From Ottowia sp. SB7-C50 (GTDB lineage Bacteria > Pseudomonadota > Gammaproteobacteria > Burkholderiales > Burkholderiaceae_C): a DNA stretch of 64,000 nt. Position 1 is the first letter of the stretch. The number at the start of each line of letters is the position of its first letter. Position numbers and translations under genes: made by a program. The stretch is from positions 930,001 through 994,000 of the forward strand of contig NZ_CP136995.1 of the NCBI RefSeq assembly GCF_033110285.1, read 5' to 3'. Of the stretch, positions 1-64,000 are shown piece by piece. The notes below the pieces were generated by a model. It made no database searches. It had not been told where the DNA came from and saw only the letters and a program-made list of their open reading frames with translations.

Positions 1-18
1 ATTGCAAGGAGCGCACTG

Positions 19-1065
19 ATGTCGGGGATCGTGTTCAAGGACATCGTCAAGCGCTATGGGGACGGCCCCGGCGCCGCGCTGGCCGTCAAGGGCGTGAGCT
101 TTCAGGTGCCCAAGGGCACGCTCACGACCATCCTCGGCCCATCCGGCTGCGGCAAGACCACCATCCTGCGCATGGTCGCCGGGCTGGAGCTGCCGACCAG
201 CGGCCAGGTCTTCATCGACGGCCGCGAGGTCACCACGCTGGGCCCGGCCGAGCGCAACGTGAGCATGATGTTCCAGAGCTACGCGCTGTTCCCGCACATG
301 AGCGTGCTGGACAACGTGGCCTATGGGCTGCGCATGTCGGGCCAGGACAAGGCGGCGGCGCGCGCCCGCGCCGTGGAGGCCTTGCGCGGCGTGGGCCTGG
401 TGGGCTACGACGAGCGCTTGCCCAGCGAGCTTTCCGGCGGCCAGCAGCAGCGCGTGGCGCTGGCGCGTGCGCTGGTGCTGGAGCCGGCGGTGTTGCTGTT
501 CGACGAGCCGCTGTCCAACCTGGACGCGCGCCTGCGCCGCGAGATGCGCGAGGAAATCCGCGCCCTGCAGCAACGCCTGGGGCTGACGGTGGCGTATGTC
601 ACGCACGACCAGAGCGAGGCGCTGGCGGTGAGCGACCAGATCATCGTGATGGACCACGGCGTCATCGCCCAGGCCGGCACCCCGCAGGAGCTGTACGAGC
701 ACCCGGCCAGCGAATTCGTGGCCGGCTTCATGGGTGAGGCGCTGCTGCTGCCCGGAACGGCGGGCGCCGATGGCCGGGTGCAACTCGGTCCGCTCGACCT
801 GCAACCGCGCCGCGCCGTGTCGCCCGGCGCGGTGAAGGTGGCGGTGCGGCCCGAGGCCTGGCGCGTGGAGCCCGAAGGCCAGGGCCTGCCCGCCGTGCTG
901 CGCAAATCGGCCTACCTGGGCAGCGTGCTCGAATACACGTTCGACACCGAACTGGGCGCCATCTTCGTCGTGTCGCCCGATCTGCAGGCCGCGCTGCCCG
1001 TGGGCGCGCGCGCGGGGTTGACGCTGGGCGCACACGGCGTCTCGGTGGTCGAATCGGTGCGGTAG
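19..1065 (+). CDS. ABC transporter ATP-binding protein (PotA/FbpC-type)
   Basis: A 348-residue ATPase energising an ABC importer at the inner membrane. Walker A GPSGCGKTT lies near residues 40-48, the Q-loop near 86, signature LSGGQ at 138-142, Walker B LLFDEP near 159-164 and the H-loop histidine near 196. The last ~110 residues look like a TOBE-type regulatory domain, which together with the length points to the polyamine/ferric iron/aminoethylphosphonate importer group rather than an exporter. An AGGAG sits just before the ATG. It is probably the last gene of an operon whose permease and receptor genes lie left of the window, so the substrate cannot be assigned. Confidence 0.9.
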   Translation: MSGIVFKDIVKRYGDGPGAALAVKGVSFQVPKGTLTTILGPSGCGKTTILRMVAGLELPTSGQVFIDGREVTTLGPAERNVSMMFQSYALFPHMSVLDNVAYGLRMSGQDKAAARARAVEALRGVGLVGYDERLPSELSGGQQQRVALARALVLEPAVLLFDEPLSNLDARLRREMREEIRALQQRLGLTVAYVTHDQSEALAVSDQIIVMDHGVIAQAGTPQELYEHPASEFVAGFMGEALLLPGTAGADGRVQLGPLDLQPRRAVSPGAVKVAVRPEAWRVEPEGQGLPAVLRKSAYLGSVLEYTFDTELGAIFVVSPDLQAALPVGARAGLTLGAHGVSVVESVR

Positions 1066-1116
1066 GCGTGTGGGCCGCCGCGCGGGGCGGCTGCTCCAAG
1101 GCGGGATAATCTGCGC

Positions 1117-2064
1117 ATGAACCAACTCGACACGCTGAAGACCTTTACCACCGTGGTCGCCGACACGGGCGACTTCCGGCAGCTGGCGCAGTTTCAGCCG
1201 CAGGACGCGACGACCAACCCTTCGCTCATCCTGAAGGCGGTGCAAAAGCCCGACTACGCACCGCTGCTGAAAGACACCGTGGCCGCGCACCGCGGCAAGC
1301 CACTGGACGAAGTGGTCGACCGCCTGCTGGTGCGCTTTGGCGCCGAGATCCTGTCGATCATCCCCGGCCGCGTGTCCACCGAGGTCGATGCGCGCCTGTC
1401 CTTCGACGAAGACGCCACCTACACGCGTGCCGAGCGCCTCATCGAGCTGTACCAGGCGGCGGGCGTGCCCACCGAGCGTGTGCTGATCAAGATCGCCAGC
1501 ACCTGGGAAGGCATCCGCGCCGCCGAACGGCTGGAACGGCGCGGCATCCACTGCAACCTGACGCTGCTGTTCAGCTTCTGCCAGGCTGTGGCCTGCGGGC
1601 AGGCCAGGGTGCAGCTGATTTCGCCCTTTGTCGGCCGCATCTACGACTGGTACAAGAAAGCCGCCGGCGCGGCCTGGGACGAGGCCGCCATGGCCGGCGC
1701 CAACGACCCCGGCGTGCAGTCGGTCAAGCGCATCTTCGATTACTACAAGCGCCATGGCATCGCCACCGAGGTGATGGGCGCCAGCTTTCGCAACGTCGGG
1801 CAGATCACCGCGCTGGCCGGTTGCGACCTGCTGACCATCAGCCCCGAGCTGCTGGCCCAACTGGCGGCCAGCGACGCGCCGCTGCCCCGCGCGCTCGACG
1901 CGCAGGCGGCGAAGTCGCTCGACCTGCCCGCCGTGCAGTACGACGAGCCCGCCTTCCGCCTGGCGCTGAACCAGGACGCCATGGCCACCGAAAAACTGGC
2001 CGAGGGCATCCGCGCCTTCATCGCCGACGCCGAGAAACTCGACGCGCTGATGCAGTCGGCCTGA
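1117..2064 (+). CDS. tal: Transaldolase
   Basis: Cytosolic pentose phosphate pathway enzyme that moves a dihydroxyacetone unit from sedoheptulose 7-phosphate to glyceraldehyde 3-phosphate. The 315 residues match the classic TalA/TalB length. The DATTNPSL motif is at about residues 30-37 and the Schiff-base lysine in VLIKIASTW at about residue 125. A GATAAT hexamer ends 7 bases before the ATG and could be a -10 for an almost leaderless mRNA; that is inference. The gene is followed after 13 bases by pgi, so the two sugar-phosphate enzymes are probably cotranscribed. Confidence 0.96.
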
Positions 2065-2077
2065 CCGACGGTTGAAG

Positions 2078-3685
2078 ATGAACTGGAGAGATCGGCCGCG
2101 TTGCGACGAAACGCCCGCGTGGGCGTCGCTGCAGCGCCATTTCGCGCAGCGCTTTGTGGGCGCGGACGCCTTCGACCTGCGCCAGGCCTTCGCTGACGAC
2201 GGCGCGCAGCGTGTCGAGCGCTTCGGCTTCGGCGCAGCGGGCGTGTGGGCCGACCTGTCCAGAAACCTGATCGACGACGACGCGCAGCGGCTGCTGAACC
2301 AACTGGCACAGCAATGCGGCGTAGAGGCGCTGCGCGACGCCATGCTGGCGGGCGAATGCATCAACACCAGCGAGCAGCGGGCGGTGACGCACGTGCACTG
2401 GCGTTCCGGTTCAAATCAGGTGCCAGCGCTGATCCAGAAAGCACCTGAAGCTACAAAAACAATAGCAAACCTGCATCGCCAGATAGCGGTTTCGCGATCC
2501 GAGTTGCTCGATTTTGCCGGAGCGGTGCGTGCCGACGGCGCCATCACCGACGTCGTCAACATCGGCATCGGCGGCTCCGACCTGGGGCCGCGCATGGTGG
2601 TGCAGGCGCTGCGCGCCGGTGGCCACGCCAGCGGCCCGCGCGTGCACTTCGTCGCCAACATGGATGGGCACGAACTGGCTGGCCTGCTGTCGCAATTGCG
2701 GGCCGACCGCACGCTTTTCGTCGTCGCGTCCAAGACCTTCGGCACCGCCGAAACCATGCAGAACGCCGCGTCGGCGCGTGCTTGGTTTGCGGCGCAGGGC
2801 GGCACCGACGTGGCGCGTCATTTCGTTGGTGTCAGCGCCAATGCGGCTGCCGTGGCGGCCTTCGGCGCGGGGCGGTGCTTTGCGTTTGACGAAGGGGTGG
2901 GCGGGCGCTTTTCGCTCTGGTCCAGCATCGGCCTGTCGATGGCCATTGCCATCGGTCGGGCGGGCTTCGAGGCGCTGCTGGCCGGTGCCCGCGCGATGGA
3001 CCAGCACTTCGCCAGCACGCCGATCGAGCGCAACCTGCCCGTGCAACTGGCCCTGCTCGACGTGTGGAACCGCAACTTCCACCGCTTTGCCAGCCGCTGC
3101 GTGGCGCCCTACCACCACGGCCTGCGCCGCCTGCCCGCGTACCTTCAGCAGCTGGAGATGGAAAGCAACGGCAAGCGCGTCGACCTGCGCGGCCGTGCGC
3201 TGCCCTTCGACACCGCGCCCGTCGTCTGGGGCGAGGCGGGCAGCAACGGCCAGCACGCGTTCTTTCAGATGCTGCACCAGGGCACGCAGGTCGTGCCGGT
3301 CGAGTTCGTCGCCGTCCGCGAGCCCGCCCACGCCCTGGCCGGCCATCAACCCAAGCTGCTGGCCAACGCGCTGGCGCAGGCCCGCGCGCTGATGCAGGGC
3401 GACCAAGGCGACGCGCCCGCGCGGCACTTTCCCGGCAACCGCCCATCCACCTTCTTGCTGCTCGACCGGCTGGACCCCGCCGGCCTGGGTGCGCTGCTGG
3501 CCCTGTACGAACACCGCGTATTCGTCGCCGGCGCCATCTGGGGCATCAACAGCTTCGACCAGTGGGGGGTTGAACTGGGCAAGCGGCACGCAGCGCCCAT
3601 TGCGCAGGCGCTGGGGTCGCGCGGTGAACCTGAAGGGGCGACCGGCGACCCGTCCACTGCGGCCTTGATGCGGCGCCTGCGCTAG
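2078..3685 (+). CDS. pgi: Glucose-6-phosphate isomerase
   Basis: Interconverts glucose 6-phosphate and fructose 6-phosphate in the cytosol. The signatures are GIGGSDLGPRM, the SKTFGTAET phosphate-binding segment, LEMESNGK and GEAGSNGQHAFFQ. I start at the ATG at 2078; a TTG lies two codons upstream. About 535 residues is normal for the family. Oddity: bases 2411-2467, around residues 112-130, are A-rich and match the dispersed repeat found elsewhere in the window. They encode a segment including EATKTIA, so the repeat has been accommodated in frame inside a core enzyme, before the first sugar-binding motif. A G6 run near 3563 is in frame here, unlike those in tamA and the Kef genes. Confidence 0.96.
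   Translation: MNWRDRPRCDETPAWASLQRHFAQRFVGADAFDLRQAFADDGAQRVERFGFGAAGVWADLSRNLIDDDAQRLLNQLAQQCGVEALRDAMLAGECINTSEQRAVTHVHWRSGSNQVPALIQKAPEATKTIANLHRQIAVSRSELLDFAGAVRADGAITDVVNIGIGGSDLGPRMVVQALRAGGHASGPRVHFVANMDGHELAGLLSQLRADRTLFVVASKTFGTAETMQNAASARAWFAAQGGTDVARHFVGVSANAAAVAAFGAGRCFAFDEGVGGRFSLWSSIGLSMAIAIGRAGFEALLAGARAMDQHFASTPIERNLPVQLALLDVWNRNFHRFASRCVAPYHHGLRRLPAYLQQLEMESNGKRVDLRGRALPFDTAPVVWGEAGSNGQHAFFQMLHQGTQVVPVEFVAVREPAHALAGHQPKLLANALAQARALMQGDQGDAPARHFPGNRPSTFLLLDRLDPAGLGALLALYEHRVFVAGAIWGINSFDQWGVELGKRHAAPIAQALGSRGEPEGATGDPSTAALMRRLR
2411..2467 (+). repeat. Dispersed two-hairpin repeat, copy inside pgi
   Basis: Forward copy of the family: TCAAAT, CCAGCGCT, an AAGC-type second arm, then AGCTA followed by an A-rich loop and ATAGCA. 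It is translated as part of pgi. Confidence 0.75.
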
Positions 3686-3715
3686 CACGCTGCTGGCGGA
3701 CACCATGTTCAGTCA

Positions 3716-4126
3716 TCAGCCTGGCGTACAGACGGTGTTCAGGCCCACGCCATCGTAGACGTCTTGCCATTGCTGATAGATCGACTGGCTCTTGTCGTCT
3801 TTCTTGTCGAACATGTAGTCGAACAGTTTGCCCCCACCGATGTCGATGTCCGTGGCCGTAAGTGCCATCGCCGCCGCAGCCAGAACTCCGCCGGACTCGA
3901 TCTCGATGGCACCCACGCCGACCGCCACCATCGGGATGACGATCTTTGAAATGGCTTTTTTCCACCACGACTGCTTGGGTGCCGGATTCTGCGGCGGCGC
4001 GGCCGGTTTGACCAACTGCCCATAGCAGCGGGCCGGCCGGCCCCCGCTGATGGTGACCCAGGACTTTCAGTGCTTGCAGGAGATTTTTTTCGGGGTCGCG
4101 CCGTTGATGCAGGGGTCGCGGACACA
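3716..4126 (-). pseudogene. Decayed fragment of unknown gene with in-frame stop
   Basis: Reading leftward from the groEL terminator, one frame gives RDPCINGATPKK, then a TGA at 4067-4069, then KSWVTISGGRPARCYG, a proline-rich stretch and a C-terminal part of about 99 residues with an Ile/Val/Ala-rich hydrophobic segment and a charged end. No start codon with a ribosome site is visible, and the 5' end runs into the terminator hairpin. This looks like the 3' end of a larger gene truncated by rearrangement. The GGRPAR segment faintly recalls PAAR-like or secreted-effector tails, but I do not recognise the family. The 99-codon part from a TTG at 4015 could still be read as a small protein. Confidence 0.4.
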
Positions 4127-4158
4127 AAAAAAGAGCCGCTGTCTCCAGCGGCTCTTTC
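4126..4158 (-). terminator. Rho-independent terminator of groESL
   Basis: On the minus strand an AAAGAGCCGCT / AGCGGCTCTTT stem with a short loop is followed by a T run. It lies about 40 bases after the groEL stop codon. Confidence 0.85.
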
Positions 4159-4198
4159 GCTTGGCGGCGGTCGAAAGACTCGACCGCGCGGCGTGGAC

Positions 4199-5926
<1,728 letters not shown>

Positions 5927-5947
5927 ATCCCGAAGGTTGGCGAGAAC

Positions 5948-6238
5948 TTACTTCTCGACCACGGCGAACAGGTCGTCTTCCTTCATCACCAGCAGCTCGT
6001 CGCCGTCCACCTTCACGGTCTGGCCCGAATACTTGCCGAACAGCACGCGGTCGCCCACTTTCACGTTCATGGCCGACAGATCGCCCTTGTCGTTCTTCTT
6101 GCCCGGACCCACCGCCAGCACTTCGCCCTGGTCGGGCTTTTCGGCGGCGTTGTCGGGGATCACGATGCCGGAGGCGGTCTTGGTTTCGTTTTCAAGGCGT
6201 TTGACGATCACGCGATCGGCCAAGGGGCGCAGTTTCAT
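5948..6238 (-). CDS. groES: Co-chaperonin GroES (10 kDa)
   Basis: Heptameric lid of GroEL. The product is 96 residues starting [15 protein letters not shown] longer in-frame reading exists, but it would start inside the CIRCE operator region, and the ATG at 6238 has an AGGAG site just upstream, so 6238 is the start. The mobile-loop segment [14 protein letters not shown] is present and the protein ends [10 protein letters not shown]. First gene of the heat-shock operon with groEL. Confidence 0.97.
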
Positions 6239-6336
6239 GGGTTCTCCTAAGTTCAACAGGTGTAAGGATTTTTGGGTCGAAACGCCCACCGCAAGGGACA
6301 GCGCACGACCGGAATGCGATGGAGCATCGCGCGTTG

Positions 6337-6363
6337 TTAGCACTCAACTCCAACGAGTGCTAA
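6337..6363 (-). promoter_or_regulatory. CIRCE operator of groESL (HrcA site)
   Basis: Perfect TTAGCACTC - 9 bases - GAGTGCTAA inverted repeat, the binding site of the HrcA repressor. It lies about 100 bases upstream of the groES start and directly after the promoter -10. Confidence 0.95.
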
Positions 6364-6391
6364 TCATAAGGGCGTTTCGGGGGATTTCAAG
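6363..6391 (-). promoter_or_regulatory. groESL promoter
   Basis: On the minus strand TTGAAA, 16 bases, TATGAT: a good housekeeping-sigma promoter whose -10 abuts CIRCE, so HrcA would block it. The -35 is embedded in CTTGAAA, which is also the sigma-32 -35 consensus, so dual control is possible. Confidence 0.7.
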
Positions 6392-6625
6392 TCGGGCTAT
6401 GCGTCCGGAGCCATGCCGACCATCATTTGCCTCGACGGCTTGCGTCCGCACGCAGGCGTTCGGGATGGCCAGGTGCTGCAGGCCGCAGGATTCACCCGAG
6501 GTGGCAAGTGCGGCCAATCAAGCGCTATCTGACTTGACCATCTTGGACCGGCTGCGAGAGGGCGGAGCCTGCCCCCCACTGCAAAACGTTGACGCTACCT
6601 CTGGGTGCGAGAAGCCATCAAATCC

Positions 6626-6700
6626 TGGCGCCCCCGGCAGGAATCGAACCTGCATCTAGCGCTTAGGAGGCGCTCGTTCTATCCATTGAACTACGGCGGC
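6626..6700 (-). tRNA. tRNA-Arg (anticodon CCT)
   Basis: 75-nt cloverleaf with encoded CCA. D-stem GTTC/GAAC, anticodon stem AGCGC/GCGCT with loop CTCCTAA (anticodon CCT, reads AGG), T-stem GCAGG/CCTGC with loop TTCGATT. The acceptor stem pairs except at the fourth position, where G faces G. The 226 bases between it and the groESL promoter hold no gene I can support. Confidence 0.9.
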
Positions 6701-6749
6701 GGGTGGGGCGTGAGGATTGTATCGGCGCACCTGTGGCGGTGCGTGGGCG

Positions 6750-9700
6750 TCAGTCGAACGACAGGCGGTAGATCAGGTCGATGGCCTGGTTGGCGCCGGC
6801 CTGGCCGCGCAGGGTCCAGCGGCGCGACAGTTCGTAGAAGATCATCAGCGTGCCGCCGGTGCCGGCCAGGCTGTGCTCGTAGGCGGCGTACAGCCGGTCG
6901 GACAGGCGCTTGCCCAGGGTGACGCTGGCGTCGGCCACGCCGCCCGCGCCGGCGCCGCCGGTGAAGCTCAATTCGTCCAGGCCAAAGCGCGACGCCAGGC
7001 CGCGCCCCTCGCGCCCGCCCAGCAGGGCCAGCGCAGCGGTTTGCAGCATGGCGGCTTCCGATCCCGTGTCGGGCGCGGGGCGGCCCAGCAGCAGCCAGGC
7101 CAGGGTCTGGTTGTCGGGCAGCGCGGGTTCGGAATACAGGCGCACGCGCGGCAGCAGCGCGGTGCCCATGACCTGCACGCCGGCGCGCTGGTCGCTGGTG
7201 TAGTTGGGGCGCAGGGCGATGATGTCGAGCGTGGGGTTGCCGATCTCGCCACCGAAGGTGATGGTGCCGCGCTGGATGATGAGCTGCTGCCCGTAGGCGC
7301 GGAAGGTACCGCCCACCGTTTGCACGCGGCCGCGCAGGCTGGGTGGCGTGGTCAACGGGCCGTTGCCGGCGAGCGTCAGCACGCCGGCCAGCCGCGTGTC
7401 GATGCCCATGCCCGTGACGCGGAAGTTGTCGCCCAGGTCAACCTGCACGTCTACCTTGGCGGTGAGCGGTTCGGTGTCGCCGCTTTTCACGCTGGCTTCG
7501 GTGCGCGCGCGGGCGGCGTCGGTGCGCGCCTGCTGCTGCGCGGCCTGCTGGCCGGCGGCGCTGGTGGGGCGGGCCACGGCGCCGGGGCCTTCCTTGCCGT
7601 ACATGACCTTGCCGTCGGGGCCGCGCACGATCACGTCGTCGCCCAGCGTGGGGCGGTTTTCGTCGGGCAGCACGATCAGCGCGCGGTCGACGCGCAGGCG
7701 GCCGTTGGCGCTGATGGCGCGGCCGTCCAGCGCGGCCTGCACGTTGCCCGACACGGTGACCTGCCGGTCGTCGCGCACGCTGGCGCGCAGCTTGTCCAGC
7801 GTGGCGGCCAGTCGCGCCTGCGGGCGGCCGTCCACCAGGCCGGCCTCGCCGGTGGCGCGCAGCAGTCCGCCGGCGCCTTGTTCGCCGGCGCCGCGCAGCA
7901 CGAATTCGTCGATCAGCAGGCGCGTGCCGTCCAGCCGGCCGCGCAGCCGGCCATCGGCGAACTCGATGCCATCGACGACGGAGCGCAGCGCCACGTCGTC
8001 GGCCGCCACGGTGCCATTGACCAGCGGCGTGGCGCGTGTGCCGGCAATGCGGGCATCCGCCGCCAGCGCGCCGCGCAGGCGCCAGCCCGGCGGCGCCAGC
8101 ACCGACCAGGCCGAGATTTGCGGCAGCCGCGCCTGCACCTGGCCTTGCAGTGGCGCGGCCTCGGGCCACGACCAGCGGGTGCTGCCGCCCGCATCGCGCG
8201 TGGCGGCCAGCTCGGTGCGCAACTGGCCGTCGATGTTGCCGGCGCGCTCGCTGTCCCACACCAGTTTCAGGTTCAATGCGTTGCCTTCGCTGCGCAACGT
8301 CAGGCGCGCGTCGCGCAGGCCGGCGGCCACGCGCGACTGCACGCCGGTTTCGGCATCGGTGGTCAGCACGGTGACGTCGCCGCTGGCGCGCACCAGGTTG
8401 GCCGACACGCGCAATTGCTGGCCCAGCGTGGCGTCCCAGTCGCCGTTGAAGACGATGTTGCCCGTGAGGCCCGCGTCCTGCATCTGCGAGCCGGCCACGC
8501 GCTCCACCCATTGCAGCGGCAGGCCGGTCAGGCGGCCGGTGGTGGTCAGCTCGCCGCCGCGCCAGCGCACCGGACCCCAGGCCACCAGCGCCTGTGACGT
8601 GGGGGCGGGCGAGGTGATGGTCAGCTCGCCCGCGCCCGCCTCGAACTGGCCGCCTTGCGCGGGTGACCACTGCAGCGGCACGCTACCGCGGCTGGCCAGC
8701 TGCCAGGTGCCTGCGCCCAGCGCCGGGTCGCGCACGCCGGCCTGCAACTGGCCCAGGTTGAACTTCCAGGCCGACGCGGCCAGCGGCGCGTTGGGCGTGG
8801 TGCGGCCGCCGTTGGCGGCCAGGCGCAGGTCAAGCTGGCGTTCGCCCTGCGTCACGCGGCCGCTGGCGGCCAGTTGCGCCTGCGCCAGGCGGCCGTTGGC
8901 CGTGGCTTCAAACCCGCGCAGCTGCACCGGCGGCGTGCCGGCGGCGCTGCCCGGCGCCAGCCAGTCGAGCGAAGGGGCGGCCAGCCTGGCCTGGATGGTG
9001 GGGTCGCGCCAGCCGCCGCGCCAGCTGCCGTCCAGCGTGGCGCTGCCGCGCGCGCGGGCGCTGGCCAGCGCGTCGGCGCCGGGCAGCTTCTGCGCCCAGG
9101 CCAGGGCGCGCGCGGCGTCGGCGATGTGGGCGCGCAGCGTGCCGGCGCCAGTGGTGGGTTGCAGCTCGCCCTTCACGCTGGCGCTGGCGCCGGGCGCGGT
9201 CAGCGTCAGGTCGGCGCTGCCGCCCAGCGCGTCGGCGGCGGGGCGCAGGCGGGCGTTGCCGGCCAGTTGGGCATCGTCGGTGCGCACGCGCAGCGTGTTC
9301 AGGGTCAGCAGGCCGTCGAGCCAGCGGCCGGTGGCAGCGGCGTCGCGCAGGCGCAGCGCGCGCAAATCGCGCGCCAGAGCCTCGGCGGCCGATTCGCCCC
9401 GGCGCGCGGGGGCGGCGGCGCGCTGCTCGCGGCCCTGCAGGGCGACGTCGAAATCGATGGCCGCGCCTTCGCCGCTGACCGTGGCCGTGCCGTCGAGCGG
9501 GAAGGCTGCCATCTGCGTGTGCAGCCGCGCGGGGTTGACGCCAGTGATGCGGGTGTCGATCTGCCAGGTGCCGCTGCCGGTTTGCGCGGCGGGCGCATTG
9601 GCCCAGCGGCCGGTGGATTCGACCGTGCCGCCGCCCACCTGCGCCTTCAGCGCGCGCACGGTGGCGACGTTGTCCTGCCAGGTGACGTCGGCGCGCAGCT

Positions 9701-10883
9701 GGTCGACCGGCAACTGGCGCTGATCCCAGGGGCCGGCGGCGCGGTTGGCCAGGTCGGCATCGACCGCCCAGCCGGCCGTGCCGGTGCCGGGCAGCGGTGT
9801 GATGTCGAGCCGGCCGCTGAGGTGGGTGCGCGGTGCCTCGGCCCAGATGGCGCCCACATCGACCGCGCGCAGGCGGGCGTGCGCCTCGGGCAGCGGCTGC
9901 GCGGCCCAGGGCGTGATGCGGGCGGTGGCGTGGGCTTCGGGCGTGTCGGCGGTGGCCGGCGCGCTGGCGGCGGCCACTGGGGAAGCAGCGGGCGGCGCGG
10001 ATGCCGCCGTGGCGGGTGCCGCTGCAAAACCGGCCAACGGCGGCAGCGCCGGGATGGCAGGCGCCGATGCGCCCGGCGCGGCGGCCGCCGCCTGCAGGTC
10101 GGCCTGCGCGGCCATGTCGGTCAGCGGGCCGCGCAGCGTGGCTTGCAGCGTCAGCGGCACGGGCGCTGCGGCGCCGGGCACCGGGGCCGTCAGCGCGCCG
10201 GCCAGCGCCACGTCGACGCGGATCGGCGCGTGCGCGGTGGCGGCGGCCCGCAGGCGGTAGCTGCCGCCTTCAATGCGGGCGCTGTCCAGTTCCAGCAGGT
10301 GGCGCACGCCGTCGTAGTCGAAGTGGCCCGCCACGTCGCTCAGCGTGTAGGGCGGCGGGCCGGCCCAGCGCAGCTCGCCCGCGCGCAGCGCCTTGACGCG
10401 GATGTTGAGCGGCAGCGCGAACGATTCGGGCGGCCCGGCCGACGGCTCGCCCGGCGCGCGCTGGTCGTCGATGACGATGCGGCTGGCCGCCAGCTGGTCG
10501 ATCTGCAGCGTGCGGGCCAGCAGGGCGGCGGGCGTCCACAGCAGCTCGGCGTCGTGCACTTCCACGCTCAGGCCTTCTTTTTCCCACACCAGGCGGCGCA
10601 CCTTGCCGCCGCCGCGCACGGTGCCGGTGACTTCGTCGGTCACCAGCGGCTGCTGCGCGCCGGCCCAGCGCAGCGCGGTGGCCAGCGAGCCGTCGGTGCC
10701 TGTCCACACCCACAGGCCGCCCAGCGCCAGCAGCAGCACGGCCAGCAGAAATGCCAGCGACCACAGCGGCACGCGCCACCAGCGGCCACGGCGGCGCGGC
10801 GCTGGCGTGGATTCGGATTCAAAACCGGTCCCAGCGCTTGCGGGATCAGCGCGACCAGCTATGGATTCAGGAGTATCCACCAT
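6750..10883 (-). CDS. tamB: Translocation and assembly module protein TamB
   Basis: Very large (about 1377 residues) inner-membrane-anchored protein that spans the periplasm and, with TamA, helps insert outer-membrane proteins or move phospholipids. One N-terminal membrane helix follows an Arg-rich stretch (WSLAFLLAVLLLALGG); the rest is low-complexity beta-rich repeats, and the C-terminus is the conserved DUF490 domain ending RLSFD. I choose the ATG at 10883 (MVDTPES); an in-frame extension to 10958 runs into a non-coding repeat. Oddity: bases 10819-10874, in the cytoplasmic N-terminus, are a copy of the dispersed repeat read as IAGRADPASAG. It lies directly after tamA on the same strand, the usual tamA-tamB order. 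Confidence 0.92.
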   Translation of the reverse strand: MVDTPESIAGRADPASAGTGFESESTPAPRRRGRWWRVPLWSLAFLLAVLLLALGGLWVWTGTDGSLATALRWAGAQQPLVTDEVTGTVRGGGKVRRLVWEKEGLSVEVHDAELLWTPAALLARTLQIDQLAASRIVIDDQRAPGEPSAGPPESFALPLNIRVKALRAGELRWAGPPPYTLSDVAGHFDYDGVRHLLELDSARIEGGSYRLRAAATAHAPIRVDVALAGALTAPVPGAAAPVPLTLQATLRGPLTDMAAQADLQAAAAAPGASAPAIPALPPLAGFAAAPATAASAPPAASPVAAASAPATADTPEAHATARITPWAAQPLPEAHARLRAVDVGAIWAEAPRTHLSGRLDITPLPGTGTAGWAVDADLANRAAGPWDQRQLPVDQLRADVTWQDNVATVRALKAQVGGGTVESTGRWANAPAAQTGSGTWQIDTRITGVNPARLHTQMAAFPLDGTATVSGEGAAIDFDVALQGREQRAAAPARRGESAAEALARDLRALRLRDAAATGRWLDGLLTLNTLRVRTDDAQLAGNARLRPAADALGGSADLTLTAPGASASVKGELQPTTGAGTLRAHIADAARALAWAQKLPGADALASARARGSATLDGSWRGGWRDPTIQARLAAPSLDWLAPGSAAGTPPVQLRGFEATANGRLAQAQLAASGRVTQGERQLDLRLAANGGRTTPNAPLAASAWKFNLGQLQAGVRDPALGAGTWQLASRGSVPLQWSPAQGGQFEAGAGELTITSPAPTSQALVAWGPVRWRGGELTTTGRLTGLPLQWVERVAGSQMQDAGLTGNIVFNGDWDATLGQQLRVSANLVRASGDVTVLTTDAETGVQSRVAAGLRDARLTLRSEGNALNLKLVWDSERAGNIDGQLRTELAATRDAGGSTRWSWPEAAPLQGQVQARLPQISAWSVLAPPGWRLRGALAADARIAGTRATPLVNGTVAADDVALRSVVDGIEFADGRLRGRLDGTRLLIDEFVLRGAGEQGAGGLLRATGEAGLVDGRPQARLAATLDKLRASVRDDRQVTVSGNVQAALDGRAISANGRLRVDRALIVLPDENRPTLGDDVIVRGPDGKVMYGKEGPGAVARPTSAAGQQAAQQQARTDAARARTEASVKSGDTEPLTAKVDVQVDLGDNFRVTGMGIDTRLAGVLTLAGNGPLTTPPSLRGRVQTVGGTFRAYGQQLIIQRGTITFGGEIGNPTLDIIALRPNYTSDQRAGVQVMGTALLPRVRLYSEPALPDNQTLAWLLLGRPAPDTGSEAAMLQTAALALLGGREGRGLASRFGLDELSFTGGAGAGGVADASVTLGKRLSDRLYAAYEHSLAGTGGTLMIFYELSRRWTLRGQAGANQAIDLIYRLSFD
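10819..10874 (+). repeat. Dispersed two-hairpin repeat, copy in tamB N-terminus
   Basis: Contains CCAGCGCTTG, a CAGCGC arm and CCAGCTATGG. It is translated on the opposite strand as the start of TamB. The derived peptide resembles those in CtaA and SCO1. Confidence 0.7.
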
Positions 10884-10910
10884 CTGAATCCCAGTGTCGT
10901 TTGACCGGGC

Positions 10911-11062
10911 TGGCCCCCACCCCAACCCTCCCCCAGCGGGGGAGGGCGACGAAATCAAAAGGCCGCGGAGCAGGCCATGCCGGAACGCCGTGGCGCGGGC
11001 TTGGCCCGGCCACTGGCGTTGTCCCCCTGGGGGGGAAGGCGCCGCAGGCGACTCAGGGGGAG
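10911..11062 (-). repeat. Second repeat family (R2), copy 1
   Basis: Intergenic tamA-tamB sequence of about 150 bases. On the minus strand it reads CTGAGTCGCCTGCGGCGCC, a C run, a G run, GACAACGCCAGTGGCC, GGGCCAAGCCCG and GGCCTGCTCCGCGGCC, closing with a CCTCCCCC/GGGGGAGG hairpin. The same order of blocks recurs near 50.6 kb and, more diverged, at 33.1 kb. No coding function is evident. Confidence 0.75.
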
Positions 11063-11064
11063 GG

Positions 11065-12976
11065 TCAAAACGTAAACCCCACGTTCATGTGCAGCCGAAA
11101 CGCCTTCGACTTCAGCCCGTACGCGATATCCAGCTGCATCGGCCCCACGGGCGTGATCAGCCGCACGCCGGTGCCCACGCCCCAGTGCGCGCGCAGGTCG
11201 CCCACACGGTTGGCCACGCCGCCGACGTCGACGAACAGCGTGTGTTCCAGCAGGCCGGGAAAGCGCTCCTGCATGATGGGCCGCTGCCATTCGACGCTGC
11301 CCACCGCCATGTAGCGCCCCGGGCCGACAAAGCTGTCGCCCAGCGGGATGCCGATGCGGCGGTAGCCGTAGCCGCGCACGCTGGTGTCGCCGCCGGTGCG
11401 GAACAGGTAGGTGGACGGCAGGCGCGCCGCGTCGCTGGCCAGCACCGCGCCCAGTTCGGTGCGCAGCGCCAGTCGGCTCGCGCCGCCGGACACCGGCACG
11501 ATGCCCAGCGCACGGCCCTGCAGGCGCAGGAAGGGCTTGCGCTCGCCCACCGTGGTCACGCCGGCGCCGATCTCGCCGCCCAGTCCGTAGCCGCGCGATG
11601 GCAGCGGCAGGCTGTCGAAGTAGCGCCCGGTCCAGGCGTAGTTGGCGCTGATGGCCGCGCCGTCGCCCACCAGCGCGTCGGTGGCGGTGCTGGTGCGGGT
11701 GGCCGAGCCGCTGACGCTGGCGTGGTCGTACTGCAGGTAGAAGTTGCGGTCGTAGTGTTCTTCGGTCTTCAACTGGCCCACGCGCAGCGTTTTGGACGTG
11801 GTGACCAGCTCGCCATCGTCCTGCCGCATGTAGCGCGCCAGGCCGGCCCAGCGCCAGCCGTTGGCGTCGGGCAGGCTGGTCAGCTCGGTCTGCAGCAGCG
11901 GCGCCTTGCGGTCCAGGTGCAGCTTGCTGGTAGCGCGCCAGGTGGTGCCCAGCGCCGTGTTGTCGCGGTGTTCCAGCGACACGCGCGGGCCGCCGTCGGT
12001 GCTGTAGCCCAGGCCCAGCTGCAGGCGGTGGCGCTTGGCCTCGGTGACGGTGTAAGTGACGGGTGTGGCGGCCGGTTCGCCCTCGGGGTCGATGCTGATG
12101 TAGGCCGAGTCGTAGTAACCGCTGCCGGCCAGCCGCTGCTGGGCGTCGACCAGCTTCTTCTGGTCGTAGACGTCGCCGGGCTTGAGCCACGACAGCCGCT
12201 CGGCCAGTTCGGGCGGATAGCGCTGCGCGCCCTGCACGGTGGCCGGCCCCAGGCGGAACAGCGGCCCCGAATCCAGCCGCAGGCCCAGCTTGGCGCGCGC
12301 CTGGGCGGCGCTGACGTCGGCCAGGCTGTAGCCGATGCGCCCGCGCGGGTAGCGCCGCTCGACCAGCCGGCGCAGCGCGCCCGTCTTGGCGTCGGACCAG
12401 CGGTCCTGCGTGAAGCGGCGGCCTTCGGCCAGGCCCCAGTTTTCCACGATGCCCTCGCGCTGCGCGGTAGCGTCGGGGTCGCCGCTGGTGGCGATGTCGC
12501 CTTCGAAGCCGATGTCGACGGCCGAGATGGTCGTCGGCTCGCCCGGCTCGATGTCGATCACGATGGTGGGCCGCGTGCCCGGCGCGCCTTCGCGCCGCAC
12601 CCGCACCGTGGGGTTGAAATAGCCCTCGGTGCCCAGCAGGTTGCGCACGTCGCGCTCGGTCAGCGCCATCAGGCGCGCCATCTCGGTCTCGTCCAGGTCG
12701 GTGATGGCGCGGTAGCGCTGCAGGTCGTTGTGGCGCGCCACCAGGGCCCGCAGGTCCTCGTCGGCCGATTCGACGCGGATGTCGAACGCTGTCTTGCCAG
12801 CGGGGGGTGCTGGCGTCGGTCGTGGCCGGCGCCGGATCGGCCGGCTTGTCGTCGCGAAAGAGCGCGCAGCCCGGCAGGGACAGGGCCAGCGCCAGCACCA
12901 GCCATGCGCCCACGGTGCGCGGGCGGCGTGGGGGCAGGTCGGCGTCGGCAGGACGGAGAACGGGTGCGCGGATCAC
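11065..12976 (-). CDS. tamA: TamA, BamA-family outer-membrane protein (frameshifted)
   Basis: Outer-membrane beta-barrel with N-terminal POTRA domains, partner of TamB in outer-membrane protein assembly. The main frame (12741 to 11065, 558 residues) carries the POTRA region and the Omp85 barrel, ending LHMNVGFTF. The N-terminus is in another frame: from a GTG at 12976 it encodes an Arg-rich start, a hydrophobic helix (GAWLVLALALSLPGC) with a lipobox-like LPGC, and a Pro/Ala-rich linker. The two frames join at the six-G run 12802-12807; removing one base gives a continuous protein of about 636 residues passing through AGKTAFDIRVESADEDL. So the gene is broken, phase-variable, or the read has a homopolymer error. 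Confidence 0.85.
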
Positions 12977-13081
12977 CCGCTTGAGTTTAGCCGCCGGGTT
13001 TGTCGGACAAGACCGCGTTTGCCGCGCGGGCAGCGGGGTTCTTGACCTGCTTTCACGCCACGGCCAGGGCGCGGGCGGACA

Positions 13082-13639
13082 ATGCCGGGCATGGCCCAAT
13101 CCTCCGTCCACCTGCCGGGCTTGCGCACGCCGGCCGTCGGGTTCGAGCAGCCCTTCGAGATGCTCGAGGCCTGTCACGAACGTGTGCAGCGTTCGCTGGC
13201 GCTGCTGCAGCGCATCGTCGACCACGTCGACCGCCACGGGCACGACGCAGATTCGCGCTCGGCCGCCCAGGACGTGCTGCGCTACTTCGACATCGCCGGC
13301 CCGCACCACCACGAGGACGAGGAGCGTCACGTCTTCCCGGCGCTGGCCTGCCATGCCGACCCCGCCGTGCGCGAGGCGGTGGCCCAGTTGCAGGCCGACC
13401 ACGTGCGCATGCACGCGCAGTGGGCGCGCCTGCGGCAGGTGCTGCTGGACTGGCGCGACGCCGAGCAGCCCGCCACCATCGCCGCGGCGCAGCGCCAGCT
13501 GGTGCACGATTTCGTCGCCAGTTACGAGCGGCACATTCCGCTGGAGGAATCGGTGGTCTACCCGGCGGCGCGCCCGCGCTTTACCGACGCCGACCTGGCC
13601 CGGATCGGGGCCGAGATGGCCCGCCGCCGCCAGGCCTGA
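13082..13639 (+). CDS. Hemerythrin-domain protein
   Basis: Cytosolic four-helix protein of 185 residues with the metal-ligand pattern of hemerythrin HHE domains: CHERV, HHHEDEERH, DHVRMH and RHIPLEESVVYP. Such domains bind a di-iron centre and act in oxygen or nitric oxide sensing, iron handling or repair; the exact role here is unknown. The start could be the ATG at 13082 or 13091. It stands alone, divergent from tamA and 41 bases ahead of a patatin gene. Confidence 0.85.
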   Translation: MPGMAQSSVHLPGLRTPAVGFEQPFEMLEACHERVQRSLALLQRIVDHVDRHGHDADSRSAAQDVLRYFDIAGPHHHEDEERHVFPALACHADPAVREAVAQLQADHVRMHAQWARLRQVLLDWRDAEQPATIAAAQRQLVHDFVASYERHIPLEESVVYPAARPRFTDADLARIGAEMARRRQA

Positions 13640-13680
13640 GCGCGCGCCCGGCGCGCACGGCCGGCCGTTATGATGGCCCG

Positions 13681-15147
13681 ATGCCGTGCCATGCCCACCC
13701 CGAAAGCGTGCAAATTCGCGCCGCAGGCGGCTGGCCGACCTGGCTGCAGGGCATCGCCTGCCTGGTGTGCGTGGCGCTGCTCAGCGCCTGCTCGTCCGTC
13801 CGGCCCTGGCTCAACAGCGCCATGCGGGTGGACCAGGCGCACGCCATGCACGTCAACGAGACGCGCGACCCCAGCCTGGTCATGGCCGTCACCATCTCCG
13901 GCGGCGGCGCGCGGGCGGCCGCGTTCGGCTACGGCGTGCTGCGCGAGCTGGAAGACCACGAATTCGACTGGCGCGGCAAGCGCCTGACGCTTCTGGAGGC
14001 CACCGACCTGATCAGCGCGGTGTCGGGCGGCTCCATCGTCGCCGGCTACTACGCCGCCTTCGGCCGCACGGGCCTGCCGAACTTCGAGCGCGAGTTCCTG
14101 CGGCAGGACTTCCAGCAAAGCCTGCTGGGCCAAATGGCCCGGCCCAGCAACCTGCGCGACCTCAGTTCGCCATGGTTCGGCCGCGCGCACCTGCTGGCGC
14201 GGCGGCTGGACGCGCTGTACCAGGGCAAGACCTTCGCCGATCTGGAGCGCAATCCGCGCCACCCGCAGCTCATCATCACCGCCACCGACCTGGCGCGCGG
14301 CACCGGATTCGAATTCACCTGGGACCAGTTCACGCTGATCTGTTCCGACTTGGGCAACGTGCCGCTGTCGTTTGCCGTGGCGGCGTCGTCGGCGGTGCCG
14401 ATCCTGCTCAGCCCCGTGACGCTGCGCAACTACGCCGACCGCTGCCCGCCCGAAGTCACCGCCCGCATCCTGGGCGGCAGCGAACCGGGGCGCGCGGGGC
14501 CGGCCGACTTTCGGCGGCGGCTGTACCGCGCCCAGGCCGACGCTTACCTGAACGCTATCCAGCGGCCCTATGTGCACCTGGTCGACGGCGGCCTGTCGGA
14601 CAACCTGGGCGTGCAGCGCCTGCTTGACCGCGCACTGATGGACGACGGCCTGCGCCAGACCTTCCGCGAAGTGGTGATCGCACCCGGCAGCGTGCAGAAG
14701 GTGGTGCTGGTGGTGGTCAACGCCGAACGCGAGCCCGAGCGCGACATCGACAGCAGCGACACCGTGCCCGGCATGTTCGACGTGGCCGATGCCTTGCTGT
14801 TTGGCGCCGGCGCGCGCTCGACCCGCGAGACGCAGGAATACCTGCAAGACGTGATCCGCGAGTGGCGGCGCGAGCTGGGCGCCGCCGCGGCCAGCGGCAG
14901 CAACGTGTTCGCGGCCGACGCCGACATCCATGTGATCATGGTGAATCTGCGCGACGCGCCCGAATCCATGAACCGCCAACAGCTGCTGCGCGTGCCGACC
15001 GCCTTCACCGTGTCGGACGCCGAGGTCACCGACCTGATCGCCGCCGGCCGCGGCGTGCTGCGCCAGTCGCCCGAATTTCAGGCGCTGGTGCGCGCCCTGG
15101 GCGCGCGCGTGGTGCCGTCCGGCCTGCCCGCCGAGGTCAAGCCTTGA
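13681..15147 (+). CDS. Patatin-like phospholipase, predicted lipoprotein
   Basis: 488 residues. A hydrophobic N-terminal segment with lipobox LLSAC predicts lipidation. The patatin catalytic features are the oxyanion loop SGGGARA, the nucleophile elbow AVSGGS (first glycine replaced by alanine) and the DGGLSDNLG aspartate motif. The family hydrolyses acyl esters of phospholipids or other lipids. A membrane-anchored periplasmic or outer-membrane location would fit envelope lipid turnover, but the substrate is unknown. The stop codon overlaps the left edge of a dispersed repeat lying between this gene and the convergent VWA gene. Confidence 0.85.
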   Translation: MPCHAHPESVQIRAAGGWPTWLQGIACLVCVALLSACSSVRPWLNSAMRVDQAHAMHVNETRDPSLVMAVTISGGGARAAAFGYGVLRELEDHEFDWRGKRLTLLEATDLISAVSGGSIVAGYYAAFGRTGLPNFEREFLRQDFQQSLLGQMARPSNLRDLSSPWFGRAHLLARRLDALYQGKTFADLERNPRHPQLIITATDLARGTGFEFTWDQFTLICSDLGNVPLSFAVAASSAVPILLSPVTLRNYADRCPPEVTARILGGSEPGRAGPADFRRRLYRAQADAYLNAIQRPYVHLVDGGLSDNLGVQRLLDRALMDDGLRQTFREVVIAPGSVQKVVLVVVNAEREPERDIDSSDTVPGMFDVADALLFGAGARSTRETQEYLQDVIREWRRELGAAAASGSNVFAADADIHVIMVNLRDAPESMNRQQLLRVPTAFTVSDAEVTDLIAAGRGVLRQSPEFQALVRALGARVVPSGLPAEVKP

Positions 15148-15186
15148 AAGTGCCTGTAGCGCTTTCGTATCAAGCGCCTTTAGCTA

Positions 15187-15200
<14 letters not shown>
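15144..15200 (+). repeat. Dispersed two-hairpin repeat, near-complete intergenic copy
   Basis: Clean copy between convergent genes: TAGCGCTTT and AAGCGCC arms, then TAGCTATTATTTAGATAGCA. It contains the stop codons of both flanking genes or touches them, so it may serve as a terminator for both. Confidence 0.85.
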
Positions 15201-16374
<1,174 letters not shown>

Positions 16375-16395
16375 GAAATTCCGCTCCAGCCCGCA

Positions 16396-17007
16396 TCAGG
16401 CGGGTGCATGTCGCTTCAATAAATAGAGCAACTGGGCCTTGGCCTCGGGCCATTCACCGGCCAGCATCGAATACATCACGGTGTCGCGCACCGTGCCGTC
16501 GCGGCGCACGGCGTGGTGGCGGATCACGCCGTCCTTGCGCGCGCCCAGGCGTTCGATGGCCTTCTGCGAGGCAAAGTTGAAGTTGTCGGTGCGCCAGCCG
16601 ACCACCGCGCAGTGCAGCGTGTCGAAGGCGTGGCCCATCATCAGCAGCTTGCAGGTGGTGTTGACGTGCGAGCGCTGCACGCTGCGGCGGTACCAGGTCC
16701 AGCCGATCTCCACGCGCCGGATGGCCGGCACGATATCGTGGTAGCTGGTGCTGCCCAGCACGGCATCGGTGGCGTCGTCCACCACGACAAAGGCCAGGCG
16801 GTTGCCGTCCGCCCGCATCTGCAGCGCCGCGTCGATGTAGGCGCGTGTCTGCTCGGGTTCGGGCACGCTGGTGATGCGCAGCTTCCATAACTCGCCATCG
16901 GCGGCGGCGGCGCGCAGCCCGGCTTCGTGCGACAGCGCCATGGGCTCGATGCGCACGCCACGGTCGCGCATGACCACGGGGCGGATGAAGTCGTCGGCAA
17001 CCGGCAT
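16396..17007 (-). CDS. GNAT-family N-acetyltransferase
   Basis: 203 residues resembling RimJ/RimL-type acetyltransferases: a substrate loop near the N-terminus, the beta-strand core (FVVVDDATDAVLGSTSYHDI), and an acetyl-CoA-binding region ahead of LLMGHAFDTL and the NFASQKAIERLGARKDGV motif. It probably acetylates a protein N-terminus or a small molecule. It sits between moxR and the VWA gene on the same strand, 21 bases before the latter, so the three are likely cotranscribed although a functional link is not obvious. Confidence 0.85.
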   Translation of the reverse strand: MPVADDFIRPVVMRDRGVRIEPMALSHEAGLRAAAADGELWKLRITSVPEPEQTRAYIDAALQMRADGNRLAFVVVDDATDAVLGSTSYHDIVPAIRRVEIGWTWYRRSVQRSHVNTTCKLLMMGHAFDTLHCAVVGWRTDNFNFASQKAIERLGARKDGVIRHHAVRRDGTVRDTVMYSMLAGEWPEAKAQLLYLLKRHAPA

Positions 17008-17009
17008 TT

Positions 17010-17067
17010 TGCTATCGTTTCACTAGCTACTTGCGCTGAATGGACAAGGGCAAAGGGTCAATTGGAC
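17010..17067 (-). repeat. Dispersed two-hairpin repeat, moxR-GNAT spacer copy
   Basis: Diverged copy, forward on the minus strand: CAATTGACC left edge, CAGCGCAAG, TAGCTAGTGAAACGATAGCA. The rest of the 130-base spacer (to 17137) is C-rich and holds no gene. Confidence 0.6.
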
Positions 17068-17137
17068 CAAAAACCACCGTCCACCCACGCCAGCGCGGGC
17101 GTGGCCCCTGGGGGCCGCCCCACCCGCCCCACAGGGG

Positions 17138-17980
17138 TCATCGATTCCTTTGGTTCATGAACACCAGCTTTTCGAACAGCGTCACGTCCTGCTCGTTCTT
17201 CAGCAGTGCGCCCACCAGCGGCGGCACGCTGACCTTGCTGTCGGCGCTTTGCAGCGCTTCCAGCGGAATGTCCTCGGCCACCAGCAGCTTCAGCCAGTCG
17301 AGCAGTTCGCTGGTCGACGGCTTTTTCTTCAGGCCGGGCAGGCCGCGCACGTCGTAGAACACCTTCATCGCGGCGGCCAGCAGTTCCTTCTTCAGATTGG
17401 GGAAGTGCACGTCCACGATCTGCCGCATGGTGTCGGGCTCGGGGAACTTGATGTAGTGGAAGAAGCAGCGGCGCAAGAAGGCGTCGGGCAGCTCCTTTTC
17501 GTTGTTGGAGGTGATGAACACCACCGGGCGGTGCTTGGCGCGGATGGTTTCGCGCGTCTCGTAGCAGTGGAATTCCATGCGGTCGAGCTCGCGCAGCAGG
17601 TCGTTCGGGAACTCGATGTCGGCCTTGTCGATCTCGTCGATCAGCAGTGCCACCGGCTCGTCGGCCGTGAACGCCTGCCACAGCACGCCCTTGACGATGT
17701 AGTTGTGGATGTCCTTGACGCGGTCGTCGCCCAGCTGGCTGTCGCGCAGGCGGCTCACGGCGTCGTATTCGTACAGGCCCTGCTGCGCCTTGGTGGTGCT
17801 CTTGATGTGCCACTGCAGCAGCGGCAGCTTCAGGGCTTCGGCCACTTCCTCGGCCAGCATGGTCTTGCCGGTGCCGGGCTCGCCCTTGACGAGCAGCGGG
17901 CGCTTGAGCGTGATGGAGGCGTTGACGGCCAGCATCAGGTCCTGCGTGGCGACGTAGTTTTCGGAGCCTTGGAATTTCAT
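17138..17980 (-). CDS. MoxR-family AAA+ ATPase
   Basis: 280 residues. Walker A GEPGTGKT at about residues 33-40, Walker B LLIDEIDKAD near 112-121, sensor segment FITSNNEKELPDAFLRRC, and the C-terminal lid domain. MoxR ATPases pair with VWA proteins to remodel or load metal centres in target enzymes; the CoxE-like VWA gene downstream is the probable partner. Start MKFQGSENY at 17980. Confidence 0.9.
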   Translation of the reverse strand: MKFQGSENYVATQDLMLAVNASITLKRPLLVKGEPGTGKTMLAEEVAEALKLPLLQWHIKSTTKAQQGLYEYDAVSRLRDSQLGDDRVKDIHNYIVKGVLWQAFTADEPVALLIDEIDKADIEFPNDLLRELDRMEFHCYETRETIRAKHRPVVFITSNNEKELPDAFLRRCFFHYIKFPEPDTMRQIVDVHFPNLKKELLAAAMKVFYDVRGLPGLKKKPSTSELLDWLKLLVAEDIPLEALQSADSKVSVPPLVGALLKNEQDVTLFEKLVFMNQRNR

Positions 17981-18089
17981 CTCGGGACGGTGTGGGGTCG
18001 GCAGGGAAAGTCAGGGGAAGCGGGCCGCAGCAGCATGGCTACAATCCGCCTCTGACCTGGATCAAACAAACTTGGATTGTGCGCGCAAA

Positions 18090-18758
18090 ATGAAAACGAC
18101 CCTGTCCCCGATGTTCGCCGCCGCTGCCGCCGTGCTCGCACTGTCCAGCGCGCCCGCACAGGCCCAGGTGACTGGTGACGCCAAGGCCGGCGAGGGCAAG
18201 GTGGCCATGTGCATCGGCTGCCACGGCATCGTCGGGTACCAGGCCAGCTTCCCCGAGGTGTACCGCGTGCCCCGGATCGCCGGCCAGAACGCCAAATACA
18301 TCGCCGCCTCGCTCGAAGCCTACAAGAAGGGCGACCGCAAGCACCCCAGCATGCGCGGCATTGCCACCTCGATGTCCGAGCAGGACATTGCCGACGTGGC
18401 TGCGTATTACGAGCAGCAGGGCAAGCAGGCCGGTGCGGCCGAACTGCCCGCCCCGCGTGAGCCCAGCGCCCAGGTGGCCGCGCTGCTGCAAAAGGGCGCC
18501 TGCGTGTCGTGCCACGGTGACAACTTCTCCAAGCCCATCGACCAGAGCTATCCCAAGATCGCCGGCCAGCACGCCGACTACCTGTACGTGGCGCTCAAGT
18601 CCTACCGCGACAACGCCAACGCCACCTGGGGCCGCGCCAACCCGGTCATGGCCGGCATGGCCAAGCAGTTCTCCAACGCCGAGCTGAAAGCCATGTCCAA
18701 GTACATCGCCAGCCTGCCGGGCGAAGTCAAGACGGTGCCGGAATCGCGCTTCCGCTGA
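18090..18758 (+). CDS. Diheme cytochrome c4-type protein
   Basis: 222-residue periplasmic electron carrier. The signal peptide runs from MKTTLSPMF to an AQA cleavage site. Two heme-binding motifs, CIGCH near residue 41 and CVSCH near residue 139, sit in two similar halves, each with a later methionine ligand (SMRGIA, PVMAGMAKQ). This is the c4 architecture that feeds terminal oxidases. I start at the ATG at 18090; an upstream in-frame ATG lacks a signal-peptide-like start. A TACAAT hexamer at 18040-18045 may be the -10. Confidence 0.92.
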   Translation: MKTTLSPMFAAAAAVLALSSAPAQAQVTGDAKAGEGKVAMCIGCHGIVGYQASFPEVYRVPRIAGQNAKYIAASLEAYKKGDRKHPSMRGIATSMSEQDIADVAAYYEQQGKQAGAAELPAPREPSAQVAALLQKGACVSCHGDNFSKPIDQSYPKIAGQHADYLYVALKSYRDNANATWGRANPVMAGMAKQFSNAELKAMSKYIASLPGEVKTVPESRFR

Positions 18759-18778
18759 ACCGCGGCAGCGCTCACCCC

Positions 18779-18804
18779 AAAAGCCCGCGCGAGCGGGCTT
18801 TTTT
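18779..18804 (+). terminator. Rho-independent terminator after cytochrome c4 gene
   Basis: AAGCCCGC / GCGGGCTT stem with a four-base loop and T run, 20 bases after the stop codon. Confidence 0.9.
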
Positions 18805-18830
18805 GTGCCCGCGCCAAGTGGATTGGCATG

Positions 18831-18887
18831 CCAAAAAGGCTGCCAGCGCTGGCCAGATCAGCGTATGCAGCTATTAAAATCGCAGCA
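18831..18887 (+). repeat. Dispersed two-hairpin repeat, intergenic copy
   Basis: CCAGCGCTGG, ATCAGCG arm, GCAGCTATTAAAATCGCAGCA. It lies after the cytochrome gene and next to the stop of the convergent DUF1841 gene. Confidence 0.75.
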
Positions 18888-18889
18888 AA

Positions 18890-19330
18890 TCAAACTCCAT
18901 CGCGCGTTGCGCGGCGCTGCACGCAGGCCACGTAGGCGTCGCCATCGGGCGGCTGCTGGCGGCTTTGCGCGTCGGCCAGCATCTGGCCCAGGCATTCCAT
19001 GACCTCGTGGTGGGCGGCATGCAGGTCGCCACGCCGGTGCGCCAGCAGCTCCACCGACTGGCGGATGCCGCGCGGCTGGTCGATGCTGCATTGCTCGCTG
19101 ATCGACAGGTGCATCGACAGGTGCAGAAACGGGTTGCCGCCGACCGCGCCGTCGCCGTAGTCGCGCGCGACGGCGGCGTCGGCGTCTTCAAAATCGCCAT
19201 GCCACTCAGGGTGCTCGCCGATCCAGCCGGCTGCCAGCTGTTCGATGGCTTCCATCGGCTGGCCCGCGCGCTGCTTGGCCCAGGCGCTACAAAAAAAACG
19301 ACGAACGTCGGCTTGGCTGGGTGCGAACAT
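18890..19330 (-). CDS. DUF1841 family protein
   Basis: 146-residue cytosolic protein of a family common in beta- and gammaproteobacteria and of unknown function. Family features are MFAPSQADVRRFF at the start, HPEWHGDFED, the highly conserved NPFLHLSMHLSISEQ, and a late DAYVACVQR segment. The conserved histidines (HLSMH, DLHAAHHEVME) could bind metal, but this is not shown. Bases near 19280-19300 recall one end of the dispersed repeat, too weakly to call. Confidence 0.8.
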   Translation of the reverse strand: MFAPSQADVRRFFCSAWAKQRAGQPMEAIEQLAAGWIGEHPEWHGDFEDADAAVARDYGDGAVGGNPFLHLSMHLSISEQCSIDQPRGIRQSVELLAHRRGDLHAAHHEVMECLGQMLADAQSRQQPPDGDAYVACVQRRATRDGV

Positions 19331-19381
19331 GCGCCATTGTCGCCGCGTCGGCGTCGCGGGTCATGCCGCGGGCCATGGCTT

Positions 19382-20167
19382 TCAGGCCAAGGTGTGCTGC
19401 AACGCTGGTAGCACCAGGTCATCGGCGCCGTTCAGCAACTGCCGCGAAAGCGCACGCTCACGCGTGGTGACGGCGTCCAGGAATTCGTCGGCCCGGCGCA
19501 TGCTGCGAAACGCGGTGAACCCGCGCTCCAGAAACGACTGCAATTCGCCCAGGCCCGCCAGCTGGGCGGGGCGCCGCATCATCTTCAGCAGGGTGGCGAG
19601 GCCCGGCTTGCGCGCCAGGCTGTCGAGCGTCTGCCCCACCGCTTCGATCAGGTCGATCTGACGGCTGCGGTCCGCCGCGTCGCCCACCTGGCGGTACGCC
19701 GCGGCGTAGTCGGCATCGGCGAGCGCGGCGTCCAGCTTGGCGGACAGCGCGTCCACCATGGCGGCGTCGAGTCGTTCCGACAGCGCATCGAGCTCGGCCG
19801 CCGACTGCAGCGCGCGCAGACCCGCCAGCGGCAGCGCGTTGGTCATCCGCGGCAGCACCCGTTCGATTTCGGCGTCGCGCGCACCCAGATCCTTGGGCCC
19901 GTACAGGTCGCTCAGGAAGAACTCGGCCGCCGCCTGATAGCGCTCACTGCCCAGCAGGTCGGCGTGCGTGCGTGCCAGGCGATCTGCCTGGAAAGCGCGC
20001 AAGGCCTGGCGCCGCGCGGCGCGCTGCGGCTGTGCGCTGGCCTCGATGCGCAAATGGCGTGCCTGCATCAGCCAGTGCGCCAGTTCGTGGGCGCAAGCCT
20101 GACGCTCGTCAACGTGGTCCGTCGTGTCCGTGGTATCGACCATGAGGCCATTATCCGAACCGGCCAT
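19382..20167 (-). CDS. FFLEELY-motif-type hypothetical protein
   Basis: 261 residues, almost entirely predicted helical and rich in Ala, Leu and Arg. The segment AAEFFLSDLYGPKD resembles the FFLEELY motif that names a proteobacterial family of unknown function. No membrane segment or catalytic motif is visible. The start may be 20167 or the second ATG at 20143 (MVDTTD). It is the last gene before the lipid cluster and divergent from the lipase gene. Confidence 0.75.
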   Translation of the reverse strand: MAGSDNGLMVDTTDTTDHVDERQACAHELAHWLMQARHLRIEASAQPQRAARRQALRAFQADRLARTHADLLGSERYQAAAEFFLSDLYGPKDLGARDAEIERVLPRMTNALPLAGLRALQSAAELDALSERLDAAMVDALSAKLDAALADADYAAAYRQVGDAADRSRQIDLIEAVGQTLDSLARKPGLATLLKMMRRPAQLAGLGELQSFLERGFTAFRSMRRADEFLDAVTTRERALSRQLLNGADDLVLPALQHTLA

Positions 20168-20258
20168 GGTGCGGATTAGAGCGGCTGGCCTAAACGCTGT
20201 GCCGTTGCGTGACTAGACTGACCTGACAAGAAGGCTGTCGGAAGGAAGGCGCTTTTCC

Positions 20259-21143
20259 ATGCTGTCCAGGGTGTTGCTGTGGTGGATGTTGACCGAAGTG
20301 GTGCTGTTCGGCGCGCTCGGGCGCTTCGGTCTGGGTTGGTCATGGGGCGCCACGGTGGGCCTGGTGTTGGGTGGGATGCTGGCGGTGCGCGTTCTGATGA
20401 TGGCCATCACCTGGTTCATGGCCTGGCGCTGGGCGTCGCCCGCGCCCGCATTGCCGGCGGGCCGCAGCGTGGGGATGGTGCTGCGCGAGGTGTGGGTGTT
20501 CGTCGTTGCCTATCTCGCCATCCAGCCGCTGCAGCGCTGGTGGATGGGGCCAGACCGGCTGCGTCCCTGCAGCCTGCCGGTGCTGCTGGTGCATGGCTAC
20601 GCGTGCAACCGCGGCATCTGGTGGTGGATGCGGCGCCAGCTCGAAGCCGACGGGCAGGTGGTGGCCACGCTGTCGCTTGAACCCCCGTGGGGCGACATCG
20701 ACGACTTCGCGGCGCAGTTGCACGAGCGCATCGACGCGGTATGCGCCGCCACCGGTGCGCCCCGGGTGCTGCTGGTCGCGCACAGCATGGGCGGCCTGGT
20801 GTCCCGTGCCTGCATGGCGCGCTACGGCGCCACCCGCGTGGCCGGGCTGATCACCATCGCCACGCCGCATGGCGGTACGGCCATCGCGCCGCTGGGCCTG
20901 GGCCGGTGCGCGCGCCAGATGCGGCGCGGCTCACCTTGGCTGCAGGCGCAGGCGCCCCTGGGAGTGACGGTGCCCTTCGTGTCCATACGCACGCCGCAGG
21001 ACAACTTCGTGATGCCGCAGGACACCCAACGCCACCCCGACGCGCTGGACGAGCCGTTACCCGGCGTCGGCCACATGGCCGCCTTGTTCGACCCGGGTGC
21101 GCTGGCGCTGGTGCGGCGGCACCTGGCTCGCTTCGCCGCGTAG
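20259..21143 (+). CDS. Alpha/beta hydrolase, predicted membrane-anchored lipase
   Basis: 294 residues. Two or three N-terminal hydrophobic helices (residues ~5-60 and ~75-90) precede an alpha/beta-hydrolase domain with oxyanion motif HGYACN, nucleophile elbow AHSMGG, a TPHGG segment and a C-terminal GVGHMA histidine. These fit triacylglycerol lipase/acyl hydrolase proteins. Being next to the acyl-CoA reductase, phasin, patatin and wax-ester synthase genes, it may mobilise stored neutral lipid; that is inference. Confidence 0.85.
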   Translation: MLSRVLLWWMLTEVVLFGALGRFGLGWSWGATVGLVLGGMLAVRVLMMAITWFMAWRWASPAPALPAGRSVGMVLREVWVFVVAYLAIQPLQRWWMGPDRLRPCSLPVLLVHGYACNRGIWWWMRRQLEADGQVVATLSLEPPWGDIDDFAAQLHERIDAVCAATGAPRVLLVAHSMGGLVSRACMARYGATRVAGLITIATPHGGTAIAPLGLGRCARQMRRGSPWLQAQAPLGVTVPFVSIRTPQDNFVMPQDTQRHPDALDEPLPGVGHMAALFDPGALALVRRHLARFAA

Positions 21144-21186
21144 GCCCAGTGTCTCGGCTCGACGGGCGAGCGGGGCGCCATGCAGG

Positions 21187-23166
21187 TCAGAAATAGATGC
21201 CGCGCATCCACTGCTGCAGCGTGGCCTGGTCCTTGGTCGGCTCGGCGTGGTCGTCGTGCCGCGCGGCGCCGGATTCGCCGAACATGCGGAACGATGTGTT
21301 CATGATGATCTGCGCCACGCGCGGCGCCAGCGCGTACAGCACCTGGCCGGTCACGCCCAGGCGCGTGGTGATGCGCGTGGGGCGATGCACGATGGCTTCG
21401 CACACCATGCCCGCGGCATCCTCGGGTGTCAGCGTGGGCACCTGTTCGTACAGCTTGGTGGGGGCGATCATGGGCGTCTTCACCAGCGGCATGTTGATGG
21501 TGGTGAAGAACACGCCGCGGTCGGTGAACTCCGAGGCCGCGCAGCGTGTCCACGCGTCCAGCGCCGACTTCGACGCGACATAGGCCGAGAAGCGCGGCGC
21601 ATTCGTCAGCACGCCGATGGACGAGATGTTGATGATGTGGCCGTCGCGCCGCGCCGACATGTCGGGCAGCAGGTACATGCTCAGGCGCACCGCACCGAAG
21701 TAGTTGAGTTGCATGGTGCGCTCGTAGTCGTGAAAGCGGTCGTACGAATTCTCGATCGCGCGCCGGATCGAGCGCCCGGCGTTGTTGACCAGCACCGATA
21801 CCGGGCCGTGCGCGTCGCGGATGCGCTGGGCAACGGCTTCCACCTGCGCCATGTCGGCCAGGTCGGCCTCGTAGGCATGCAGCTTCAGGCCGCGCGCCTC
21901 GAACTCACGCACGGCTTCGTCCAGCGCCTCCTTGCCGCGCGCCACGGTGACCACGATGGCGCCGACCTCGGCCAGGCGCAGCGCCAGCGCCTTGCCGATG
22001 CCGGACGACCCGCCCGTCACCACCACCACCTTGCCGTCGACGCGGCCGCGCAGGCTGCGGTCGATGAACAGGTCCGGGTCAAGGTGCCGTTCCCAGTAAT
22101 CCCACAGCCGCCAGGCGTAGTCTTCCAGCGCCGGCACGGCGATGCCGGTGCCCTTGAGCGCGCGCTGCGTTTCGCGGTTGTCAAAGCGCGTCGGGTAGTT
22201 GACAAAGCGCATGATGTCGGGCGGCAGGCCCAGCTCCTTCATCATCGCGTTGCGGATGCGGCGCACCGGCGTCAGCGCCAGCAGCGCCTTGCGCAGGTAC
22301 GAAGGCACAAAGCCCAGCAGCGCGGCGTTGAAGCGCAACGACATCTGCGGCGCATGGCCGGCGCGCGCGAAGATGTTGAGCACGTCGCCCACGCGGCGCG
22401 GCTGCGGATCGACCAGCTGGAAGCACTTGCCATCCTCGCCCTTCAGATGGGCGATGTGGTCCACCGCGTCCACCACGAAGTCCACCGGAACCAGGTTGAT
22501 GCGCCCGCCTTCGACGCCGATGGTGGGCATCCACGGCGGCAGCAGCGCGCGCAACTTCTGGATCAGCTTGAAGAAGTAGTAGGGGCCGTCAATCTTGTCC
22601 ATTTCGCCCGTGCGCGAATCGCCCACCACGATGGCGGGGCGGTAGATGCGCCAGGGCACCTGGCACTCGCGCCGCACGATGGCCTCGGAATCGTGCTTGG
22701 TCTTGAAATAGGGGTGGTCCAGCCCTTCGGCCTGGTCGAACATGTCTTCGCGGAACACGCCTTCGTACATGCCGGCCGCGGCGATGGAACTGAACAGGTG
22801 GAAATGCCGGGCGCCGATGGCCTCGGCAAAGCGCACCGTATGGCGCGTGCCTTGCACGTTGACTTTCAGCTGGCTGGCGGCGTCGGCGTTCAGGTCGTAG
22901 ATGGCCGCCAGGTGAAAGAAGTGCGTGGTGCGCTTGCCGATCCTGCGGCGGTCGGAGGCCGAGATGCCCAGCATCTCCTGCGTGAGATCGCCCACCACGG
23001 GCAAGGCGCGCGTTTCGTCACAGCCCCAGTACTCGTACAGCGCAGGCAGGCGCTCGCGCTCGCTCTCCAGGATGAGGAAGAAGATGCGCGAGCCTTCGCG
23101 TTGCAGCAGCTTGGCAACCAGCCGCTTGCCGATGAAACCCGTGGCACCCGTGATGAAGTACTGCAT
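21187..23166 (-). CDS. Two-domain fatty acyl-CoA/thioester reductase (SDR-SDR fusion)
   Basis: 659 residues with two Rossmann domains. The N-terminal extended-SDR domain (GATGFIG at 7-13, YFKTK as the YxxxK site) resembles male-sterility/thioester reductases. The C-terminal classical SDR domain begins near residue 370 (VVVVTGGSSGIGKA) with the NISSIG serine and SAYVASK catalytic motif. This arrangement and length are those of the alcohol-forming fatty acyl-CoA reductase of Marinobacter (Maqu_2507 type), which makes fatty alcohol from acyl-CoA in two steps. A wax-ester synthase gene 3.6 kb away fits that role. Alternative: an SDR acting on another acyl or polyketide thioester. Confidence 0.8.
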   Translation of the reverse strand: MQYFITGATGFIGKRLVAKLLQREGSRIFFLILESERERLPALYEYWGCDETRALPVVGDLTQEMLGISASDRRRIGKRTTHFFHLAAIYDLNADAASQLKVNVQGTRHTVRFAEAIGARHFHLFSSIAAAGMYEGVFREDMFDQAEGLDHPYFKTKHDSEAIVRRECQVPWRIYRPAIVVGDSRTGEMDKIDGPYYFFKLIQKLRALLPPWMPTIGVEGGRINLVPVDFVVDAVDHIAHLKGEDGKCFQLVDPQPRRVGDVLNIFARAGHAPQMSLRFNAALLGFVPSYLRKALLALTPVRRIRNAMMKELGLPPDIMRFVNYPTRFDNRETQRALKGTGIAVPALEDYAWRLWDYWERHLDPDLFIDRSLRGRVDGKVVVVTGGSSGIGKALALRLAEVGAIVVTVARGKEALDEAVREFEARGLKLHAYEADLADMAQVEAVAQRIRDAHGPVSVLVNNAGRSIRRAIENSYDRFHDYERTMQLNYFGAVRLSMYLLPDMSARRDGHIINISSIGVLTNAPRFSAYVASKSALDAWTRCAASEFTDRGVFFTTINMPLVKTPMIAPTKLYEQVPTLTPEDAAGMVCEAIVHRPTRITTRLGVTGQVLYALAPRVAQIIMNTSFRMFGESGAARHDDHAEPTKDQATLQQWMRGIYF

Positions 23167-23364
23167 GGTTGGCTCCTGCCTCTACTGACCTGGATGGCAG
23201 ACATTCTAGGAGCGGCGATGCGTGCAGATCACCATCCGTTCAGCGCCATCGGCACGCGCCAGCGAATAGTGTGAATGCTCTAAAACCCTGACCTACACTG
23301 GCTTGGCAGCGGGCCCGATCAACACAGACCCGCCATTCAACCACCATCAAGCAAGGGGATCGAC

Positions 23365-23850
23365 ATGGTCAGCAAACTCAAGACGCTCTCTGAAAACAAG
23401 CAGCTAGCCAACACCATCAAGGACTCGACGCAGCAGATCTGGCTGGCCGGCCTGGGTGCGTTCTCCAAGGCGCAGGAAGAAGGCGGCAAGGTGTTCGACG
23501 CGCTGGTCAAGGAAGGCGAGACGCTGCAGCACAAGACGCGTCAGCTGGCCGACGACCGCATCGCCGCCGTGGCCGGCCGCGCAGCCGACACCTGGGATCG
23601 CCTGGAGCAGGTCTTCGAAGACCGCGTGGCGCGTGCGCTGGGCAGCCTGGGCGTGCCCAGCAAGAAGGAAATCGACACGCTGTCCAAGCGCGTCGCCGAC
23701 CTGACCGCGGCGGTGCAGACCCTGGCCCAGGCGCAAGCGAAGGCACCGGCGCCCAAGCGGGCATCGGCGCCCAAAGCATCGGCCCCTGCCAAGGCCGCCA
23801 AGGTCGTCAAGACCGCACCGGCGAAAAAGGCCGCTCGCAAGAGCGCCTGA
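23365..23850 (+). CDS. Phasin family protein (PHA granule-associated)
   Basis: 161 residues. The first ~110 are an amphipathic helical phasin domain (QQIWLAGLGAFSKAQEEGGKVF is the family hallmark, shown here in part as WLAGLGAFSKAQ) ending in a Leu-zipper-like helix. The last ~45 are Ala/Lys/Pro-rich, like the histone-like tail of PhaF, and probably bind DNA. PhaF-type proteins coat polyhydroxyalkanoate granules and help partition them. The 198 bases upstream separate it from the divergent reductase gene and should hold both promoters. Confidence 0.88.
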   Translation: MVSKLKTLSENKQLANTIKDSTQQIWLAGLGAFSKAQEEGGKVFDALVKEGETLQHKTRQLADDRIAAVAGRAADTWDRLEQVFEDRVARALGSLGVPSKKEIDTLSKRVADLTAAVQTLAQAQAKAPAPKRASAPKASAPAKAAKVVKTAPAKKAARKSA

Positions 23851-23978
23851 TCACCCTGGGGTGACAGGCGCACCGCTGCGCCGCCGGGGTCTGTCTCCGG
23901 GCGCGCGGCCGGTGCCCGACGCGTTGCGACGCGGTCTGAGCGCACGCGGTGACATGACGGGTGACAGGAGGGCATGCT

Positions 23979-25169
23979 TTGTCCAAGATCGGAATCGCCT
24001 TGGCCGGCGGAGGCCCGTTGGGCGGCATCTACGAAGTGGGTGCCTGCGTGGCCCTGGAAGAAGCGGTGGACGGCCTGGATACCACCCAGGCCGACATCTA
24101 TGTGGGCGTCAGCGCGGGCAGCTTCATTGCCGCGCTGCTGGCCAATGGCTTCGGACCCCGGCGGCTTGCCCGCATCCTGCTGGGCAATGAGCGCCATCTC
24201 GGGTTTGATCCGAGCCGCCTGTTGCGGCCTGCGCTGGGTGAATACGGACGGCGACTTCTCTCCGTCCCACGGCTCGCTGCCGAAGGACTGCTCGACTACC
24301 TGAGTCGACCCTCCAAGGGCTTTTTCGAATCGCTGCAGCGCCTGTCGCGCGCCATTCCAGCCGGCGTGCTCGACGGCGCGGGCATTGACGGCGTGCTGCG
24401 TCAGCTGTTTTCGGCGAACGGTCACACCAACGATTTCCGGCAGCTGCGAAGTCGCCTGTTCGTGATCGCGACCGATCTGGATTCGAGCCAGGCCGTTGTG
24501 TTCGGCGCGCCCGGCCGCGACGACGTGCCCATTTCGACGGCGGTGCAGGCCAGCTCTGCATTGCCGGGCCTGTTTCCGCCCGTCGAAATCGGTGGACGCC
24601 ACTATGTGGACGGTGCGCTGATCAAGACCCTGCACGCGTCAGTGGCCTTGCGCGAAGGGGTCGACCTGCTGTTGTGCATCAACCCGCTGGTGCCCTTTGA
24701 CGCCACGCTGGCCGAGCAGCGCGACGGCGTACGCCACCGCCTCAACGACGGCGGGCTGCCAGCCGTGCTGGGGCAGACTTTCCGCGCCATCATCCGCTCG
24801 CGCATGCGGGTCGGCATGGAGCGCTATCGGCACGAATTCAAGAACGCCGACGTGGTGGTGTTCGAACCGGCGCAGGATGACGAGGTGATCTTCCTGGCTA
24901 ACCTGTTCAGCTACAGCGACCGCGCACGGCTGTGCGAGCACGCCTACCAGCGCACGCGCGCCGACCTGTACCGCCGCCGTGACGAACTGGCGCCGCTGCT
25001 GCAGCGCCATGGGCTGAAGCTGAATCTGGACGTGTTGCTTGACCCGAGCCGCACCTTGCTGGAGCCGGGCCAGGCGCAAGGGCCGGCGACCATCGCGGCC
25101 AGCATGGTGGCGCTGGAACACGCACTGGACGATTTGCAGGGCCGCATGCGCACGGGGCACGCTGGCTGA
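23979..25169 (+). CDS. Patatin-like phospholipase (cytosolic)
   Basis: About 396 residues. Glycine-rich oxyanion loop ALAGGGPLGG near the N-terminus, nucleophile motif GVSAGS, and HYVDGAL as the DGG/A aspartate motif. There is no signal peptide. I choose the TTG at 23979 because AGGAGG lies seven bases upstream; a GTG at 23961 is the first in-frame start but has no such site. Patatins near PHA and neutral-lipid genes have been considered granule-associated lipases; the substrate here is unknown. It lies between the phasin gene and a TetR gene, all on one strand. Confidence 0.85.
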   Translation: MSKIGIALAGGGPLGGIYEVGACVALEEAVDGLDTTQADIYVGVSAGSFIAALLANGFGPRRLARILLGNERHLGFDPSRLLRPALGEYGRRLLSVPRLAAEGLLDYLSRPSKGFFESLQRLSRAIPAGVLDGAGIDGVLRQLFSANGHTNDFRQLRSRLFVIATDLDSSQAVVFGAPGRDDVPISTAVQASSALPGLFPPVEIGGRHYVDGALIKTLHASVALREGVDLLLCINPLVPFDATLAEQRDGVRHRLNDGGLPAVLGQTFRAIIRSRMRVGMERYRHEFKNADVVVFEPAQDDEVIFLANLFSYSDRARLCEHAYQRTRADLYRRRDELAPLLQRHGLKLNLDVLLDPSRTLLEPGQAQGPATIAASMVALEHALDDLQGRMRTGHAG

Positions 25170-25194
25170 AGGGCGGCTGGGATCGCAACGGCAC

Positions 25195-25866
25195 ATGGTG
25201 AAATCCGGCATGGCCAAACCCAAGCGTCGCACCCCCGAGCGCATTCTGGAAACCGCGCTGCGTCTGTTCAATGACTTCGGCGAGCCGAACGTGACGACGG
25301 CCGCGATTGCCGACGAGATGAACATCAGTCCCGGCAATCTGTACTACCACTACCGCAACAAGGACGAGATCGTCGAAGCCCTGTTCGTGCGTTACGAACG
25401 CGAGATCGACGGCTTGCTGACCTTGCGCGACACGGCGCCGCGCGAGGTCGAGGACGTGTGGTTTTTCATGCACCTGTTGTTCGAGACGATCTGGAAATAC
25501 CGCTTTGTCTACCGCGACATCAACGACCTGCTGATGCGCAACCGCCTGGTCGAAACGCATTTCCAGCGCATCCTGGCGCACAAGCAACAAACGGCAGTAT
25601 CGCTGTGCAACGGCCTGGCCGCGGCTGGGGCGCTGGATGCCACGCCGGACGAGATCGCCGCGCTGGCGGTCAACATCACGCTGGTCACCACGTTCTGGCT
25701 GTCGTTCGAGCAAGCGCGGCACCCGCGCAGGCCACCCGACATGGGGCTCGGCGTGCACCAGGCGCTGTCACTGGCCGCGCCGTGGATGCGCGAGCCTGCG
25801 CGGCGCCTGCTGGAAAGGTTGTCGCACGCCTACATTCATCCACCGTCGCGAGGAGACACAACATGA
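25195..25866 (+). CDS. TetR/AcrR family transcriptional regulator
   Basis: 223 residues: N-terminal TetR helix-turn-helix (RILETALRLFNDFGEPNVTTAAIADEM, with ISPGNLYYHYRNKDEIVEALF as recognition region), then a helical ligand domain matching the TetR_C group often found beside acyl-CoA and PHA genes. It probably senses an acyl-CoA or fatty acid and controls the neighbouring lipid genes; the ligand is inferred from context only. The start may be 25195 or the ATG at 25210. Its stop overlaps the next start (ATGA), indicating translational coupling. Confidence 0.88.
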   Translation: MVKSGMAKPKRRTPERILETALRLFNDFGEPNVTTAAIADEMNISPGNLYYHYRNKDEIVEALFVRYEREIDGLLTLRDTAPREVEDVWFFMHLLFETIWKYRFVYRDINDLLMRNRLVETHFQRILAHKQQTAVSLCNGLAAAGALDATPDEIAALAVNITLVTTFWLSFEQARHPRRPPDMGLGVHQALSLAAPWMREPARRLLERLSHAYIHPPSRGDTT

Positions 25867-26648
25867 GCAAAAGCGCCTGGAAGGCCTTTCCCTACCCCGA
25901 TCCCGCCTATGTCTACGCCGGTGCGGCGCTGAAGAAGGCCTGGGCCCGCCTGCACCAGGGCGACCAGGAGCCCTGGCCGCAGAAGACGGCCGCGCAGAAT
26001 GCCTGGCGCGCCTACCATGCCGGCGAATTCGCCAAGGCGGTGGAGCTGGGTCTCGCGGCCGGCGACGCCAGCGGCACCAACGCGGCCAGCAAGGCGGCCA
26101 TGATCTACGCCAACGCCATCGAAGGCAGCGAATCGCGCAGGCTGGCGATCTTCCAGGAAGTGGTGCACCGCTGCGAGGCCCTGCAGGCCAGTGACCCCGG
26201 CAACGCCAACGCCTGGTACTACCAAGCCTACGCCCTGGGCCGCTATAGCCAGGGCATCTCGGTGGTCAAGGCGCTGGCCGAAGGCCTGGGCGGCAAGGTG
26301 CGCGACAGCCTGCTCAAGGCCATCGAACTGGAGCCGCGCCACGCCGACGCGCACATCGCGCTCGGCACCCTGCACGCCGAGATCATCGACAAGGTCGGCG
26401 CGGTCGTGGGCGGTCTGACCTACGGCGCCAAGAAGGACCTGGCAGAGAAGCGCTTCAAGACCGCGCTCGAACTCAACCCGCATTCCGCCATTGCCATGAC
26501 GGAATACGCCAACGGCCTGGCCATGATGTTCGGCAAGTCGCGGCTGAAGGAAGCCGAGCGCCTGTACGCCGAAGCCGCACAGTGCACGCCGGCGGACGCC
26601 ATGGAGCGGCTGGACGTCGAAGCGGCCAAGGCCGAGCTGGCGGCCTAG
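25863..26648 (+). CDS. TPR-like helical protein of unknown function
   Basis: 261 residues with tetratricopeptide-like helical pairs (DPGNANAWYYQAYALGRY, EPRHADAHIALGTLHAE, NPHSAIAMTEYANGLAMM), suggesting a protein-interaction scaffold. No signal peptide. An AGGAG precedes the ATG, and the start overlaps the TetR stop codon, so the two are coupled. Its stop codon is the first base triplet of the long inverted repeat at 26647-26812. Function unknown; context suggests a role with the storage-lipid genes. Confidence 0.8.
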   Translation: MSKSAWKAFPYPDPAYVYAGAALKKAWARLHQGDQEPWPQKTAAQNAWRAYHAGEFAKAVELGLAAGDASGTNAASKAAMIYANAIEGSESRRLAIFQEVVHRCEALQASDPGNANAWYYQAYALGRYSQGISVVKALAEGLGGKVRDSLLKAIELEPRHADAHIALGTLHAEIIDKVGAVVGGLTYGAKKDLAEKRFKTALELNPHSAIAMTEYANGLAMMFGKSRLKEAERLYAEAAQCTPADAMERLDVEAAKAELAA

Positions 26649-26812
26649 GAGTCTGCGCTGCAGAAGGAGCGTCGGCTGCAACGCGCGAGAAAACGGTCCA
26701 TCGCGGCGCTACCTCCGGCGCCCATAGCCCGGCAATGGGCTTGTCGGTACACCGAAGCTGTCCTCGTTTTTCGCGCGTTTCGCTTCGACGCCTTCTACCG
26801 CGCAGACTCCTG
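26647..26812. repeat. Long imperfect inverted repeat between convergent genes
   Basis: Arms of about 50 bases start AGGAGTCTGCGC on each strand and continue through AACGCGCGAGAAAACG versus AACGCGCGAAAAACG with few mismatches and a small gap. An inner hairpin GCCCATAG...ATGGGC sits in the middle. The stop codons of both flanking genes fall in the arms. It may be a bidirectional terminator or a small non-autonomous insertion element with terminal inverted repeats. Confidence 0.75.
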
Positions 26813-28342
26813 GCCTTTGGCCGGGCTTTTCGCCCGCGCCCGCGCCGGGCTGCGCCGTGCCAAGCGTTGGCGCTCGGGCACGGCTGGCGGCTTGCCGTCC
26901 CAGTAGAGTGCGGTGTGGGCGTGCACCACGTCCGGGTCGTCCAGGCATTCCCACGGCTCCATCAGCACCAGCATCAGCAGCTTGTCGAATTCCTCGGCGA
27001 AGCGGTGCACGATGCGCTCGGGATCGGGCACCAGCTTGCGGTCGGTGATCAGGCCGAACTGCACCTGGTTGTTGTACGACAGGATCGACACGCCCATGCC
27101 CACGCTGCCCGATTGCGGCACCCAGAAGAACGGCTGGCGCAGCCGCGCGCCGGCGATGCGCAGCGCCTGCTGTGGGCCGGGCACGTTGGTCATGACGGCG
27201 GTGGCCTTGTTCGCCAGGAAGTCCAGCAACTGCTCCTGCACCAGTTGCGGCCCCATGCCGGCCAGGCCGAGGATGGACAGCGTGAGCGCTGGCTGGTACG
27301 AGTGCTTCATCGCCCGCATGCGCCGCCGCGTCTCGTACAGGCGCGCCAGCGGGTTGGCCACGCCGGCCGGCAGTTCCAGCGTCACCATGCCGAAGCGGTT
27401 GCCCAGCTTCCCGGCGTCGGCGGCCTTTCGCAGGTTGACCGGTACCAGCGCGCGAATTTCCACGTTGTCGGTCGGGTCGCCGCGCTCGACGAGATAGGCG
27501 CGCAGCGCACCCGCCACCGACGACAGCAGCAGGTCGTTGACCGAACTGTCAAGCACGCGGCCGACGGCCTTGACGTCGGGCAGGCTGATCGGATCGGACC
27601 ACGCCACGCGCTTGTCCAGGCCGGTGTGGCCCTTGAACCGCGTGTCCGAGTCCTTGGGCATCAGCAGCAGCTTGGCGGCCTCGGCCGTCAACCCGGTGCC
27701 GGTGCGCGCGTAGTCAAGCGCCTGCAGCGGGTTGGATACCCAGCTCCAGTAACGGCTCCACAAAGCGCTGGTGGCGCGCAGCGACAGCTCCGCAGCGCGC
27801 GAGACCGGGTGCCACACCAGGCCCCACAGCATGTCGTCGTGGCTGTGGTGAGCGGGCTCTGCCACGGTCGCAACTTCCTTCGGCGCCCCATCGTCGGCCA
27901 GCGACATGATCACGTTGACCAGCGCGATGCCGTCGGCGATGCAGTGATGAAAGCGCATCACCAGCGCGTGGCCGCCCATGCGCGTGTCGACGATGTGAAT
28001 TTCCCACAAGGGCCGCTCCCGGTTCAGCGGCTGGCTGGCCAGTTCGGCGACGAAGCGCTCCATCTCCGCCTTGTCGGCCTTGCCCGGCAACGCTGCACGG
28101 CGCACGTGGTTGTCGAGGTCGAAGTCGGGGTCGTCCACCCACCAGTAGCCGGTGGCCTCGTGACGCACGCGCTGACGAAAACGCGCGTGCGTCAGCATGC
28201 GTTCCTGCACCACCCGGCGCAACCGGGCCAGGTCCAGCTCGCCGTCGAACAGCATGACCCCGAGGATCTGCATCAGGTTGGTGGGCCGGTCCATACGCAG
28301 CCAGGCGGTATCGACAGGCGACATCTTTCGTGCGAGGGTCAT
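26795..28342 (-). CDS. Wax ester synthase / diacylglycerol acyltransferase (WS/DGAT)
   Basis: 515 residues. The hallmark catalytic motif HHCIADG (HHxxxDG) is near residue 143, N-terminal MSPVDTAWLRMDRPTNLMQ and the later PLNRERPLWE, NDLLLSSVAGALR and GPQQALRIAGARL motifs are all family signatures. The enzyme transfers an acyl group from acyl-CoA to a fatty alcohol or diacylglycerol, forming wax ester or triacylglycerol at the membrane. A candidate alcohol-forming reductase lies at 21187-23166. The C-terminal Arg/Pro/Ala-rich tail runs into the inverted repeat at 26.8 kb and may have been altered by it. Confidence 0.92.
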   Translation of the reverse strand: MTLARKMSPVDTAWLRMDRPTNLMQILGVMLFDGELDLARLRRVVQERMLTHARFRQRVRHEATGYWWVDDPDFDLDNHVRRAALPGKADKAEMERFVAELASQPLNRERPLWEIHIVDTRMGGHALVMRFHHCIADGIALVNVIMSLADDGAPKEVATVAEPAHHSHDDMLWGLVWHPVSRAAELSLRATSALWSRYWSWVSNPLQALDYARTGTGLTAEAAKLLLMPKDSDTRFKGHTGLDKRVAWSDPISLPDVKAVGRVLDSSVNDLLLSSVAGALRAYLVERGDPTDNVEIRALVPVNLRKAADAGKLGNRFGMVTLELPAGVANPLARLYETRRRMRAMKHSYQPALTLSILGLAGMGPQLVQEQLLDFLANKATAVMTNVPGPQQALRIAGARLRQPFFWVPQSGSVGMGVSILSYNNQVQFGLITDRKLVPDPERIVHRFAEEFDKLLMLVLMEPWECLDDPDVVHAHTALYWDGKPPAVPERQRLARRSPARARAKSPAKGQESAR

Positions 28343-28354
28343 GGCGGGTGGACC

Positions 28355-28645
28355 TCAGGAGGTGCGAGGGGCGAAACGCTGGTCGAAGTAGTCGTGAATT
28401 TGCCGTTCGAGTATGGACTTGAGCGGCGAGAAAACCAAGCCCAGGCGAATCTGCACGGTGACCTGCCGGCGCCCCAGCGTCAACCGGCCGGACAGCCCGG
28501 GCCGGTGGAAAGCCAGCGTGCCGTCGTCGTCCCACGCGTGCTGCAGGCCAAACCGCGACTGCAGGTCGTCGGCCACCGATTGGGCGGCGACCTTGGCCTT
28601 GCGAGGGGGCAGGGTGTGCATGCGCGTGATCGTGATCTCGCTCAT
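28355..28645 (-). CDS. Polyhydroxyalkanoic acid system family protein
   Basis: 96 residues, MSEITITRMHTLPPRKAKVAAQ at the start (shown as two parts of one family signature), then the LAFHRPGLSGRLTL, VTVQIRLGLVFSPLKSILERQIHDYF segments. This small family (PHA_gran_rgn) is found beside PHA granule genes. I use the ATG at 28645; longer readings have no family match. It lies 12 bases upstream of the WS/DGAT gene on the same strand, so both are probably one transcript. Exact role unknown. Confidence 0.82.
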   Translation of the reverse strand: MSEITITRMHTLPPRKAKVAAQSVADDLQSRFGLQHAWDDDGTLAFHRPGLSGRLTLGRRQVTVQIRLGLVFSPLKSILERQIHDYFDQRFAPRTS

Positions 28646-28827
28646 CACCAAAGTGTAAAACGCGCCGCTGACCCGGCCATCCACCGCGGCCCGCTCAGCC
28701 TGTGGCCGGCATGAAGGCGGCGGTGGGCAAGCGGGCGCGAGGCGTGGAAGAATCCACGGTTGGAATGATCCGACGGGGGGGCATGGCGAACCCGGCGGCG
28801 CGGCTGACGTAAGCAGGAGACTTTTCC

Positions 28828-29544
28828 ATGATCGACAAGATCGCCGCCTCCGTGGCCGAGGCGCTGGCCGATGTGCAGGACGGCGCCACGGTGCTGATCG
28901 GCGGCTTTGGCACGGCCGGCACGCCGGGCGAGCTGATCGAGGGGCTGATCGCGCAGGGCGCGCGCGACCTGACCCTGGTGTGCAACAACGCCGGCAATGG
29001 CGAACACGGCATCGCCGCACTGATCAAGGCCGGGCGCGTGCGCAAGATCATCTGCAGCTTTCCGCGCCAGGCCGACAGCCACGTGTTCGACGCCGCCTAC
29101 CGCAGCGGCAAGATCGAACTGGAACTGGTGCCGCAAGGCAACCTGGCCGAACGCATGCGCGCGGCGGGTGCGGGCATCGGCGCCTTCTTCACGCCCACCG
29201 GCTTCGGCACCGAACTGGCGCTGAACCCCGACGGCAGCGCCAAGGAAACGCGCCGCATCGATGGCCGCGACTACGTGCTCGAACACCCCATCCACGGCGA
29301 CGTGGCGCTGGTGAAGGCCGAGCGCGGCGACCGCTGGGGCAACCTGACCTACCGCATGGCGGCACGCAACTTCGGGCCCGTGGTGGCCATGGCGGCGCGC
29401 TTCACGGTGGCCAGCGTGCATGAGGTGGTCGAACTCGGGCAGCTGGACCCCGAGGCCGTCGTCACGCCTGGCATCTTTGTCAGCCGCGTGGTGCGGGTGC
29501 CGCGCACCGCCACCGCCGCGGGCGGCTTCAAGAACCCGGCCTGA
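28828..29544 (+). CDS. pcaI: 3-oxoadipate CoA-transferase subunit A
   Basis: 238 residues of the alpha subunit of a family I CoA-transferase, with the oxyanion/CoA motif IGGFGTAGTPGEL and CNNAGNGEHG. With PcaJ it moves CoA from succinyl-CoA to 3-oxoadipate. The order alpha, beta, then a 3-oxoadipyl-CoA thiolase is diagnostic for pcaIJF rather than an acetoacetate transferase. A GGAG-like site precedes the ATG. The 182-base upstream gap (divergent from the PHA-system gene) includes a G7 run at 28776-28782 and should hold the promoter. Confidence 0.9.
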   Translation: MIDKIAASVAEALADVQDGATVLIGGFGTAGTPGELIEGLIAQGARDLTLVCNNAGNGEHGIAALIKAGRVRKIICSFPRQADSHVFDAAYRSGKIELELVPQGNLAERMRAAGAGIGAFFTPTGFGTELALNPDGSAKETRRIDGRDYVLEHPIHGDVALVKAERGDRWGNLTYRMAARNFGPVVAMAARFTVASVHEVVELGQLDPEAVVTPGIFVSRVVRVPRTATAAGGFKNPA

Positions 29545-29546
29545 CC

Positions 29547-29596
29547 GGCCGCCAGCGCAAGGAGCAGCAGCGTGAGCAGCTATCAAAGACGAAGCA
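29547..29596 (+). repeat. Possible degenerate dispersed repeat at pcaJ start
   Basis: GCCAGCGC near the pcaI end and GCAGCTATCAAAGACGAAGCA across the pcaJ start resemble the repeat, but the middle is poor. If real, the pcaJ start codon lies inside it. Confidence 0.35.
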
Positions 29597-30222
29597 AGGA
29601 CGACCTCGCCCGGCGCGTGGCGCAGGACATTCCCGATGGCTCGTACGTCAACCTCGGCATCGGGCAACCCACACTGGTCGCCAACCACATTCCCGCCGGG
29701 CGCGAGGTCATCCTGCACAGCGAGAACGGCATCCTGGGCATGGGCCCGGCGCCGGCGCCGGGGCTTGAGGACTACGACCTCATCAACGCCGGCAAGCAGC
29801 CCGTCACGCTGCTGCCGGGCGGCGCGTTCTTTCACCACGCCGACAGCTTCGGCATGATGCGCGGCGGGCATCTGGACGTGTGCGTGCTGGGGGCCTTCCA
29901 GGTCTCGGCCCAGGGCGACCTGGCCAACTGGAGCACCGGCGAGCCCGGCGCCATTCCCGCCGTGGGCGGCGCCATGGACCTGGCCGTGGGTGCGCGGCAA
30001 ACCTGGGTGATGATGGATCTGCTGACCCGCGACGGCCAGTCGAAGCTGGTGGCGCGCTGCAGCTACCCGCTCACCGGGCTGGCGTGCGTCAAGCGCGTGT
30101 ACACCGACCTGGCCACCTTCGAATGCACGGCCGACGGGCTGGTGCTGGTGGATGCGGTCGATGGGCTGTCGCACGCCGAACTGGAGCGTCTGACTGGCCT
30201 CCCGATCGCGCAGAAGCCATAG
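29572..30222 (+). CDS. pcaJ: 3-oxoadipate CoA-transferase subunit B
   Basis: 216-residue beta subunit with the catalytic glutamate motif SENGILGMGP and the GGAFFHHADSF segment. It starts at a GTG (29572) preceded by AAGGAG, 27 bases after pcaI. The first residues (SSYQRRSKDDL) may be partly derived from the dispersed repeat. Completes the heteromeric transferase of the beta-ketoadipate pathway. Confidence 0.9.
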   Translation: MSSYQRRSKDDLARRVAQDIPDGSYVNLGIGQPTLVANHIPAGREVILHSENGILGMGPAPAPGLEDYDLINAGKQPVTLLPGGAFFHHADSFGMMRGGHLDVCVLGAFQVSAQGDLANWSTGEPGAIPAVGGAMDLAVGARQTWVMMDLLTRDGQSKLVARCSYPLTGLACVKRVYTDLATFECTADGLVLVDAVDGLSHAELERLTGLPIAQKP

Positions 30223-30287
30223 CGCGGGCTCGGCTACGATGCCGGGCAGAACACCCATTTAAACGATTCATCTTTCGAGGAGACCCC

Positions 30288-31490
30288 ATGAGACAAGCCT
30301 TCATCGTCGACGCCATCCGCACGCCCATCGGCCGCTACGGCGGCGCCTTGAGCAGCGTGCGCACCGATGACCTGGGCGCCATTCCGCTGAAGGCGCTGAT
30401 GGCGCGCAACCCGAATGTCGACTGGGCGGCCGTCACCGACGTCATCTACGGCTGCGCCAACCAGGCGGGCGAAGACAACCGCAACGTCGCCCACATGGCC
30501 AGCCTGCTGGCGGGCCTGCCGGTGGACGTACCGGGCGCCACCATCAACCGCCTGTGCGGCTCGGGCCTGGATGCGCTTGGCACGGCAGCCCGCGCCATCA
30601 AAGCCGAGGAAGCTACATTGATGATAGCGGGTGGGGTCGAGAGCATGAGCCGCGCGCCCTTCGTCATGCCCAAGGCCGAAAGCGCCTTCAGCCGCGCCAA
30701 CGCGGTGTACGACACCACCATCGGCTGGCGCTTCGTCAACAAGCTGATGAAGGCGCAGTACGGCGTCGATTCGATGCCCGAGACGGCCGAGAACGTGGCC
30801 ACCGACTACAGGATCGAGCGCGAGGCGCAGGACAAGATGGCCCTGGCCAGCCAGATGAAGGCTGTCGCCGCGCAGAAAGCCGGCCACCTGGCGCGCGAGA
30901 TCACGCCCGTCACCATCCCGCAGAAAAAGGGCGACGCCGTGGTGGTCGACACCGACGAGCACCCGCGCGAGACCAGCCTGGAAAAGCTGGCCTCGCTGAA
31001 AGGCGTGGTGCGCCCCGACGGCACCGTGACGGCTGGCAACGCCAGCGGCGTCAACGATGGCGCGTGCGCGCTGCTGCTGGCCGACGAAGCCACCGCTGGC
31101 AAATACGGCCTGACGCCGAAAGCGCGCGTGGTCGGCATGGCCACCGCCGGCGTGCCCCCGCGCGTCATGGGCATCGGCCCCGCGCCGGCCACCGAGAAGG
31201 TGCTGGCGCTCACGGGCCTCAAGCTCGACCAGATCGACGTTATCGAACTCAACGAAGCCTTTGCCGCCCAAGGCCTGGCCGTGCTGCGCATGCTGGGCCT
31301 GAAGGACGACGACGCCCGCGTCAACGCCTGGGGCGGCGCGATTGCGCTGGGCCACCCGCTGGGCGCCTCGGGTGCGCGGTTGGCGACCACGGCGGTCAAT
31401 CGACTGCACGCCACGGGTGGCAAGTACGCGCTGTGCACCATGTGCATCGGGGTGGGGCAGGGGATTGCGCTGGTATTGGAGCGGGTGTAG
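30288..31490 (+). CDS. pcaF: 3-oxoadipyl-CoA thiolase
   Basis: 400-residue thiolase that splits 3-oxoadipyl-CoA into succinyl-CoA and acetyl-CoA. Catalytic cysteine in NRLCGSGLDALGTAARAI (about residue 90), GGVESMSRAPFV, the histidine motif GHPLGASGAR, and the second cysteine in TMCIGVGQG. The pcaIJF order supports PcaF over a biosynthetic acetyl-CoA thiolase. Bases 30596-30629 inside the gene resemble the 3' half of the dispersed repeat (EEATLMIAGG) although this segment is also a conserved thiolase region, so it may be coincidence. Confidence 0.93.
   Translation: MRQAFIVDAIRTPIGRYGGALSSVRTDDLGAIPLKALMARNPNVDWAAVTDVIYGCANQAGEDNRNVAHMASLLAGLPVDVPGATINRLCGSGLDALGTAARAIKAEEATLMIAGGVESMSRAPFVMPKAESAFSRANAVYDTTIGWRFVNKLMKAQYGVDSMPETAENVATDYRIEREAQDKMALASQMKAVAAQKAGHLAREITPVTIPQKKGDAVVVDTDEHPRETSLEKLASLKGVVRPDGTVTAGNASGVNDGACALLLADEATAGKYGLTPKARVVGMATAGVPPRVMGIGPAPATEKVLALTGLKLDQIDVIELNEAFAAQGLAVLRMLGLKDDDARVNAWGGAIALGHPLGASGARLATTAVNRLHATGGKYALCTMCIGVGQGIALVLERV
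30596..30629 (+). repeat. Possible partial dispersed repeat inside pcaF
   Basis: AAGCTACATTGATGATAGCG matches the 3' hairpin of the repeat family. The encoded residues are also conserved in thiolases, so the match may be conversion or chance. Confidence 0.35.
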
Positions 31491-31504
31491 CGCCTGAGAC
31501 AGCC

Positions 31505-31523
31505 ATACAAAAATTTGTATAAT
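31505..31523 (+). promoter_or_regulatory. Promoter and palindromic operator of toxin-antitoxin module
   Basis: ATACAAA-AA-TTTGTAT is a perfect 7-bp inverted repeat, overlapping a consensus TATAAT -10 at 31518-31523. This is the layout expected for autorepression by the HigA-like antitoxin. No clear -35 is visible. Confidence 0.65.
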
Positions 31524-31539
31524 CGGTCTGTCATCCGGC

Positions 31540-31869
31540 TTGAAACCGGTTGAGTTCGTCGGCAGTTCGTTGGACGATCTCCGCGCCTTTCCGCTGTCGG
31601 CGAGGCGCGAGGCGGGCCATCAGATCGATCAGGTTCAGAACGGCGGCGAGCCGGATGACTGGAAGCCCATGAAGACCGTGGGTCCGGGCGTGCGGGAAAT
31701 CCGGATTCGGCATGAGGCAGGCGCTTGTCGTGTCATCTATGTGGCCAAGTTCGCCGATACCGTTTACGTGCTGCATTGTTTCCAGAAGAAAACCGAGAAG
31801 ACGAGCAAAGCCGACCTGGATTTGGCTGCCAAGCGTTATCGTGATTTGCTGCAGGAGCTGAGCCCATGA
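31540..31869 (+). CDS. HigB/RelE-like toxin (phage Gp49-type)
   Basis: 109 residues of the RelE/ParE superfamily subgroup seen in toxin-first modules: DLRAFPLSARREAGHQIDQVQ, VREIRIRHEAGACRVIYVAKF, and the C-terminal VLHCFQKKTEKTSK characteristic of Gp49/HigB mRNA endonuclease-like toxins. No ATG is available; TTG at 31540 is the likely start. Its TGA overlaps the antitoxin ATG (ATGA). Toxin activity is inferred from family and context. Confidence 0.85.
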   Translation: MKPVEFVGSSLDDLRAFPLSARREAGHQIDQVQNGGEPDDWKPMKTVGPGVREIRIRHEAGACRVIYVAKFADTVYVLHCFQKKTEKTSKADLDLAAKRYRDLLQELSP

Positions 31870-32147
31870 ACCGTCAACGATTCACCAGCGTCTGGGACGC
31901 CATCGAGGACACACCAGAGGCGGCAGAAAACATGAGGCTGCGCTCGGTCTTGATGACGGCCTTGAAGAGTCATCTGGCACGCACCGAAATGAGTCAGGCG
32001 CAAGCCGCCAGGCTGCTCGGCGTGACGCAGCCGCGCGTGTCCGATCTCATGCGCGGCAAGATCAACCTGTTCGCCCTCGACGCCCTGGTGAACATGGCCG
32101 CGGCGGCTGGCCTGCATATCGAAATGCGGGTGACCGAAGCCACCTGA
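31866..32147 (+). CDS. HigA-like XRE-family antitoxin
   Basis: 93 residues with a Cro/C1-type helix-turn-helix (MSQAQAARLLGVTQPRVSDLMRGK, residues ~39-62), the usual fold for antitoxins that neutralise HigB/RelE toxins and repress their own operon. Translationally coupled to the toxin. A palindrome over the operon -10 is the candidate operator. Confidence 0.88.
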   Translation: MNRQRFTSVWDAIEDTPEAAENMRLRSVLMTALKSHLARTEMSQAQAARLLGVTQPRVSDLMRGKINLFALDALVNMAAAAGLHIEMRVTEAT

Positions 32148-32180
32148 CGTTCTGGCGTCTGGCTTGGCGCCTGAACCTCC

Positions 32181-33095
32181 ATGATCATCCGCCCCCGCCC
32201 CAACTGGCTGCGCATGCTGTTCGTGCTGCGCGGCTCGGTGCTGCCGCGCATCGTGCCGCAGATTGCGCTGGCCACGGGCTTTGCGATTCTGGTGACGGTG
32301 CTGCACGGGCGGGTGTTCGAATGGAAGGTGCCGCTCAACTTTGTGCCGTTCTCGCTGATCGGCCTGACGCTGGCGATCTTTCTGGGCTTTCGCAACAGCA
32401 CCAGCTATGCGCGCTACTGGGAAGGGCGCACGCTGTGGGGTCAGTTGCTGAACGAGAGTCGCTCGCTCACGCGCCAGGCGCTGACGCTGGTGGCCGCGCC
32501 GCCTGCAACGCGGCGCGAACTCGCCACGCTGCTGATGGCCTTTGTGCACGCGCTGCGCCACCAGCTTCGCGGCACCGACGCGGCGGCCGATCTGGCGCGG
32601 CTGCTGCCGGCCGAGGCGTGCGCGCGGCTGGCGCCGGCGCGCTACAAGCCGGCGATGCTGCTGTTGATGGCCGGCGAATGGATCGGCGCGCGCTGCCGCG
32701 ACGGCAGCCTGCAGCCGGTGCTGGTGCCGGCGCTGGAAGCGCCGCTGAACCGCTTGACCGAAGCGCTGGGCGGCTGCGAACGCATCCACAGCACACCAAT
32801 TCCGTTCACCTACGCGGTCATCATCCACCGCACCATCTACGCCTATTGCGTGCTGCTGCCGTTCGGCCTGGTGGACGCCATCGGCCCGATGACGCCGGTG
32901 ATCGTGGCCTTCATCGCCTATACCTTCTTCGCGCTGGACGAACTGGGCGCCGAGATCGAGGAGCCGTTTGGCGACTCGGCCAACGACCTGGCGCTGAACG
33001 CGCTGTCGAACGGCATCGAGGCCACGCTGCGCGAGATGCTGGGCGAAACGCTGCCGCCAGCGCAGCCGACGGCGGTGGATTACATCGAGACGTGA
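32181..33095 (+). CDS. Bestrophin-like membrane protein (UPF0187)
   Basis: 304 residues. Four hydrophobic helices lie in two pairs (about 24-42, 50-68; and about 215-235, 240-258) around a long cytosolic helical segment, with signature FLGFRNSTSYARYWEGR and the IEEPFGDSANDLALN motif. Bacterial bestrophin homologues form pentameric channels, cation-selective in studied cases. It is an isolated gene, 33 bases after the antitoxin gene. Confidence 0.9.
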   Translation: MIIRPRPNWLRMLFVLRGSVLPRIVPQIALATGFAILVTVLHGRVFEWKVPLNFVPFSLIGLTLAIFLGFRNSTSYARYWEGRTLWGQLLNESRSLTRQALTLVAAPPATRRELATLLMAFVHALRHQLRGTDAAADLARLLPAEACARLAPARYKPAMLLLMAGEWIGARCRDGSLQPVLVPALEAPLNRLTEALGGCERIHSTPIPFTYAVIIHRTIYAYCVLLPFGLVDAIGPMTPVIVAFIAYTFFALDELGAEIEEPFGDSANDLALNALSNGIEATLREMLGETLPPAQPTAVDYIET

Positions 33096-33102
33096 ATCAC
33101 GA

Positions 33103-33225
33103 CACCCCTTGAGTCGCCTGCGGCGCCTTCCCCCTGGAAAGGGAACGCACGCGATGGCCAGGGGAACCCCGTCCATGCGTGCCCTCGAACGGCCTGCTCT
33201 GCGGCCTTCGGGGCGTGGCGGCAGG
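33103..33225 (+). repeat. Second repeat family (R2), copy 2 (diverged)
   Basis: Starts CCTTGAGTCGCCTGCGGCGCC right after the bestrophin gene, then a C run/A-G run pair, and ends GGCCTGCTCTGCGGCC. The middle differs from the other copies. It fills most of the gap between two convergent genes. Confidence 0.65.
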
Positions 33226-33228
33226 GCC

Positions 33229-33879
33229 TCACCGCCCCCAGCCGGGCACCTGCCAGTTGCGCCATACCGACACCAGCCGCAGGCCCGCCGTGAAGACCAC
33301 CGTCGCGGTCAGCGGCAGCCAGGGCGGCAGGCCGGCGCGCAGCAGCACGATGTAGACCCAGCCGCCGACAAAGGCCCACAGCGCGTAGGGCCGGTGGTCG
33401 TTCAAGGCGCGCGGCACCTCGTTAACCAGAATATCGCGCAGCACGCCGCCAAACACGCTGGTGATGACGCCCATCAGCACCGCCACCAGCGCCGGCTGGC
33501 CCAGCGCCAGCGCCAGGTCCACCCCCACGGCAGTGAACAAGCCCAGGCCCAGCGCGTCGGGCCACAGGATGGCGCGCTCGGTCGGCTCCACGTGCTGCTG
33601 GCGCATGAACAGCATGGCCAGCAGGCACAGCGCCAGCAGCGCCCACAAGAATTCAATGTGCCGCACCCAGAAGAACGGCCGCTGGTCCAGCAGCAGGTCG
33701 CGCAGCGTGCCGCCGCCAAACGCCGCCGCAAACGCCACCACGCACACGCCCACGGCATCCAGCCGCTTGCGCTTGGCCTCGACCACGCCCGACAGGGCGA
33801 ACGCCAGCGTCGCCGCCGATTCGAGCACGGTGCGCAGCCAATCGCCCCAGGCGGGCGGCAGGGAAGGGAGCCAGTCCAT
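33229..33879 (-). CDS. TRIC-family cation channel (UPF0126)
   Basis: 216 residues in two repeated halves of three membrane helices, each with a Gly-rich kink: AFGGGTLRDLLLDQRPFFW and SVFGGVLRDILVNEVP, the family signature. TRIC proteins are trimeric monovalent cation channels. The start is the ATG at 33879 (MDWLPSLPP); the longer frame to 33969 has no support. It is divergent from the TauE gene. Confidence 0.9.
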   Translation of the reverse strand: MDWLPSLPPAWGDWLRTVLESAATLAFALSGVVEAKRKRLDAVGVCVVAFAAAFGGGTLRDLLLDQRPFFWVRHIEFLWALLALCLLAMLFMRQQHVEPTERAILWPDALGLGLFTAVGVDLALALGQPALVAVLMGVITSVFGGVLRDILVNEVPRALNDHRPYALWAFVGGWVYIVLLRAGLPPWLPLTATVVFTAGLRLVSVWRNWQVPGWGR

Positions 33880-34053
33880 GGGCGTCGATTGTGCCGCTAC
33901 AGTGGGCCTGTTCGGCGATGGCGAAGTGGCGCGGCGGTGAAGGTGGACTCTGCGCCATCTGTCACCCACGTCGCGCGCGGACGGTCAGCCCGAACGCTAT
34001 GATTTGTGAAGCGATAGACGCTGATTGAGCCAGCGCTGAGCACCATTTCACCC

Positions 34054-34803
34054 ATGATCCCCATCACCGACTGGCATTTCTACGCCGTGGCCGTGCCGGC
34101 CGTGCTGCTGCTGGGCATCAGCAAGAGCGGCTTTGGCGCGGGTTTCGGCTCGCTGGCGGTACCGCTGATGGCCATGGTGGTCACCGTGCCGCAGGCCGCG
34201 GCCATCCTGATGCCGGTGCTGCTGGTGATGGACCTGCTGGGCATCGCCGCCTTCCGCAAGGATTTCGACCGCGCGTTGCTCAGGTTTCTGCTGCCCTGGG
34301 GCTTGCTGGGCATCGTCATCGGCACGCTGTCGTTCAGGCTGCTGCAGCCGCGCTGGGTGGCGGGCATCGTGGGTGTGTTCACGCTGCTGTTTCTGGCGCA
34401 GCGGCTGTTGTTTCCGCCCCGGGCCGACCAGCCGGCGCCGCCGCGCTGGGCCGGCGCGCTGCTGTCGGCCACGTCGGGCTTTACCAGCTTCGTGGCCCAC
34501 GCGGGCGGCCCGCCCATCAACGCTTACGCCATTCCGCTGCGGCTGACGCCGGTGCGTTTCACCGGGACGATGGCGTTCTATTTCTTCGCCATCAACCTGG
34601 CCAAGTGGGTGCCGTACGGCTGGCTCGGCCTGCTGGACTGGCGCAACCTGGCGACGTCGCTGGTGCTGCTGCCGCTGGCGCCGCTGGGCGTGTGGACCGG
34701 TGTGCGCATCGCCCGCCGCATTGACCAGAAGCTGTTCTACCGCTTCATCTACGTGGGCATGCTGCTGACGGGGATCAAGCTGGTGTGGGATGGCTTTTCG
34801 TAG
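34054..34803 (+). CDS. Sulfite exporter TauE/SafE family permease
   Basis: 249 residues with about eight hydrophobic helices and the family repeat motif (SGFGAGFGSLAVPLMA; SGFTSFVAHAGGPPINAY). Members export sulfite, sulfoacetate or related organosulfur anions; the substrate cannot be assigned from context. The 174 bases upstream are shared with the divergent TRIC gene and should contain both promoters. Confidence 0.88.
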   Translation: MIPITDWHFYAVAVPAVLLLGISKSGFGAGFGSLAVPLMAMVVTVPQAAAILMPVLLVMDLLGIAAFRKDFDRALLRFLLPWGLLGIVIGTLSFRLLQPRWVAGIVGVFTLLFLAQRLLFPPRADQPAPPRWAGALLSATSGFTSFVAHAGGPPINAYAIPLRLTPVRFTGTMAFYFFAINLAKWVPYGWLGLLDWRNLATSLVLLPLAPLGVWTGVRIARRIDQKLFYRFIYVGMLLTGIKLVWDGFS

Positions 34804-34809
34804 CCAGAA

Positions 34810-34861
34810 CGCTACAAAAAATAGAGCTGCACACGCTGGCGGGTAAAGCGCCAGCCATCAA
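34810..34861 (-). repeat. Dispersed two-hairpin repeat, tauE-kef copy
   Basis: Forward on the minus strand: TTGATGGCTGGCGCTTTAC, GCCAGCGTG, CAGCTCTATTTTTTGTAGCG. It fills the gap between the convergent TauE and Kef genes and overlaps the Kef stop codon. Confidence 0.7.
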
Positions 34862-36745
34862 TGAGGTGCGGATCTCGGCGTTGCGGGCTCGAGCGCATCG
34901 GCCTGCCGGCTCCAGCTGGCCAGCGTGCCGGTCTCGGCCGCCTGGCGCAGCGACGCGCGGTCGGCGCGCTCCTGCGCCATCTGCTCTTCGAACTGCGCGC
35001 GGCCGGCCTGGATGGTGGCGACCAGCTTGGCGCGGTCTTTCTGCAGCGGGCGCAGGCGCTCGGCCAGCGACAGGTTGTGGCGCCTGAAGCCCATGGCGGC
35101 GCGGCGCGCCTCGGCGGCGGGGTAGCCCAGCGCCTCCAGCACGCTGCGCGCGCTCATCAGGCTGGATTCGAACAGCTCGCGCTGCACGCGCAGCACGCCG
35201 CGTTCGCGCAGCTGGTACCAGTGGATCATGTCGCGCGCCCGCGCCACCACTTCCAGCTGCGGAAAATGCTCGCGCGCCAGGTCGACCAGCGCCAGCGATT
35301 GTTCGACGTCGTCGATGGCCACCACCAGCAGGCGCGCGCTGTCGGCGCCGGCGATGCGCAGCAGGTCGAGCCGCGTGGCGTCGCCATAGAACACCTGGCT
35401 GCCCAGGGTGCGCGCGGCTTCCAGGATGTCGACGTCGTGGTCGAGGATGGTGGTGCGCACGCCCTGCGCGGCCAGCACGCGCGCCACGATCTGCCCGTAG
35501 CGCCCGAAGCCGGCGATGATGACCGGCGCGTCCTGCGGCTCGGAGATTTCCTCGGCCGTCTTCACGCCCAGCCGGGCGTAGCGCGGCAGCACCAGCCGGT
35601 CGATGGCGATCAGCACCAGCGGCGACAGCAGCATCGACAGCGCCACCGCACCGATCAGCAGCGACGCCGTGTCGGCACTGAACACGCGCGCGCCGGTGGC
35701 GGCCTGGAAGACGACGAAGGCGAATTCACCCCCCCTGCGCCAGCAGCAGCGTGAACACCGGGCGTTCGGCCGGCGGCAGGCCCATCCATCGCGCGACGAG
35801 CCAGATCGCCACCGCCTTCAGCGCCATGAAGGCGACCACGACCAGCGCGATCAAGCCGGGGTTTTTCAGCAGTACGCCAAAGTCGATGCTCATGCCGACG
35901 GCGATGAAGAACAGGCCCAGCAGCAGACCCTTGAAAGGTTCGATGTCGGTTTCCAGCTCGCGCCGGTACTCGCTTTCTGATAGCAGCACACCGGCCAGGA
36001 AAGCGCCCAGCGCCATCGAAAGCCCCACCACCTGCATCAGCGCCGCGATGGCCACCACCAGCAGCAGCGCGGCGGCGGTGAAGATCTCCGGCGTGTCGCT
36101 GCGGGCGATCCAGCGCAGGGCGGGGCGCAGCAGCAAGCGGCCGCCCAGCACGATGGCGGCGATGACGCCGACGATCTTCAGCGCCTCCAGCCACACCGGC
36201 AGGCCGCTGTGCGCGGCGGCGTCGGGCACGCCCAGCAGCGGCACCAGCGCCAGGATGGGGATGGCCGCCACGTCCTGAAACAGCAGGATGGCAAAACCCG
36301 CCTCGCCGCTGGGCGTGCGCAGCAGGTTGCGCTCGCCCATCACCTGCATCGCGATGGCCGTGGACGACAGCGCCAGCCCCAGCGCCGCCACCACGGCCAC
36401 GCGCCACGGCACGCCGGCCAGCAGGGCGGCGCCGGCCAGCAAGGCGGCGCAGCCCAGCACCTGCGCACTGCCCCAGCCGAAGATGGGGCCGCGCAGCTTC
36501 CAGAGGCGGCTGGGTTCCAGCTCCAGCCCGACCAGGAACAGCATCAGCACCACGCCGAATTCGGCAAAGTGCAGGATGGTCTGCACGTCGCTGACGAGGC
36601 CCACGCCCCACGGCCCGATGACGATGCCGGCCGCCAGGTAGCCAATGATGGCGCCCAGCCCGAGTGCCTTGGACAGCGGCACGGCGGCCACGGCAGCGGC
36701 CAGGAAGATCAGGCTCGCGCTCAGCCAGCCGGGGAGGTGTTCCAT
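34858..36745 (-). CDS. Kef-type K+/H+ antiporter (CPA2), frameshifted
   Basis: CPA2 monovalent cation:proton antiporter with about 12 membrane helices followed by a TrkA-N nucleotide-binding domain (VIIAGFGRYGQIVARVL). The first frame (36745 to 35726, 339 residues) ends abruptly at LLLAQGG; the second frame resumes with the last helices and the NAD-binding domain down to 34858. The expected AQGGEFAFV junction is restored if one base is removed from the seven-C run at 35729-35735. As written the antiporter would lack its regulatory domain. A KefF-like flavoprotein gene lies just upstream on the same strand, supporting glutathione-gated KefB/KefC-type function. Confidence 0.88.
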
Positions 36746-36752
36746 GATGAAA

Positions 36753-36799
36753 TGCTATTGTTGTTGTAGCTTATTGCGCAGTCTGGGCTTGCGCTGCCG
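36753..36799 (-). repeat. Dispersed two-hairpin repeat at kefF 3' end
   Basis: Forward on the minus strand: GGCAGCGC, CTGCGCAAT, AAGCTACAACAACAATAGCA. It encodes the last residues of the KefF-like protein and extends to within 8 bases of the Kef start codon. Confidence 0.7.
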
Positions 36800-37416
36800 G
36801 CCTGTCGGACGCAGGAATCTCGGCGCGGTCGACGGCCGCTGCCATGGCCCACGACGGCCAGGTGCGCAGGTGTTCAGCCACTTGCGTGGCGTGCTGGGCA
36901 ATGCGGTCCTGCGTGACGCCGTTGGCGCCGTGCAGCACCAGCGGCGGCAGCCAGCGCATGCCGCACAGGCGCGCCACCTGGTGCAGCGGCAGCAGGTAGT
37001 CGTCGATGGGGTGGCGGTTGTAGCCGCCCGGCGCATACGCCTCCTGCGGGCCGCCGGTGCTGGCCACCACCCACAGGTCCTTGCCCCGCAGCGCCACGCC
37101 TGCGCGGCCGTAGGCCCAGCCCAGCGTCAGCACGTCGTCCAGCCACAGCTTGAGCAGCGGTGGCACCGCATACCAGTGCACCGGAAACTGCAGCACCACC
37201 AGCCGCGCGGCGGCCAGCCGGGCCTGTTCGCGCTCGACGTCGATGTCGTAGTCAGGGTAGCTGGCGTACAGGTCGTTGACGAGCACGCCCGGTTGGCCGC
37301 GCACCGCGTCCAGCACGGTGCCGTTGACGCGCGATGTGCTCCAGTGGGGGGTGCGCCGCGACGACGTAGATGGCGGCGCCGGGCGCGGGCGGCGGCGTGC
37401 TGGGCAGATCGGGCAT
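36771..37416 (-). CDS. KefF-like NAD(P)H-quinone oxidoreductase, frameshifted
   Basis: Flavodoxin-fold protein of about 215 residues that would activate the downstream Kef antiporter. The body shows VNDLYASYPDYDIDVEREQ, LQFPVHWYAVPPLLKLWLD and the GGPQEAYAPGGYNRHPID flavin/ancillary segments of the family. The N-terminus (ATG at 37416, MPDLPSTPP...IYVVAAHP) is in another frame; dropping one base of the six-G run at 37346-37351 joins it to HWSTSRVNGTVLDAV. Third gene in this window broken at a G/C homopolymer. Its C-terminus is encoded by a dispersed repeat copy. Confidence 0.85.
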
Positions 37417-37468
37417 GGCCTAACATTACCGTAATTTCTGCAACCGAAACTGACGAGGAGGGCGCCCG

Positions 37469-38092
37469 ATGCCGGTGCTGGTTGTCGCCAATCCCAAGGG
37501 CGGCGTGGGCAAATCCACGCTGTCCACCAACGTCGCGGGCTATTGGGCCAGCCAGGGCCACGCCGTGATGCTGGGCGACGTCGACCGCCAGCAGTCGTCG
37601 CGCCTGTGGCTGGGCCTGCGCCCGCCCGCCGCACGGCCCATCACGTCGTGGGACGTGCAGCGCGACTTCATCGTGCGCCCGCCCAAGGGCACGACGCACG
37701 TGGTGCTGGACACGCCGGCCGGCCTGCACGGCGGCAAGCTGCGCGAGGTGCTGCGCATCGCCGACAAGGTGCTGGTGCCGCTGCAGCCCAGCATCTTCGA
37801 CATCTACGCCACGCGCGAATTCATCGACCAGCTGGTCGACGCCAAGGGCGCCAGCCAGCGCGACATCGGCCTGGTGGGCGTGCGGGTGGACGAACGCACC
37901 ATCGCGGCCGACCAGCTGCGCCAGTTCACCGAAGGGCTGGGCCTGCCGGTGCTGGGCATGCTGCGGCCGACGCAGAACTACGTGTACCTGGCGGCGCGCG
38001 GGCTGACGATCTTCGACATTGCGCCCGGCCGCGTGGCGCGCGACCTGGAACAGTGGCAGGGCATCCGCGACTGGCTCGACACGCCCGCCTGA
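37469..38092 (+). CDS. ParA-family ATPase (orphan)
   Basis: 207 residues with the deviant Walker A motif NPKGGVGKST at about residues 8-17, VDRQQSS, and LDTPAG as Walker B. The family positions DNA, chromosomes or protein cargo on the nucleoid or membrane. No parB or parS-like neighbour is visible, so it is not an ordinary partition pair; candidates are cargo positioning or a MinD/MipZ-like role. Divergent from the KefF-like gene. Confidence 0.88.
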   Translation: MPVLVVANPKGGVGKSTLSTNVAGYWASQGHAVMLGDVDRQQSSRLWLGLRPPAARPITSWDVQRDFIVRPPKGTTHVVLDTPAGLHGGKLREVLRIADKVLVPLQPSIFDIYATREFIDQLVDAKGASQRDIGLVGVRVDERTIAADQLRQFTEGLGLPVLGMLRPTQNYVYLAARGLTIFDIAPGRVARDLEQWQGIRDWLDTPA

Positions 38093-38159
38093 GGCGCCAC
38101 CGGGCCGCCAGTCACGCGCCGGACAGCGGCGTGCCCGCGCTGCGGGTAGATTGCAGCGC

Positions 38160-38612
38160 ATGAAAACCTTCGAAACCCTCGCCGAGCTGGCCGCCTGCGC
38201 AGGCCAGGAAGTCACCGTGACCGACTGGTACACCGTGACGCAGCAGCACATCGACCAGTTTGCCGACGCCACGGGCGACCATCAGTGGATTCACGTCGAT
38301 GTCGAGCGCGCCAAGGCCGGGCCCTTCGGCACCACCATCGCGCACGGTTACCTGACGCTGTCGATGCTGGCCGGCTTCTTCGACCGCTCGGTCAAGGTCA
38401 AGGGCGTGCGCATGGGCATCAACTACGGCCTGAACAAGGTGCGCTTCATGTCGCCCGTGCCTGCCGGCAGCCGCCTGCGCGTGCGCGTGCACCTGCTGGG
38501 CACCGAGCCGATCGAAGGCGGCATGCAGATCGCCTGGCAATGCACCATAGAGCGCGAAGGCGCCGACAAGCCGGTGTGCGTGGCCGAGCCGCTGTCGCGC
38601 TATTACGTCTGA
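38160..38612 (+). CDS. MaoC-family dehydratase
   Basis: 150 residues, hot-dog fold. The hydratase motif is ADATGDHQWIHVDVERAKAG followed by GTTIAHGYLTLSML, with catalytic Asp and His. Acts on enoyl- or 3-hydroxyacyl-CoA thioesters; R-specific hydratases of this group supply PHA monomers, but the substrate is not determinable. The 67-base gap upstream after parA has no clear promoter. Confidence 0.9.
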   Translation: MKTFETLAELAACAGQEVTVTDWYTVTQQHIDQFADATGDHQWIHVDVERAKAGPFGTTIAHGYLTLSMLAGFFDRSVKVKGVRMGINYGLNKVRFMSPVPAGSRLRVRVHLLGTEPIEGGMQIAWQCTIEREGADKPVCVAEPLSRYYV

Positions 38613-38621
38613 GCGCGGGCG

Positions 38622-39089
38622 CTACGCCCCGCCGAAGCCGTTCTGCCGCCAGGCCTCGAACACCGTCACTGCGACGGTGTTGGACAGGTTGAGGCTGCGC
38701 TGGCCGGCGCGCATGGGCAGGCGCAGCTGTTGCGCCGGGGCGATGGATTCGCGCACCGTGGGCGGCAAACCGCGCGTTTCGGCGCCAAACAGCAGCCAGT
38801 CACCGGGCGCGAACGCCACGTCGTGCACTTGCCGCGTGCCGCGCGTGGTCAGCGCGAACAGCCGGGAGGCGTCGGGCCGCGCGTCGGCGATGAAGGCTTC
38901 CCAACCGGCATGGCGGCGCACCGGGGCGTACTCGTGGTAGTCCAGCCCCGCGCGGCGCAGCAGCTTGTCGTCCATCGAAAATCCCAGCGGCTCGATCAGG
39001 TGCAGCGTGCAGCCCGTGTTGGCCGCCAGGCGAATCACGTTGCCGGTGTTGGGCGGAATCTCGGGCTCGACCAAGACGATGTGGAACAT
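38622..39089 (-). CDS. trmL: tRNA (cytidine/uridine-34 2'-O)-methyltransferase
   Basis: 155-residue SPOUT methyltransferase with the knotted SAM site: [19 protein letters not shown] at the start, [11 protein letters not shown], and the C-terminal [19 protein letters not shown]. It methylates the wobble ribose of tRNA-Leu isoacceptors. Convergent with the maoC gene and 10 bases downstream of comF on the same strand. Confidence 0.95.
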
Positions 39090-39098
39090 GCCCGTACT

Positions 39099-39842
39099 TT
39101 ATGTCGCGCCATGCCGCGCTTCGTCGGTGCGCGCCAGCACCAGCACGGTGACGTCGGCGGCGCCGGCGGACTGCAGCGCGGACGCGGCCTCGCGCACGCT
39201 GGCGCCGGTGGTCATCACGTCGTCGACCAGCGCCACGCGGCGGCCCGCCAGTTCGGCGACCCGCAGCGGATCGACCTGGAACGCGCCCCGCACGTTCTTC
39301 AGCCGCTCGGCGCGCGGCAGGCTGCGCTGCGGCGGCGTATGCCGTGTGCGCAGCAGCAGCCCGGCCTGCACGCGGCCGGGCGCCAGGCGCCGCGCCAGCA
39401 GCAGCGCCGGGTTGTGGCCGCGCTCGGCCAGGCGTTGCGGTGACAGCGGCATCGGCAGCACCAGATCGACCGCGTCCAGCGCCGCCGGCACGCCCGGTGC
39501 GGCCCACAGCAGCGCCGCCAGCGGGCGCGTCAGGCCGACGTCGCCGTCGAACTTCCAGCGGCCGATACACATCGACCAGGGCCCCGCATAGTCCAGCGCG
39601 GCCAGGCACAGCGCCATCGGCGGCGGCTTGCGCAGGCAGGCGCCGCACACCGCCACGCCGTGCGCCACGGGCAGGGCGCAGGTGCGGCAGCGGGCCACGG
39701 CGGGCATGAAGCGCGCAACGCACGCGCGGCACAGCCGCTCGGCCGGCCAGGCGTGGCAGACCAGGCACTGGCTGGGCCAGCCCCCCGCGCGCGCGGCCGG
39801 TCGGCCGTCATGGCGGGGCAGCAGGTGCGTGAACAGGCGCAT
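39099..39842 (-). CDS. ComF family phosphoribosyltransferase-like protein
   Basis: 247 residues. Four CxxC pairs (CLVC, CRAC, CRTC, CGAC) near residues 25-70 form a zinc finger, followed by a type I phosphoribosyltransferase fold with the PRPP loop VALVDDVMTTGAS. ComF/GntX proteins act in DNA uptake or use of DNA as nutrient. I start at MRLFTHLLP (39842); an upstream start at 39878 or earlier would overlap the divergent methyltransferase gene. Confidence 0.87.
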   Translation of the reverse strand: MRLFTHLLPRHDGRPAARAGGWPSQCLVCHAWPAERLCRACVARFMPAVARCRTCALPVAHGVAVCGACLRKPPPMALCLAALDYAGPWSMCIGRWKFDGDVGLTRPLAALLWAAPGVPAALDAVDLVLPMPLSPQRLAERGHNPALLLARRLAPGRVQAGLLLRTRHTPPQRSLPRAERLKNVRGAFQVDPLRVAELAGRRVALVDDVMTTGASVREAASALQSAGAADVTVLVLARTDEARHGAT

Positions 39843-39882
39843 CGGGCAAGGTGAGGGCAGCGCGGTCAATATACTGCCCGCC

Positions 39883-40806
39883 ATGTCCGCGCCTGCCACC
39901 GACCGACCGCCCACCATCGACCCGGTGGCGGCGCAACGCTGGGCCACGCGGACGCGTACGGCATCGCCCTGGCTGCACGAGGAAGTGGCGCGGCGCATGG
40001 CCGAGCGGCTGGCGGTGATTCGCGTGCCGGTGCAGCGCTGGGCCGACTGGGAGCCGGTGCGTGGCGGCCTGCAAGGCCACGATCAGGTGGCGGCGCATTA
40101 CCCGGATGCCGAATGCTTTCGTGTGCTACCGCATACTGGTATTGGGCATGAAGCTATAAAAAAAGAAGCAAAAGGCTGGTGGCAGCGCCTGCGGCGCACG
40201 CCCGCCCGCGTGACCGACGTGGCGCAGCCGCCGCCCGCGTCGGTGCAGATGGTGTGGGCCAACATGCTGATTCACCAGCACGCCGACCCGACAGCGCTGA
40301 TGGCCGACTGGCACCGCGCGCTGGCGGTGGATGGCTTCGTGATGTTTTCGGCGCTGGGGCCGGACACGCTGAAGGAACTGCGCCCGCTGTACGCCCAACA
40401 CGGCTGGCCGCCGCCCGCACAGGACTTCACCGACCTGCACGACTGGGGCGACCAGCTGGTCGCGGCCGGCTTTTCGGAGCCGGTGATAGACATGGAACAC
40501 ATTACGCTGACCTTTGCGTCGCCTGCGCGACTGCTGCAGGAACTGCGCGAACTGGGCCGCAACCTGCACCCCGGGCGCTTCGCGGGGCTGCGCACGCCGG
40601 CCTGGCGCGAGCGCCTGGACGCCGCGCTGGACGCACAGTTGCGCACCGGCGGGGCAGACGCCCCCTTGGCGCTGACCTTTGAGGTCATCTATGGGCACGC
40701 CATGAAGGCACCGCCACGCCATGCCGTCAAGGGCGAAACGGCGATCGCGCTGGACGACCTGAAAGCGTCGTTGCGACAGCGCAATAAGAACTTGCCCTCT
40801 GTTTGA
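39883..40806 (+). CDS. BioC-like SAM-dependent methyltransferase
   Basis: 307 residues resembling malonyl-ACP O-methyltransferase (BioC) in its second half: WANMLIHQHADPTALMADWHRAL, GFVMFSALGPDTLKELR, and DMEHITLTFASPARLLQELR. The usual SAM motif I (GxGxG) is absent; the region reads RWADWEPVRGG, as I recall for a Burkholderiales subgroup of this family. Bases 40121-40170 are a dispersed repeat copy encoding HEAIKKEAKGWW in the middle of the Rossmann domain. Enzymatic activity is therefore uncertain. Divergent from comF. Confidence 0.8.
   Translation: MSAPATDRPPTIDPVAAQRWATRTRTASPWLHEEVARRMAERLAVIRVPVQRWADWEPVRGGLQGHDQVAAHYPDAECFRVLPHTGIGHEAIKKEAKGWWQRLRRTPARVTDVAQPPPASVQMVWANMLIHQHADPTALMADWHRALAVDGFVMFSALGPDTLKELRPLYAQHGWPPPAQDFTDLHDWGDQLVAAGFSEPVIDMEHITLTFASPARLLQELRELGRNLHPGRFAGLRTPAWRERLDAALDAQLRTGGADAPLALTFEVIYGHAMKAPPRHAVKGETAIALDDLKASLRQRNKNLPSV
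40121..40170 (+). repeat. Dispersed two-hairpin repeat inside BioC-like gene
   Basis: GAAGCTATAAAAAAAGAAGCA with a more diverged 5' half (GTGCTACC...GGTATTGGGCAT). Read in the same frame as the pgi and ligAB copies. Confidence 0.65.
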
Positions 40807-40894
40807 GTTTTGTCAAAGTGCCCCGGTGACTGGAGTACACTGCCGCCACTTGCGCCGGGTTGGTTTTCCGGCGGTGGTGCGGAGACAAGTCGCC

Positions 40895-41392
40895 TTGCAG
40901 GAACCCTCGCCTTATCGGTTGGCTCGCGTCAGCGGGCAGGCGCTGGCGTGGCACCTTCGTCGCAACTGCAGCGTCACGCCGCGCCAGCTGTGTCTGGTGT
41001 ATGCGGGGCTGTGCTTCGTGTCGCTGGCGGTGGGCATCGGATTCTGGGTGATCGGTGCCCGGCTGGTGCTGGGTTTCGCGGGGCTGGAGTTGCTGGCGGT
41101 GGGCGCGGCGTTTCTGGTCTACGCGCGGCACGCCGCCGACGGCGAAACGGTTTCGCTGCAGGACGGGCGCTTGACCGTGGTGAGGGAGATCGCCGGCAGG
41201 CGGGAGAAGATGGAGTTCGGTTGCGCGCATGTCCGTGTTGCGCCGCCGGTCGACGCGCATGGCCTGATCGAGGTCGTGGCGCATGGTCGGCGGGTGGACG
41301 TGGGGCGGCACGTGCGGCCGGAATTTCGGCCGGTGGTGGCCGGGGAGCTGCGCAGGGCCTTGCAGGCCGCGGGTCATGGCCCGCTGCGCTGA
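40895..41392 (+). CDS. DUF2244 domain-containing membrane protein
   Basis: 165 residues with two membrane helices (about residues 29-70) and a short C-terminal domain, the DUF2244 layout. Genes of this family often sit directly before cytochrome oxidase subunit II in beta- and alphaproteobacteria, as here. No ATG is available; the TTG at 40895 (LQEPSPYRL) has GGAGA nine bases upstream, while a GTG at 40826 starts an unlikely Arg-rich extension. Function unknown. Confidence 0.78.
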   Translation: MQEPSPYRLARVSGQALAWHLRRNCSVTPRQLCLVYAGLCFVSLAVGIGFWVIGARLVLGFAGLELLAVGAAFLVYARHAADGETVSLQDGRLTVVREIAGRREKMEFGCAHVRVAPPVDAHGLIEVVAHGRRVDVGRHVRPEFRPVVAGELRRALQAAGHGPLR

Positions 41393-41407
41393 TCGGAAGT
41401 GAATTCA

Positions 41408-43036
41408 ATGGTTGAAGCAGCAAACGACGTGGGCACGATGAAGAGCATTGCAAACAGGCTGGCCGGCACGCCGGCGCGGATGGCCGCATGGGGCGGGGCA
41501 TGGCTGGCGGTAGGCAGCGCGCATGCCCAGGTCAAGGATCTGCCGGGCGGCCCCGCGGTGCGCCAGCTCAACCTGCCGCCGCCGGTCACCAAGATCGCCG
41601 AGGCGCAGCACTGGCTGCACTGGATGATGCTCATCATCTGCACGGTGGTGTTCGTCGTCGTGTTCTCGGTGATGTTCTATTCGATCTGGAAGCACCGCAA
41701 GTCGCAGGGCGCCAAGGCGGCCACCTTCCACGAATCGGTGGCGGTCGAAGTGGCCTGGACCATCGTGCCCTTCCTCATCGTCATCGGCATGGCGCTGCCC
41801 GCCACCAAGGTGGTGGTCGCGCAGAAAGACACCACCAACGCCGACCTCACCATCAAGGCCACCGGCTACCAGTGGAAGTGGGGTTACGACTACCTGAACG
41901 GCGAAGGCGCCGGCATCGGCTTCCTGTCCACGCTGGATTCGTCGCAGCGCGCGCTGTCCAACGCCGGCAAGCCGGCGGGTGACGACTACCTGCTGCGCGT
42001 CGACAACCCGCTGGTCGTGCCGGTCGGCAAGAAGGTGCGCATCATCACCACCGCCAACGACGTGATCCACGCCTGGATGGTGCCGGCCTTCGGCGTCAAG
42101 CAGGACGCCATTCCCGGCTTCGTGCGCGACACGTGGTTCCGCGCCGAGCAGACGGGCGACTTCTACGGCCAGTGCGCCGAGCTGTGCGGCAAGGAACACG
42201 CCTACATGCCGATCCACGTGAAGGTGCTGCCCGCCGCCGAATACACGGCCTGGGTCGAGCAGCAGAAAAAGCGCCAGGCCGCGCTGGCCGACGACCCCAA
42301 CAAGGTCTGGACGCTGCCCGAGCTGGTCGCGCGCGGTGAGAAGGTCTACGCGGCCAACTGCGCAGCCTGCCACCTCGAAAGCGGCAAGGGCGGCGGCGCC
42401 ATCAAGGCGCTGGACGGCAGCCCGATCGTGCTCGGCCCGCTGGCCGACCAGATGCACGTGCTGCTGGAAGGCCGCAACAACGGCGCCATGCCGGCGTGGA
42501 AGCAACTGTCCGACGTCGAGCTGGCGGCGGTCGCCACGTACACCAAGAACCACTGGACGAACAAGACCGGCAAGATGATCCAGCCGGCCGAGTTCAAGGC
42601 CGCGCGCGCGGGCCAGTTCCCCGCCGGCGGCTCGGCAGCAGCGCCTGCTGCTGCAGCGCCCGCACCGGCGGCTGCACCTGCACCCGCGGCATCGGCCACG
42701 GCCGCCGCGCCCGCGGCCGGCATGCCGTTCCAGGTCTTCTTCGCCAGCGGCCAGACCGCGCTGGACGCCGAGGCCAACGCCACGCTGAAGGCCGCGGCTG
42801 AGTATCTGAAGGCGCATCCGGACGTCAAGGTCGCACTGTCCGGCTTCGTCGACTCGACCGGCAACGCCGACCAGAACGCCGAACTGGCCAAACAGCGCGC
42901 GCAGGCCGTGCAGGGCGCCCTGCAGGCGGCCGGCATCGCCGCCGAGCGCATCGACCTACGCAAGCCCCAGACCATCACCGCCGGCCAGGGTCCGGACCGT
43001 GAAGCCCGCCGCGTCGACATCGCCGCCGCCAGCTGA
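41408..43036 (+). CDS. ctaC: Cytochrome c oxidase subunit II with cytochrome c and OmpA domains
   Basis: 542 residues in five parts: a signal peptide (cleavage after AHA near residue 38), two membrane helices, the cupredoxin domain with the CuA ligands in CAELCGKEHAYMPIHVK, a class I cytochrome c domain (CAACH near residue 320), an Ala/Pro-rich linker of about 40 residues, and a C-terminal OmpA-like domain (FFASGQTALDAEA; FVDSTGNADQNAELAKQRA). CuA and heme c pass electrons to subunit I (caa3-like oxidase). The OmpA domain keeps the Asp and Arg expected for peptidoglycan binding. Start at the ATG 41408; the ATG at 41438 is also possible. Confidence 0.95.
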   Translation: MVEAANDVGTMKSIANRLAGTPARMAAWGGAWLAVGSAHAQVKDLPGGPAVRQLNLPPPVTKIAEAQHWLHWMMLIICTVVFVVVFSVMFYSIWKHRKSQGAKAATFHESVAVEVAWTIVPFLIVIGMALPATKVVVAQKDTTNADLTIKATGYQWKWGYDYLNGEGAGIGFLSTLDSSQRALSNAGKPAGDDYLLRVDNPLVVPVGKKVRIITTANDVIHAWMVPAFGVKQDAIPGFVRDTWFRAEQTGDFYGQCAELCGKEHAYMPIHVKVLPAAEYTAWVEQQKKRQAALADDPNKVWTLPELVARGEKVYAANCAACHLESGKGGGAIKALDGSPIVLGPLADQMHVLLEGRNNGAMPAWKQLSDVELAAVATYTKNHWTNKTGKMIQPAEFKAARAGQFPAGGSAAAPAAAAPAPAAAPAPAASATAAAPAAGMPFQVFFASGQTALDAEANATLKAAAEYLKAHPDVKVALSGFVDSTGNADQNAELAKQRAQAVQGALQAAGIAAERIDLRKPQTITAGQGPDREARRVDIAAAS

Positions 43037-43082
43037 TCGCCACCGCCAGACCGAATTTCAGAGTTTTCCCGGAGAGTCCTCC

Positions 43083-44714
43083 ATGAGCGCCGTTCTTCCT
43101 ACCTCCCACGCTGGCCACCACGACCACGGGCACGATGACCACCACCACGCCCCCAGCGGCTGGCGGCGTTGGGTCTTCGCCACCAACCACAAGGACATCG
43201 GTACGCTGTACCTGCTGTTCTCGTTCACGATGCTGATGATCGGCGGCGTGCTGGCGCTGCTGATCCGCGCCGAGCTGTTCCAGCCCGGCCTGCAGGTGGT
43301 CAACCCCGAGCTGTTCAACCAGCTCACCACCATGCACGGGCTGATCATGGTGTTCGGCGCGATCATGCCGGCGTTCGTGGGCTTCGCCAACTGGATGATC
43401 CCGCTGCAGATCGGCGCCAGCGACATGGCGTTCGCGCGCATGAACAACTTCAGCTTCTGGCTGCTGATCCCGGCCGGCATCATGCTGGTGGGATCGTTCT
43501 TCATGCCCGGTGGCGCGCCCGCTGCCGGCTGGACGCTGTACGCCCCGCTGACGCTGCAGATGGGCATGTCGATGGACACCAGCATCTTCGCGATGCACAT
43601 CATGGGCGCCAGCTCCATCATGGGTGCGATCAACATCATCGTCACCATCCTGAACATGCGCGCGCCCGGCATGACGCTGATGAAGATGCCCATGTTCTGC
43701 TGGACCTGGCTGATCACCGCCTACCTGCTGATCGCCGTGATGCCCGTGCTGGCCGGCGCCATCACCATGACGCTGACCGACCGCCACTTCGGCACCAGCT
43801 TCTTCAACCCCGCCGGCGGCGGCGACCCGGTGATGTACCAGCACATCTTCTGGTTCTTCGGCCACCCCGAGGTCTACATCATGATCCTGCCGGCCTTCGG
43901 CATCGTCAGCCAGGTGGTGCCGGCCTTCGCCCGCAAGAAGCTGTTCGGCTACGCCTCCATGGTGTATGCCGTGGCGGCCATCGCCATCCTGTCGTTCATC
44001 GTGTGGGCGCACCACATGTTCACCACCGGCATGCCGGTCACGGGACAGCTGTTCTTCATGTACGCGACCATGCTGATCGCCGTGCCCACGGCCGTGAAGA
44101 TCTTCAACTGGGTGGCCACCATGTGGCGCGGTTCGATGACGTTCGAGACACCGATGCTGTTCGCAGTCGGCTTCATCTTCGTGTTCACCATCGGCGGCTT
44201 CACGGGTCTGATCCCCGCCGTCGCACCGATCGACACGCAGATCCAGGACACCTACTACATTATTGCGCACTTCCACTACGTGCTGGTGGCCGGGTCGCTG
44301 TTCGCGATGTATTCCGGCTTCTACTACTGGGCGCCCAAGTGGACCGGCGTCATGTACAACGAAACGCGCGGCAAGGTCCACTTCTGGTGGTCGATGCTGT
44401 CGTTCAACCTGACCTTCTTCCCGATGCACTTCCTGGGCCTGGCCGGCATGCCGCGCCGCTATGCCGACTATCCGATGCAGTTCACCGATTTCAACATGGT
44501 GGCCTCGATCGGCGCGTTCCTGTTCGGCTTTGCACAGGTGTACTTCTTCCTGGCCATCGTGCTGCCCATGATGCGCGGCCAGGGCCAGAAGGCGCCGCAG
44601 CGCCCCTGGGAAGGTGCCGAGGGCCTGGAGTGGGAAGTGCCGTCGCCCGCGCCCTTCCACACCTTTGAAAACCCGCCGAAGCTGGACGCCACCGCCACGC
44701 GCGTGGTGGGCTGA
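43083..44714 (+). CDS. ctaD: Cytochrome c oxidase subunit I
   Basis: 543-residue, 12-helix core subunit binding heme a, heme a3 and CuB; reduces oxygen and pumps protons. Family segments: TTMHGLIMVFGAIMP, HPEVYIMILPAFGIVSQ (CuB histidine and the cross-linked tyrosine), WAHHMFTTG and YYIIAHFHYVL. The N-terminus has an unusual His-rich stretch (HAGHHDHGHDDHHH) before the first helix. AGAG-type site upstream of the ATG at 43083; a longer in-frame reading overlaps ctaC and is rejected. Confidence 0.97.
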   Translation: MSAVLPTSHAGHHDHGHDDHHHAPSGWRRWVFATNHKDIGTLYLLFSFTMLMIGGVLALLIRAELFQPGLQVVNPELFNQLTTMHGLIMVFGAIMPAFVGFANWMIPLQIGASDMAFARMNNFSFWLLIPAGIMLVGSFFMPGGAPAAGWTLYAPLTLQMGMSMDTSIFAMHIMGASSIMGAINIIVTILNMRAPGMTLMKMPMFCWTWLITAYLLIAVMPVLAGAITMTLTDRHFGTSFFNPAGGGDPVMYQHIFWFFGHPEVYIMILPAFGIVSQVVPAFARKKLFGYASMVYAVAAIAILSFIVWAHHMFTTGMPVTGQLFFMYATMLIAVPTAVKIFNWVATMWRGSMTFETPMLFAVGFIFVFTIGGFTGLIPAVAPIDTQIQDTYYIIAHFHYVLVAGSLFAMYSGFYYWAPKWTGVMYNETRGKVHFWWSMLSFNLTFFPMHFLGLAGMPRRYADYPMQFTDFNMVASIGAFLFGFAQVYFFLAIVLPMMRGQGQKAPQRPWEGAEGLEWEVPSPAPFHTFENPPKLDATATRVVG

Positions 44715-44725
44715 GCAGGCTGTAA

Positions 44726-44848
44726 ATGTCGACCGCGATGTCCGACGAGCAACGCAGGCGCAACGTGCGCCTGGGGCTGATCCTGGGCACGGTGGCGCTG
44801 GTGTTCTTCATCGGCTTCATCGTGCGCATGGTGGTCCTGGGGCGCTGA
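44726..44848 (+). CDS. Cytochrome oxidase small assembly protein
   Basis: 40-residue single-helix protein: a charged N-terminus (SDEQRRRNVRLG), then a hydrophobic helix (LILGTVALVFFIGFIVRMVV) and a short end. Position between ctaD and ctaG, size and layout match the tiny membrane protein found there in Burkholderiales oxidase operons. It starts 11 bases after ctaD. The role in oxidase assembly is inferred from location. Confidence 0.78.
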   Translation: MSTAMSDEQRRRNVRLGLILGTVALVFFIGFIVRMVVLGR

Positions 44849-44864
44849 CGGGAAGCCGGTGGCC

Positions 44865-45479
44865 ATGGGGTTGCGCAGCGAAAACCTCCGGATTCTGGGC
44901 AAGCTGGCCGTGGTGGCCGCGGGCATGTTTGCCTTCGGCTACGCCATGATCCCGCTCTATCGCGCGATCTGCGAAGCCACGGGCATCAACATTCTTTCGC
45001 TTTCCGAGCGGCAGGTTCCGGGCAACGGCAAGGCCGGGAAGGCGGCGCAGGTGCTGCGCAACAGCCAGGTCGACAAGACGCGGACGATCACCGTCGAGTT
45101 TGACGCCAATGCGCGCGGGCCCTGGCACTTCAAGCCGGCGCTGCGCACGCTGCAGGTGCACCCGGGCGAACTGGCCACGGTGATGTACGAGTTTCAGAAC
45201 GTGCAGGACCGCCGCATGGCCGCACAGGCCATTCCCAGCTATGCGCCGCCGCAGGCCACGCCGCATTTCAACAAGCTCGAATGCTTCTGCTTCAACCAGT
45301 ACACGCTGGAGCCGGGCGAGAAAAAGGAATGGCCGGTGGCTTTCGTCATCGACCCGCGCATTCCCAAGGACGTGACCACCATCACCTTGTCCTACACCTT
45401 CTTCGAAGTTGGCGGCAAGACACCGGCGCCGCCCGAGGCCAGCGCCGCAGCCTTCGTGCGTTCGGGGGCAGGCGCATGA
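44865..45479 (+). CDS. ctaG: Cytochrome c oxidase assembly protein CtaG (copper delivery)
   Basis: 204 residues. One N-terminal membrane helix (LGKLAVVAAGMFAFGYAMIPLY) and a periplasmic immunoglobulin-like domain with the copper-binding CFCF motif (KLECFCFNQYTL), as in Cox11/CtaG, which builds the CuB centre. ATG at 44865; a GTG two codons upstream is an alternative. Overlaps the next gene by ATGA. Confidence 0.95.
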   Translation: MGLRSENLRILGKLAVVAAGMFAFGYAMIPLYRAICEATGINILSLSERQVPGNGKAGKAAQVLRNSQVDKTRTITVEFDANARGPWHFKPALRTLQVHPGELATVMYEFQNVQDRRMAAQAIPSYAPPQATPHFNKLECFCFNQYTLEPGEKKEWPVAFVIDPRIPKDVTTITLSYTFFEVGGKTPAPPEASAAAFVRSGAGA

Positions 45480-45715
45480 CGCAGCAGCCGAACCACCCCG
45501 CTGCGCCGGCCGCCAAGCGGTCGTTCTGGCGTACGCTGCGCATGGTGGCCTGGGGCTTTCTGGGCGTGCGCAAGGGCAGCGAATACCAGCGCGACCTGGC
45601 GCAGGTCAACCCCTTCCATGTCATCGTGGCGGGGTTGGTGGGCGCCGTCCTGCTGATACTGTTGCTGCTGGGCATCGTCAACTGGGTGGTGTCCGGCGCC
45701 GCGCCGGCGGGGTAG
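45476..45715 (+). CDS. DUF2970 domain-containing protein
   Basis: 79 residues with the family core SFWRTLRMVAWGFLGVRKGSEYQ (two parts of a conserved block) and one C-terminal membrane helix. Found inside betaproteobacterial oxidase operons; function unknown. Start overlaps the ctaG stop codon, indicating coupled translation. Confidence 0.85.
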   Translation: MTQQPNHPAAPAAKRSFWRTLRMVAWGFLGVRKGSEYQRDLAQVNPFHVIVAGLVGAVLLILLLLGIVNWVVSGAAPAG

Positions 45716-45718
45716 TCG

Positions 45719-45780
45719 TTAGAAATATAGGGCAAGCGCCCTTGTGATACAAGCGTTGAGAGCTACGAATTCAAGAGCAT
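45719..45780 (+). repeat. Dispersed two-hairpin repeat in oxidase operon
   Basis: AAATATAGGGCAAGCGCCC, ACAAGCGTTG and AGAGCTACGAATTCAAGAGCA. Fills the spacer before ctaE and ends at its ribosome-binding site. Confidence 0.65.
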
Positions 45781-45795
45781 AGGAGTGAAGTGAAG

Positions 45796-46677
45796 ATGTC
45801 AGCCACCGCACACGGCCACACGCCGTACTACTACGTTCCGGCCGAATCGCGCCATCCGGTGATGGCCGCCATCGGCCTGTTCATGATGATCGTCGGCGCG
45901 GGGCTGTGGGTCAACGGCGCCGCGTGGGCGCCCTACGTGTTCTTCCTTGGGCTGGTCTGGTGGCTGTTCGTGCTCTACCAGTGGTTCGGCGACGCCATCC
46001 GCGAAAGCGAGGGCGGCCTTTACAGCCGCCGGATCGACCTGTCCTATCGCTGGAGCATGAGCTGGTTCATCTTCTCCGAGGTGATGTTCTTCGGCGCGTT
46101 CTTCACCGCGCTGTGGTGGGCGCGCGCGCACTCGGTGCCGGCGCTCGGCAGCCTCGAAAACGCGCTGCTGTGGCCCGACTTCAAGGCCGTCTGGCCGAGC
46201 GTCGCCGCCGGCGCCACCGCATCGCCTGCCGGCATCGTGGAGCCCTTCCAGACCATGGGCCCGTTCTGGCTGCCCACCATCAACACCGCGCTGCTGCTGA
46301 CCTCGGGCGTCACGCTCACCATCGCCCACCACGCCCTGCTGGCCAATGCCCGCAGCCGCTGCATCACCTTCATGTGGATCACGGTGATTCTGGGCGCCAC
46401 CTTCCTGTTCGTGCAGGGCTACGAATACGCCCACGCCTACAGCGACCTGAACCTCAAGCTCAGCTCCGGCGTGTACGGGTCCACCTTCTACATGCTGACG
46501 GGCTTCCACGGCTTCCACGTGCTGGTGGGCATGCTGATGCTGCTGTTCATCACGCTGCGCCTGATGAAGGGCCACTTCACGCCCGAGCGCCACTTCGGCT
46601 TCGAAGGCGCCGCGTGGTACTGGCACTTCGTCGACGTGGTGTGGCTGGGCCTGTACATCCTGGTGTACTGGATGTAA
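45796..46677 (+). CDS. ctaE: Cytochrome c oxidase subunit III
   Basis: 293-residue, seven-helix subunit that stabilises the oxidase core. Signature segments: WSMSWFIFSEVMFFGAFFTALWWAR, SGVTLTIAHHALL and TGFHGFHVLVGMLML, ending in EGAAWYWHFVDVVWLGLYILVYW. The ATG at 45796 has AGGAG ten bases upstream; the GTG at 45790 is too close to it. Confidence 0.96.
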   Translation: MSATAHGHTPYYYVPAESRHPVMAAIGLFMMIVGAGLWVNGAAWAPYVFFLGLVWWLFVLYQWFGDAIRESEGGLYSRRIDLSYRWSMSWFIFSEVMFFGAFFTALWWARAHSVPALGSLENALLWPDFKAVWPSVAAGATASPAGIVEPFQTMGPFWLPTINTALLLTSGVTLTIAHHALLANARSRCITFMWITVILGATFLFVQGYEYAHAYSDLNLKLSSGVYGSTFYMLTGFHGFHVLVGMLMLLFITLRLMKGHFTPERHFGFEGAAWYWHFVDVVWLGLYILVYWM

Positions 46678-46696
46678 GCCGGTCCGCCGGCCCTCG

Positions 46697-46726
46697 CAAA
46701 AAGAGCGCCGTGCGGCGCTCTTTTTG
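46697..46726. terminator. Bidirectional terminator after ctaE
   Basis: CAAAAAGAGCGCCG / CGGCGCTCTTTTTG hairpin, with a T run on either strand. It serves ctaE (+) and the convergent small membrane protein gene (-). Confidence 0.9.
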
Positions 46727-46758
46727 CTTGAATGGCGGCTTGGGGTCGATTGACGCGA

Positions 46759-46992
46759 TCAGCCGGTGGTGATGCCGGTCGGCTGGATCCACCCCAGCCA
46801 CCAGGCCAGCAGAATGCAGATGAACAGCAGCACCGACAAACCCACCCGCATCGCCAGCGCCCGCATCATGTGCGTGGCGCGCTGTGCGTCGGGCTTGTCG
46901 CCCGGCTTGCCGTGCTTGAGCATGAAAAACAGCGCCGAGGCCAGGCTGCCCAGAATGCCAAAAAACGCGAGTGCGACCAGCGCTTGTTTCAT
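46759..46992 (-). CDS. Twin transmembrane protein (DUF2909 type)
   Basis: 77 residues with two hydrophobic helices (LVALAFFGILGSLASALFF and VGLSVLLFICILLAWWLGW) joined by a basic loop. This small family sits beside SURF1/oxidase genes in Burkholderiales; function unknown. ATG at 46992; the upstream reading is Arg-rich with no support. It is the only minus-strand gene within the oxidase locus, divergent from the SURF1 gene. Confidence 0.8.
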   Translation of the reverse strand: MKQALVALAFFGILGSLASALFFMLKHGKPGDKPDAQRATHMMRALAMRVGLSVLLFICILLAWWLGWIQPTGITTG

Positions 46993-47081
46993 GGCGCGAA
47001 TTATGCGGCCGCCGCGTGCCGCGATTCGCCGCGCCGCCGCGCATCCCACCGTTTTCGTCGCCCGGTGCGCAAGGACCGCGC

Positions 47082-47837
47082 ATGGCTGAGCCGTCATCGC
47101 GCACCCGCTTCGGGTGGCGCTTCTGGCTGCTGCTGGCCGCCACGCTGGCCGGCGTCGCCATCACGTCTTCGCTGGGCCGCTGGCAGTTGTCGCGCGGGGC
47201 CGAGAAGGAGGCACTGCAGGCCGCCATCACGGCGCGCCAGCAGCAGCCCGCGCTGGACGGTGCCACGCTGGCGCGCCCGTTGACACCGGCGCAGAAGGAC
47301 GGCCTCCTGCACCGCAGCATCACGTTGCGTGGCGAATGGCTGCCCGATCGCACCGTGTTTCTCGACAACCGGCCGATGCAGGGGCAGGCGGGTTTCTTCG
47401 TCGTCACGCCGCTGCGCCTGGCGGGCAGCGACACCGTGCTGCTGGTGCAGCGCGGCTGGGCGCCACGCCATCAGCGCCAGCGCGAATCGCTGCCGCCGGT
47501 CGACACGCCCGCCGGCCCGGTGCAGGTCAACGGCCGCATCGCCGAACACCCGTCGAGGGTCTATCAGCTGGGCACGGACTCGGCCGGGCCGATCCGGCAG
47601 AATCTCGACCTGGAAGCCTTTCGCGCCGAAACCGGCCTGCCGCTGGCCAGCGTGATGGTGCTGCAGACCGGGCCGCCCAGCGAAGGGCTGCGGCGCGACT
47701 GGCCCGAGGCCGCCTCCGGCGTCGACAAGCACTACGGCTACGCCTTCCAGTGGTTCGGGCTGTGCACGTTGATCGGCCTGCTTTTTTTGTGGTTTCAAGT
47801 TGTCAGACCTTTCTACCGCTCCCGCCGCCTCGCCTGA
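47082..47837 (+). CDS. SURF1 family cytochrome oxidase biogenesis protein
   Basis: 251 residues with a helix at each end: WRFWLLLAATLAGVAITSSLGRWQLSRG (the LGxWQ signature, in two parts) and HYGYAFQWFGLCTLIGLLFLW. SURF1 inserts or stabilises heme a in subunit I. Start MAEPSSRTR at 47082. The next gene's start lies inside its 3' end. Confidence 0.93.
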   Translation: MAEPSSRTRFGWRFWLLLAATLAGVAITSSLGRWQLSRGAEKEALQAAITARQQQPALDGATLARPLTPAQKDGLLHRSITLRGEWLPDRTVFLDNRPMQGQAGFFVVTPLRLAGSDTVLLVQRGWAPRHQRQRESLPPVDTPAGPVQVNGRIAEHPSRVYQLGTDSAGPIRQNLDLEAFRAETGLPLASVMVLQTGPPSEGLRRDWPEAASGVDKHYGYAFQWFGLCTLIGLLFLWFQVVRPFYRSRRLA

Positions 47838-48516
47838 TGCCGTCCACCGCGACGAGCCGCTCGGGCTGACGGTGCACACCCTGCCCACGCCGGGCGAATC
47901 GGGCGAGGCGGGTGCGCGCCGCACGCGCGCCGGTCGCTGGCAGATGCTGCTGCTGGCGGCCGTCTGTGCGGCGCCTGTCATCGCGTCGTATTTCCTCTAC
48001 TACGTCGTGCGGCCCGACAGCCGGCGCAGCTTTGGCGAACTGATCGAGCCGCAGCGCGAGATTCCTGCCGCCGCGGCGACCAACCTCAACGGCCAGCCTT
48101 TCGATCTGACCTCGCTCAAGGGCCAGTGGCTGCTGGTCAGCGTGGCGGGCGGCGACTGCGACGCCGCGTGCCAGAACAACCTGTACCTGCAGCGGCAGCT
48201 GCGCGAAGGCCTGGGCCGCGAAAAAGACCGCCTCGACTGGGTCTGGCTGGTCAGCGACGACACCCGCATTGCCGATGCGCTGCGCCCGGCGCTGAGCCAG
48301 GCCACCGTCGCGCGCGTGCCGGCGCCGGCGCTGGAGCGCTGGCTGGCGCCCGCCGCCGGGCACCGGCTGAGCGAGCATCTGTACGTGGTCGACCCGATGG
48401 GCCACTGGATGATGCGCTTTCCGGCCAACCTCGACAAATCCACCGCCGCCAAGGCCAAGCGCGACCTGGAACGCCTGCTGCGCGCATCGGCCAGCTGGGA
48501 CCAGCCGGGCCGCTGA
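47800..48516 (+). CDS. SCO1/SenC-like membrane-anchored thioredoxin-fold protein
   Basis: 238 residues: cytosolic tail, one membrane helix (MLLLAAVCAAPVIASYFLYY), then a periplasmic domain with GQWLLVSVAGGDCDAACQNNL; the CxxxC pair resembles the copper site of SCO proteins, though the rest is diverged. Probably aids oxidase copper or redox assembly. It overlaps SURF1 by 38 bases and starts at a TTG (MSDLSTAP when initiated); no ATG is available. Confidence 0.82.
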   Translation: MSDLSTAPAASPDAVHRDEPLGLTVHTLPTPGESGEAGARRTRAGRWQMLLLAAVCAAPVIASYFLYYVVRPDSRRSFGELIEPQREIPAAAATNLNGQPFDLTSLKGQWLLVSVAGGDCDAACQNNLYLQRQLREGLGREKDRLDWVWLVSDDTRIADALRPALSQATVARVPAPALERWLAPAAGHRLSEHLYVVDPMGHWMMRFPANLDKSTAAKAKRDLERLLRASASWDQPGR

Positions 48517-48523
48517 GACGACG

Positions 48524-49717
48524 ATGGACGCGACCTCGCTGTACGACCTGAGCCCCGCGCTGCGCCTGATGGGCATGGGCCTGGTGGTGGCCGCCGGCCC
48601 GCTGGCCTGGCTGTGGCTGCGCCACCCTGGCGCCGGCCCCGCGCGCCGCCTGCAGGCGCTGACGCTGCTCACGCTGTTTCTCACCTTCGACCTGGTTCTG
48701 TTCGGCGCCTTCACGCGGCTCACCGATTCCGGCCTGGGCTGCCCCGACTGGCCGGGTTGCTACGGCAAGGCCAGCCCGGTCGGCGCGCGCGACCACATCG
48801 CCGCCGCGCAGGCCGCCATGCCGACCGGCCCGGTGACGCACGGCAAGGCCTGGGTCGAGATGATTCACCGCTACCTGGCCACTGGCGTCGGCGTGCTGAT
48901 CGTCGTGCTGGCCGTGGCCACGTGGGTGCTGTGGCGGCGCCAGCGCGCCGGCAGCGGCCCGCGCGGCTTCATCGTGCACCCGGCGTGGCCCAGCGTCACG
49001 CTGCTGTGGGTGTGTGCCCAGGGCGCGTTTGGCGCGCTGACGGTGACCATGAAACTGTTTCCCGCCATCGTCACGCTGCACCTGCTGGGCGGCGTGGGGC
49101 TGCTGGTGCTGCTGGCGGTGCAGGCCGAAAGCTACCGCCAATCGGCCGGCGCAGCGCAGGAGTCGCTGGGCGCCGGCCTGCGCGGGCTGCTGTGGGTGAC
49201 CACGGCGATGGTCGCCATGCAGATCGCGCTGGGCGGCTGGGTCAGCACCAACTACGCCGTGCTGGTGTGCAACACCTTCCCCACGTGCCAGGGCAGCTGG
49301 TGGCCCGAGATGGATTTTGCGCAGGGCTTCGAGCTGTGGCGCCCGCTGGGCCGGTCGGCCGACGGCTCGCAGCTGGAATTTCATGCGCTCACCGCCATTC
49401 ACTACACGCACCGCCTGGCCGCGTACGCCGTGTTCGTGGCGCTGGGCGTGCTGGCGTGGCAGTTGCAGCGGGCCGACCGGCTGGCGCCGCAGCGGCGCTG
49501 GTTGGTCGCACTGGCAGCGCTGCAACTCGTCACCGGCCTGTCCAACGTGGTGCTCGACTGGCCGCTGCTGGCCGCCGTGCTGCACACCGGCGGCGCGGCC
49601 GCCCTGATGACCGTGCTGTCCTGGGCGCTGTGCGCCAGTCGGGCGGCGGCCGAGGAAAACGCAAAAACCATAGCTGCCAACGCACTACCGGCAAGCGCTG
49701 GGGGTCTGAAAGCATGA
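48524..49717 (+). CDS. ctaA: Heme A synthase (COX15/CtaA)
   Basis: 397 residues, eight helices; oxidises heme O to heme A at the membrane. Motifs: [22 protein letters not shown] with the redox-active cysteine pair, [12 protein letters not shown], and [11 protein letters not shown] heme-ligating histidines. The last ~16 residues ([14 protein letters not shown]) are encoded by a dispersed repeat copy, which seems to have replaced or extended the natural C-terminus. Stop overlaps the ctaB start. Confidence 0.95.
49662..49710 (-). repeat. Dispersed two-hairpin repeat at ctaA 3' end
   Basis: Forward on the minus strand: GACCCCCAGCGCTTGCC, GTGCGTTGG, CAGCTATGGTTTTTGC. It encodes the CtaA C-terminus and carries the ribosome-site region of ctaB. 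Confidence 0.75.
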
Positions 49718-50619
49718 GTACCAGCGCGCCCGCCACCGCCTTGCCTGTGATGCCCGTCTGGCGCCAGTACTACGTGCTGACCAAGCCGCGCGTGGTGCAG
49801 CTGATCGTGTTCTGCGCCCTCATCGGCATGGTGCTGGCCGTGCCCGGCCTGCCCAATGGCGCGGCGCTGGCGCGCATGGCCATTGCGTGCGCCGGCATCT
49901 GGCTGGTGGCCGGCGCGGCGGCGGCCTTCAACTGCCTGATCGAAAAAACCATCGACGCCAAGATGAAGCGCACCGCGTGGCGCCCCACCGCGCGCGGCGA
50001 GCTGAGCGACCGGCAGGCGCTGGCGTTCTCGGTGGTGCTGTGCGCCATCGGCTCGGCCATTCTGTACATGTGGGTCAACCCGCTCACCATGTGGCTGACG
50101 TTTGCCACCTTCGTCGGCTATGCGGTCATCTACACCGTCATCCTCAAGCCGCTGACGCCGCAGAACATCGTCATCGGCGGCGCCAGCGGCGCCATGCCGC
50201 CGGTGCTGGGCTGGACCGCCATGACCGACATGGTCGGGCCCGAGCCGCTGATCCTGTTCCTCATCATCTTCCTGTGGACGCCGCCGCACTTCTGGGCGCT
50301 GGCGCTGTACCGCGTCGAGGACTACCGCAAGAGCGGCCTGCCCATGTTGCCGGTGACGCACGGCAATGAGTTCACGCGCCTGCAGATCCTGCTCTACACC
50401 TTCATCCTGCTGGCGGCCTGCCTGCTGCCCTTCATCTACCGGCTGAGCGGCTGGCTGTACCTGGTGGCGGCCGTGGTGCTCAACGCAGGTTTCATCTGGC
50501 ACGCCTTCAAGCTGTGGCGGCACTATTCAGACCAGCAGGCGCGCAAGACCTTCCGTTTTTCACTGATCCACCTGTCGCTGCTGTTTGCGGCGCTGCTGGT
50601 CGATCATTATTTGATATGA
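49714..50619 (+). CDS. ctaB: Protoheme IX farnesyltransferase (heme O synthase)
   Basis: 301-residue UbiA-type prenyltransferase; adds a farnesyl group to heme b. The first Asp-rich region is [19 protein letters not shown] and the second lies in [22 protein letters not shown], with eight to nine membrane helices. Start ATG 49714 overlaps the ctaA stop (ATGA). Supplies the substrate for CtaA. Confidence 0.96.
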
Positions 50620-50733
50620 CCCCCCCTAGGCCGCTTCGCGCCTTCCCCCAAGGGGACAACGCCAGCGGCCGGGCCAAGCCCGTTCCACGGCCTTGGCTGA
50701 TATGGCCTGCTGTGCGGCCCTTCGAACCTGATG
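50616..50733 (+). repeat. Second repeat family (R2), copy 3
   Basis: ctaB-SCO1 spacer: CCCCTAGGCCGCTTCGCGCC, C run, GGGGACAACGCCAGCGGCC, GGGCCAAGCCCG, GGCCTGCTGTGCGGCC. Very similar to the tamA-tamB copy in the central block. Confidence 0.75.
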
Positions 50734-51348
50734 AACCCAGATCGCCGAAATACTCTTAAAACCATAGCTGCCGCCGCTGGTCTGGCAAGCGCTGGAGCCC
50801 TTTTAAGTGCATGCCAGCCCGACAAGCCGCAGTTTCGTGGCATCGACATCACCGGCGCCGACTACGCGCAGGGCTTTCAGCTGACCGACTTCGATGGCCG
50901 GCCGCGCAGCCTGGCCGACTTCAAGGGCAAGGTGGTGGTGGTCTTCTTCGGCTACACGCAATGCCCCGACGTCTGCCCCACCACCATGAGCGAGATGGTG
51001 CAGGTCAAGCAACTGCTGGGCGCCGACGGCGACAAGTTGCAGGTGCTGTTCGTCAGCGTCGACCCCGAGCGCGACACGCCCGAGGTGCTGAAGGCCTACA
51101 TGGCCAGCTTCGACCCCGGCTTTCTGGGCCTGTACGCCGCCTCGCCCGACGCGCTGGCGCAGCTGGCCAAGGACTTCAAGGTGTACTACAAAAAGGTCGA
51201 CGGCAAGACCCCCACCAGCTACACCATGGACCACACCGCCGCCAGCTTTGTCTACGACCCGCAGGGCCGCCTGCGCCTGTACAGTCGCTACGGCAGCGGG
51301 GCCGAGGCGATGGCGGACGACGTCAGGTTGCTGCTCAAGGGCGTTTGA
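50731..51348 (+). CDS. SCO1/SenC copper chaperone lipoprotein
   Basis: 205 residues. Thioredoxin-fold copper chaperone delivering copper to CuA of subunit II. Copper ligands CPDVCP near residue 78 and the histidine in YTMDHTAASF. Lipobox LLSAC gives a membrane anchor. The signal-peptide h-region (KTIAAAAGLASAGALL) is encoded by a dispersed repeat copy, so the repeat has been recruited as a secretion signal. The RBS-to-start region lies in the R2 repeat. Confidence 0.94.
   Translation: MNPDRRNTLKTIAAAAGLASAGALLSACQPDKPQFRGIDITGADYAQGFQLTDFDGRPRSLADFKGKVVVVFFGYTQCPDVCPTTMSEMVQVKQLLGADGDKLQVLFVSVDPERDTPEVLKAYMASFDPGFLGLYAASPDALAQLAKDFKVYYKKVDGKTPTSYTMDHTAASFVYDPQGRLRLYSRYGSGAEAMADDVRLLLKGV
50751..50806 (-). 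repeat. Dispersed two-hairpin repeat forming SCO1 signal peptide
   Basis: Forward on the minus strand: AAAAGGGCTCCAGCGCTTGC, ACCAGCGGCGG, CAGCTATGGTTTTAAGAGTA. Encodes much of the signal peptide. Confidence 0.8.
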
Positions 51349-51380
51349 TGGCGGGCGGGCGCTGCGCGCCCGCACGTCCG

Positions 51381-51438
51381 TTCAAATGGGCCTCCAGCGC
51401 TTGCCAGACAAGCGCAGATAGCTTCTAAATAGATAGCA
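51381..51438 (+). repeat. Dispersed two-hairpin repeat, best-conserved copy
   Basis: Near-consensus: TTCAAATGGGCCTCCAGCGC, TTGCCAGACAAGCGC (first hairpin), AGATAGCTTCTAAATAGATAGCA (second hairpin, in pieces). Between the convergent SCO1 and Bug genes; possibly a bidirectional terminator. Confidence 0.85.
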
Positions 51439-51449
51439 AGCGACGGCGC

Positions 51450-52442
51450 TCACTGCGCCGAAATCTTCTGCGCCCGGATGATCCCGCCCAGCACCTGCGT
51501 GTCGGCCTGAATGCGGTTGGCCAGGCCTTGCGGCGACGAGCCGACCGCCTGCCAGCCCTGCTGGAACAGGCGCTGGCGCATCTCGGGCGTGCGCACGATG
51601 GCGCCGACGGCGGCGGCGAGCTTGTCGACGTGGGCCTGGGGCAGGCTGGCCGGCGCGGCGACGGCGTTCCAGATCTCCAGGTTGAAGTTCTTCACACCTG
51701 CTTCGCCCAGGCTGGGCAGGTCGGGCGCCAGGGTGCTGCGCCCGCTGGACGTGACGCCAATGCCGCGCAGCTTGCCGGCCTTGATCTGCGCGTTGGCCAG
51801 CGCGGGCGGCAGCATCGACAGTTGCAAATCACCCGCCACCATGGCGTTGAAGACCTGCGGGTAGCCGGGGTAGGGCACGTGCAGCGGGGCGATGCCGGCG
51901 CGGCTCTTCAGCAGTTCCATGCCGATGTGGCCGACGGTGCCCACGCCGGGTGAGCCGTAGCTCCACTTGTCGCCCGCGCTGCGCGCCGCATCCAGAAAGG
52001 CGCGCGCGTCGGCGCCGGGCGCGCCGGCCGGGGCCGTCAGCACCAGCGGCGCCACGCCGACCAGGCTGACCGGCGCGAGGTCCTTCAGCGGGTCGTAGCG
52101 CACGGCCGGGTTGAGCAGCTGGGCGATGGTCATGTTGCCGTTGATCATCAGCCCCAGGGTGTGGCCGTCGGTCGCCTTGGCCACCGCATCGGCGCCGATG
52201 TTGCCGCCGGCGCCGACGCGGTTGTCGACGATGACGGGCTGGCCCAGCGCCTTTTCCAGCGGCTCGGCCAGCGCGCGCGCCGTCAGATCGGGCGACGAGC
52301 CGGCCGGAAAGCCGACCACGATGCGCAGCGGCTTGCTGGGCCACGTGTCGGCGGCCTGCGCCCAGGCGGCGGGCGCGGCGACGCTGGCGGCAACGGCGGC
52401 CAACGCGATGAGGCGGCGGCGCAAATCGGGGGCAGAAGGCAT
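51450..52442 (-). CDS. Bug-family tripartite tricarboxylate transporter receptor
   Basis: 330-residue periplasmic solute receptor. Signal peptide with AWA-Q-type cleavage near residue 29, then WPSKPLRIVVGFPAGSSPDLTAR, VDNRVGAGGNIGADAVAKA and the later YGSPGVGTVGHIGMELL, all Bug hallmarks. Binds small carboxylates or related ligands. No tctAB permease genes are nearby, as is common for orphan Bug proteins. Start ATG at 52442; an earlier in-frame start at 52475 lengthens the signal region. Confidence 0.92.
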   Translation of the reverse strand: MPSAPDLRRRLIALAAVAASVAAPAAWAQAADTWPSKPLRIVVGFPAGSSPDLTARALAEPLEKALGQPVIVDNRVGAGGNIGADAVAKATDGHTLGLMINGNMTIAQLLNPAVRYDPLKDLAPVSLVGVAPLVLTAPAGAPGADARAFLDAARSAGDKWSYGSPGVGTVGHIGMELLKSRAGIAPLHVPYPGYPQVFNAMVAGDLQLSMLPPALANAQIKAGKLRGIGVTSSGRSTLAPDLPSLGEAGVKNFNLEIWNAVAAPASLPQAHVDKLAAAVGAIVRTPEMRQRLFQQGWQAVGSSPQGLANRIQADTQVLGGIIRAQKISAQ

Positions 52443-52482
52443 GGCGGACAGCTTGAAAGAAGAATGACGTTGCATTATCGAA

Positions 52483-52539
52483 TACTATTAAAAAAATAGC
52501 TGCATGCGCTTGATGGGCAAGCGCAGGCGACCGATTTGA
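52483..52539 (-). repeat. Dispersed two-hairpin repeat, Bug-rpoH spacer copy
   Basis: Forward on the minus strand: TCAAATCGGTCGCCTGCGC, TTGCCCATCAAGCGC, ATGCAGCTATTTTTTTAATAGTA (in pieces). Complete and well conserved, directly upstream of the Bug gene and next to the rpoH terminator. Confidence 0.85.
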
Positions 52540-52543
52540 CCCC

Positions 52544-52572
52544 AAAGAAAACGGCCCGCGAAGGGGCCGTGG
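52544..52572 (-). terminator. Rho-independent terminator of rpoH
   Basis: On the minus strand ACGGCCCC / GGGCCGT stem with loop TTCGC followed by TTTTC, 23 bases after the rpoH stop. Confidence 0.85.
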
Positions 52573-52594
52573 TTCAGGCGTGTAAGGCCGGTGC

Positions 52595-53533
<939 letters not shown>

Positions 53534-53565
53534 CTTTGAATGTCCTTCAATCATTGTCGGGTATT

Positions 53566-53592
53566 TTAGCACTCTCTTGGATTGAGTGCTAA
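53566..53592 (-). promoter_or_regulatory. CIRCE operator upstream of rpoH
   Basis: Perfect TTAGCACTC - 9 bases - GAGTGCTAA, 33 bases upstream of the rpoH ATG, so HrcA should repress sigma-32 synthesis. No clear promoter hexamers are visible beside it. The rest of the 53593-53734 gap is unremarkable. Confidence 0.95.
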
Positions 53593-53734
53593 CCGGAAAG
53601 TTCGGGGCCTTAAGCCCAGTCTAAGCGGGGCTGGGCGGGGCGTCTGTAGGTGTCGATTGACAATCGGGGCGGTGTGCCGCGTGGGCTTGTGATGGGGCGG
53701 GCGGTCAGCCTGGCTGGCCGGTTTGACCGCGCGC

Positions 53735-54661
53735 TCAGCCCGTGGTTCCCGCGTCCGGCGCCATGCGCTGGCGGGCCAGGCGGCGCACCAGCGCCAGTAC
53801 CTGCTGCTGCGTGCCGGTGGCCGGCCGCAGGGCGCTGGCAGCGGTGTACAGCGCGATGGTGAGCGGCCCCTGCCGCCCGGCAATGCCGCGCATCGCAAAC
53901 ACGTCGGGCCGCGGGGCGCTGGCGACGGCGTGGCGCGACAGGATGGCGCAACCGGCGCCGTCCGCCACCAGATCGAGGATGCTGGCCACGCCGTCAATTT
54001 CCAGCACCACGCCGGGCTTGAGCCCCGCGGCCGCCAGTTCTGCCTCGACGTGCATGCGGATCGCGTTGGGGCGGCTGGGGATGACCAGGGGCACGTCGGC
54101 CAGCTCGGCCAGGGTGATGGGCGCAGCAATTTCATCGGGCGCGCCCGCAGCGCGTTGCACCAGCAGCAATTCTTCGCGCGCCAGCGGGGCGATTTCCAGC
54201 TCGGCCACCGGCTGCGCGTTGTACAGCACCGCCAGGTCCAGCTCGCCGTGGGCCACTTGCTCGGTCATGCGGGTCGACAGCCCTTCCGACAGGGTCAGCC
54301 GGGCGTCCGGCAGTTCGGCCCGGAAGGCGTGCACCAGCGGCACCGCCAGCGCGCGCGCCACGCTGGGCGGCAAACCCAGCGCCACCCGCCCGGCCAGGCC
54401 GCCGCGCATGCGGGCCAGGTCTTCGCGCGTGCGCTCGATCTGGTGCAGGATGCCGCGCGCGTGCTCCAGCAACAACTGGCCGGCGTCGGTCGGCACGGCG
54501 CCGCGGCCGTTGCGCGTCAACAGGTTCTGGCGCAGCTCGACTTCCAGCAGTCGCACCTGCCGGCTCAGTGCGGGCTGGGCCACGCCCAGCGCGGCGGCGG
54601 CGCGGGTAAAGCTGCCCAGCTCGGCCACACGCACGAAGTAGTCGAGTTGCTTGAGATCCAT
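53735..54661 (-). CDS. LysR-family regulator of the protocatechuate cluster
   Basis: 308 residues: N-terminal winged helix-turn-helix (MDLKQLDYFVRVAELGSFTRAAAALGVAQPALSRQ, in pieces) and a periplasmic-binding-protein-like effector domain. Divergent from the transporter gene that opens the protocatechuate operon, so it is the likely activator/repressor, comparable in role to PmdR of Comamonas; the effector is probably a pathway intermediate. Start ATG 54661; an upstream GTG adds four residues. Confidence 0.88.
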   Translation of the reverse strand: MDLKQLDYFVRVAELGSFTRAAAALGVAQPALSRQVRLLEVELRQNLLTRNGRGAVPTDAGQLLLEHARGILHQIERTREDLARMRGGLAGRVALGLPPSVARALAVPLVHAFRAELPDARLTLSEGLSTRMTEQVAHGELDLAVLYNAQPVAELEIAPLAREELLLVQRAAGAPDEIAAPITLAELADVPLVIPSRPNAIRMHVEAELAAAGLKPGVVLEIDGVASILDLVADGAGCAILSRHAVASAPRPDVFAMRGIAGRQGPLTIALYTAASALRPATGTQQQVLALVRRLARQRMAPDAGTTG

Positions 54662-54687
54662 CGGTGAGGCCACCCAGAAGCCAAGAT

Positions 54688-54722
54688 ATTGAATTATTTT
54701 ATAGCTGATAGTGCGTTATTCC
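54688..54722 (-). repeat. Partial dispersed repeat in LysR-transporter promoter region
   Basis: Forward on the minus strand: ACTATCAGCTATAAAATAAT, the 3' hairpin only. The divergent promoter region (54662-54806) should also contain the LysR binding site, which I cannot place with confidence. Confidence 0.45.
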
Positions 54723-54806
54723 GTCTGTTTAAGATGGAAAGGACTGCCGACAATCGACTGAGCCCAGCCTGTGCCGATGTGAGCACGCGGGCCGGAGACA
54801 AACTTC

Positions 54807-56210
54807 ATGAGCACCGCCGTTCCTCCCGTTGCCATGTCGACGCCGCCCGAGAGTGGCACGCTCGATGTGCAGCGCTTTCTCAACACCCAGCCGTTTTCGT
54901 CCTACCAGTGGCTGGTGTTCGGCGTGTGCTTCCTGATCGTGCTGCTGGACGGTTTTGACACCGCGGCGATTGGCTACATTGCCCCCTCGCTGCTGGGTGA
55001 GTGGGGCATTGCCAAGCCGGCGCTGGCCCCGGTGCTCAGCGCGGCGCTGTTCGGCCTTGCCGGCGGCGCGATGGCCGCCGGCCCGCTGGCCGACCGCCTG
55101 GGCCGCAAGGCGGTGCTGGTGGCGGCCGTGCTGGTGATGGGCGGCGCCTGCCTGGCGTCGGCGTTCTCGGGCGACCTGTCGACGCTGACGGTGTGGCGTT
55201 TCGTCACGGGCCTGGGCCTGGGCGCGGCCATGCCCAACGCGGTGACGCTGATGAGCGAATACTGCCCCGACTCGCGCCGGGCTGTCATCACCAACACCAT
55301 GTTCTGCGGCTTTCCGCTGGGGGCGGCGTTTGGCGGCTTCCTGGCGGCGTGGATGATTCCCCAGTTCGGCTGGCGCAGCGTGCTCATCCTCGGTGGTGTG
55401 GTGCCGCTGCTGCTGGCGCTGGTCATGGTCTTCGCACTGCCCGAGTCGGCGCGCTACATGGTCAGCCGGGGCTATTCGGCCGACCGCCTGCGCCGTGTGC
55501 TGCGGCGCATCAACCCCAGTGCCGATCAAGCCCAGCGCTTTGTGCTGCCCGAGTCGGCGCCGTCGTCAGCCCAGGGGCAGCAAAGCGGGGTGGCGCTGGT
55601 CATGTCCGGTCGCTACCTCGTCGGCACGCTGATGCTGTGGGTGGCCTATTTCATGGGGCTGGTCATCTTCTACGGCCTGGTCAACTGGATGCCGGTGCTG
55701 TTCAAGGAAGCGGGCGTGCCGCAGGCGCAGGCCACGCTCATCGCGGCCCTGTTCTCACTGGGTGGCGTCGGCGCCATCTTCTTCGGCTTTCTGATGGACC
55801 GCTTCAACGCCAACATCATCGTCGGCGTGGGTTTTGCGCTGACCGCCGTGGCCGTGGCCCTGATCGGCCAGGCGACGGGCGGCATCGCGACGCTCATGCT
55901 GGCGGTGTTTGTGGCAGGTGTCATCATGAACACCTCGCAGTCGTCCTTGCCCTCGCTGGCGGCGGCCTTCTATCCGACGCAGGGGCGGGCGACCGGGGTA
56001 TCGTGGATGATGGCGTTCGGCCGCTTCGGCGGCATCGCCGGGTCTTTCCTGGTGGCGGAACTCGCGCGGCGCAAGATGGGCTTCGAAGGCGTGTTCCTCA
56101 CCATGGCGCTGCCGGCGCTGATCGCCGCGGCGGCCTTGTTCGTCAAGCAGTGGGTTCATCCCGAGCGCAAGGCGAACAGGGTGAGCTTCGAAGACGTCAC
56201 CGGTCACTGA
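54807..56210 (+). CDS. Aromatic acid:H+ symporter (AAHS, MFS), protocatechuate type
   Basis: 467 residues, 12 helices, major facilitator superfamily. DGFDTAAIGYIAPSLLGEWG in the first helix is the AAHS signature, followed by the DRLGRKAVLV loop motif and PESARYMVSRG. Family members import 4-hydroxybenzoate, protocatechuate or related acids (PcaK/PmdK). First gene of the cluster, so import is probably coinduced with catabolism. Confidence 0.9.
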   Translation: MSTAVPPVAMSTPPESGTLDVQRFLNTQPFSSYQWLVFGVCFLIVLLDGFDTAAIGYIAPSLLGEWGIAKPALAPVLSAALFGLAGGAMAAGPLADRLGRKAVLVAAVLVMGGACLASAFSGDLSTLTVWRFVTGLGLGAAMPNAVTLMSEYCPDSRRAVITNTMFCGFPLGAAFGGFLAAWMIPQFGWRSVLILGGVVPLLLALVMVFALPESARYMVSRGYSADRLRRVLRRINPSADQAQRFVLPESAPSSAQGQQSGVALVMSGRYLVGTLMLWVAYFMGLVIFYGLVNWMPVLFKEAGVPQAQATLIAALFSLGGVGAIFFGFLMDRFNANIIVGVGFALTAVAVALIGQATGGIATLMLAVFVAGVIMNTSQSSLPSLAAAFYPTQGRATGVSWMMAFGRFGGIAGSFLVAELARRKMGFEGVFLTMALPALIAAAALFVKQWVHPERKANRVSFEDVTGH

Positions 56211-56272
56211 GCCGCCCGCAGCCCACGGCATCCCGTTTGTTTTCAATCGCCTTCCGAGGAGACACCACCACC

Positions 56273-57301
56273 ATGATCATCGATTGCCACGGCCACTACA
56301 CCACCGCGCCCAAGGCGCTGGAAAACTGGCGCAACCAGCAGATTGCCGGCATCAAAGATCCTGCCGCCAAGCCCAAGGTCAGCGACCTGAAGATTTCCGA
56401 CGACGAACTGCGCGAGTCGATCGAGACCAACCAGCTGCGCCTGATGAAAGAGCGCGGCAGCGACCTGACCATCTTCAGCCCGCGCGCCAGCTTCATGGCG
56501 CACCACATTGGCGACTTCGAGGTGTCCAGCACCTGGTCGGCCATCTGCAACGAGCTGTGCTATCGCGTCAGCCAGCTGTTCCCCGACCACTTCATCGGCG
56601 CCGCCATGCTGCCGCAGTCGCCCGGCGTCGATCCGGCCACCTGCATTCCCGAGCTGGAAAAGTGCGTCAAGGACTACGGCTTCGTCGGCATCAACCTGAA
56701 CCCCGACCCCAGCGGCGGCCACTGGACCAGCCCGCCACTGACCGACCGCCACTGGTACCCCATCTACGAGAAGATGGTCGAGTACGACATCCCCGCGATG
56801 ATTCACGTCAGCACCAGTTGCAACGCCTGCTTTCACACCACCGGCGCGCATTACCTGAACGCCGACACCACCGCCTTCATGCAGTGCCTGCAGGGCGACC
56901 TGTTCAAGGACTTTCCGACGCTTAAATTCGTCATCCCGCACGGCGGCGGCGCGGTGCCCTACCACTGGGGGCGCTTCCGCGGCCTTGCGCAGGAGATGAA
57001 AAAGCCGCTGCTTCAAGACCATTTGCTGAACAACATCTTCTTCGACACCTGCGTCTACCACCAGCCCGGCATCGACCTGCTGACCAAGGTCATCCCGGTC
57101 GACAACATCCTGTTCGCCAGCGAGATGATCGGCGCCGTGCGCGGCATCGACCCCGAGTCGGGCCACTACTACGACGACACCAAGCGCTACGTGCAGGCCA
57201 CCGCCAACCTGACGGACGAAGAGCGCTACAAGGTCTACGAGGGCAACGCGCGCCGCGTGTTTCCGCGCCTGGATGCCGCACTGAAAGCGAAAGGGAAATA
57301 A
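56273..57301 (+). CDS. ligJ: 4-oxalomesaconate hydratase
   Basis: 342-residue amidohydrolase-superfamily enzyme with N-terminal metal motif DCHGHYTTAP, MIHVSTSCNACFHTTGAHY and FVIPHGGGAVPYHWGRFRG. Adds water to 4-oxalomesaconate giving 4-carboxy-4-hydroxy-2-oxoadipate. GAGGAGA precedes the ATG at 56273. Followed by ligK after three bases. Corresponds to PmdE in Comamonas. Confidence 0.9.
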   Translation: MIIDCHGHYTTAPKALENWRNQQIAGIKDPAAKPKVSDLKISDDELRESIETNQLRLMKERGSDLTIFSPRASFMAHHIGDFEVSSTWSAICNELCYRVSQLFPDHFIGAAMLPQSPGVDPATCIPELEKCVKDYGFVGINLNPDPSGGHWTSPPLTDRHWYPIYEKMVEYDIPAMIHVSTSCNACFHTTGAHYLNADTTAFMQCLQGDLFKDFPTLKFVIPHGGGAVPYHWGRFRGLAQEMKKPLLQDHLLNNIFFDTCVYHQPGIDLLTKVIPVDNILFASEMIGAVRGIDPESGHYYDDTKRYVQATANLTDEERYKVYEGNARRVFPRLDAALKAKGK

Positions 57302-57304
57302 GCC

Positions 57305-57991
57305 ATGTACGAACTGGGCGTCGTTTACCGCAACATCCAGCGCACCGATGCGGCCACCGCCGATGCGCTGGCGAAATTCGGCAGTGCCACCGTGCACGAA
57401 GCCATGGGCCGTGTCGGCCTGCTCAAGCCCTACATGCGGCCCATCTACTCGGGCGCGCCGGTCAGCGGCACGGCGGTCACCGTGCTGCTGCAACCCGGTG
57501 ACAACTGGATGATGCACGTGGTGGCCGAGCAGATTCGTCCCGGCGACATCGTGGTGGCAGGCGTCACCTCGGAGTGCACCGACGGCTACTTCGGCGACCT
57601 GCTGGCCACCAGCTTCAAGGCGCGCGGCGCGCGGGCGCTGGTCATCGACGCCGGCGTGCGCGACGTGCGCATGCTGCAGGACGAAATCCAGTTCCCGGTG
57701 TGGAGCAAGGCCATCAGCAGCAAGGGCACCATCAAGGCCACGCTGGGCAGCGTCAACATCCCCGTGGTGTGCGCCGGCCAGATCGTGCACCCGGGCGACG
57801 TGATCGTGGCCGACGACGACGGCGTGGTCTGCGTGCCGCGCGCCATCGCCGACAAGACCCTGCAAGCGGCCACCGCGCGCGAAGCCAACGAAGGCGCCAA
57901 GCGCGCCGAGTTCGCGTCGGGCACGCTGGGTCTGGACTATTACAAGATGCGCGAGCCGCTGGCCAAGGCCGGGCTCAAGTACATCGACTGA
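57305..57991 (+). CDS. ligK: 4-carboxy-4-hydroxy-2-oxoadipate aldolase
   Basis: 228-residue RraA-fold metal-dependent aldolase; splits 4-carboxy-4-hydroxy-2-oxoadipate into pyruvate and oxaloacetate and may also decarboxylate oxaloacetate. Motifs: [47 protein letters not shown] and the VIDAGVRDV metal/substrate loop. Equivalent to PmdF. Tightly packed after ligJ. Confidence 0.92.
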
Positions 57992-58018
57992 GCCGCGCAC
58001 ACCCTCAGGGAAACGAGC

Positions 58019-58990
58019 ATGAATTGGGATCGCAGGACTTTCCTCGCCACATCCGGCGTGGCGCTGATGGCGCCGGCATCGGCATGGGCACAGGCGTACC
58101 CGGCCAGGCCGGTCAAGATCGTGGTCGGCTATTCAGCCGGCGGCGCGGTGGACACCGTGGCGCGCGCCATCGGGCAGGCCATGTCGGCCAGCCTGGGGCA
58201 GCCCTTCGTCATCGAGAACAAGCCGGGCGCCGGCACCAACATCGCCGTCAAGTCGGTCATCGATGCGCCGCCCGATGGCTATACGCTGATGCTGGCGGCC
58301 AACGCGCTGGCGGCCAACATGGCGCTGTACAAGCCCATGCCCTTCGATGCCGAGCGTGACCTGGTGCCCGTGTCGCTGGTCGGCCGTGTGCCGGTGGTGA
58401 TTGCCGCCAACGCCGCCTCGCCGATCGACAGCCTGGCCAGGCTGATTGCCGAAGCCAAGGCCAAGCCGGGCGCGCTGGCCTATGCCACGCCGGGCAATGG
58501 CTCCACGCCGCACATGGCGGTGGAATTCTTCGAGCGGGCGGCCGGCATCTCGCTGCAGCACGTGCCGTATCGCGGCGGTTCGCAGGCGCTGACCGACGTG
58601 ATCGGCGGCCAGGTGCCGCTGGTGGCGGTCAACGCGCTGGAGGTGCAGCCGCATGCCAAGAGCGGCAAGCTCAAGGTGCTGGCGGCGCTCAGCCCCAACC
58701 GCACGCCGGTGTTCCCCGACGTGCCGACCATTGCCGAATCGGGCTACCCGGGCTTCGAGGCGTCGGTCTGGTACGGCCTGGTGGCGCCCGCGGCCACACC
58801 CAAGCCGGTGGTCGCGCAATTGCATGCGGCGGTGCAGAAGGCGATGCAGACCAGGGAAGTGCGCGACCGCATGACGGCCGTGGGCGGCGAAGTGCTGCCG
58901 GGCACGGCCGAACAGTTCGGCGCGCTCATTCGTTCCGAGCGCCAGCGCTACGACAAGCTGGTGCGCGAAGCCAACATCAACCCCGATTGA
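58019..58990 (+). CDS. Bug-family receptor in protocatechuate cluster
   Basis: 323 residues with a twin-arginine-like start (MNWDRRTFLATSGVALMAP) and AWA cleavage, then YPARPVKIVVGYSAGGAVDTVAR and VIENKPGAGTNIAVKSVIDA. Periplasmic receptor; its place between ligK and ligI suggests an aromatic or dicarboxylate ligand such as protocatechuate or 2-pyrone-4,6-dicarboxylate, which is inference. No TctAB permease genes are present. Confidence 0.9.
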   Translation: MNWDRRTFLATSGVALMAPASAWAQAYPARPVKIVVGYSAGGAVDTVARAIGQAMSASLGQPFVIENKPGAGTNIAVKSVIDAPPDGYTLMLAANALAANMALYKPMPFDAERDLVPVSLVGRVPVVIAANAASPIDSLARLIAEAKAKPGALAYATPGNGSTPHMAVEFFERAAGISLQHVPYRGGSQALTDVIGGQVPLVAVNALEVQPHAKSGKLKVLAALSPNRTPVFPDVPTIAESGYPGFEASVWYGLVAPAATPKPVVAQLHAAVQKAMQTREVRDRMTAVGGEVLPGTAEQFGALIRSERQRYDKLVREANINPD

Positions 58991-59004
58991 GAAAAGGCGC
59001 TGCC

Positions 59005-59946
59005 ATGAGCAAACCCACCACCGGCCCGTTCGAGAAAACCCCAGGCTGGCTCGACTGGTACGAAGGTCCTTCGAAGCCGCGCTTTCACCTGCCGCCTGGC
59101 AGCGTCGATGCGCACTGCCACGTGTTCGGCCCCGGGGCTGAATTTCCGTACGCACCCGAACGCAAATACACGCCGTGCGACGCGTCCAAGGCGCAGCTGT
59201 TTGCGCTGCGCGACCACCTGGGCTTTGCCCGCAACGTCATCGTGCAAGCCACCTGCCACGGCGCCGACAACCGGGCCATGGTCGATGCCTGCATCGCCAG
59301 CAACGGCAAGGCGCGTGGCGTGGCCACCGTCAGGCGCGACATCACCGACGCCGAGCTGCAGCGCCTGCACGCGGCCGGCGTGCGCGGCGTCCGCTTCAAC
59401 TTCGTCAAGCGGCTGGTCGACTTCACGCCGCGCGACGAGCTGATGGAGATCGCCCAGCGCATCCAGCCACTGGGCTGGCACGTGGTGATCTATTTCGAGG
59501 CCGTCGACCTGCCCGAGCTGTGGGACTTCTTCACCGCACTGCCCACCACGGTGGTGGTTGACCACATGGGCCGGCCCGACGTCAGCCAGCCGGTGGATGG
59601 CCCCGAATTCGAACTGTTCGTGAAATTCATGCGCGAACACCCCAACGTCTGGAGCAAGGTCAGCTGCCCCGAGCGCCTGTCGGTCAGCGGACCCAAGGCA
59701 TTGGAGGGCGAGCAGGCCGCCTACCGCGACGTGGTGCCGTTTGCCCGCCGCATTGTCGAGACCTTCCCCGACCGCGTGCTGTGGGGCACCGACTGGCCGC
59801 ACCCCAACCTGAAAGACCACATGCCCGACGACGGCCTGCTGGTCGACTTCATTCCGCACATCGCGCCCACGGCGGAGTTGCAACGCAAGCTGCTGGTGGA
59901 CAACCCGATGCGGCTCTACTGGCCCGACGAACAAGTTGCGCGCTGA
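59005..59946 (+). CDS. ligI: 2-pyrone-4,6-dicarboxylate hydrolase
   Basis: 313-residue amidohydrolase. Motif VDAHCHVFGPGAEFPY holds two metal-like histidines; DHMGRPDVSQ and RVLWGTDWPHPNLK are the family signatures. Opens the pyrone ring of PDC to 4-oxalomesaconate. ATG at 59005; an upstream start adds six residues. PmdD in Comamonas. Confidence 0.92.
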   Translation: MSKPTTGPFEKTPGWLDWYEGPSKPRFHLPPGSVDAHCHVFGPGAEFPYAPERKYTPCDASKAQLFALRDHLGFARNVIVQATCHGADNRAMVDACIASNGKARGVATVRRDITDAELQRLHAAGVRGVRFNFVKRLVDFTPRDELMEIAQRIQPLGWHVVIYFEAVDLPELWDFFTALPTTVVVDHMGRPDVSQPVDGPEFELFVKFMREHPNVWSKVSCPERLSVSGPKALEGEQAAYRDVVPFARRIVETFPDRVLWGTDWPHPNLKDHMPDDGLLVDFIPHIAPTAELQRKLLVDNPMRLYWPDEQVAR

Positions 59947-61401
<1,455 letters not shown>

Positions 61402-61409
61402 GAGAAATG

Positions 61410-61516
61410 CCGGACGCGAAGGACGCCAAGGATTCGCGAAGGACGCAAAAGGGGCAGCCAAGAATTTCTGGTTTTCTTTCGCGTCCTTCGCGTCACTTTT
61501 GCGTCCTTTGCGTCCG
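61410..61516. repeat. Inverted GGACGC-rich repeat between ligAB and ligC
   Basis: Left arm CCGGACGCGAAGGACGCCAA and on to GGACGCAAAAGG; right arm, read in reverse complement, CCGGACGCAAAGGACGCAAA and on. Arms of ~40 bases with a few mismatches and ~26 bases of loop, built from GGACGCnAA units. Fills the 154-base gap; in mRNA it would form a stable hairpin that may cause partial termination or protect the upstream message. Confidence 0.8.
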
Positions 61517-61555
61517 GCTGTTGATTGCAGCCTTTCCATCTCGACAAGGAACACC

Positions 61556-62527
61556 ATGACCCAACCCATCAACGTCGCGCTGGCCGGTGCCGGCGCCTTC
61601 GGCATCAAGCACCTGGACGGCATCAAGAACATCGACGGCGTCAAAGTTGTGTCGCTGATCAGCCGCGACCTGGAAAAGACCCAGGAGGTGGCCGACCAGT
61701 ACGGCATCGGTCACGTCACCACCGACCTGGCCGACAGCCTGAAGCTGCCGGGCCTGGACGCCGTCATCCTGTGCACGCCCACGCAGATGCACGCCGAGCA
61801 GACGATGCAATGCCTGCAGGCCGGCAAGCACGTGCAGGTCGAGATTCCGCTGGCCGATTCGCTGGCCGGCGCGCAGGCGGTCGTCGACCTGCAGAAGAAG
61901 ACCGGCCTGGTCGCCATGTGCGGCCACACCCGCCGCTTCAACCCCAGCCACCAGTACGTGCACAACCGCATCCTGCGGGGCGAGTTCAACATCCAGCAGA
62001 TGGATGTGCAGACCTACTTCTTCCGCCGCACCAACATGAACGCGCTGGGCCAGCCGCGCTCGTGGACCGACCACCTGCTGTGGCACCACGCCGCGCACAC
62101 GGTGGACCTGTTCGCCTACCAGTGCGGCTCGCCCATCGTCAAGGCCAACGCCGTGCAGGGGCCGATCCACAAGGACCTGGGCATCGCCATGGACATGAGC
62201 ATCCAGCTGCAGGCCGCCAACGGCGCCATCTGCACGCTGTCCCTCAGCTTCAACAACGACGGCCCGCTGGGCACCTTCTTTCGCTACATCGGCGACACGG
62301 CGACCTACATCGCCCGCTACGACGACCTGGTGCAGACGCACGCCAAGGGTCCGGAGACGGTGGTCGATGTGAGCAAGGTCGATGTGTCGATGAACGGCAT
62401 CGAGCTGCAGGACCGCGAGTTCTTTGCCGCCATCCGCGAAGGCCGCGAACCCAACAGCAGCGTGGCGCAGGTGCTGGCCTGCTACCAGGTGCTGCACGAC
62501 CTGGAGCAGCAGCTGAATGCTGCATAA
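61556..62527 (+). CDS. ligC: 4-carboxy-2-hydroxymuconate-6-semialdehyde dehydrogenase
   Basis: 323-residue Gfo/Idh/MocA-type oxidoreductase with Rossmann motif LAGAGAFGIKHLDGI and the EIPLADSLAGAQ catalytic segment; FNPSHQYVHNRI and SWTDHLLWHHAAHTVDLF follow. Converts the ring-cleavage product hemiacetal to PDC with NAD(P)+. ATG at 61556 preceded by ACAAGGA. The 4-oxalomesaconate tautomerase gene is not seen in the cluster. Confidence 0.93.
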   Translation: MTQPINVALAGAGAFGIKHLDGIKNIDGVKVVSLISRDLEKTQEVADQYGIGHVTTDLADSLKLPGLDAVILCTPTQMHAEQTMQCLQAGKHVQVEIPLADSLAGAQAVVDLQKKTGLVAMCGHTRRFNPSHQYVHNRILRGEFNIQQMDVQTYFFRRTNMNALGQPRSWTDHLLWHHAAHTVDLFAYQCGSPIVKANAVQGPIHKDLGIAMDMSIQLQAANGAICTLSLSFNNDGPLGTFFRYIGDTATYIARYDDLVQTHAKGPETVVDVSKVDVSMNGIELQDREFFAAIREGREPNSSVAQVLACYQVLHDLEQQLNAA

Positions 62528-62573
62528 ATGATAGCTGAATGCGCTTGTCCTGCAAGCGCCAGCGGCCAATTTA
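62519..62573 (-). repeat. Dispersed two-hairpin repeat after ligC
   Basis: Forward on the minus strand: TGGTAAATTGGCCGCTGGCG, CTTGCAGGACAAGCGCATTC, AGCTATCATTTATGCAGC. Overlaps the ligC stop codon and ends just before the next gene. Confidence 0.85.
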
Positions 62574-62583
62574 CCATTGAAAC

Positions 62584-63612
62584 ATGAAACAGCGCGCATT
62601 GGGTCCGTTCCAGGTCGGCGCCATCGGCCTGGGCTGCATGAACATCTGCCATGCCTATGGCACGCCCATTTCGGCCGACGAGGCCGAGCGCGTGCTGCGC
62701 GGCGCGCTCGATGCCGGCTGCACGCACTTCGAAACCGCCGCGCTGTACGGCTTCGGTGTCAGCGAATCGCTGGTGGGCCGCGTACTGGGTCCGCAGCGCA
62801 GCCGCTTCACCCTGGCCAGCAAATGCGGCATGACGGTGGAGGCAGGCGATGGCAGCGTGAAGCCCGGCCGCGTGATCGACGGGCGGCCCGAGTCGCTGCG
62901 CGCGACCTGCGAAGGCTCGCTGCGGCGCCTGAAGACCGACGTGATCGACCTGTACTACCTGCACCGCTGGGACAAGCAGGTGCCCATCGAAGACAGCGTG
63001 GGCGCGCTGTCCGACCTGGTGCGCGCGGGCAAGATCCGCACCATCGGCCTGTCCGAAGTGTCCGCGGCCACGCTGCGCCGGGCGCACGCGGTGCACCCCA
63101 TTGCTGCGCTGCAGACCGAATATTCGCTGTGGACGCGCAATCCCGAAATCGCCGTGCTGCAGGCCTGCCGCGACCTGGGCGTGAGCTTTGTCGCCTTCAG
63201 CCCGCTGGGGCGCGGCTTCCTGGCCGGCGCGTTGCCTGATGTGGCGGCGGTCGAGGCCCTGCCCGACAAGGACATCCGACGCCCCATGCCGCGCTTTGCG
63301 CCCGATCATCACGCGCGCAACCTGCCGCTGCTGGCGTCGTACCGTCAACTGGCCGACGAAGCCGGCTGCACGCCCGCGCAGCTGGCGCTCGCCTGGCTGC
63401 TGCACCAGAGCGACGACGTGCTGCCGATTCCGGGCACGCGCTCGCTCGCGCACGCCATCGAGAACTTCGGCGCCGCCGACGTCGCGCTCGACAGCGCCCT
63501 GCTGGCGCGGCTGGACGCGCTCATCAACCAGCGCACGGTCAGCGGCCATCGCTATGCCGAACAGGCCCGGCGCGAGGTCGACACCGAAGATTTCGGCGCC
63601 ACGCCCGGCTGA
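62584..63612 (+). CDS. Aldo/keto reductase
   Basis: 342 residues, TIM-barrel NADPH-dependent oxidoreductase. Catalytic tetrad candidates: Asp in the ALDAGCTHFETA segment, Tyr in ALYGFGVSESLVG, Lys in LASKCGMT, His in LYYLHRWDKQ. NADPH-binding residues lie in PIPGTRSLAHAIENF. The substrate is unknown; its place at the end of the protocatechuate cluster may be coincidental since a repeat separates it. Confidence 0.9.
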   Translation: MKQRALGPFQVGAIGLGCMNICHAYGTPISADEAERVLRGALDAGCTHFETAALYGFGVSESLVGRVLGPQRSRFTLASKCGMTVEAGDGSVKPGRVIDGRPESLRATCEGSLRRLKTDVIDLYYLHRWDKQVPIEDSVGALSDLVRAGKIRTIGLSEVSAATLRRAHAVHPIAALQTEYSLWTRNPEIAVLQACRDLGVSFVAFSPLGRGFLAGALPDVAAVEALPDKDIRRPMPRFAPDHHARNLPLLASYRQLADEAGCTPAQLALAWLLHQSDDVLPIPGTRSLAHAIENFGAADVALDSALLARLDALINQRTVSGHRYAEQARREVDTEDFGATPG

Positions 63613-63713
63613 AAAATAACGAAACAAACCGAGACCGCGCCGAGAAGACGCCGCGCCCTGCGGCCGGCACCATGACGGACATGTTCAACACGCTCACGAC
63701 AAGGAGCACCGTC

Positions 63714-64000
63714 ATGAAAACCTGGATCAAACGCACCCTCATCGGCCTGACCGGCGCCGTCATCGCGCTGGGCGGCGTGGCCGCCTGCGGCCACCGCATG
63801 CACCACGGCATGGGCAGCCACGCCACGCCCGAGCAGCAGGCCGAATGGCGCGGCAAGATGGTCGACCGCATCGCCGGCAAGCTGGACCTGGACGCCGCGC
63901 AAAAAGCCAAGCTTGCCACGCTGGGCGAAAAGCTGCACACGCAGCGCCTGGCCGTGCGCGGCGGCGCCGATCCGCGCGCCGACGTGCAGGCGCTGGTGTC
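63714..64000 (+). CDS. Spy/CpxP-like periplasmic protein (partial)
   Basis: N-terminal 95 residues; the gene runs off the window. Signal peptide with lipobox-like VAAC at the cleavage site, His/Met-rich HRMHHGMGSH, then helical charged sequence with KMVDRIAGKLDLDAAQKAKL, like the LTxxQ repeats of Spy/CpxP periplasmic chaperones responding to envelope or metal stress. AAGGAG precedes the ATG at 63714. Confidence 0.75.
   Translation, partial: MKTWIKRTLIGLTGAVIALGGVAACGHRMHHGMGSHATPEQQAEWRGKMVDRIAGKLDLDAAQKAKLATLGEKLHTQRLAVRGGADPRADVQALV

Follow-up and report, generated by a model that had tools for sequence, protein, structure and literature searches.

How does one short repeat come to lie at many places in a bacterial genome, between genes and within them, and what becomes of it there? 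The question is raised by a 64,000-nucleotide stretch of Ottowia sp. SB7-C50 (the window), in which a sequence-only reading had proposed about 19 copies of a dispersed repeat of about 57 bp. We scored the window with a matrix built from 96 copies, which had been collected outside the window in 20 stretches of the same genome, each 20 kb long; the search that yielded these copies was seeded partly with window copies, while the test matrix itself contained none. This matrix confirmed the repeat, finding 19 copies in 64 kb. The controls were nearly empty: a single match above 8 bits came from 20 order-1 window shuffles combined, and 464 kb of reversed sequence gave none above 16 bits and one above 10 bits. 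All 16 positions regarded as strong in the earlier reading scored 32–67 bits, each no more than 7 bases from the proposed start. Its three weak positions fared differently: 29547 is a real copy (29540..29597, plus strand, 32.5 bits) that spans a plus-strand gene junction, covering the stop of the first gene and the start region of the second; 30596 is a marginal intragenic one (30573..30630, plus strand, 13.3 bits); and nothing above 8 bits was found at 54688. Two copies had been overlooked, one where two minus-strand genes meet (16374..16431, plus strand, 28.8 bits) and one intergenic (33994..34051, minus strand, 31.7 bits).

Several of the remaining copies are intergenic or abut genes. Those at 5871..5928 (plus strand, 57.8 bits) and 18831..18888 (plus strand, 61.4 bits) are intergenic, as are those at 34809..34866 (minus strand, 37.4 bits) and 51382..51439 (plus strand, 67.1 bits), whose flanking genes are convergent. 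The copy at 15144..15201 (plus strand, 56.4 bits) also lies between convergent genes and overlaps both gene ends. Two copies are placed immediately upstream of genes: 17009..17066 (minus strand, 48.0 bits) precedes a GNAT acetyltransferase gene (16396–17007, PF13302) and 36752..36809 (minus strand, 38.3 bits) a minus-strand gene (35726–36745). Another lies upstream of a gene starting at 45796 (45723..45780, plus strand, 39.9 bits), an intergenic one upstream of a minus-strand gene (52482..52539, minus strand, 66.7 bits) and one at a plus-strand two-gene junction (62517..62574, minus strand, 59.9 bits).

Other copies form part of coding sequences, and Pfam bore out the earlier naming of five of the host genes as PGI, TamB, CtaA, SCO1 and LigA-LigB. 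Copies are read in frame within pgi (2411..2468, plus strand, 54.6 bits; PF00342), in the linker between the LigA and LigB domains (60478..60535, plus strand, 59.3 bits; PF07746, PF02900) and within a BioC-like gene (40114..40171, plus strand, 38.5 bits), which matched no Pfam family at E ≤ 0.001 and whose site is common to genomes G010, G014, G011, G020 and G480. Antisense copies, likewise in frame, occupy the 5′ part of the tamB ORF (10819..10876, plus strand, 53.5 bits; PF04357), the ctaA 3′ end (49656..49713, minus strand, 32.1 bits; PF02628) and the signal-peptide codons of SCO1 (50750..50807, minus strand, 58.1 bits; PF02630), the last at a site common to many genera.

Among 115 copies, 80 were at gene edges or intergenic and 35 (~30%) intragenic, as judged with a home-made gene finder. 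All 15 sense intragenic copies share one reading phase, in which 64% of copies are stop-free, compared to 51% and 24% in the other two phases. The genes flanking 75 intergenic copies were arranged left+/right+ in 28 cases, left+/right− in 19, left−/right− in 20 and left−/right+ in 8, against a background of 164 gene pairs in the same direction, 45 convergent and 56 divergent. Copies are thus rarer than background between divergent genes and commoner between convergent ones, and copies showed no strand preference relative to neighboring genes. Since copies are flanked by genes in all orientations, we rejected a promoter or one-way terminator, which leaves only this under- and over-representation. 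A replichore-polarised motif was rejected as well, 150 scored matches being without polarity (p 0.46), as was a known RNA family, the window holding only a tRNA at gathering thresholds.

The element is about 66 bp long with sharp edges, and has an additional A/T-rich stretch at the 5′ end. Each element consists of two arms found family-wide and a core of about 22 nt, and the family has a GC content of 52%. The two maintained hairpins of the earlier reading did not hold up. Paired columns showed no covariation beyond shuffles, so we rejected a folded RNA or single-stranded DNA hairpin as the conserved entity, and no palindrome is evident in the G480, G020 and G529 cores. The half-sites do show mirrored dinucleotide preferences without covariation, as a dimeric protein would cause. 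Together with the lack of strand preference toward neighboring genes, this is consistent with an explanation that we nonetheless hold to be unlikely, in which the elements are sites of a host DNA-binding protein: selection would hold the sites and the core would track the protein's specificity by point mutation, with no copying after a first spread.

Across the 3.6 Mb genome a strict pattern had 410 matches, which exceeds the 100 copies per genome expected of a REP/RAYT system, and the density suggests about 900 copies genome-wide. Abundance, by pattern counts, is patchy across Comamonadaceae genomes. With at most one pattern match per genome in other families, the repeat family is, on these counts, confined to Comamonadaceae. 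No description of it was recognised in a literature search that included passages of PMC3110155, PMC3733652, PMC8049555, PMC3686654 and PMC3116915, and the genus names looked for in PMC6006769 by a term search were all absent. The description of BRE in passages of PMC3110155 is of a dispersed short repeat of Bordetella and some Comamonadaceae, sometimes inside coding sequence, as here. In contrast to our family, BRE is about 90 bp long, has 69% GC and often occurs in tandem, while only 1 of 97 neighboring pairs of our copies is close; by description, these features and the near-lack of pattern matches outside Comamonadaceae set the two apart.

An arms-only search of 13 genomes gave a core consensus that differed genome by genome: the arms are family-wide and the core is species-specific. 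The core found 583 times in G480 occurs in none of 149 other family genomes. Many copy positions are nevertheless common to different species, and some to different genera. At the BioC-like gene, where the position is identical (−146 in 6 of 6 genomes), G480 carries its own core and the others carry other cores; the same core sits in the SCO1 signal peptide, again at a site with other cores in other genomes. Within the genus, the own-genome core fitted better in 59 of 68 shared-site comparisons. For SCO1, a core model was available in 11 genomes, and just 6 of these ranked their own core first. Between G014 and G020, core identity at shared sites (0.45) was similar to that at unrelated sites (0.46), whereas the arms kept a memory of the site (0.65 vs 0.52). 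Own-type cores at shared sites, those of G480 included, imply that cores have been replaced in place. Overwriting was not caught in the act among close strains. The species-specific core did not figure in the sequence-only reading.

These comparisons bear on the binding-protein explanation in both directions. Consensus columns were kept while others drifted in the W-G003 comparison (identity 0.74 vs 0.38), and changes toward the consensus (89) were about as common as changes away from it (107), as selection on sites would produce. On the other hand, a private, non-palindromic core in 583 G480 copies would demand that numerous substitutions arose in parallel at every site, also at those within genes. 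Another possibility, which we consider quite improbable, is that a new variant reaches fresh sites as a complete element while old copies are lost and arms then diverge faster than cores, similar to an orthoswitch in Pseudomonas. Passages of PMC3686654 report orthologous RAYTs with different REP classes, and the patchy abundance and the existence of sites that are not shared fit such a spread; own-type cores at shared sites and arms retaining site memory speak against it. Copies whose cores are nearly identical also have somewhat more similar left arms in G480 and G020. This is in keeping with spread of whole elements, but arm similarity did not cleanly distinguish copying of whole elements from copying of cores alone.

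A copy starts at the stop codon of a RAYT gene (a Y1 transposase) in 14 of 21 repeat-rich genomes and in 1 of 16 repeat-poor ones, at loci of the same RAYT type. Among the loci listed, these copies are on the same strand as the gene and start between −15 and +3 of the stop. Linkage to a RAYT gene is a feature of REP/RAYT systems. A co-occurring RAYT, proposed as a check on the earlier reading, was found in all 35 family genomes with at least 10 pattern matches; because a homologue also occurs in 111 of 115 others, presence alone carries little weight. This census was made by protein query, as PF01797 missed homologues in three repeat-rich genomes that the query found and was abandoned. The linked copy in G020 has the G020 core, while the G480 3′ end lacks the G480 core, and the own-genome core ranked first at only 3 of 10 linked 3′ ends. 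As RAYT homologues are near-universal and at one locus, the linked copy may reflect a single old event.

When orthologous loci with and without a copy were compared, as the earlier reading had suggested, none of 33 absent-site comparisons yielded a clean 66-bp empty site; the copy-bearing side was at most 39 nt longer. Empty sites missing the element's length, the mark of a MITE, were therefore not seen in this set. The nearest approach is the RAYT 3′ spacer, about 48 nt longer with a copy than in four copy-less loci. The proposal that intragenic copies are simple insertions was not supported: copy-less BioC-like homologues have linkers of nearly equal length, although this spacer and PGI (about 535–538 aa with a copy, 524 in O. 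thiooxydans) are longer with the repeat. LigAB is mostly about 454–455 aa, compared to 451 in Comamonas; ctaA and SCO1 had no anchored match in the length test, SCO1 being compared by eye instead, and PGI, LigAB and ctaA gave no clear-cut outcome as length tests. Rickettsia palindromic elements are short palindromic repeats in frame within genes, as here, and are insertions that lengthen proteins; the well-sampled BioC-like site differs in being nearly length-neutral, although PGI is not.

The lack of clean empty sites, and of near-identical pairs in the Ottowia genome (maximum pairwise identity 0.78 among 115 copies), might indicate a MITE-like family of old age that is no longer active and merely decays. 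This is highly improbable, and already contradicted: cores are alike within genomes and unlike between them, and changes toward the consensus are as common as changes away, also in a second comparison (56 to 44). Of the earlier proposal of a mobilised REP/MITE-like element with a RAYT, the REP-like part is supported by the copy abutting the RAYT stop codon in repeat-rich genomes; recent mobilisation is not, given the identities and empty-site results above.

We lean toward a high-copy REP-like family associated with a vertically inherited RAYT of Comamonadaceae, in which copies already present would have their cores overwritten, by a templated process, with the one current in that genome. The most probable template would be RAYT-processed single-stranded REP DNA that anneals via the arms to other copies. 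The core would be a recognition module tracking the changing specificity of RAYT, and selection would retain those copies that lie at the ends of genes or in reading frames that tolerate them. It is RAYT-driven overwriting that we infer from these sequence comparisons, and protein-driven selection remains its rival. More tentatively, a dedicated process may rewrite the cores of hundreds of dispersed sites in place, coding ones included, with the arms untouched; this would make the repeat a bacterial case of concerted evolution among dispersed copies, probably via RAYT-processed single-stranded DNA. The data suggest that Ottowia and its relatives rewrite long-established repeat sites where they stand, perhaps aided by a domesticated transposase, the ends being kept while the middle differs per species even at shared positions. 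Since positions are common to different species, and some to different genera, whereas cores differ as whole units, acquiring a core is separable from acquiring a site, and both REP dynamics and RAYT specificity become open to testing. This bears on the spread of REP sequences and on the reasons for which genomes retain hundreds of them; it also points to a natural way for many chromosomal sites, codons of working genes included, to change together.

The family is best read as the REP-like family of a conserved Comamonadaceae RAYT, although several REP features fail. Like the REPs and REPINs associated with RAYT (TnpA_REP) in enterobacteria, Pseudomonas and Stenotrophomonas, it comprises hundreds of short, dispersed repeats, which appear to lie mostly between genes. 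Further likenesses, described in passages of PMC3686654 and PMC8049555, are a vertically inherited RAYT that is single-copy and has a repeat linked to it, and repeat classes that differ between orthologous RAYTs. Unlike those systems, the family is about 66 bp long, has about 30% of its Ottowia copies within genes and exchanges cores at shared sites while keeping the arms. The 5′ end carries no GTAG/GGAG-type tetranucleotide before the palindrome; near the 3′ end, ATAG occurs in 39 of 115 copies and GTAG in 23. The close inverted doublets and dominant master sequence of REPINs are lacking in the Ottowia genome, where only 1 of 97 neighboring pairs is less than 250 bp apart and the best identity is 0.78. 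Finally, inverted repeats of the family do not flank RAYT on both sides: in most loci the copy is only 3′, and a close upstream copy occurs only in L191. Boxes of the AATTGGGGTCAGA type, a different motif, flank RAYT on both sides in many loci.

We scored the window with a 58-column matrix built from 20 genomic stretches of 20 kb outside it, which supplied 96 copies; the matrix contained no window copies, and the search that yielded the 96 had been seeded in part by them. It found 19 copies at ≥28 bits, and a further one was marginal at 13 bits. All 16 positions listed as strong in the sequence-only reading were recovered, while its three weak positions comprised one real copy, one marginal copy and one without a match. 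Background was very low: 20 shuffles of the window gave one match and the reversed sequence none above 16 bits. Over 464 kb we counted 115 copies (0.25 per kb), which extrapolates to roughly 900 per genome; across the full 3.61 Mb, a strict pattern matched 410 times, versus once in the control. A covariance-model search, in which the best 150 candidates were scored, gives no copy count.

The element is about 66 bp long with sharp edges, information extending from about 8 bases 5' of the matrix to its 3' end. The consensus in Ottowia sp. SB7-C50 reads TCAAATCGGCC in the left arm, AGCGCTTGCCGGACAAGCGC in the core and GCAGCTATCAAATTAGTAGCAA in the right arm, and copies have 52% GC compared to 68% for the window. 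Two hairpins had been proposed, and their maintenance is not supported: in both stems the paired columns paired no better than in shuffles. Columns were linked between neighbors and hardly at all at a distance. The left-arm A/T triplet (matrix columns 2–4) was bimodal, with AAA in 52 and TTT in 16 of 115 copies, and two of its bases were strongly linked.

Using a home-made gene finder (83% coding), we placed 80 of the 115 copies at gene edges or between genes and 35 inside genes (15 sense, 20 antisense). The intragenic share of 30% is a lower estimate since some gene starts, such as those of tamB and SCO1, are cut short by the gene finder and copies there are scored as edge. All 15 sense copies lay in one phase.

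The repeat is largely confined to the Comamonadaceae. None of the genomes from other families of the order (387 of the 399 searched) had more than one strict-pattern match, compared to 9 of the 12 from its own family with matches. Among 150 family genomes, 55 had a match and 35 had at least ten, with a maximum of 644. The nearest named relatives of the source genome are Ottowia. At the ctaB region (54 of 80 fetched loci scored), copies occurred in Ottowia, Acidovorax and Extensimonas, with few or none in Variovorax and Limnohabitans; the matrix was trained on a single Ottowia, so divergent family members could escape detection.

Many sites are shared. In G010, a genome 91.5% identical to the source over aligned parts, 15 of 16 anchored window copies had a partner at the same place, as did 14 of 14 in the reverse direction (3 and 6 copies, respectively, lay outside the anchored set). 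More distant Ottowia had many sites in common and lacked others. The sequence-only reading had treated the copies as insertions; however, in 33 overlapping absent-site comparisons with six genomes the copy-bearing side was longer by at most 39 nt. Similarly, the BioC-like linker differed by −5 to +3 residues net from copy-less homologues (184 comparisons of copy-bearing genes from six genomes, apparently all one site, and a subset of 226 flank-anchored among 347), and SCO1 signal peptides were of similar length with or without a copy in most loci, that of genome G480 being about 6 residues longer. In the opposite direction, PGI was longer when copy-bearing. At 11 sites detected in both the source and G003, a selection that favors conservation, copies were 61% identical (74% in consensus columns, 38% in others), compared to an average of 51% for unrelated copies within the source genome; 89 changes were toward the consensus and 107 away.

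The core consensus was found to differ between related genomes. To avoid detection bias, we searched 13 genomes with the arms only, the core being masked; reversed controls gave no match in eight genomes, one in four and five in G525. The core was CAGCGCTTGCCGGACAAGCGCAG in Ottowia sp. SB7-C50 (similar in kind in G010, G014 and G525), CAGCGCCCGTCAGGCAGGCGCAA in G003, TAGCGCAGGCTGCACCAGCGCTG in G011, CAGCCCTACACCGATCTGCGCAG in G020 and CAGGCCAATAGAATATCGCGGGA in G480. The G480 core (25 positions, ≤3 mismatches) matched 583 times in G480 and never in 149 other family genomes. The arms of G480 copies had identities of 0.41 (left) and 0.64 (right), inside the range of the other genomes.

Private cores also occupy shared sites. 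Of 68 site-pairs among Ottowia species, 59 had cores that jointly gave a better fit to their own genomes, with each scored copy left out of its model; genomes recur across the pairs, which are therefore not independent. For nine further genomes, we compared positions in the ctaB region by gene neighbors. The BioC-like gene has a copy at −146 in six genomes, five Ottowia and G480, and that of G480 bears the G480 core with a few differences. Of 25 loci (the window plus 24 genomes), 19 have a copy at the SCO1 signal-peptide site; that of G480 carries the G480 core, and translation through it yields a plausible lipoprotein signal. The own core ranked first there in 6 of 11 genomes with a core model, second in G010 and G014, fourth in G434 and ninth in G498 and G487; the site itself was part of some of these models, though not of those for G480 and G526.

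A private sequence present at hundreds of places, including shared ones, is most simply read as a core that would be copied into existing copies. Whole-element copying may contribute to some extent, since the arms were somewhat more alike in pairs with near-identical cores than in pairs with different cores (left/right 0.49/0.68 versus 0.34/0.57 in G480, 0.54/0.59 versus 0.41/0.57 in G020). A protein-driven origin of the core pattern keeps weight as well, as half-site preferences mirror one another and local matrix columns are linked.

For core copying, the candidate agent would be a RAYT, as RAYTs act on REP DNA and a copy is linked to the gene. The source genome has one Y1_Tnp gene (Pfam; 230 aa, upstream of gltB), the co-occurring RAYT that had been sought. 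Its presence alone is uninformative because 146 of 150 family genomes have a homologue, among them all 35 that are repeat-rich (ten or more strict-pattern matches). We compared 20 RAYT loci of repeat-rich and 20 of repeat-poor genomes, excluding four repeat-poor loci with another RAYT type. Of the 21 rich loci, counting the source genome's own, 14 had a same-strand copy (>10 bits) starting at the RAYT stop codon (three of the 14 score only 12–13 bits), versus 1 of 16 poor loci, whose genome has 7 strict-pattern matches. The spacer to a conserved TGTCCC box measured 40–66 nt in 20 of the 21 rich loci; among the 16 poor loci it was 37–58 nt in seven and 2–3 nt in four, and the box was not found in five. 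Like the longer copy-bearing PGI, this spacer difference runs counter to the similar lengths at BioC-like and most SCO1 genes. Directly 3' of the RAYT, 11 of 21 rich loci and 9 of 20 poor ones had a gltB-like motif. A single old event, passed on together with the gene, may account for the linked copy. In G020 it bears the G020 core; the own core ranked first at only 3 of 10 RAYT-linked 3' ends.

On balance we lean, with modest confidence, toward a REP-like family with its RAYT, the cores being overwritten in place; the SCO1 own-core ranks and the arm similarity of near-identical-core pairs slightly reduce this confidence. In its workings the family resembles a REP/RAYT system, yet we did not find copies on both sides of the RAYT, a 5' tag, doublets or a master sequence. 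The REP/MITE-like nature suggested earlier stands in part. It is not filed under BRE, from which BRE's description, not sequence, sets it apart. Nunvar and colleagues (PMC3686654) describe orthologous RAYTs with different REP classes, propose that original REPs stay and decay after an orthoswitch, and also allow their partial replacement by novel variants. The new core seen here at shared positions fits replacement rather than decay.

Several other features were observed. Boxes of the AATTGGGGTCAGA type flank RAYT genes in many loci (L009 1430–2260; L180–L219) and are probably the RAYT's own ends; the TGTCCC box lies a nearly constant 46 nt ahead of the downstream one. In G014, Y1_Tnp matched 20 times in addition to its gltB-linked RAYT; several of these matches are near-identical and IS200-like. 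Stretches L230–L239 of G525 hold three nearly identical copies (0.98–1.00) that end in GATGTGT, as the RAYT-linked form does, and may represent a variant amplified recently. Between ctaB and SCO1, a GC-rich stretch of about 115 bp (window ~50625–50740) is missing in G010, an apparent empty site, and matches 10984–11033 inverted (50 nt, 90%), indicating a second dispersed repeat. Finally, window positions 61409–61518 contain many AAGGACGC motifs within an inverted repeat of 43 nt with a 24-nt loop and 84% complementarity.
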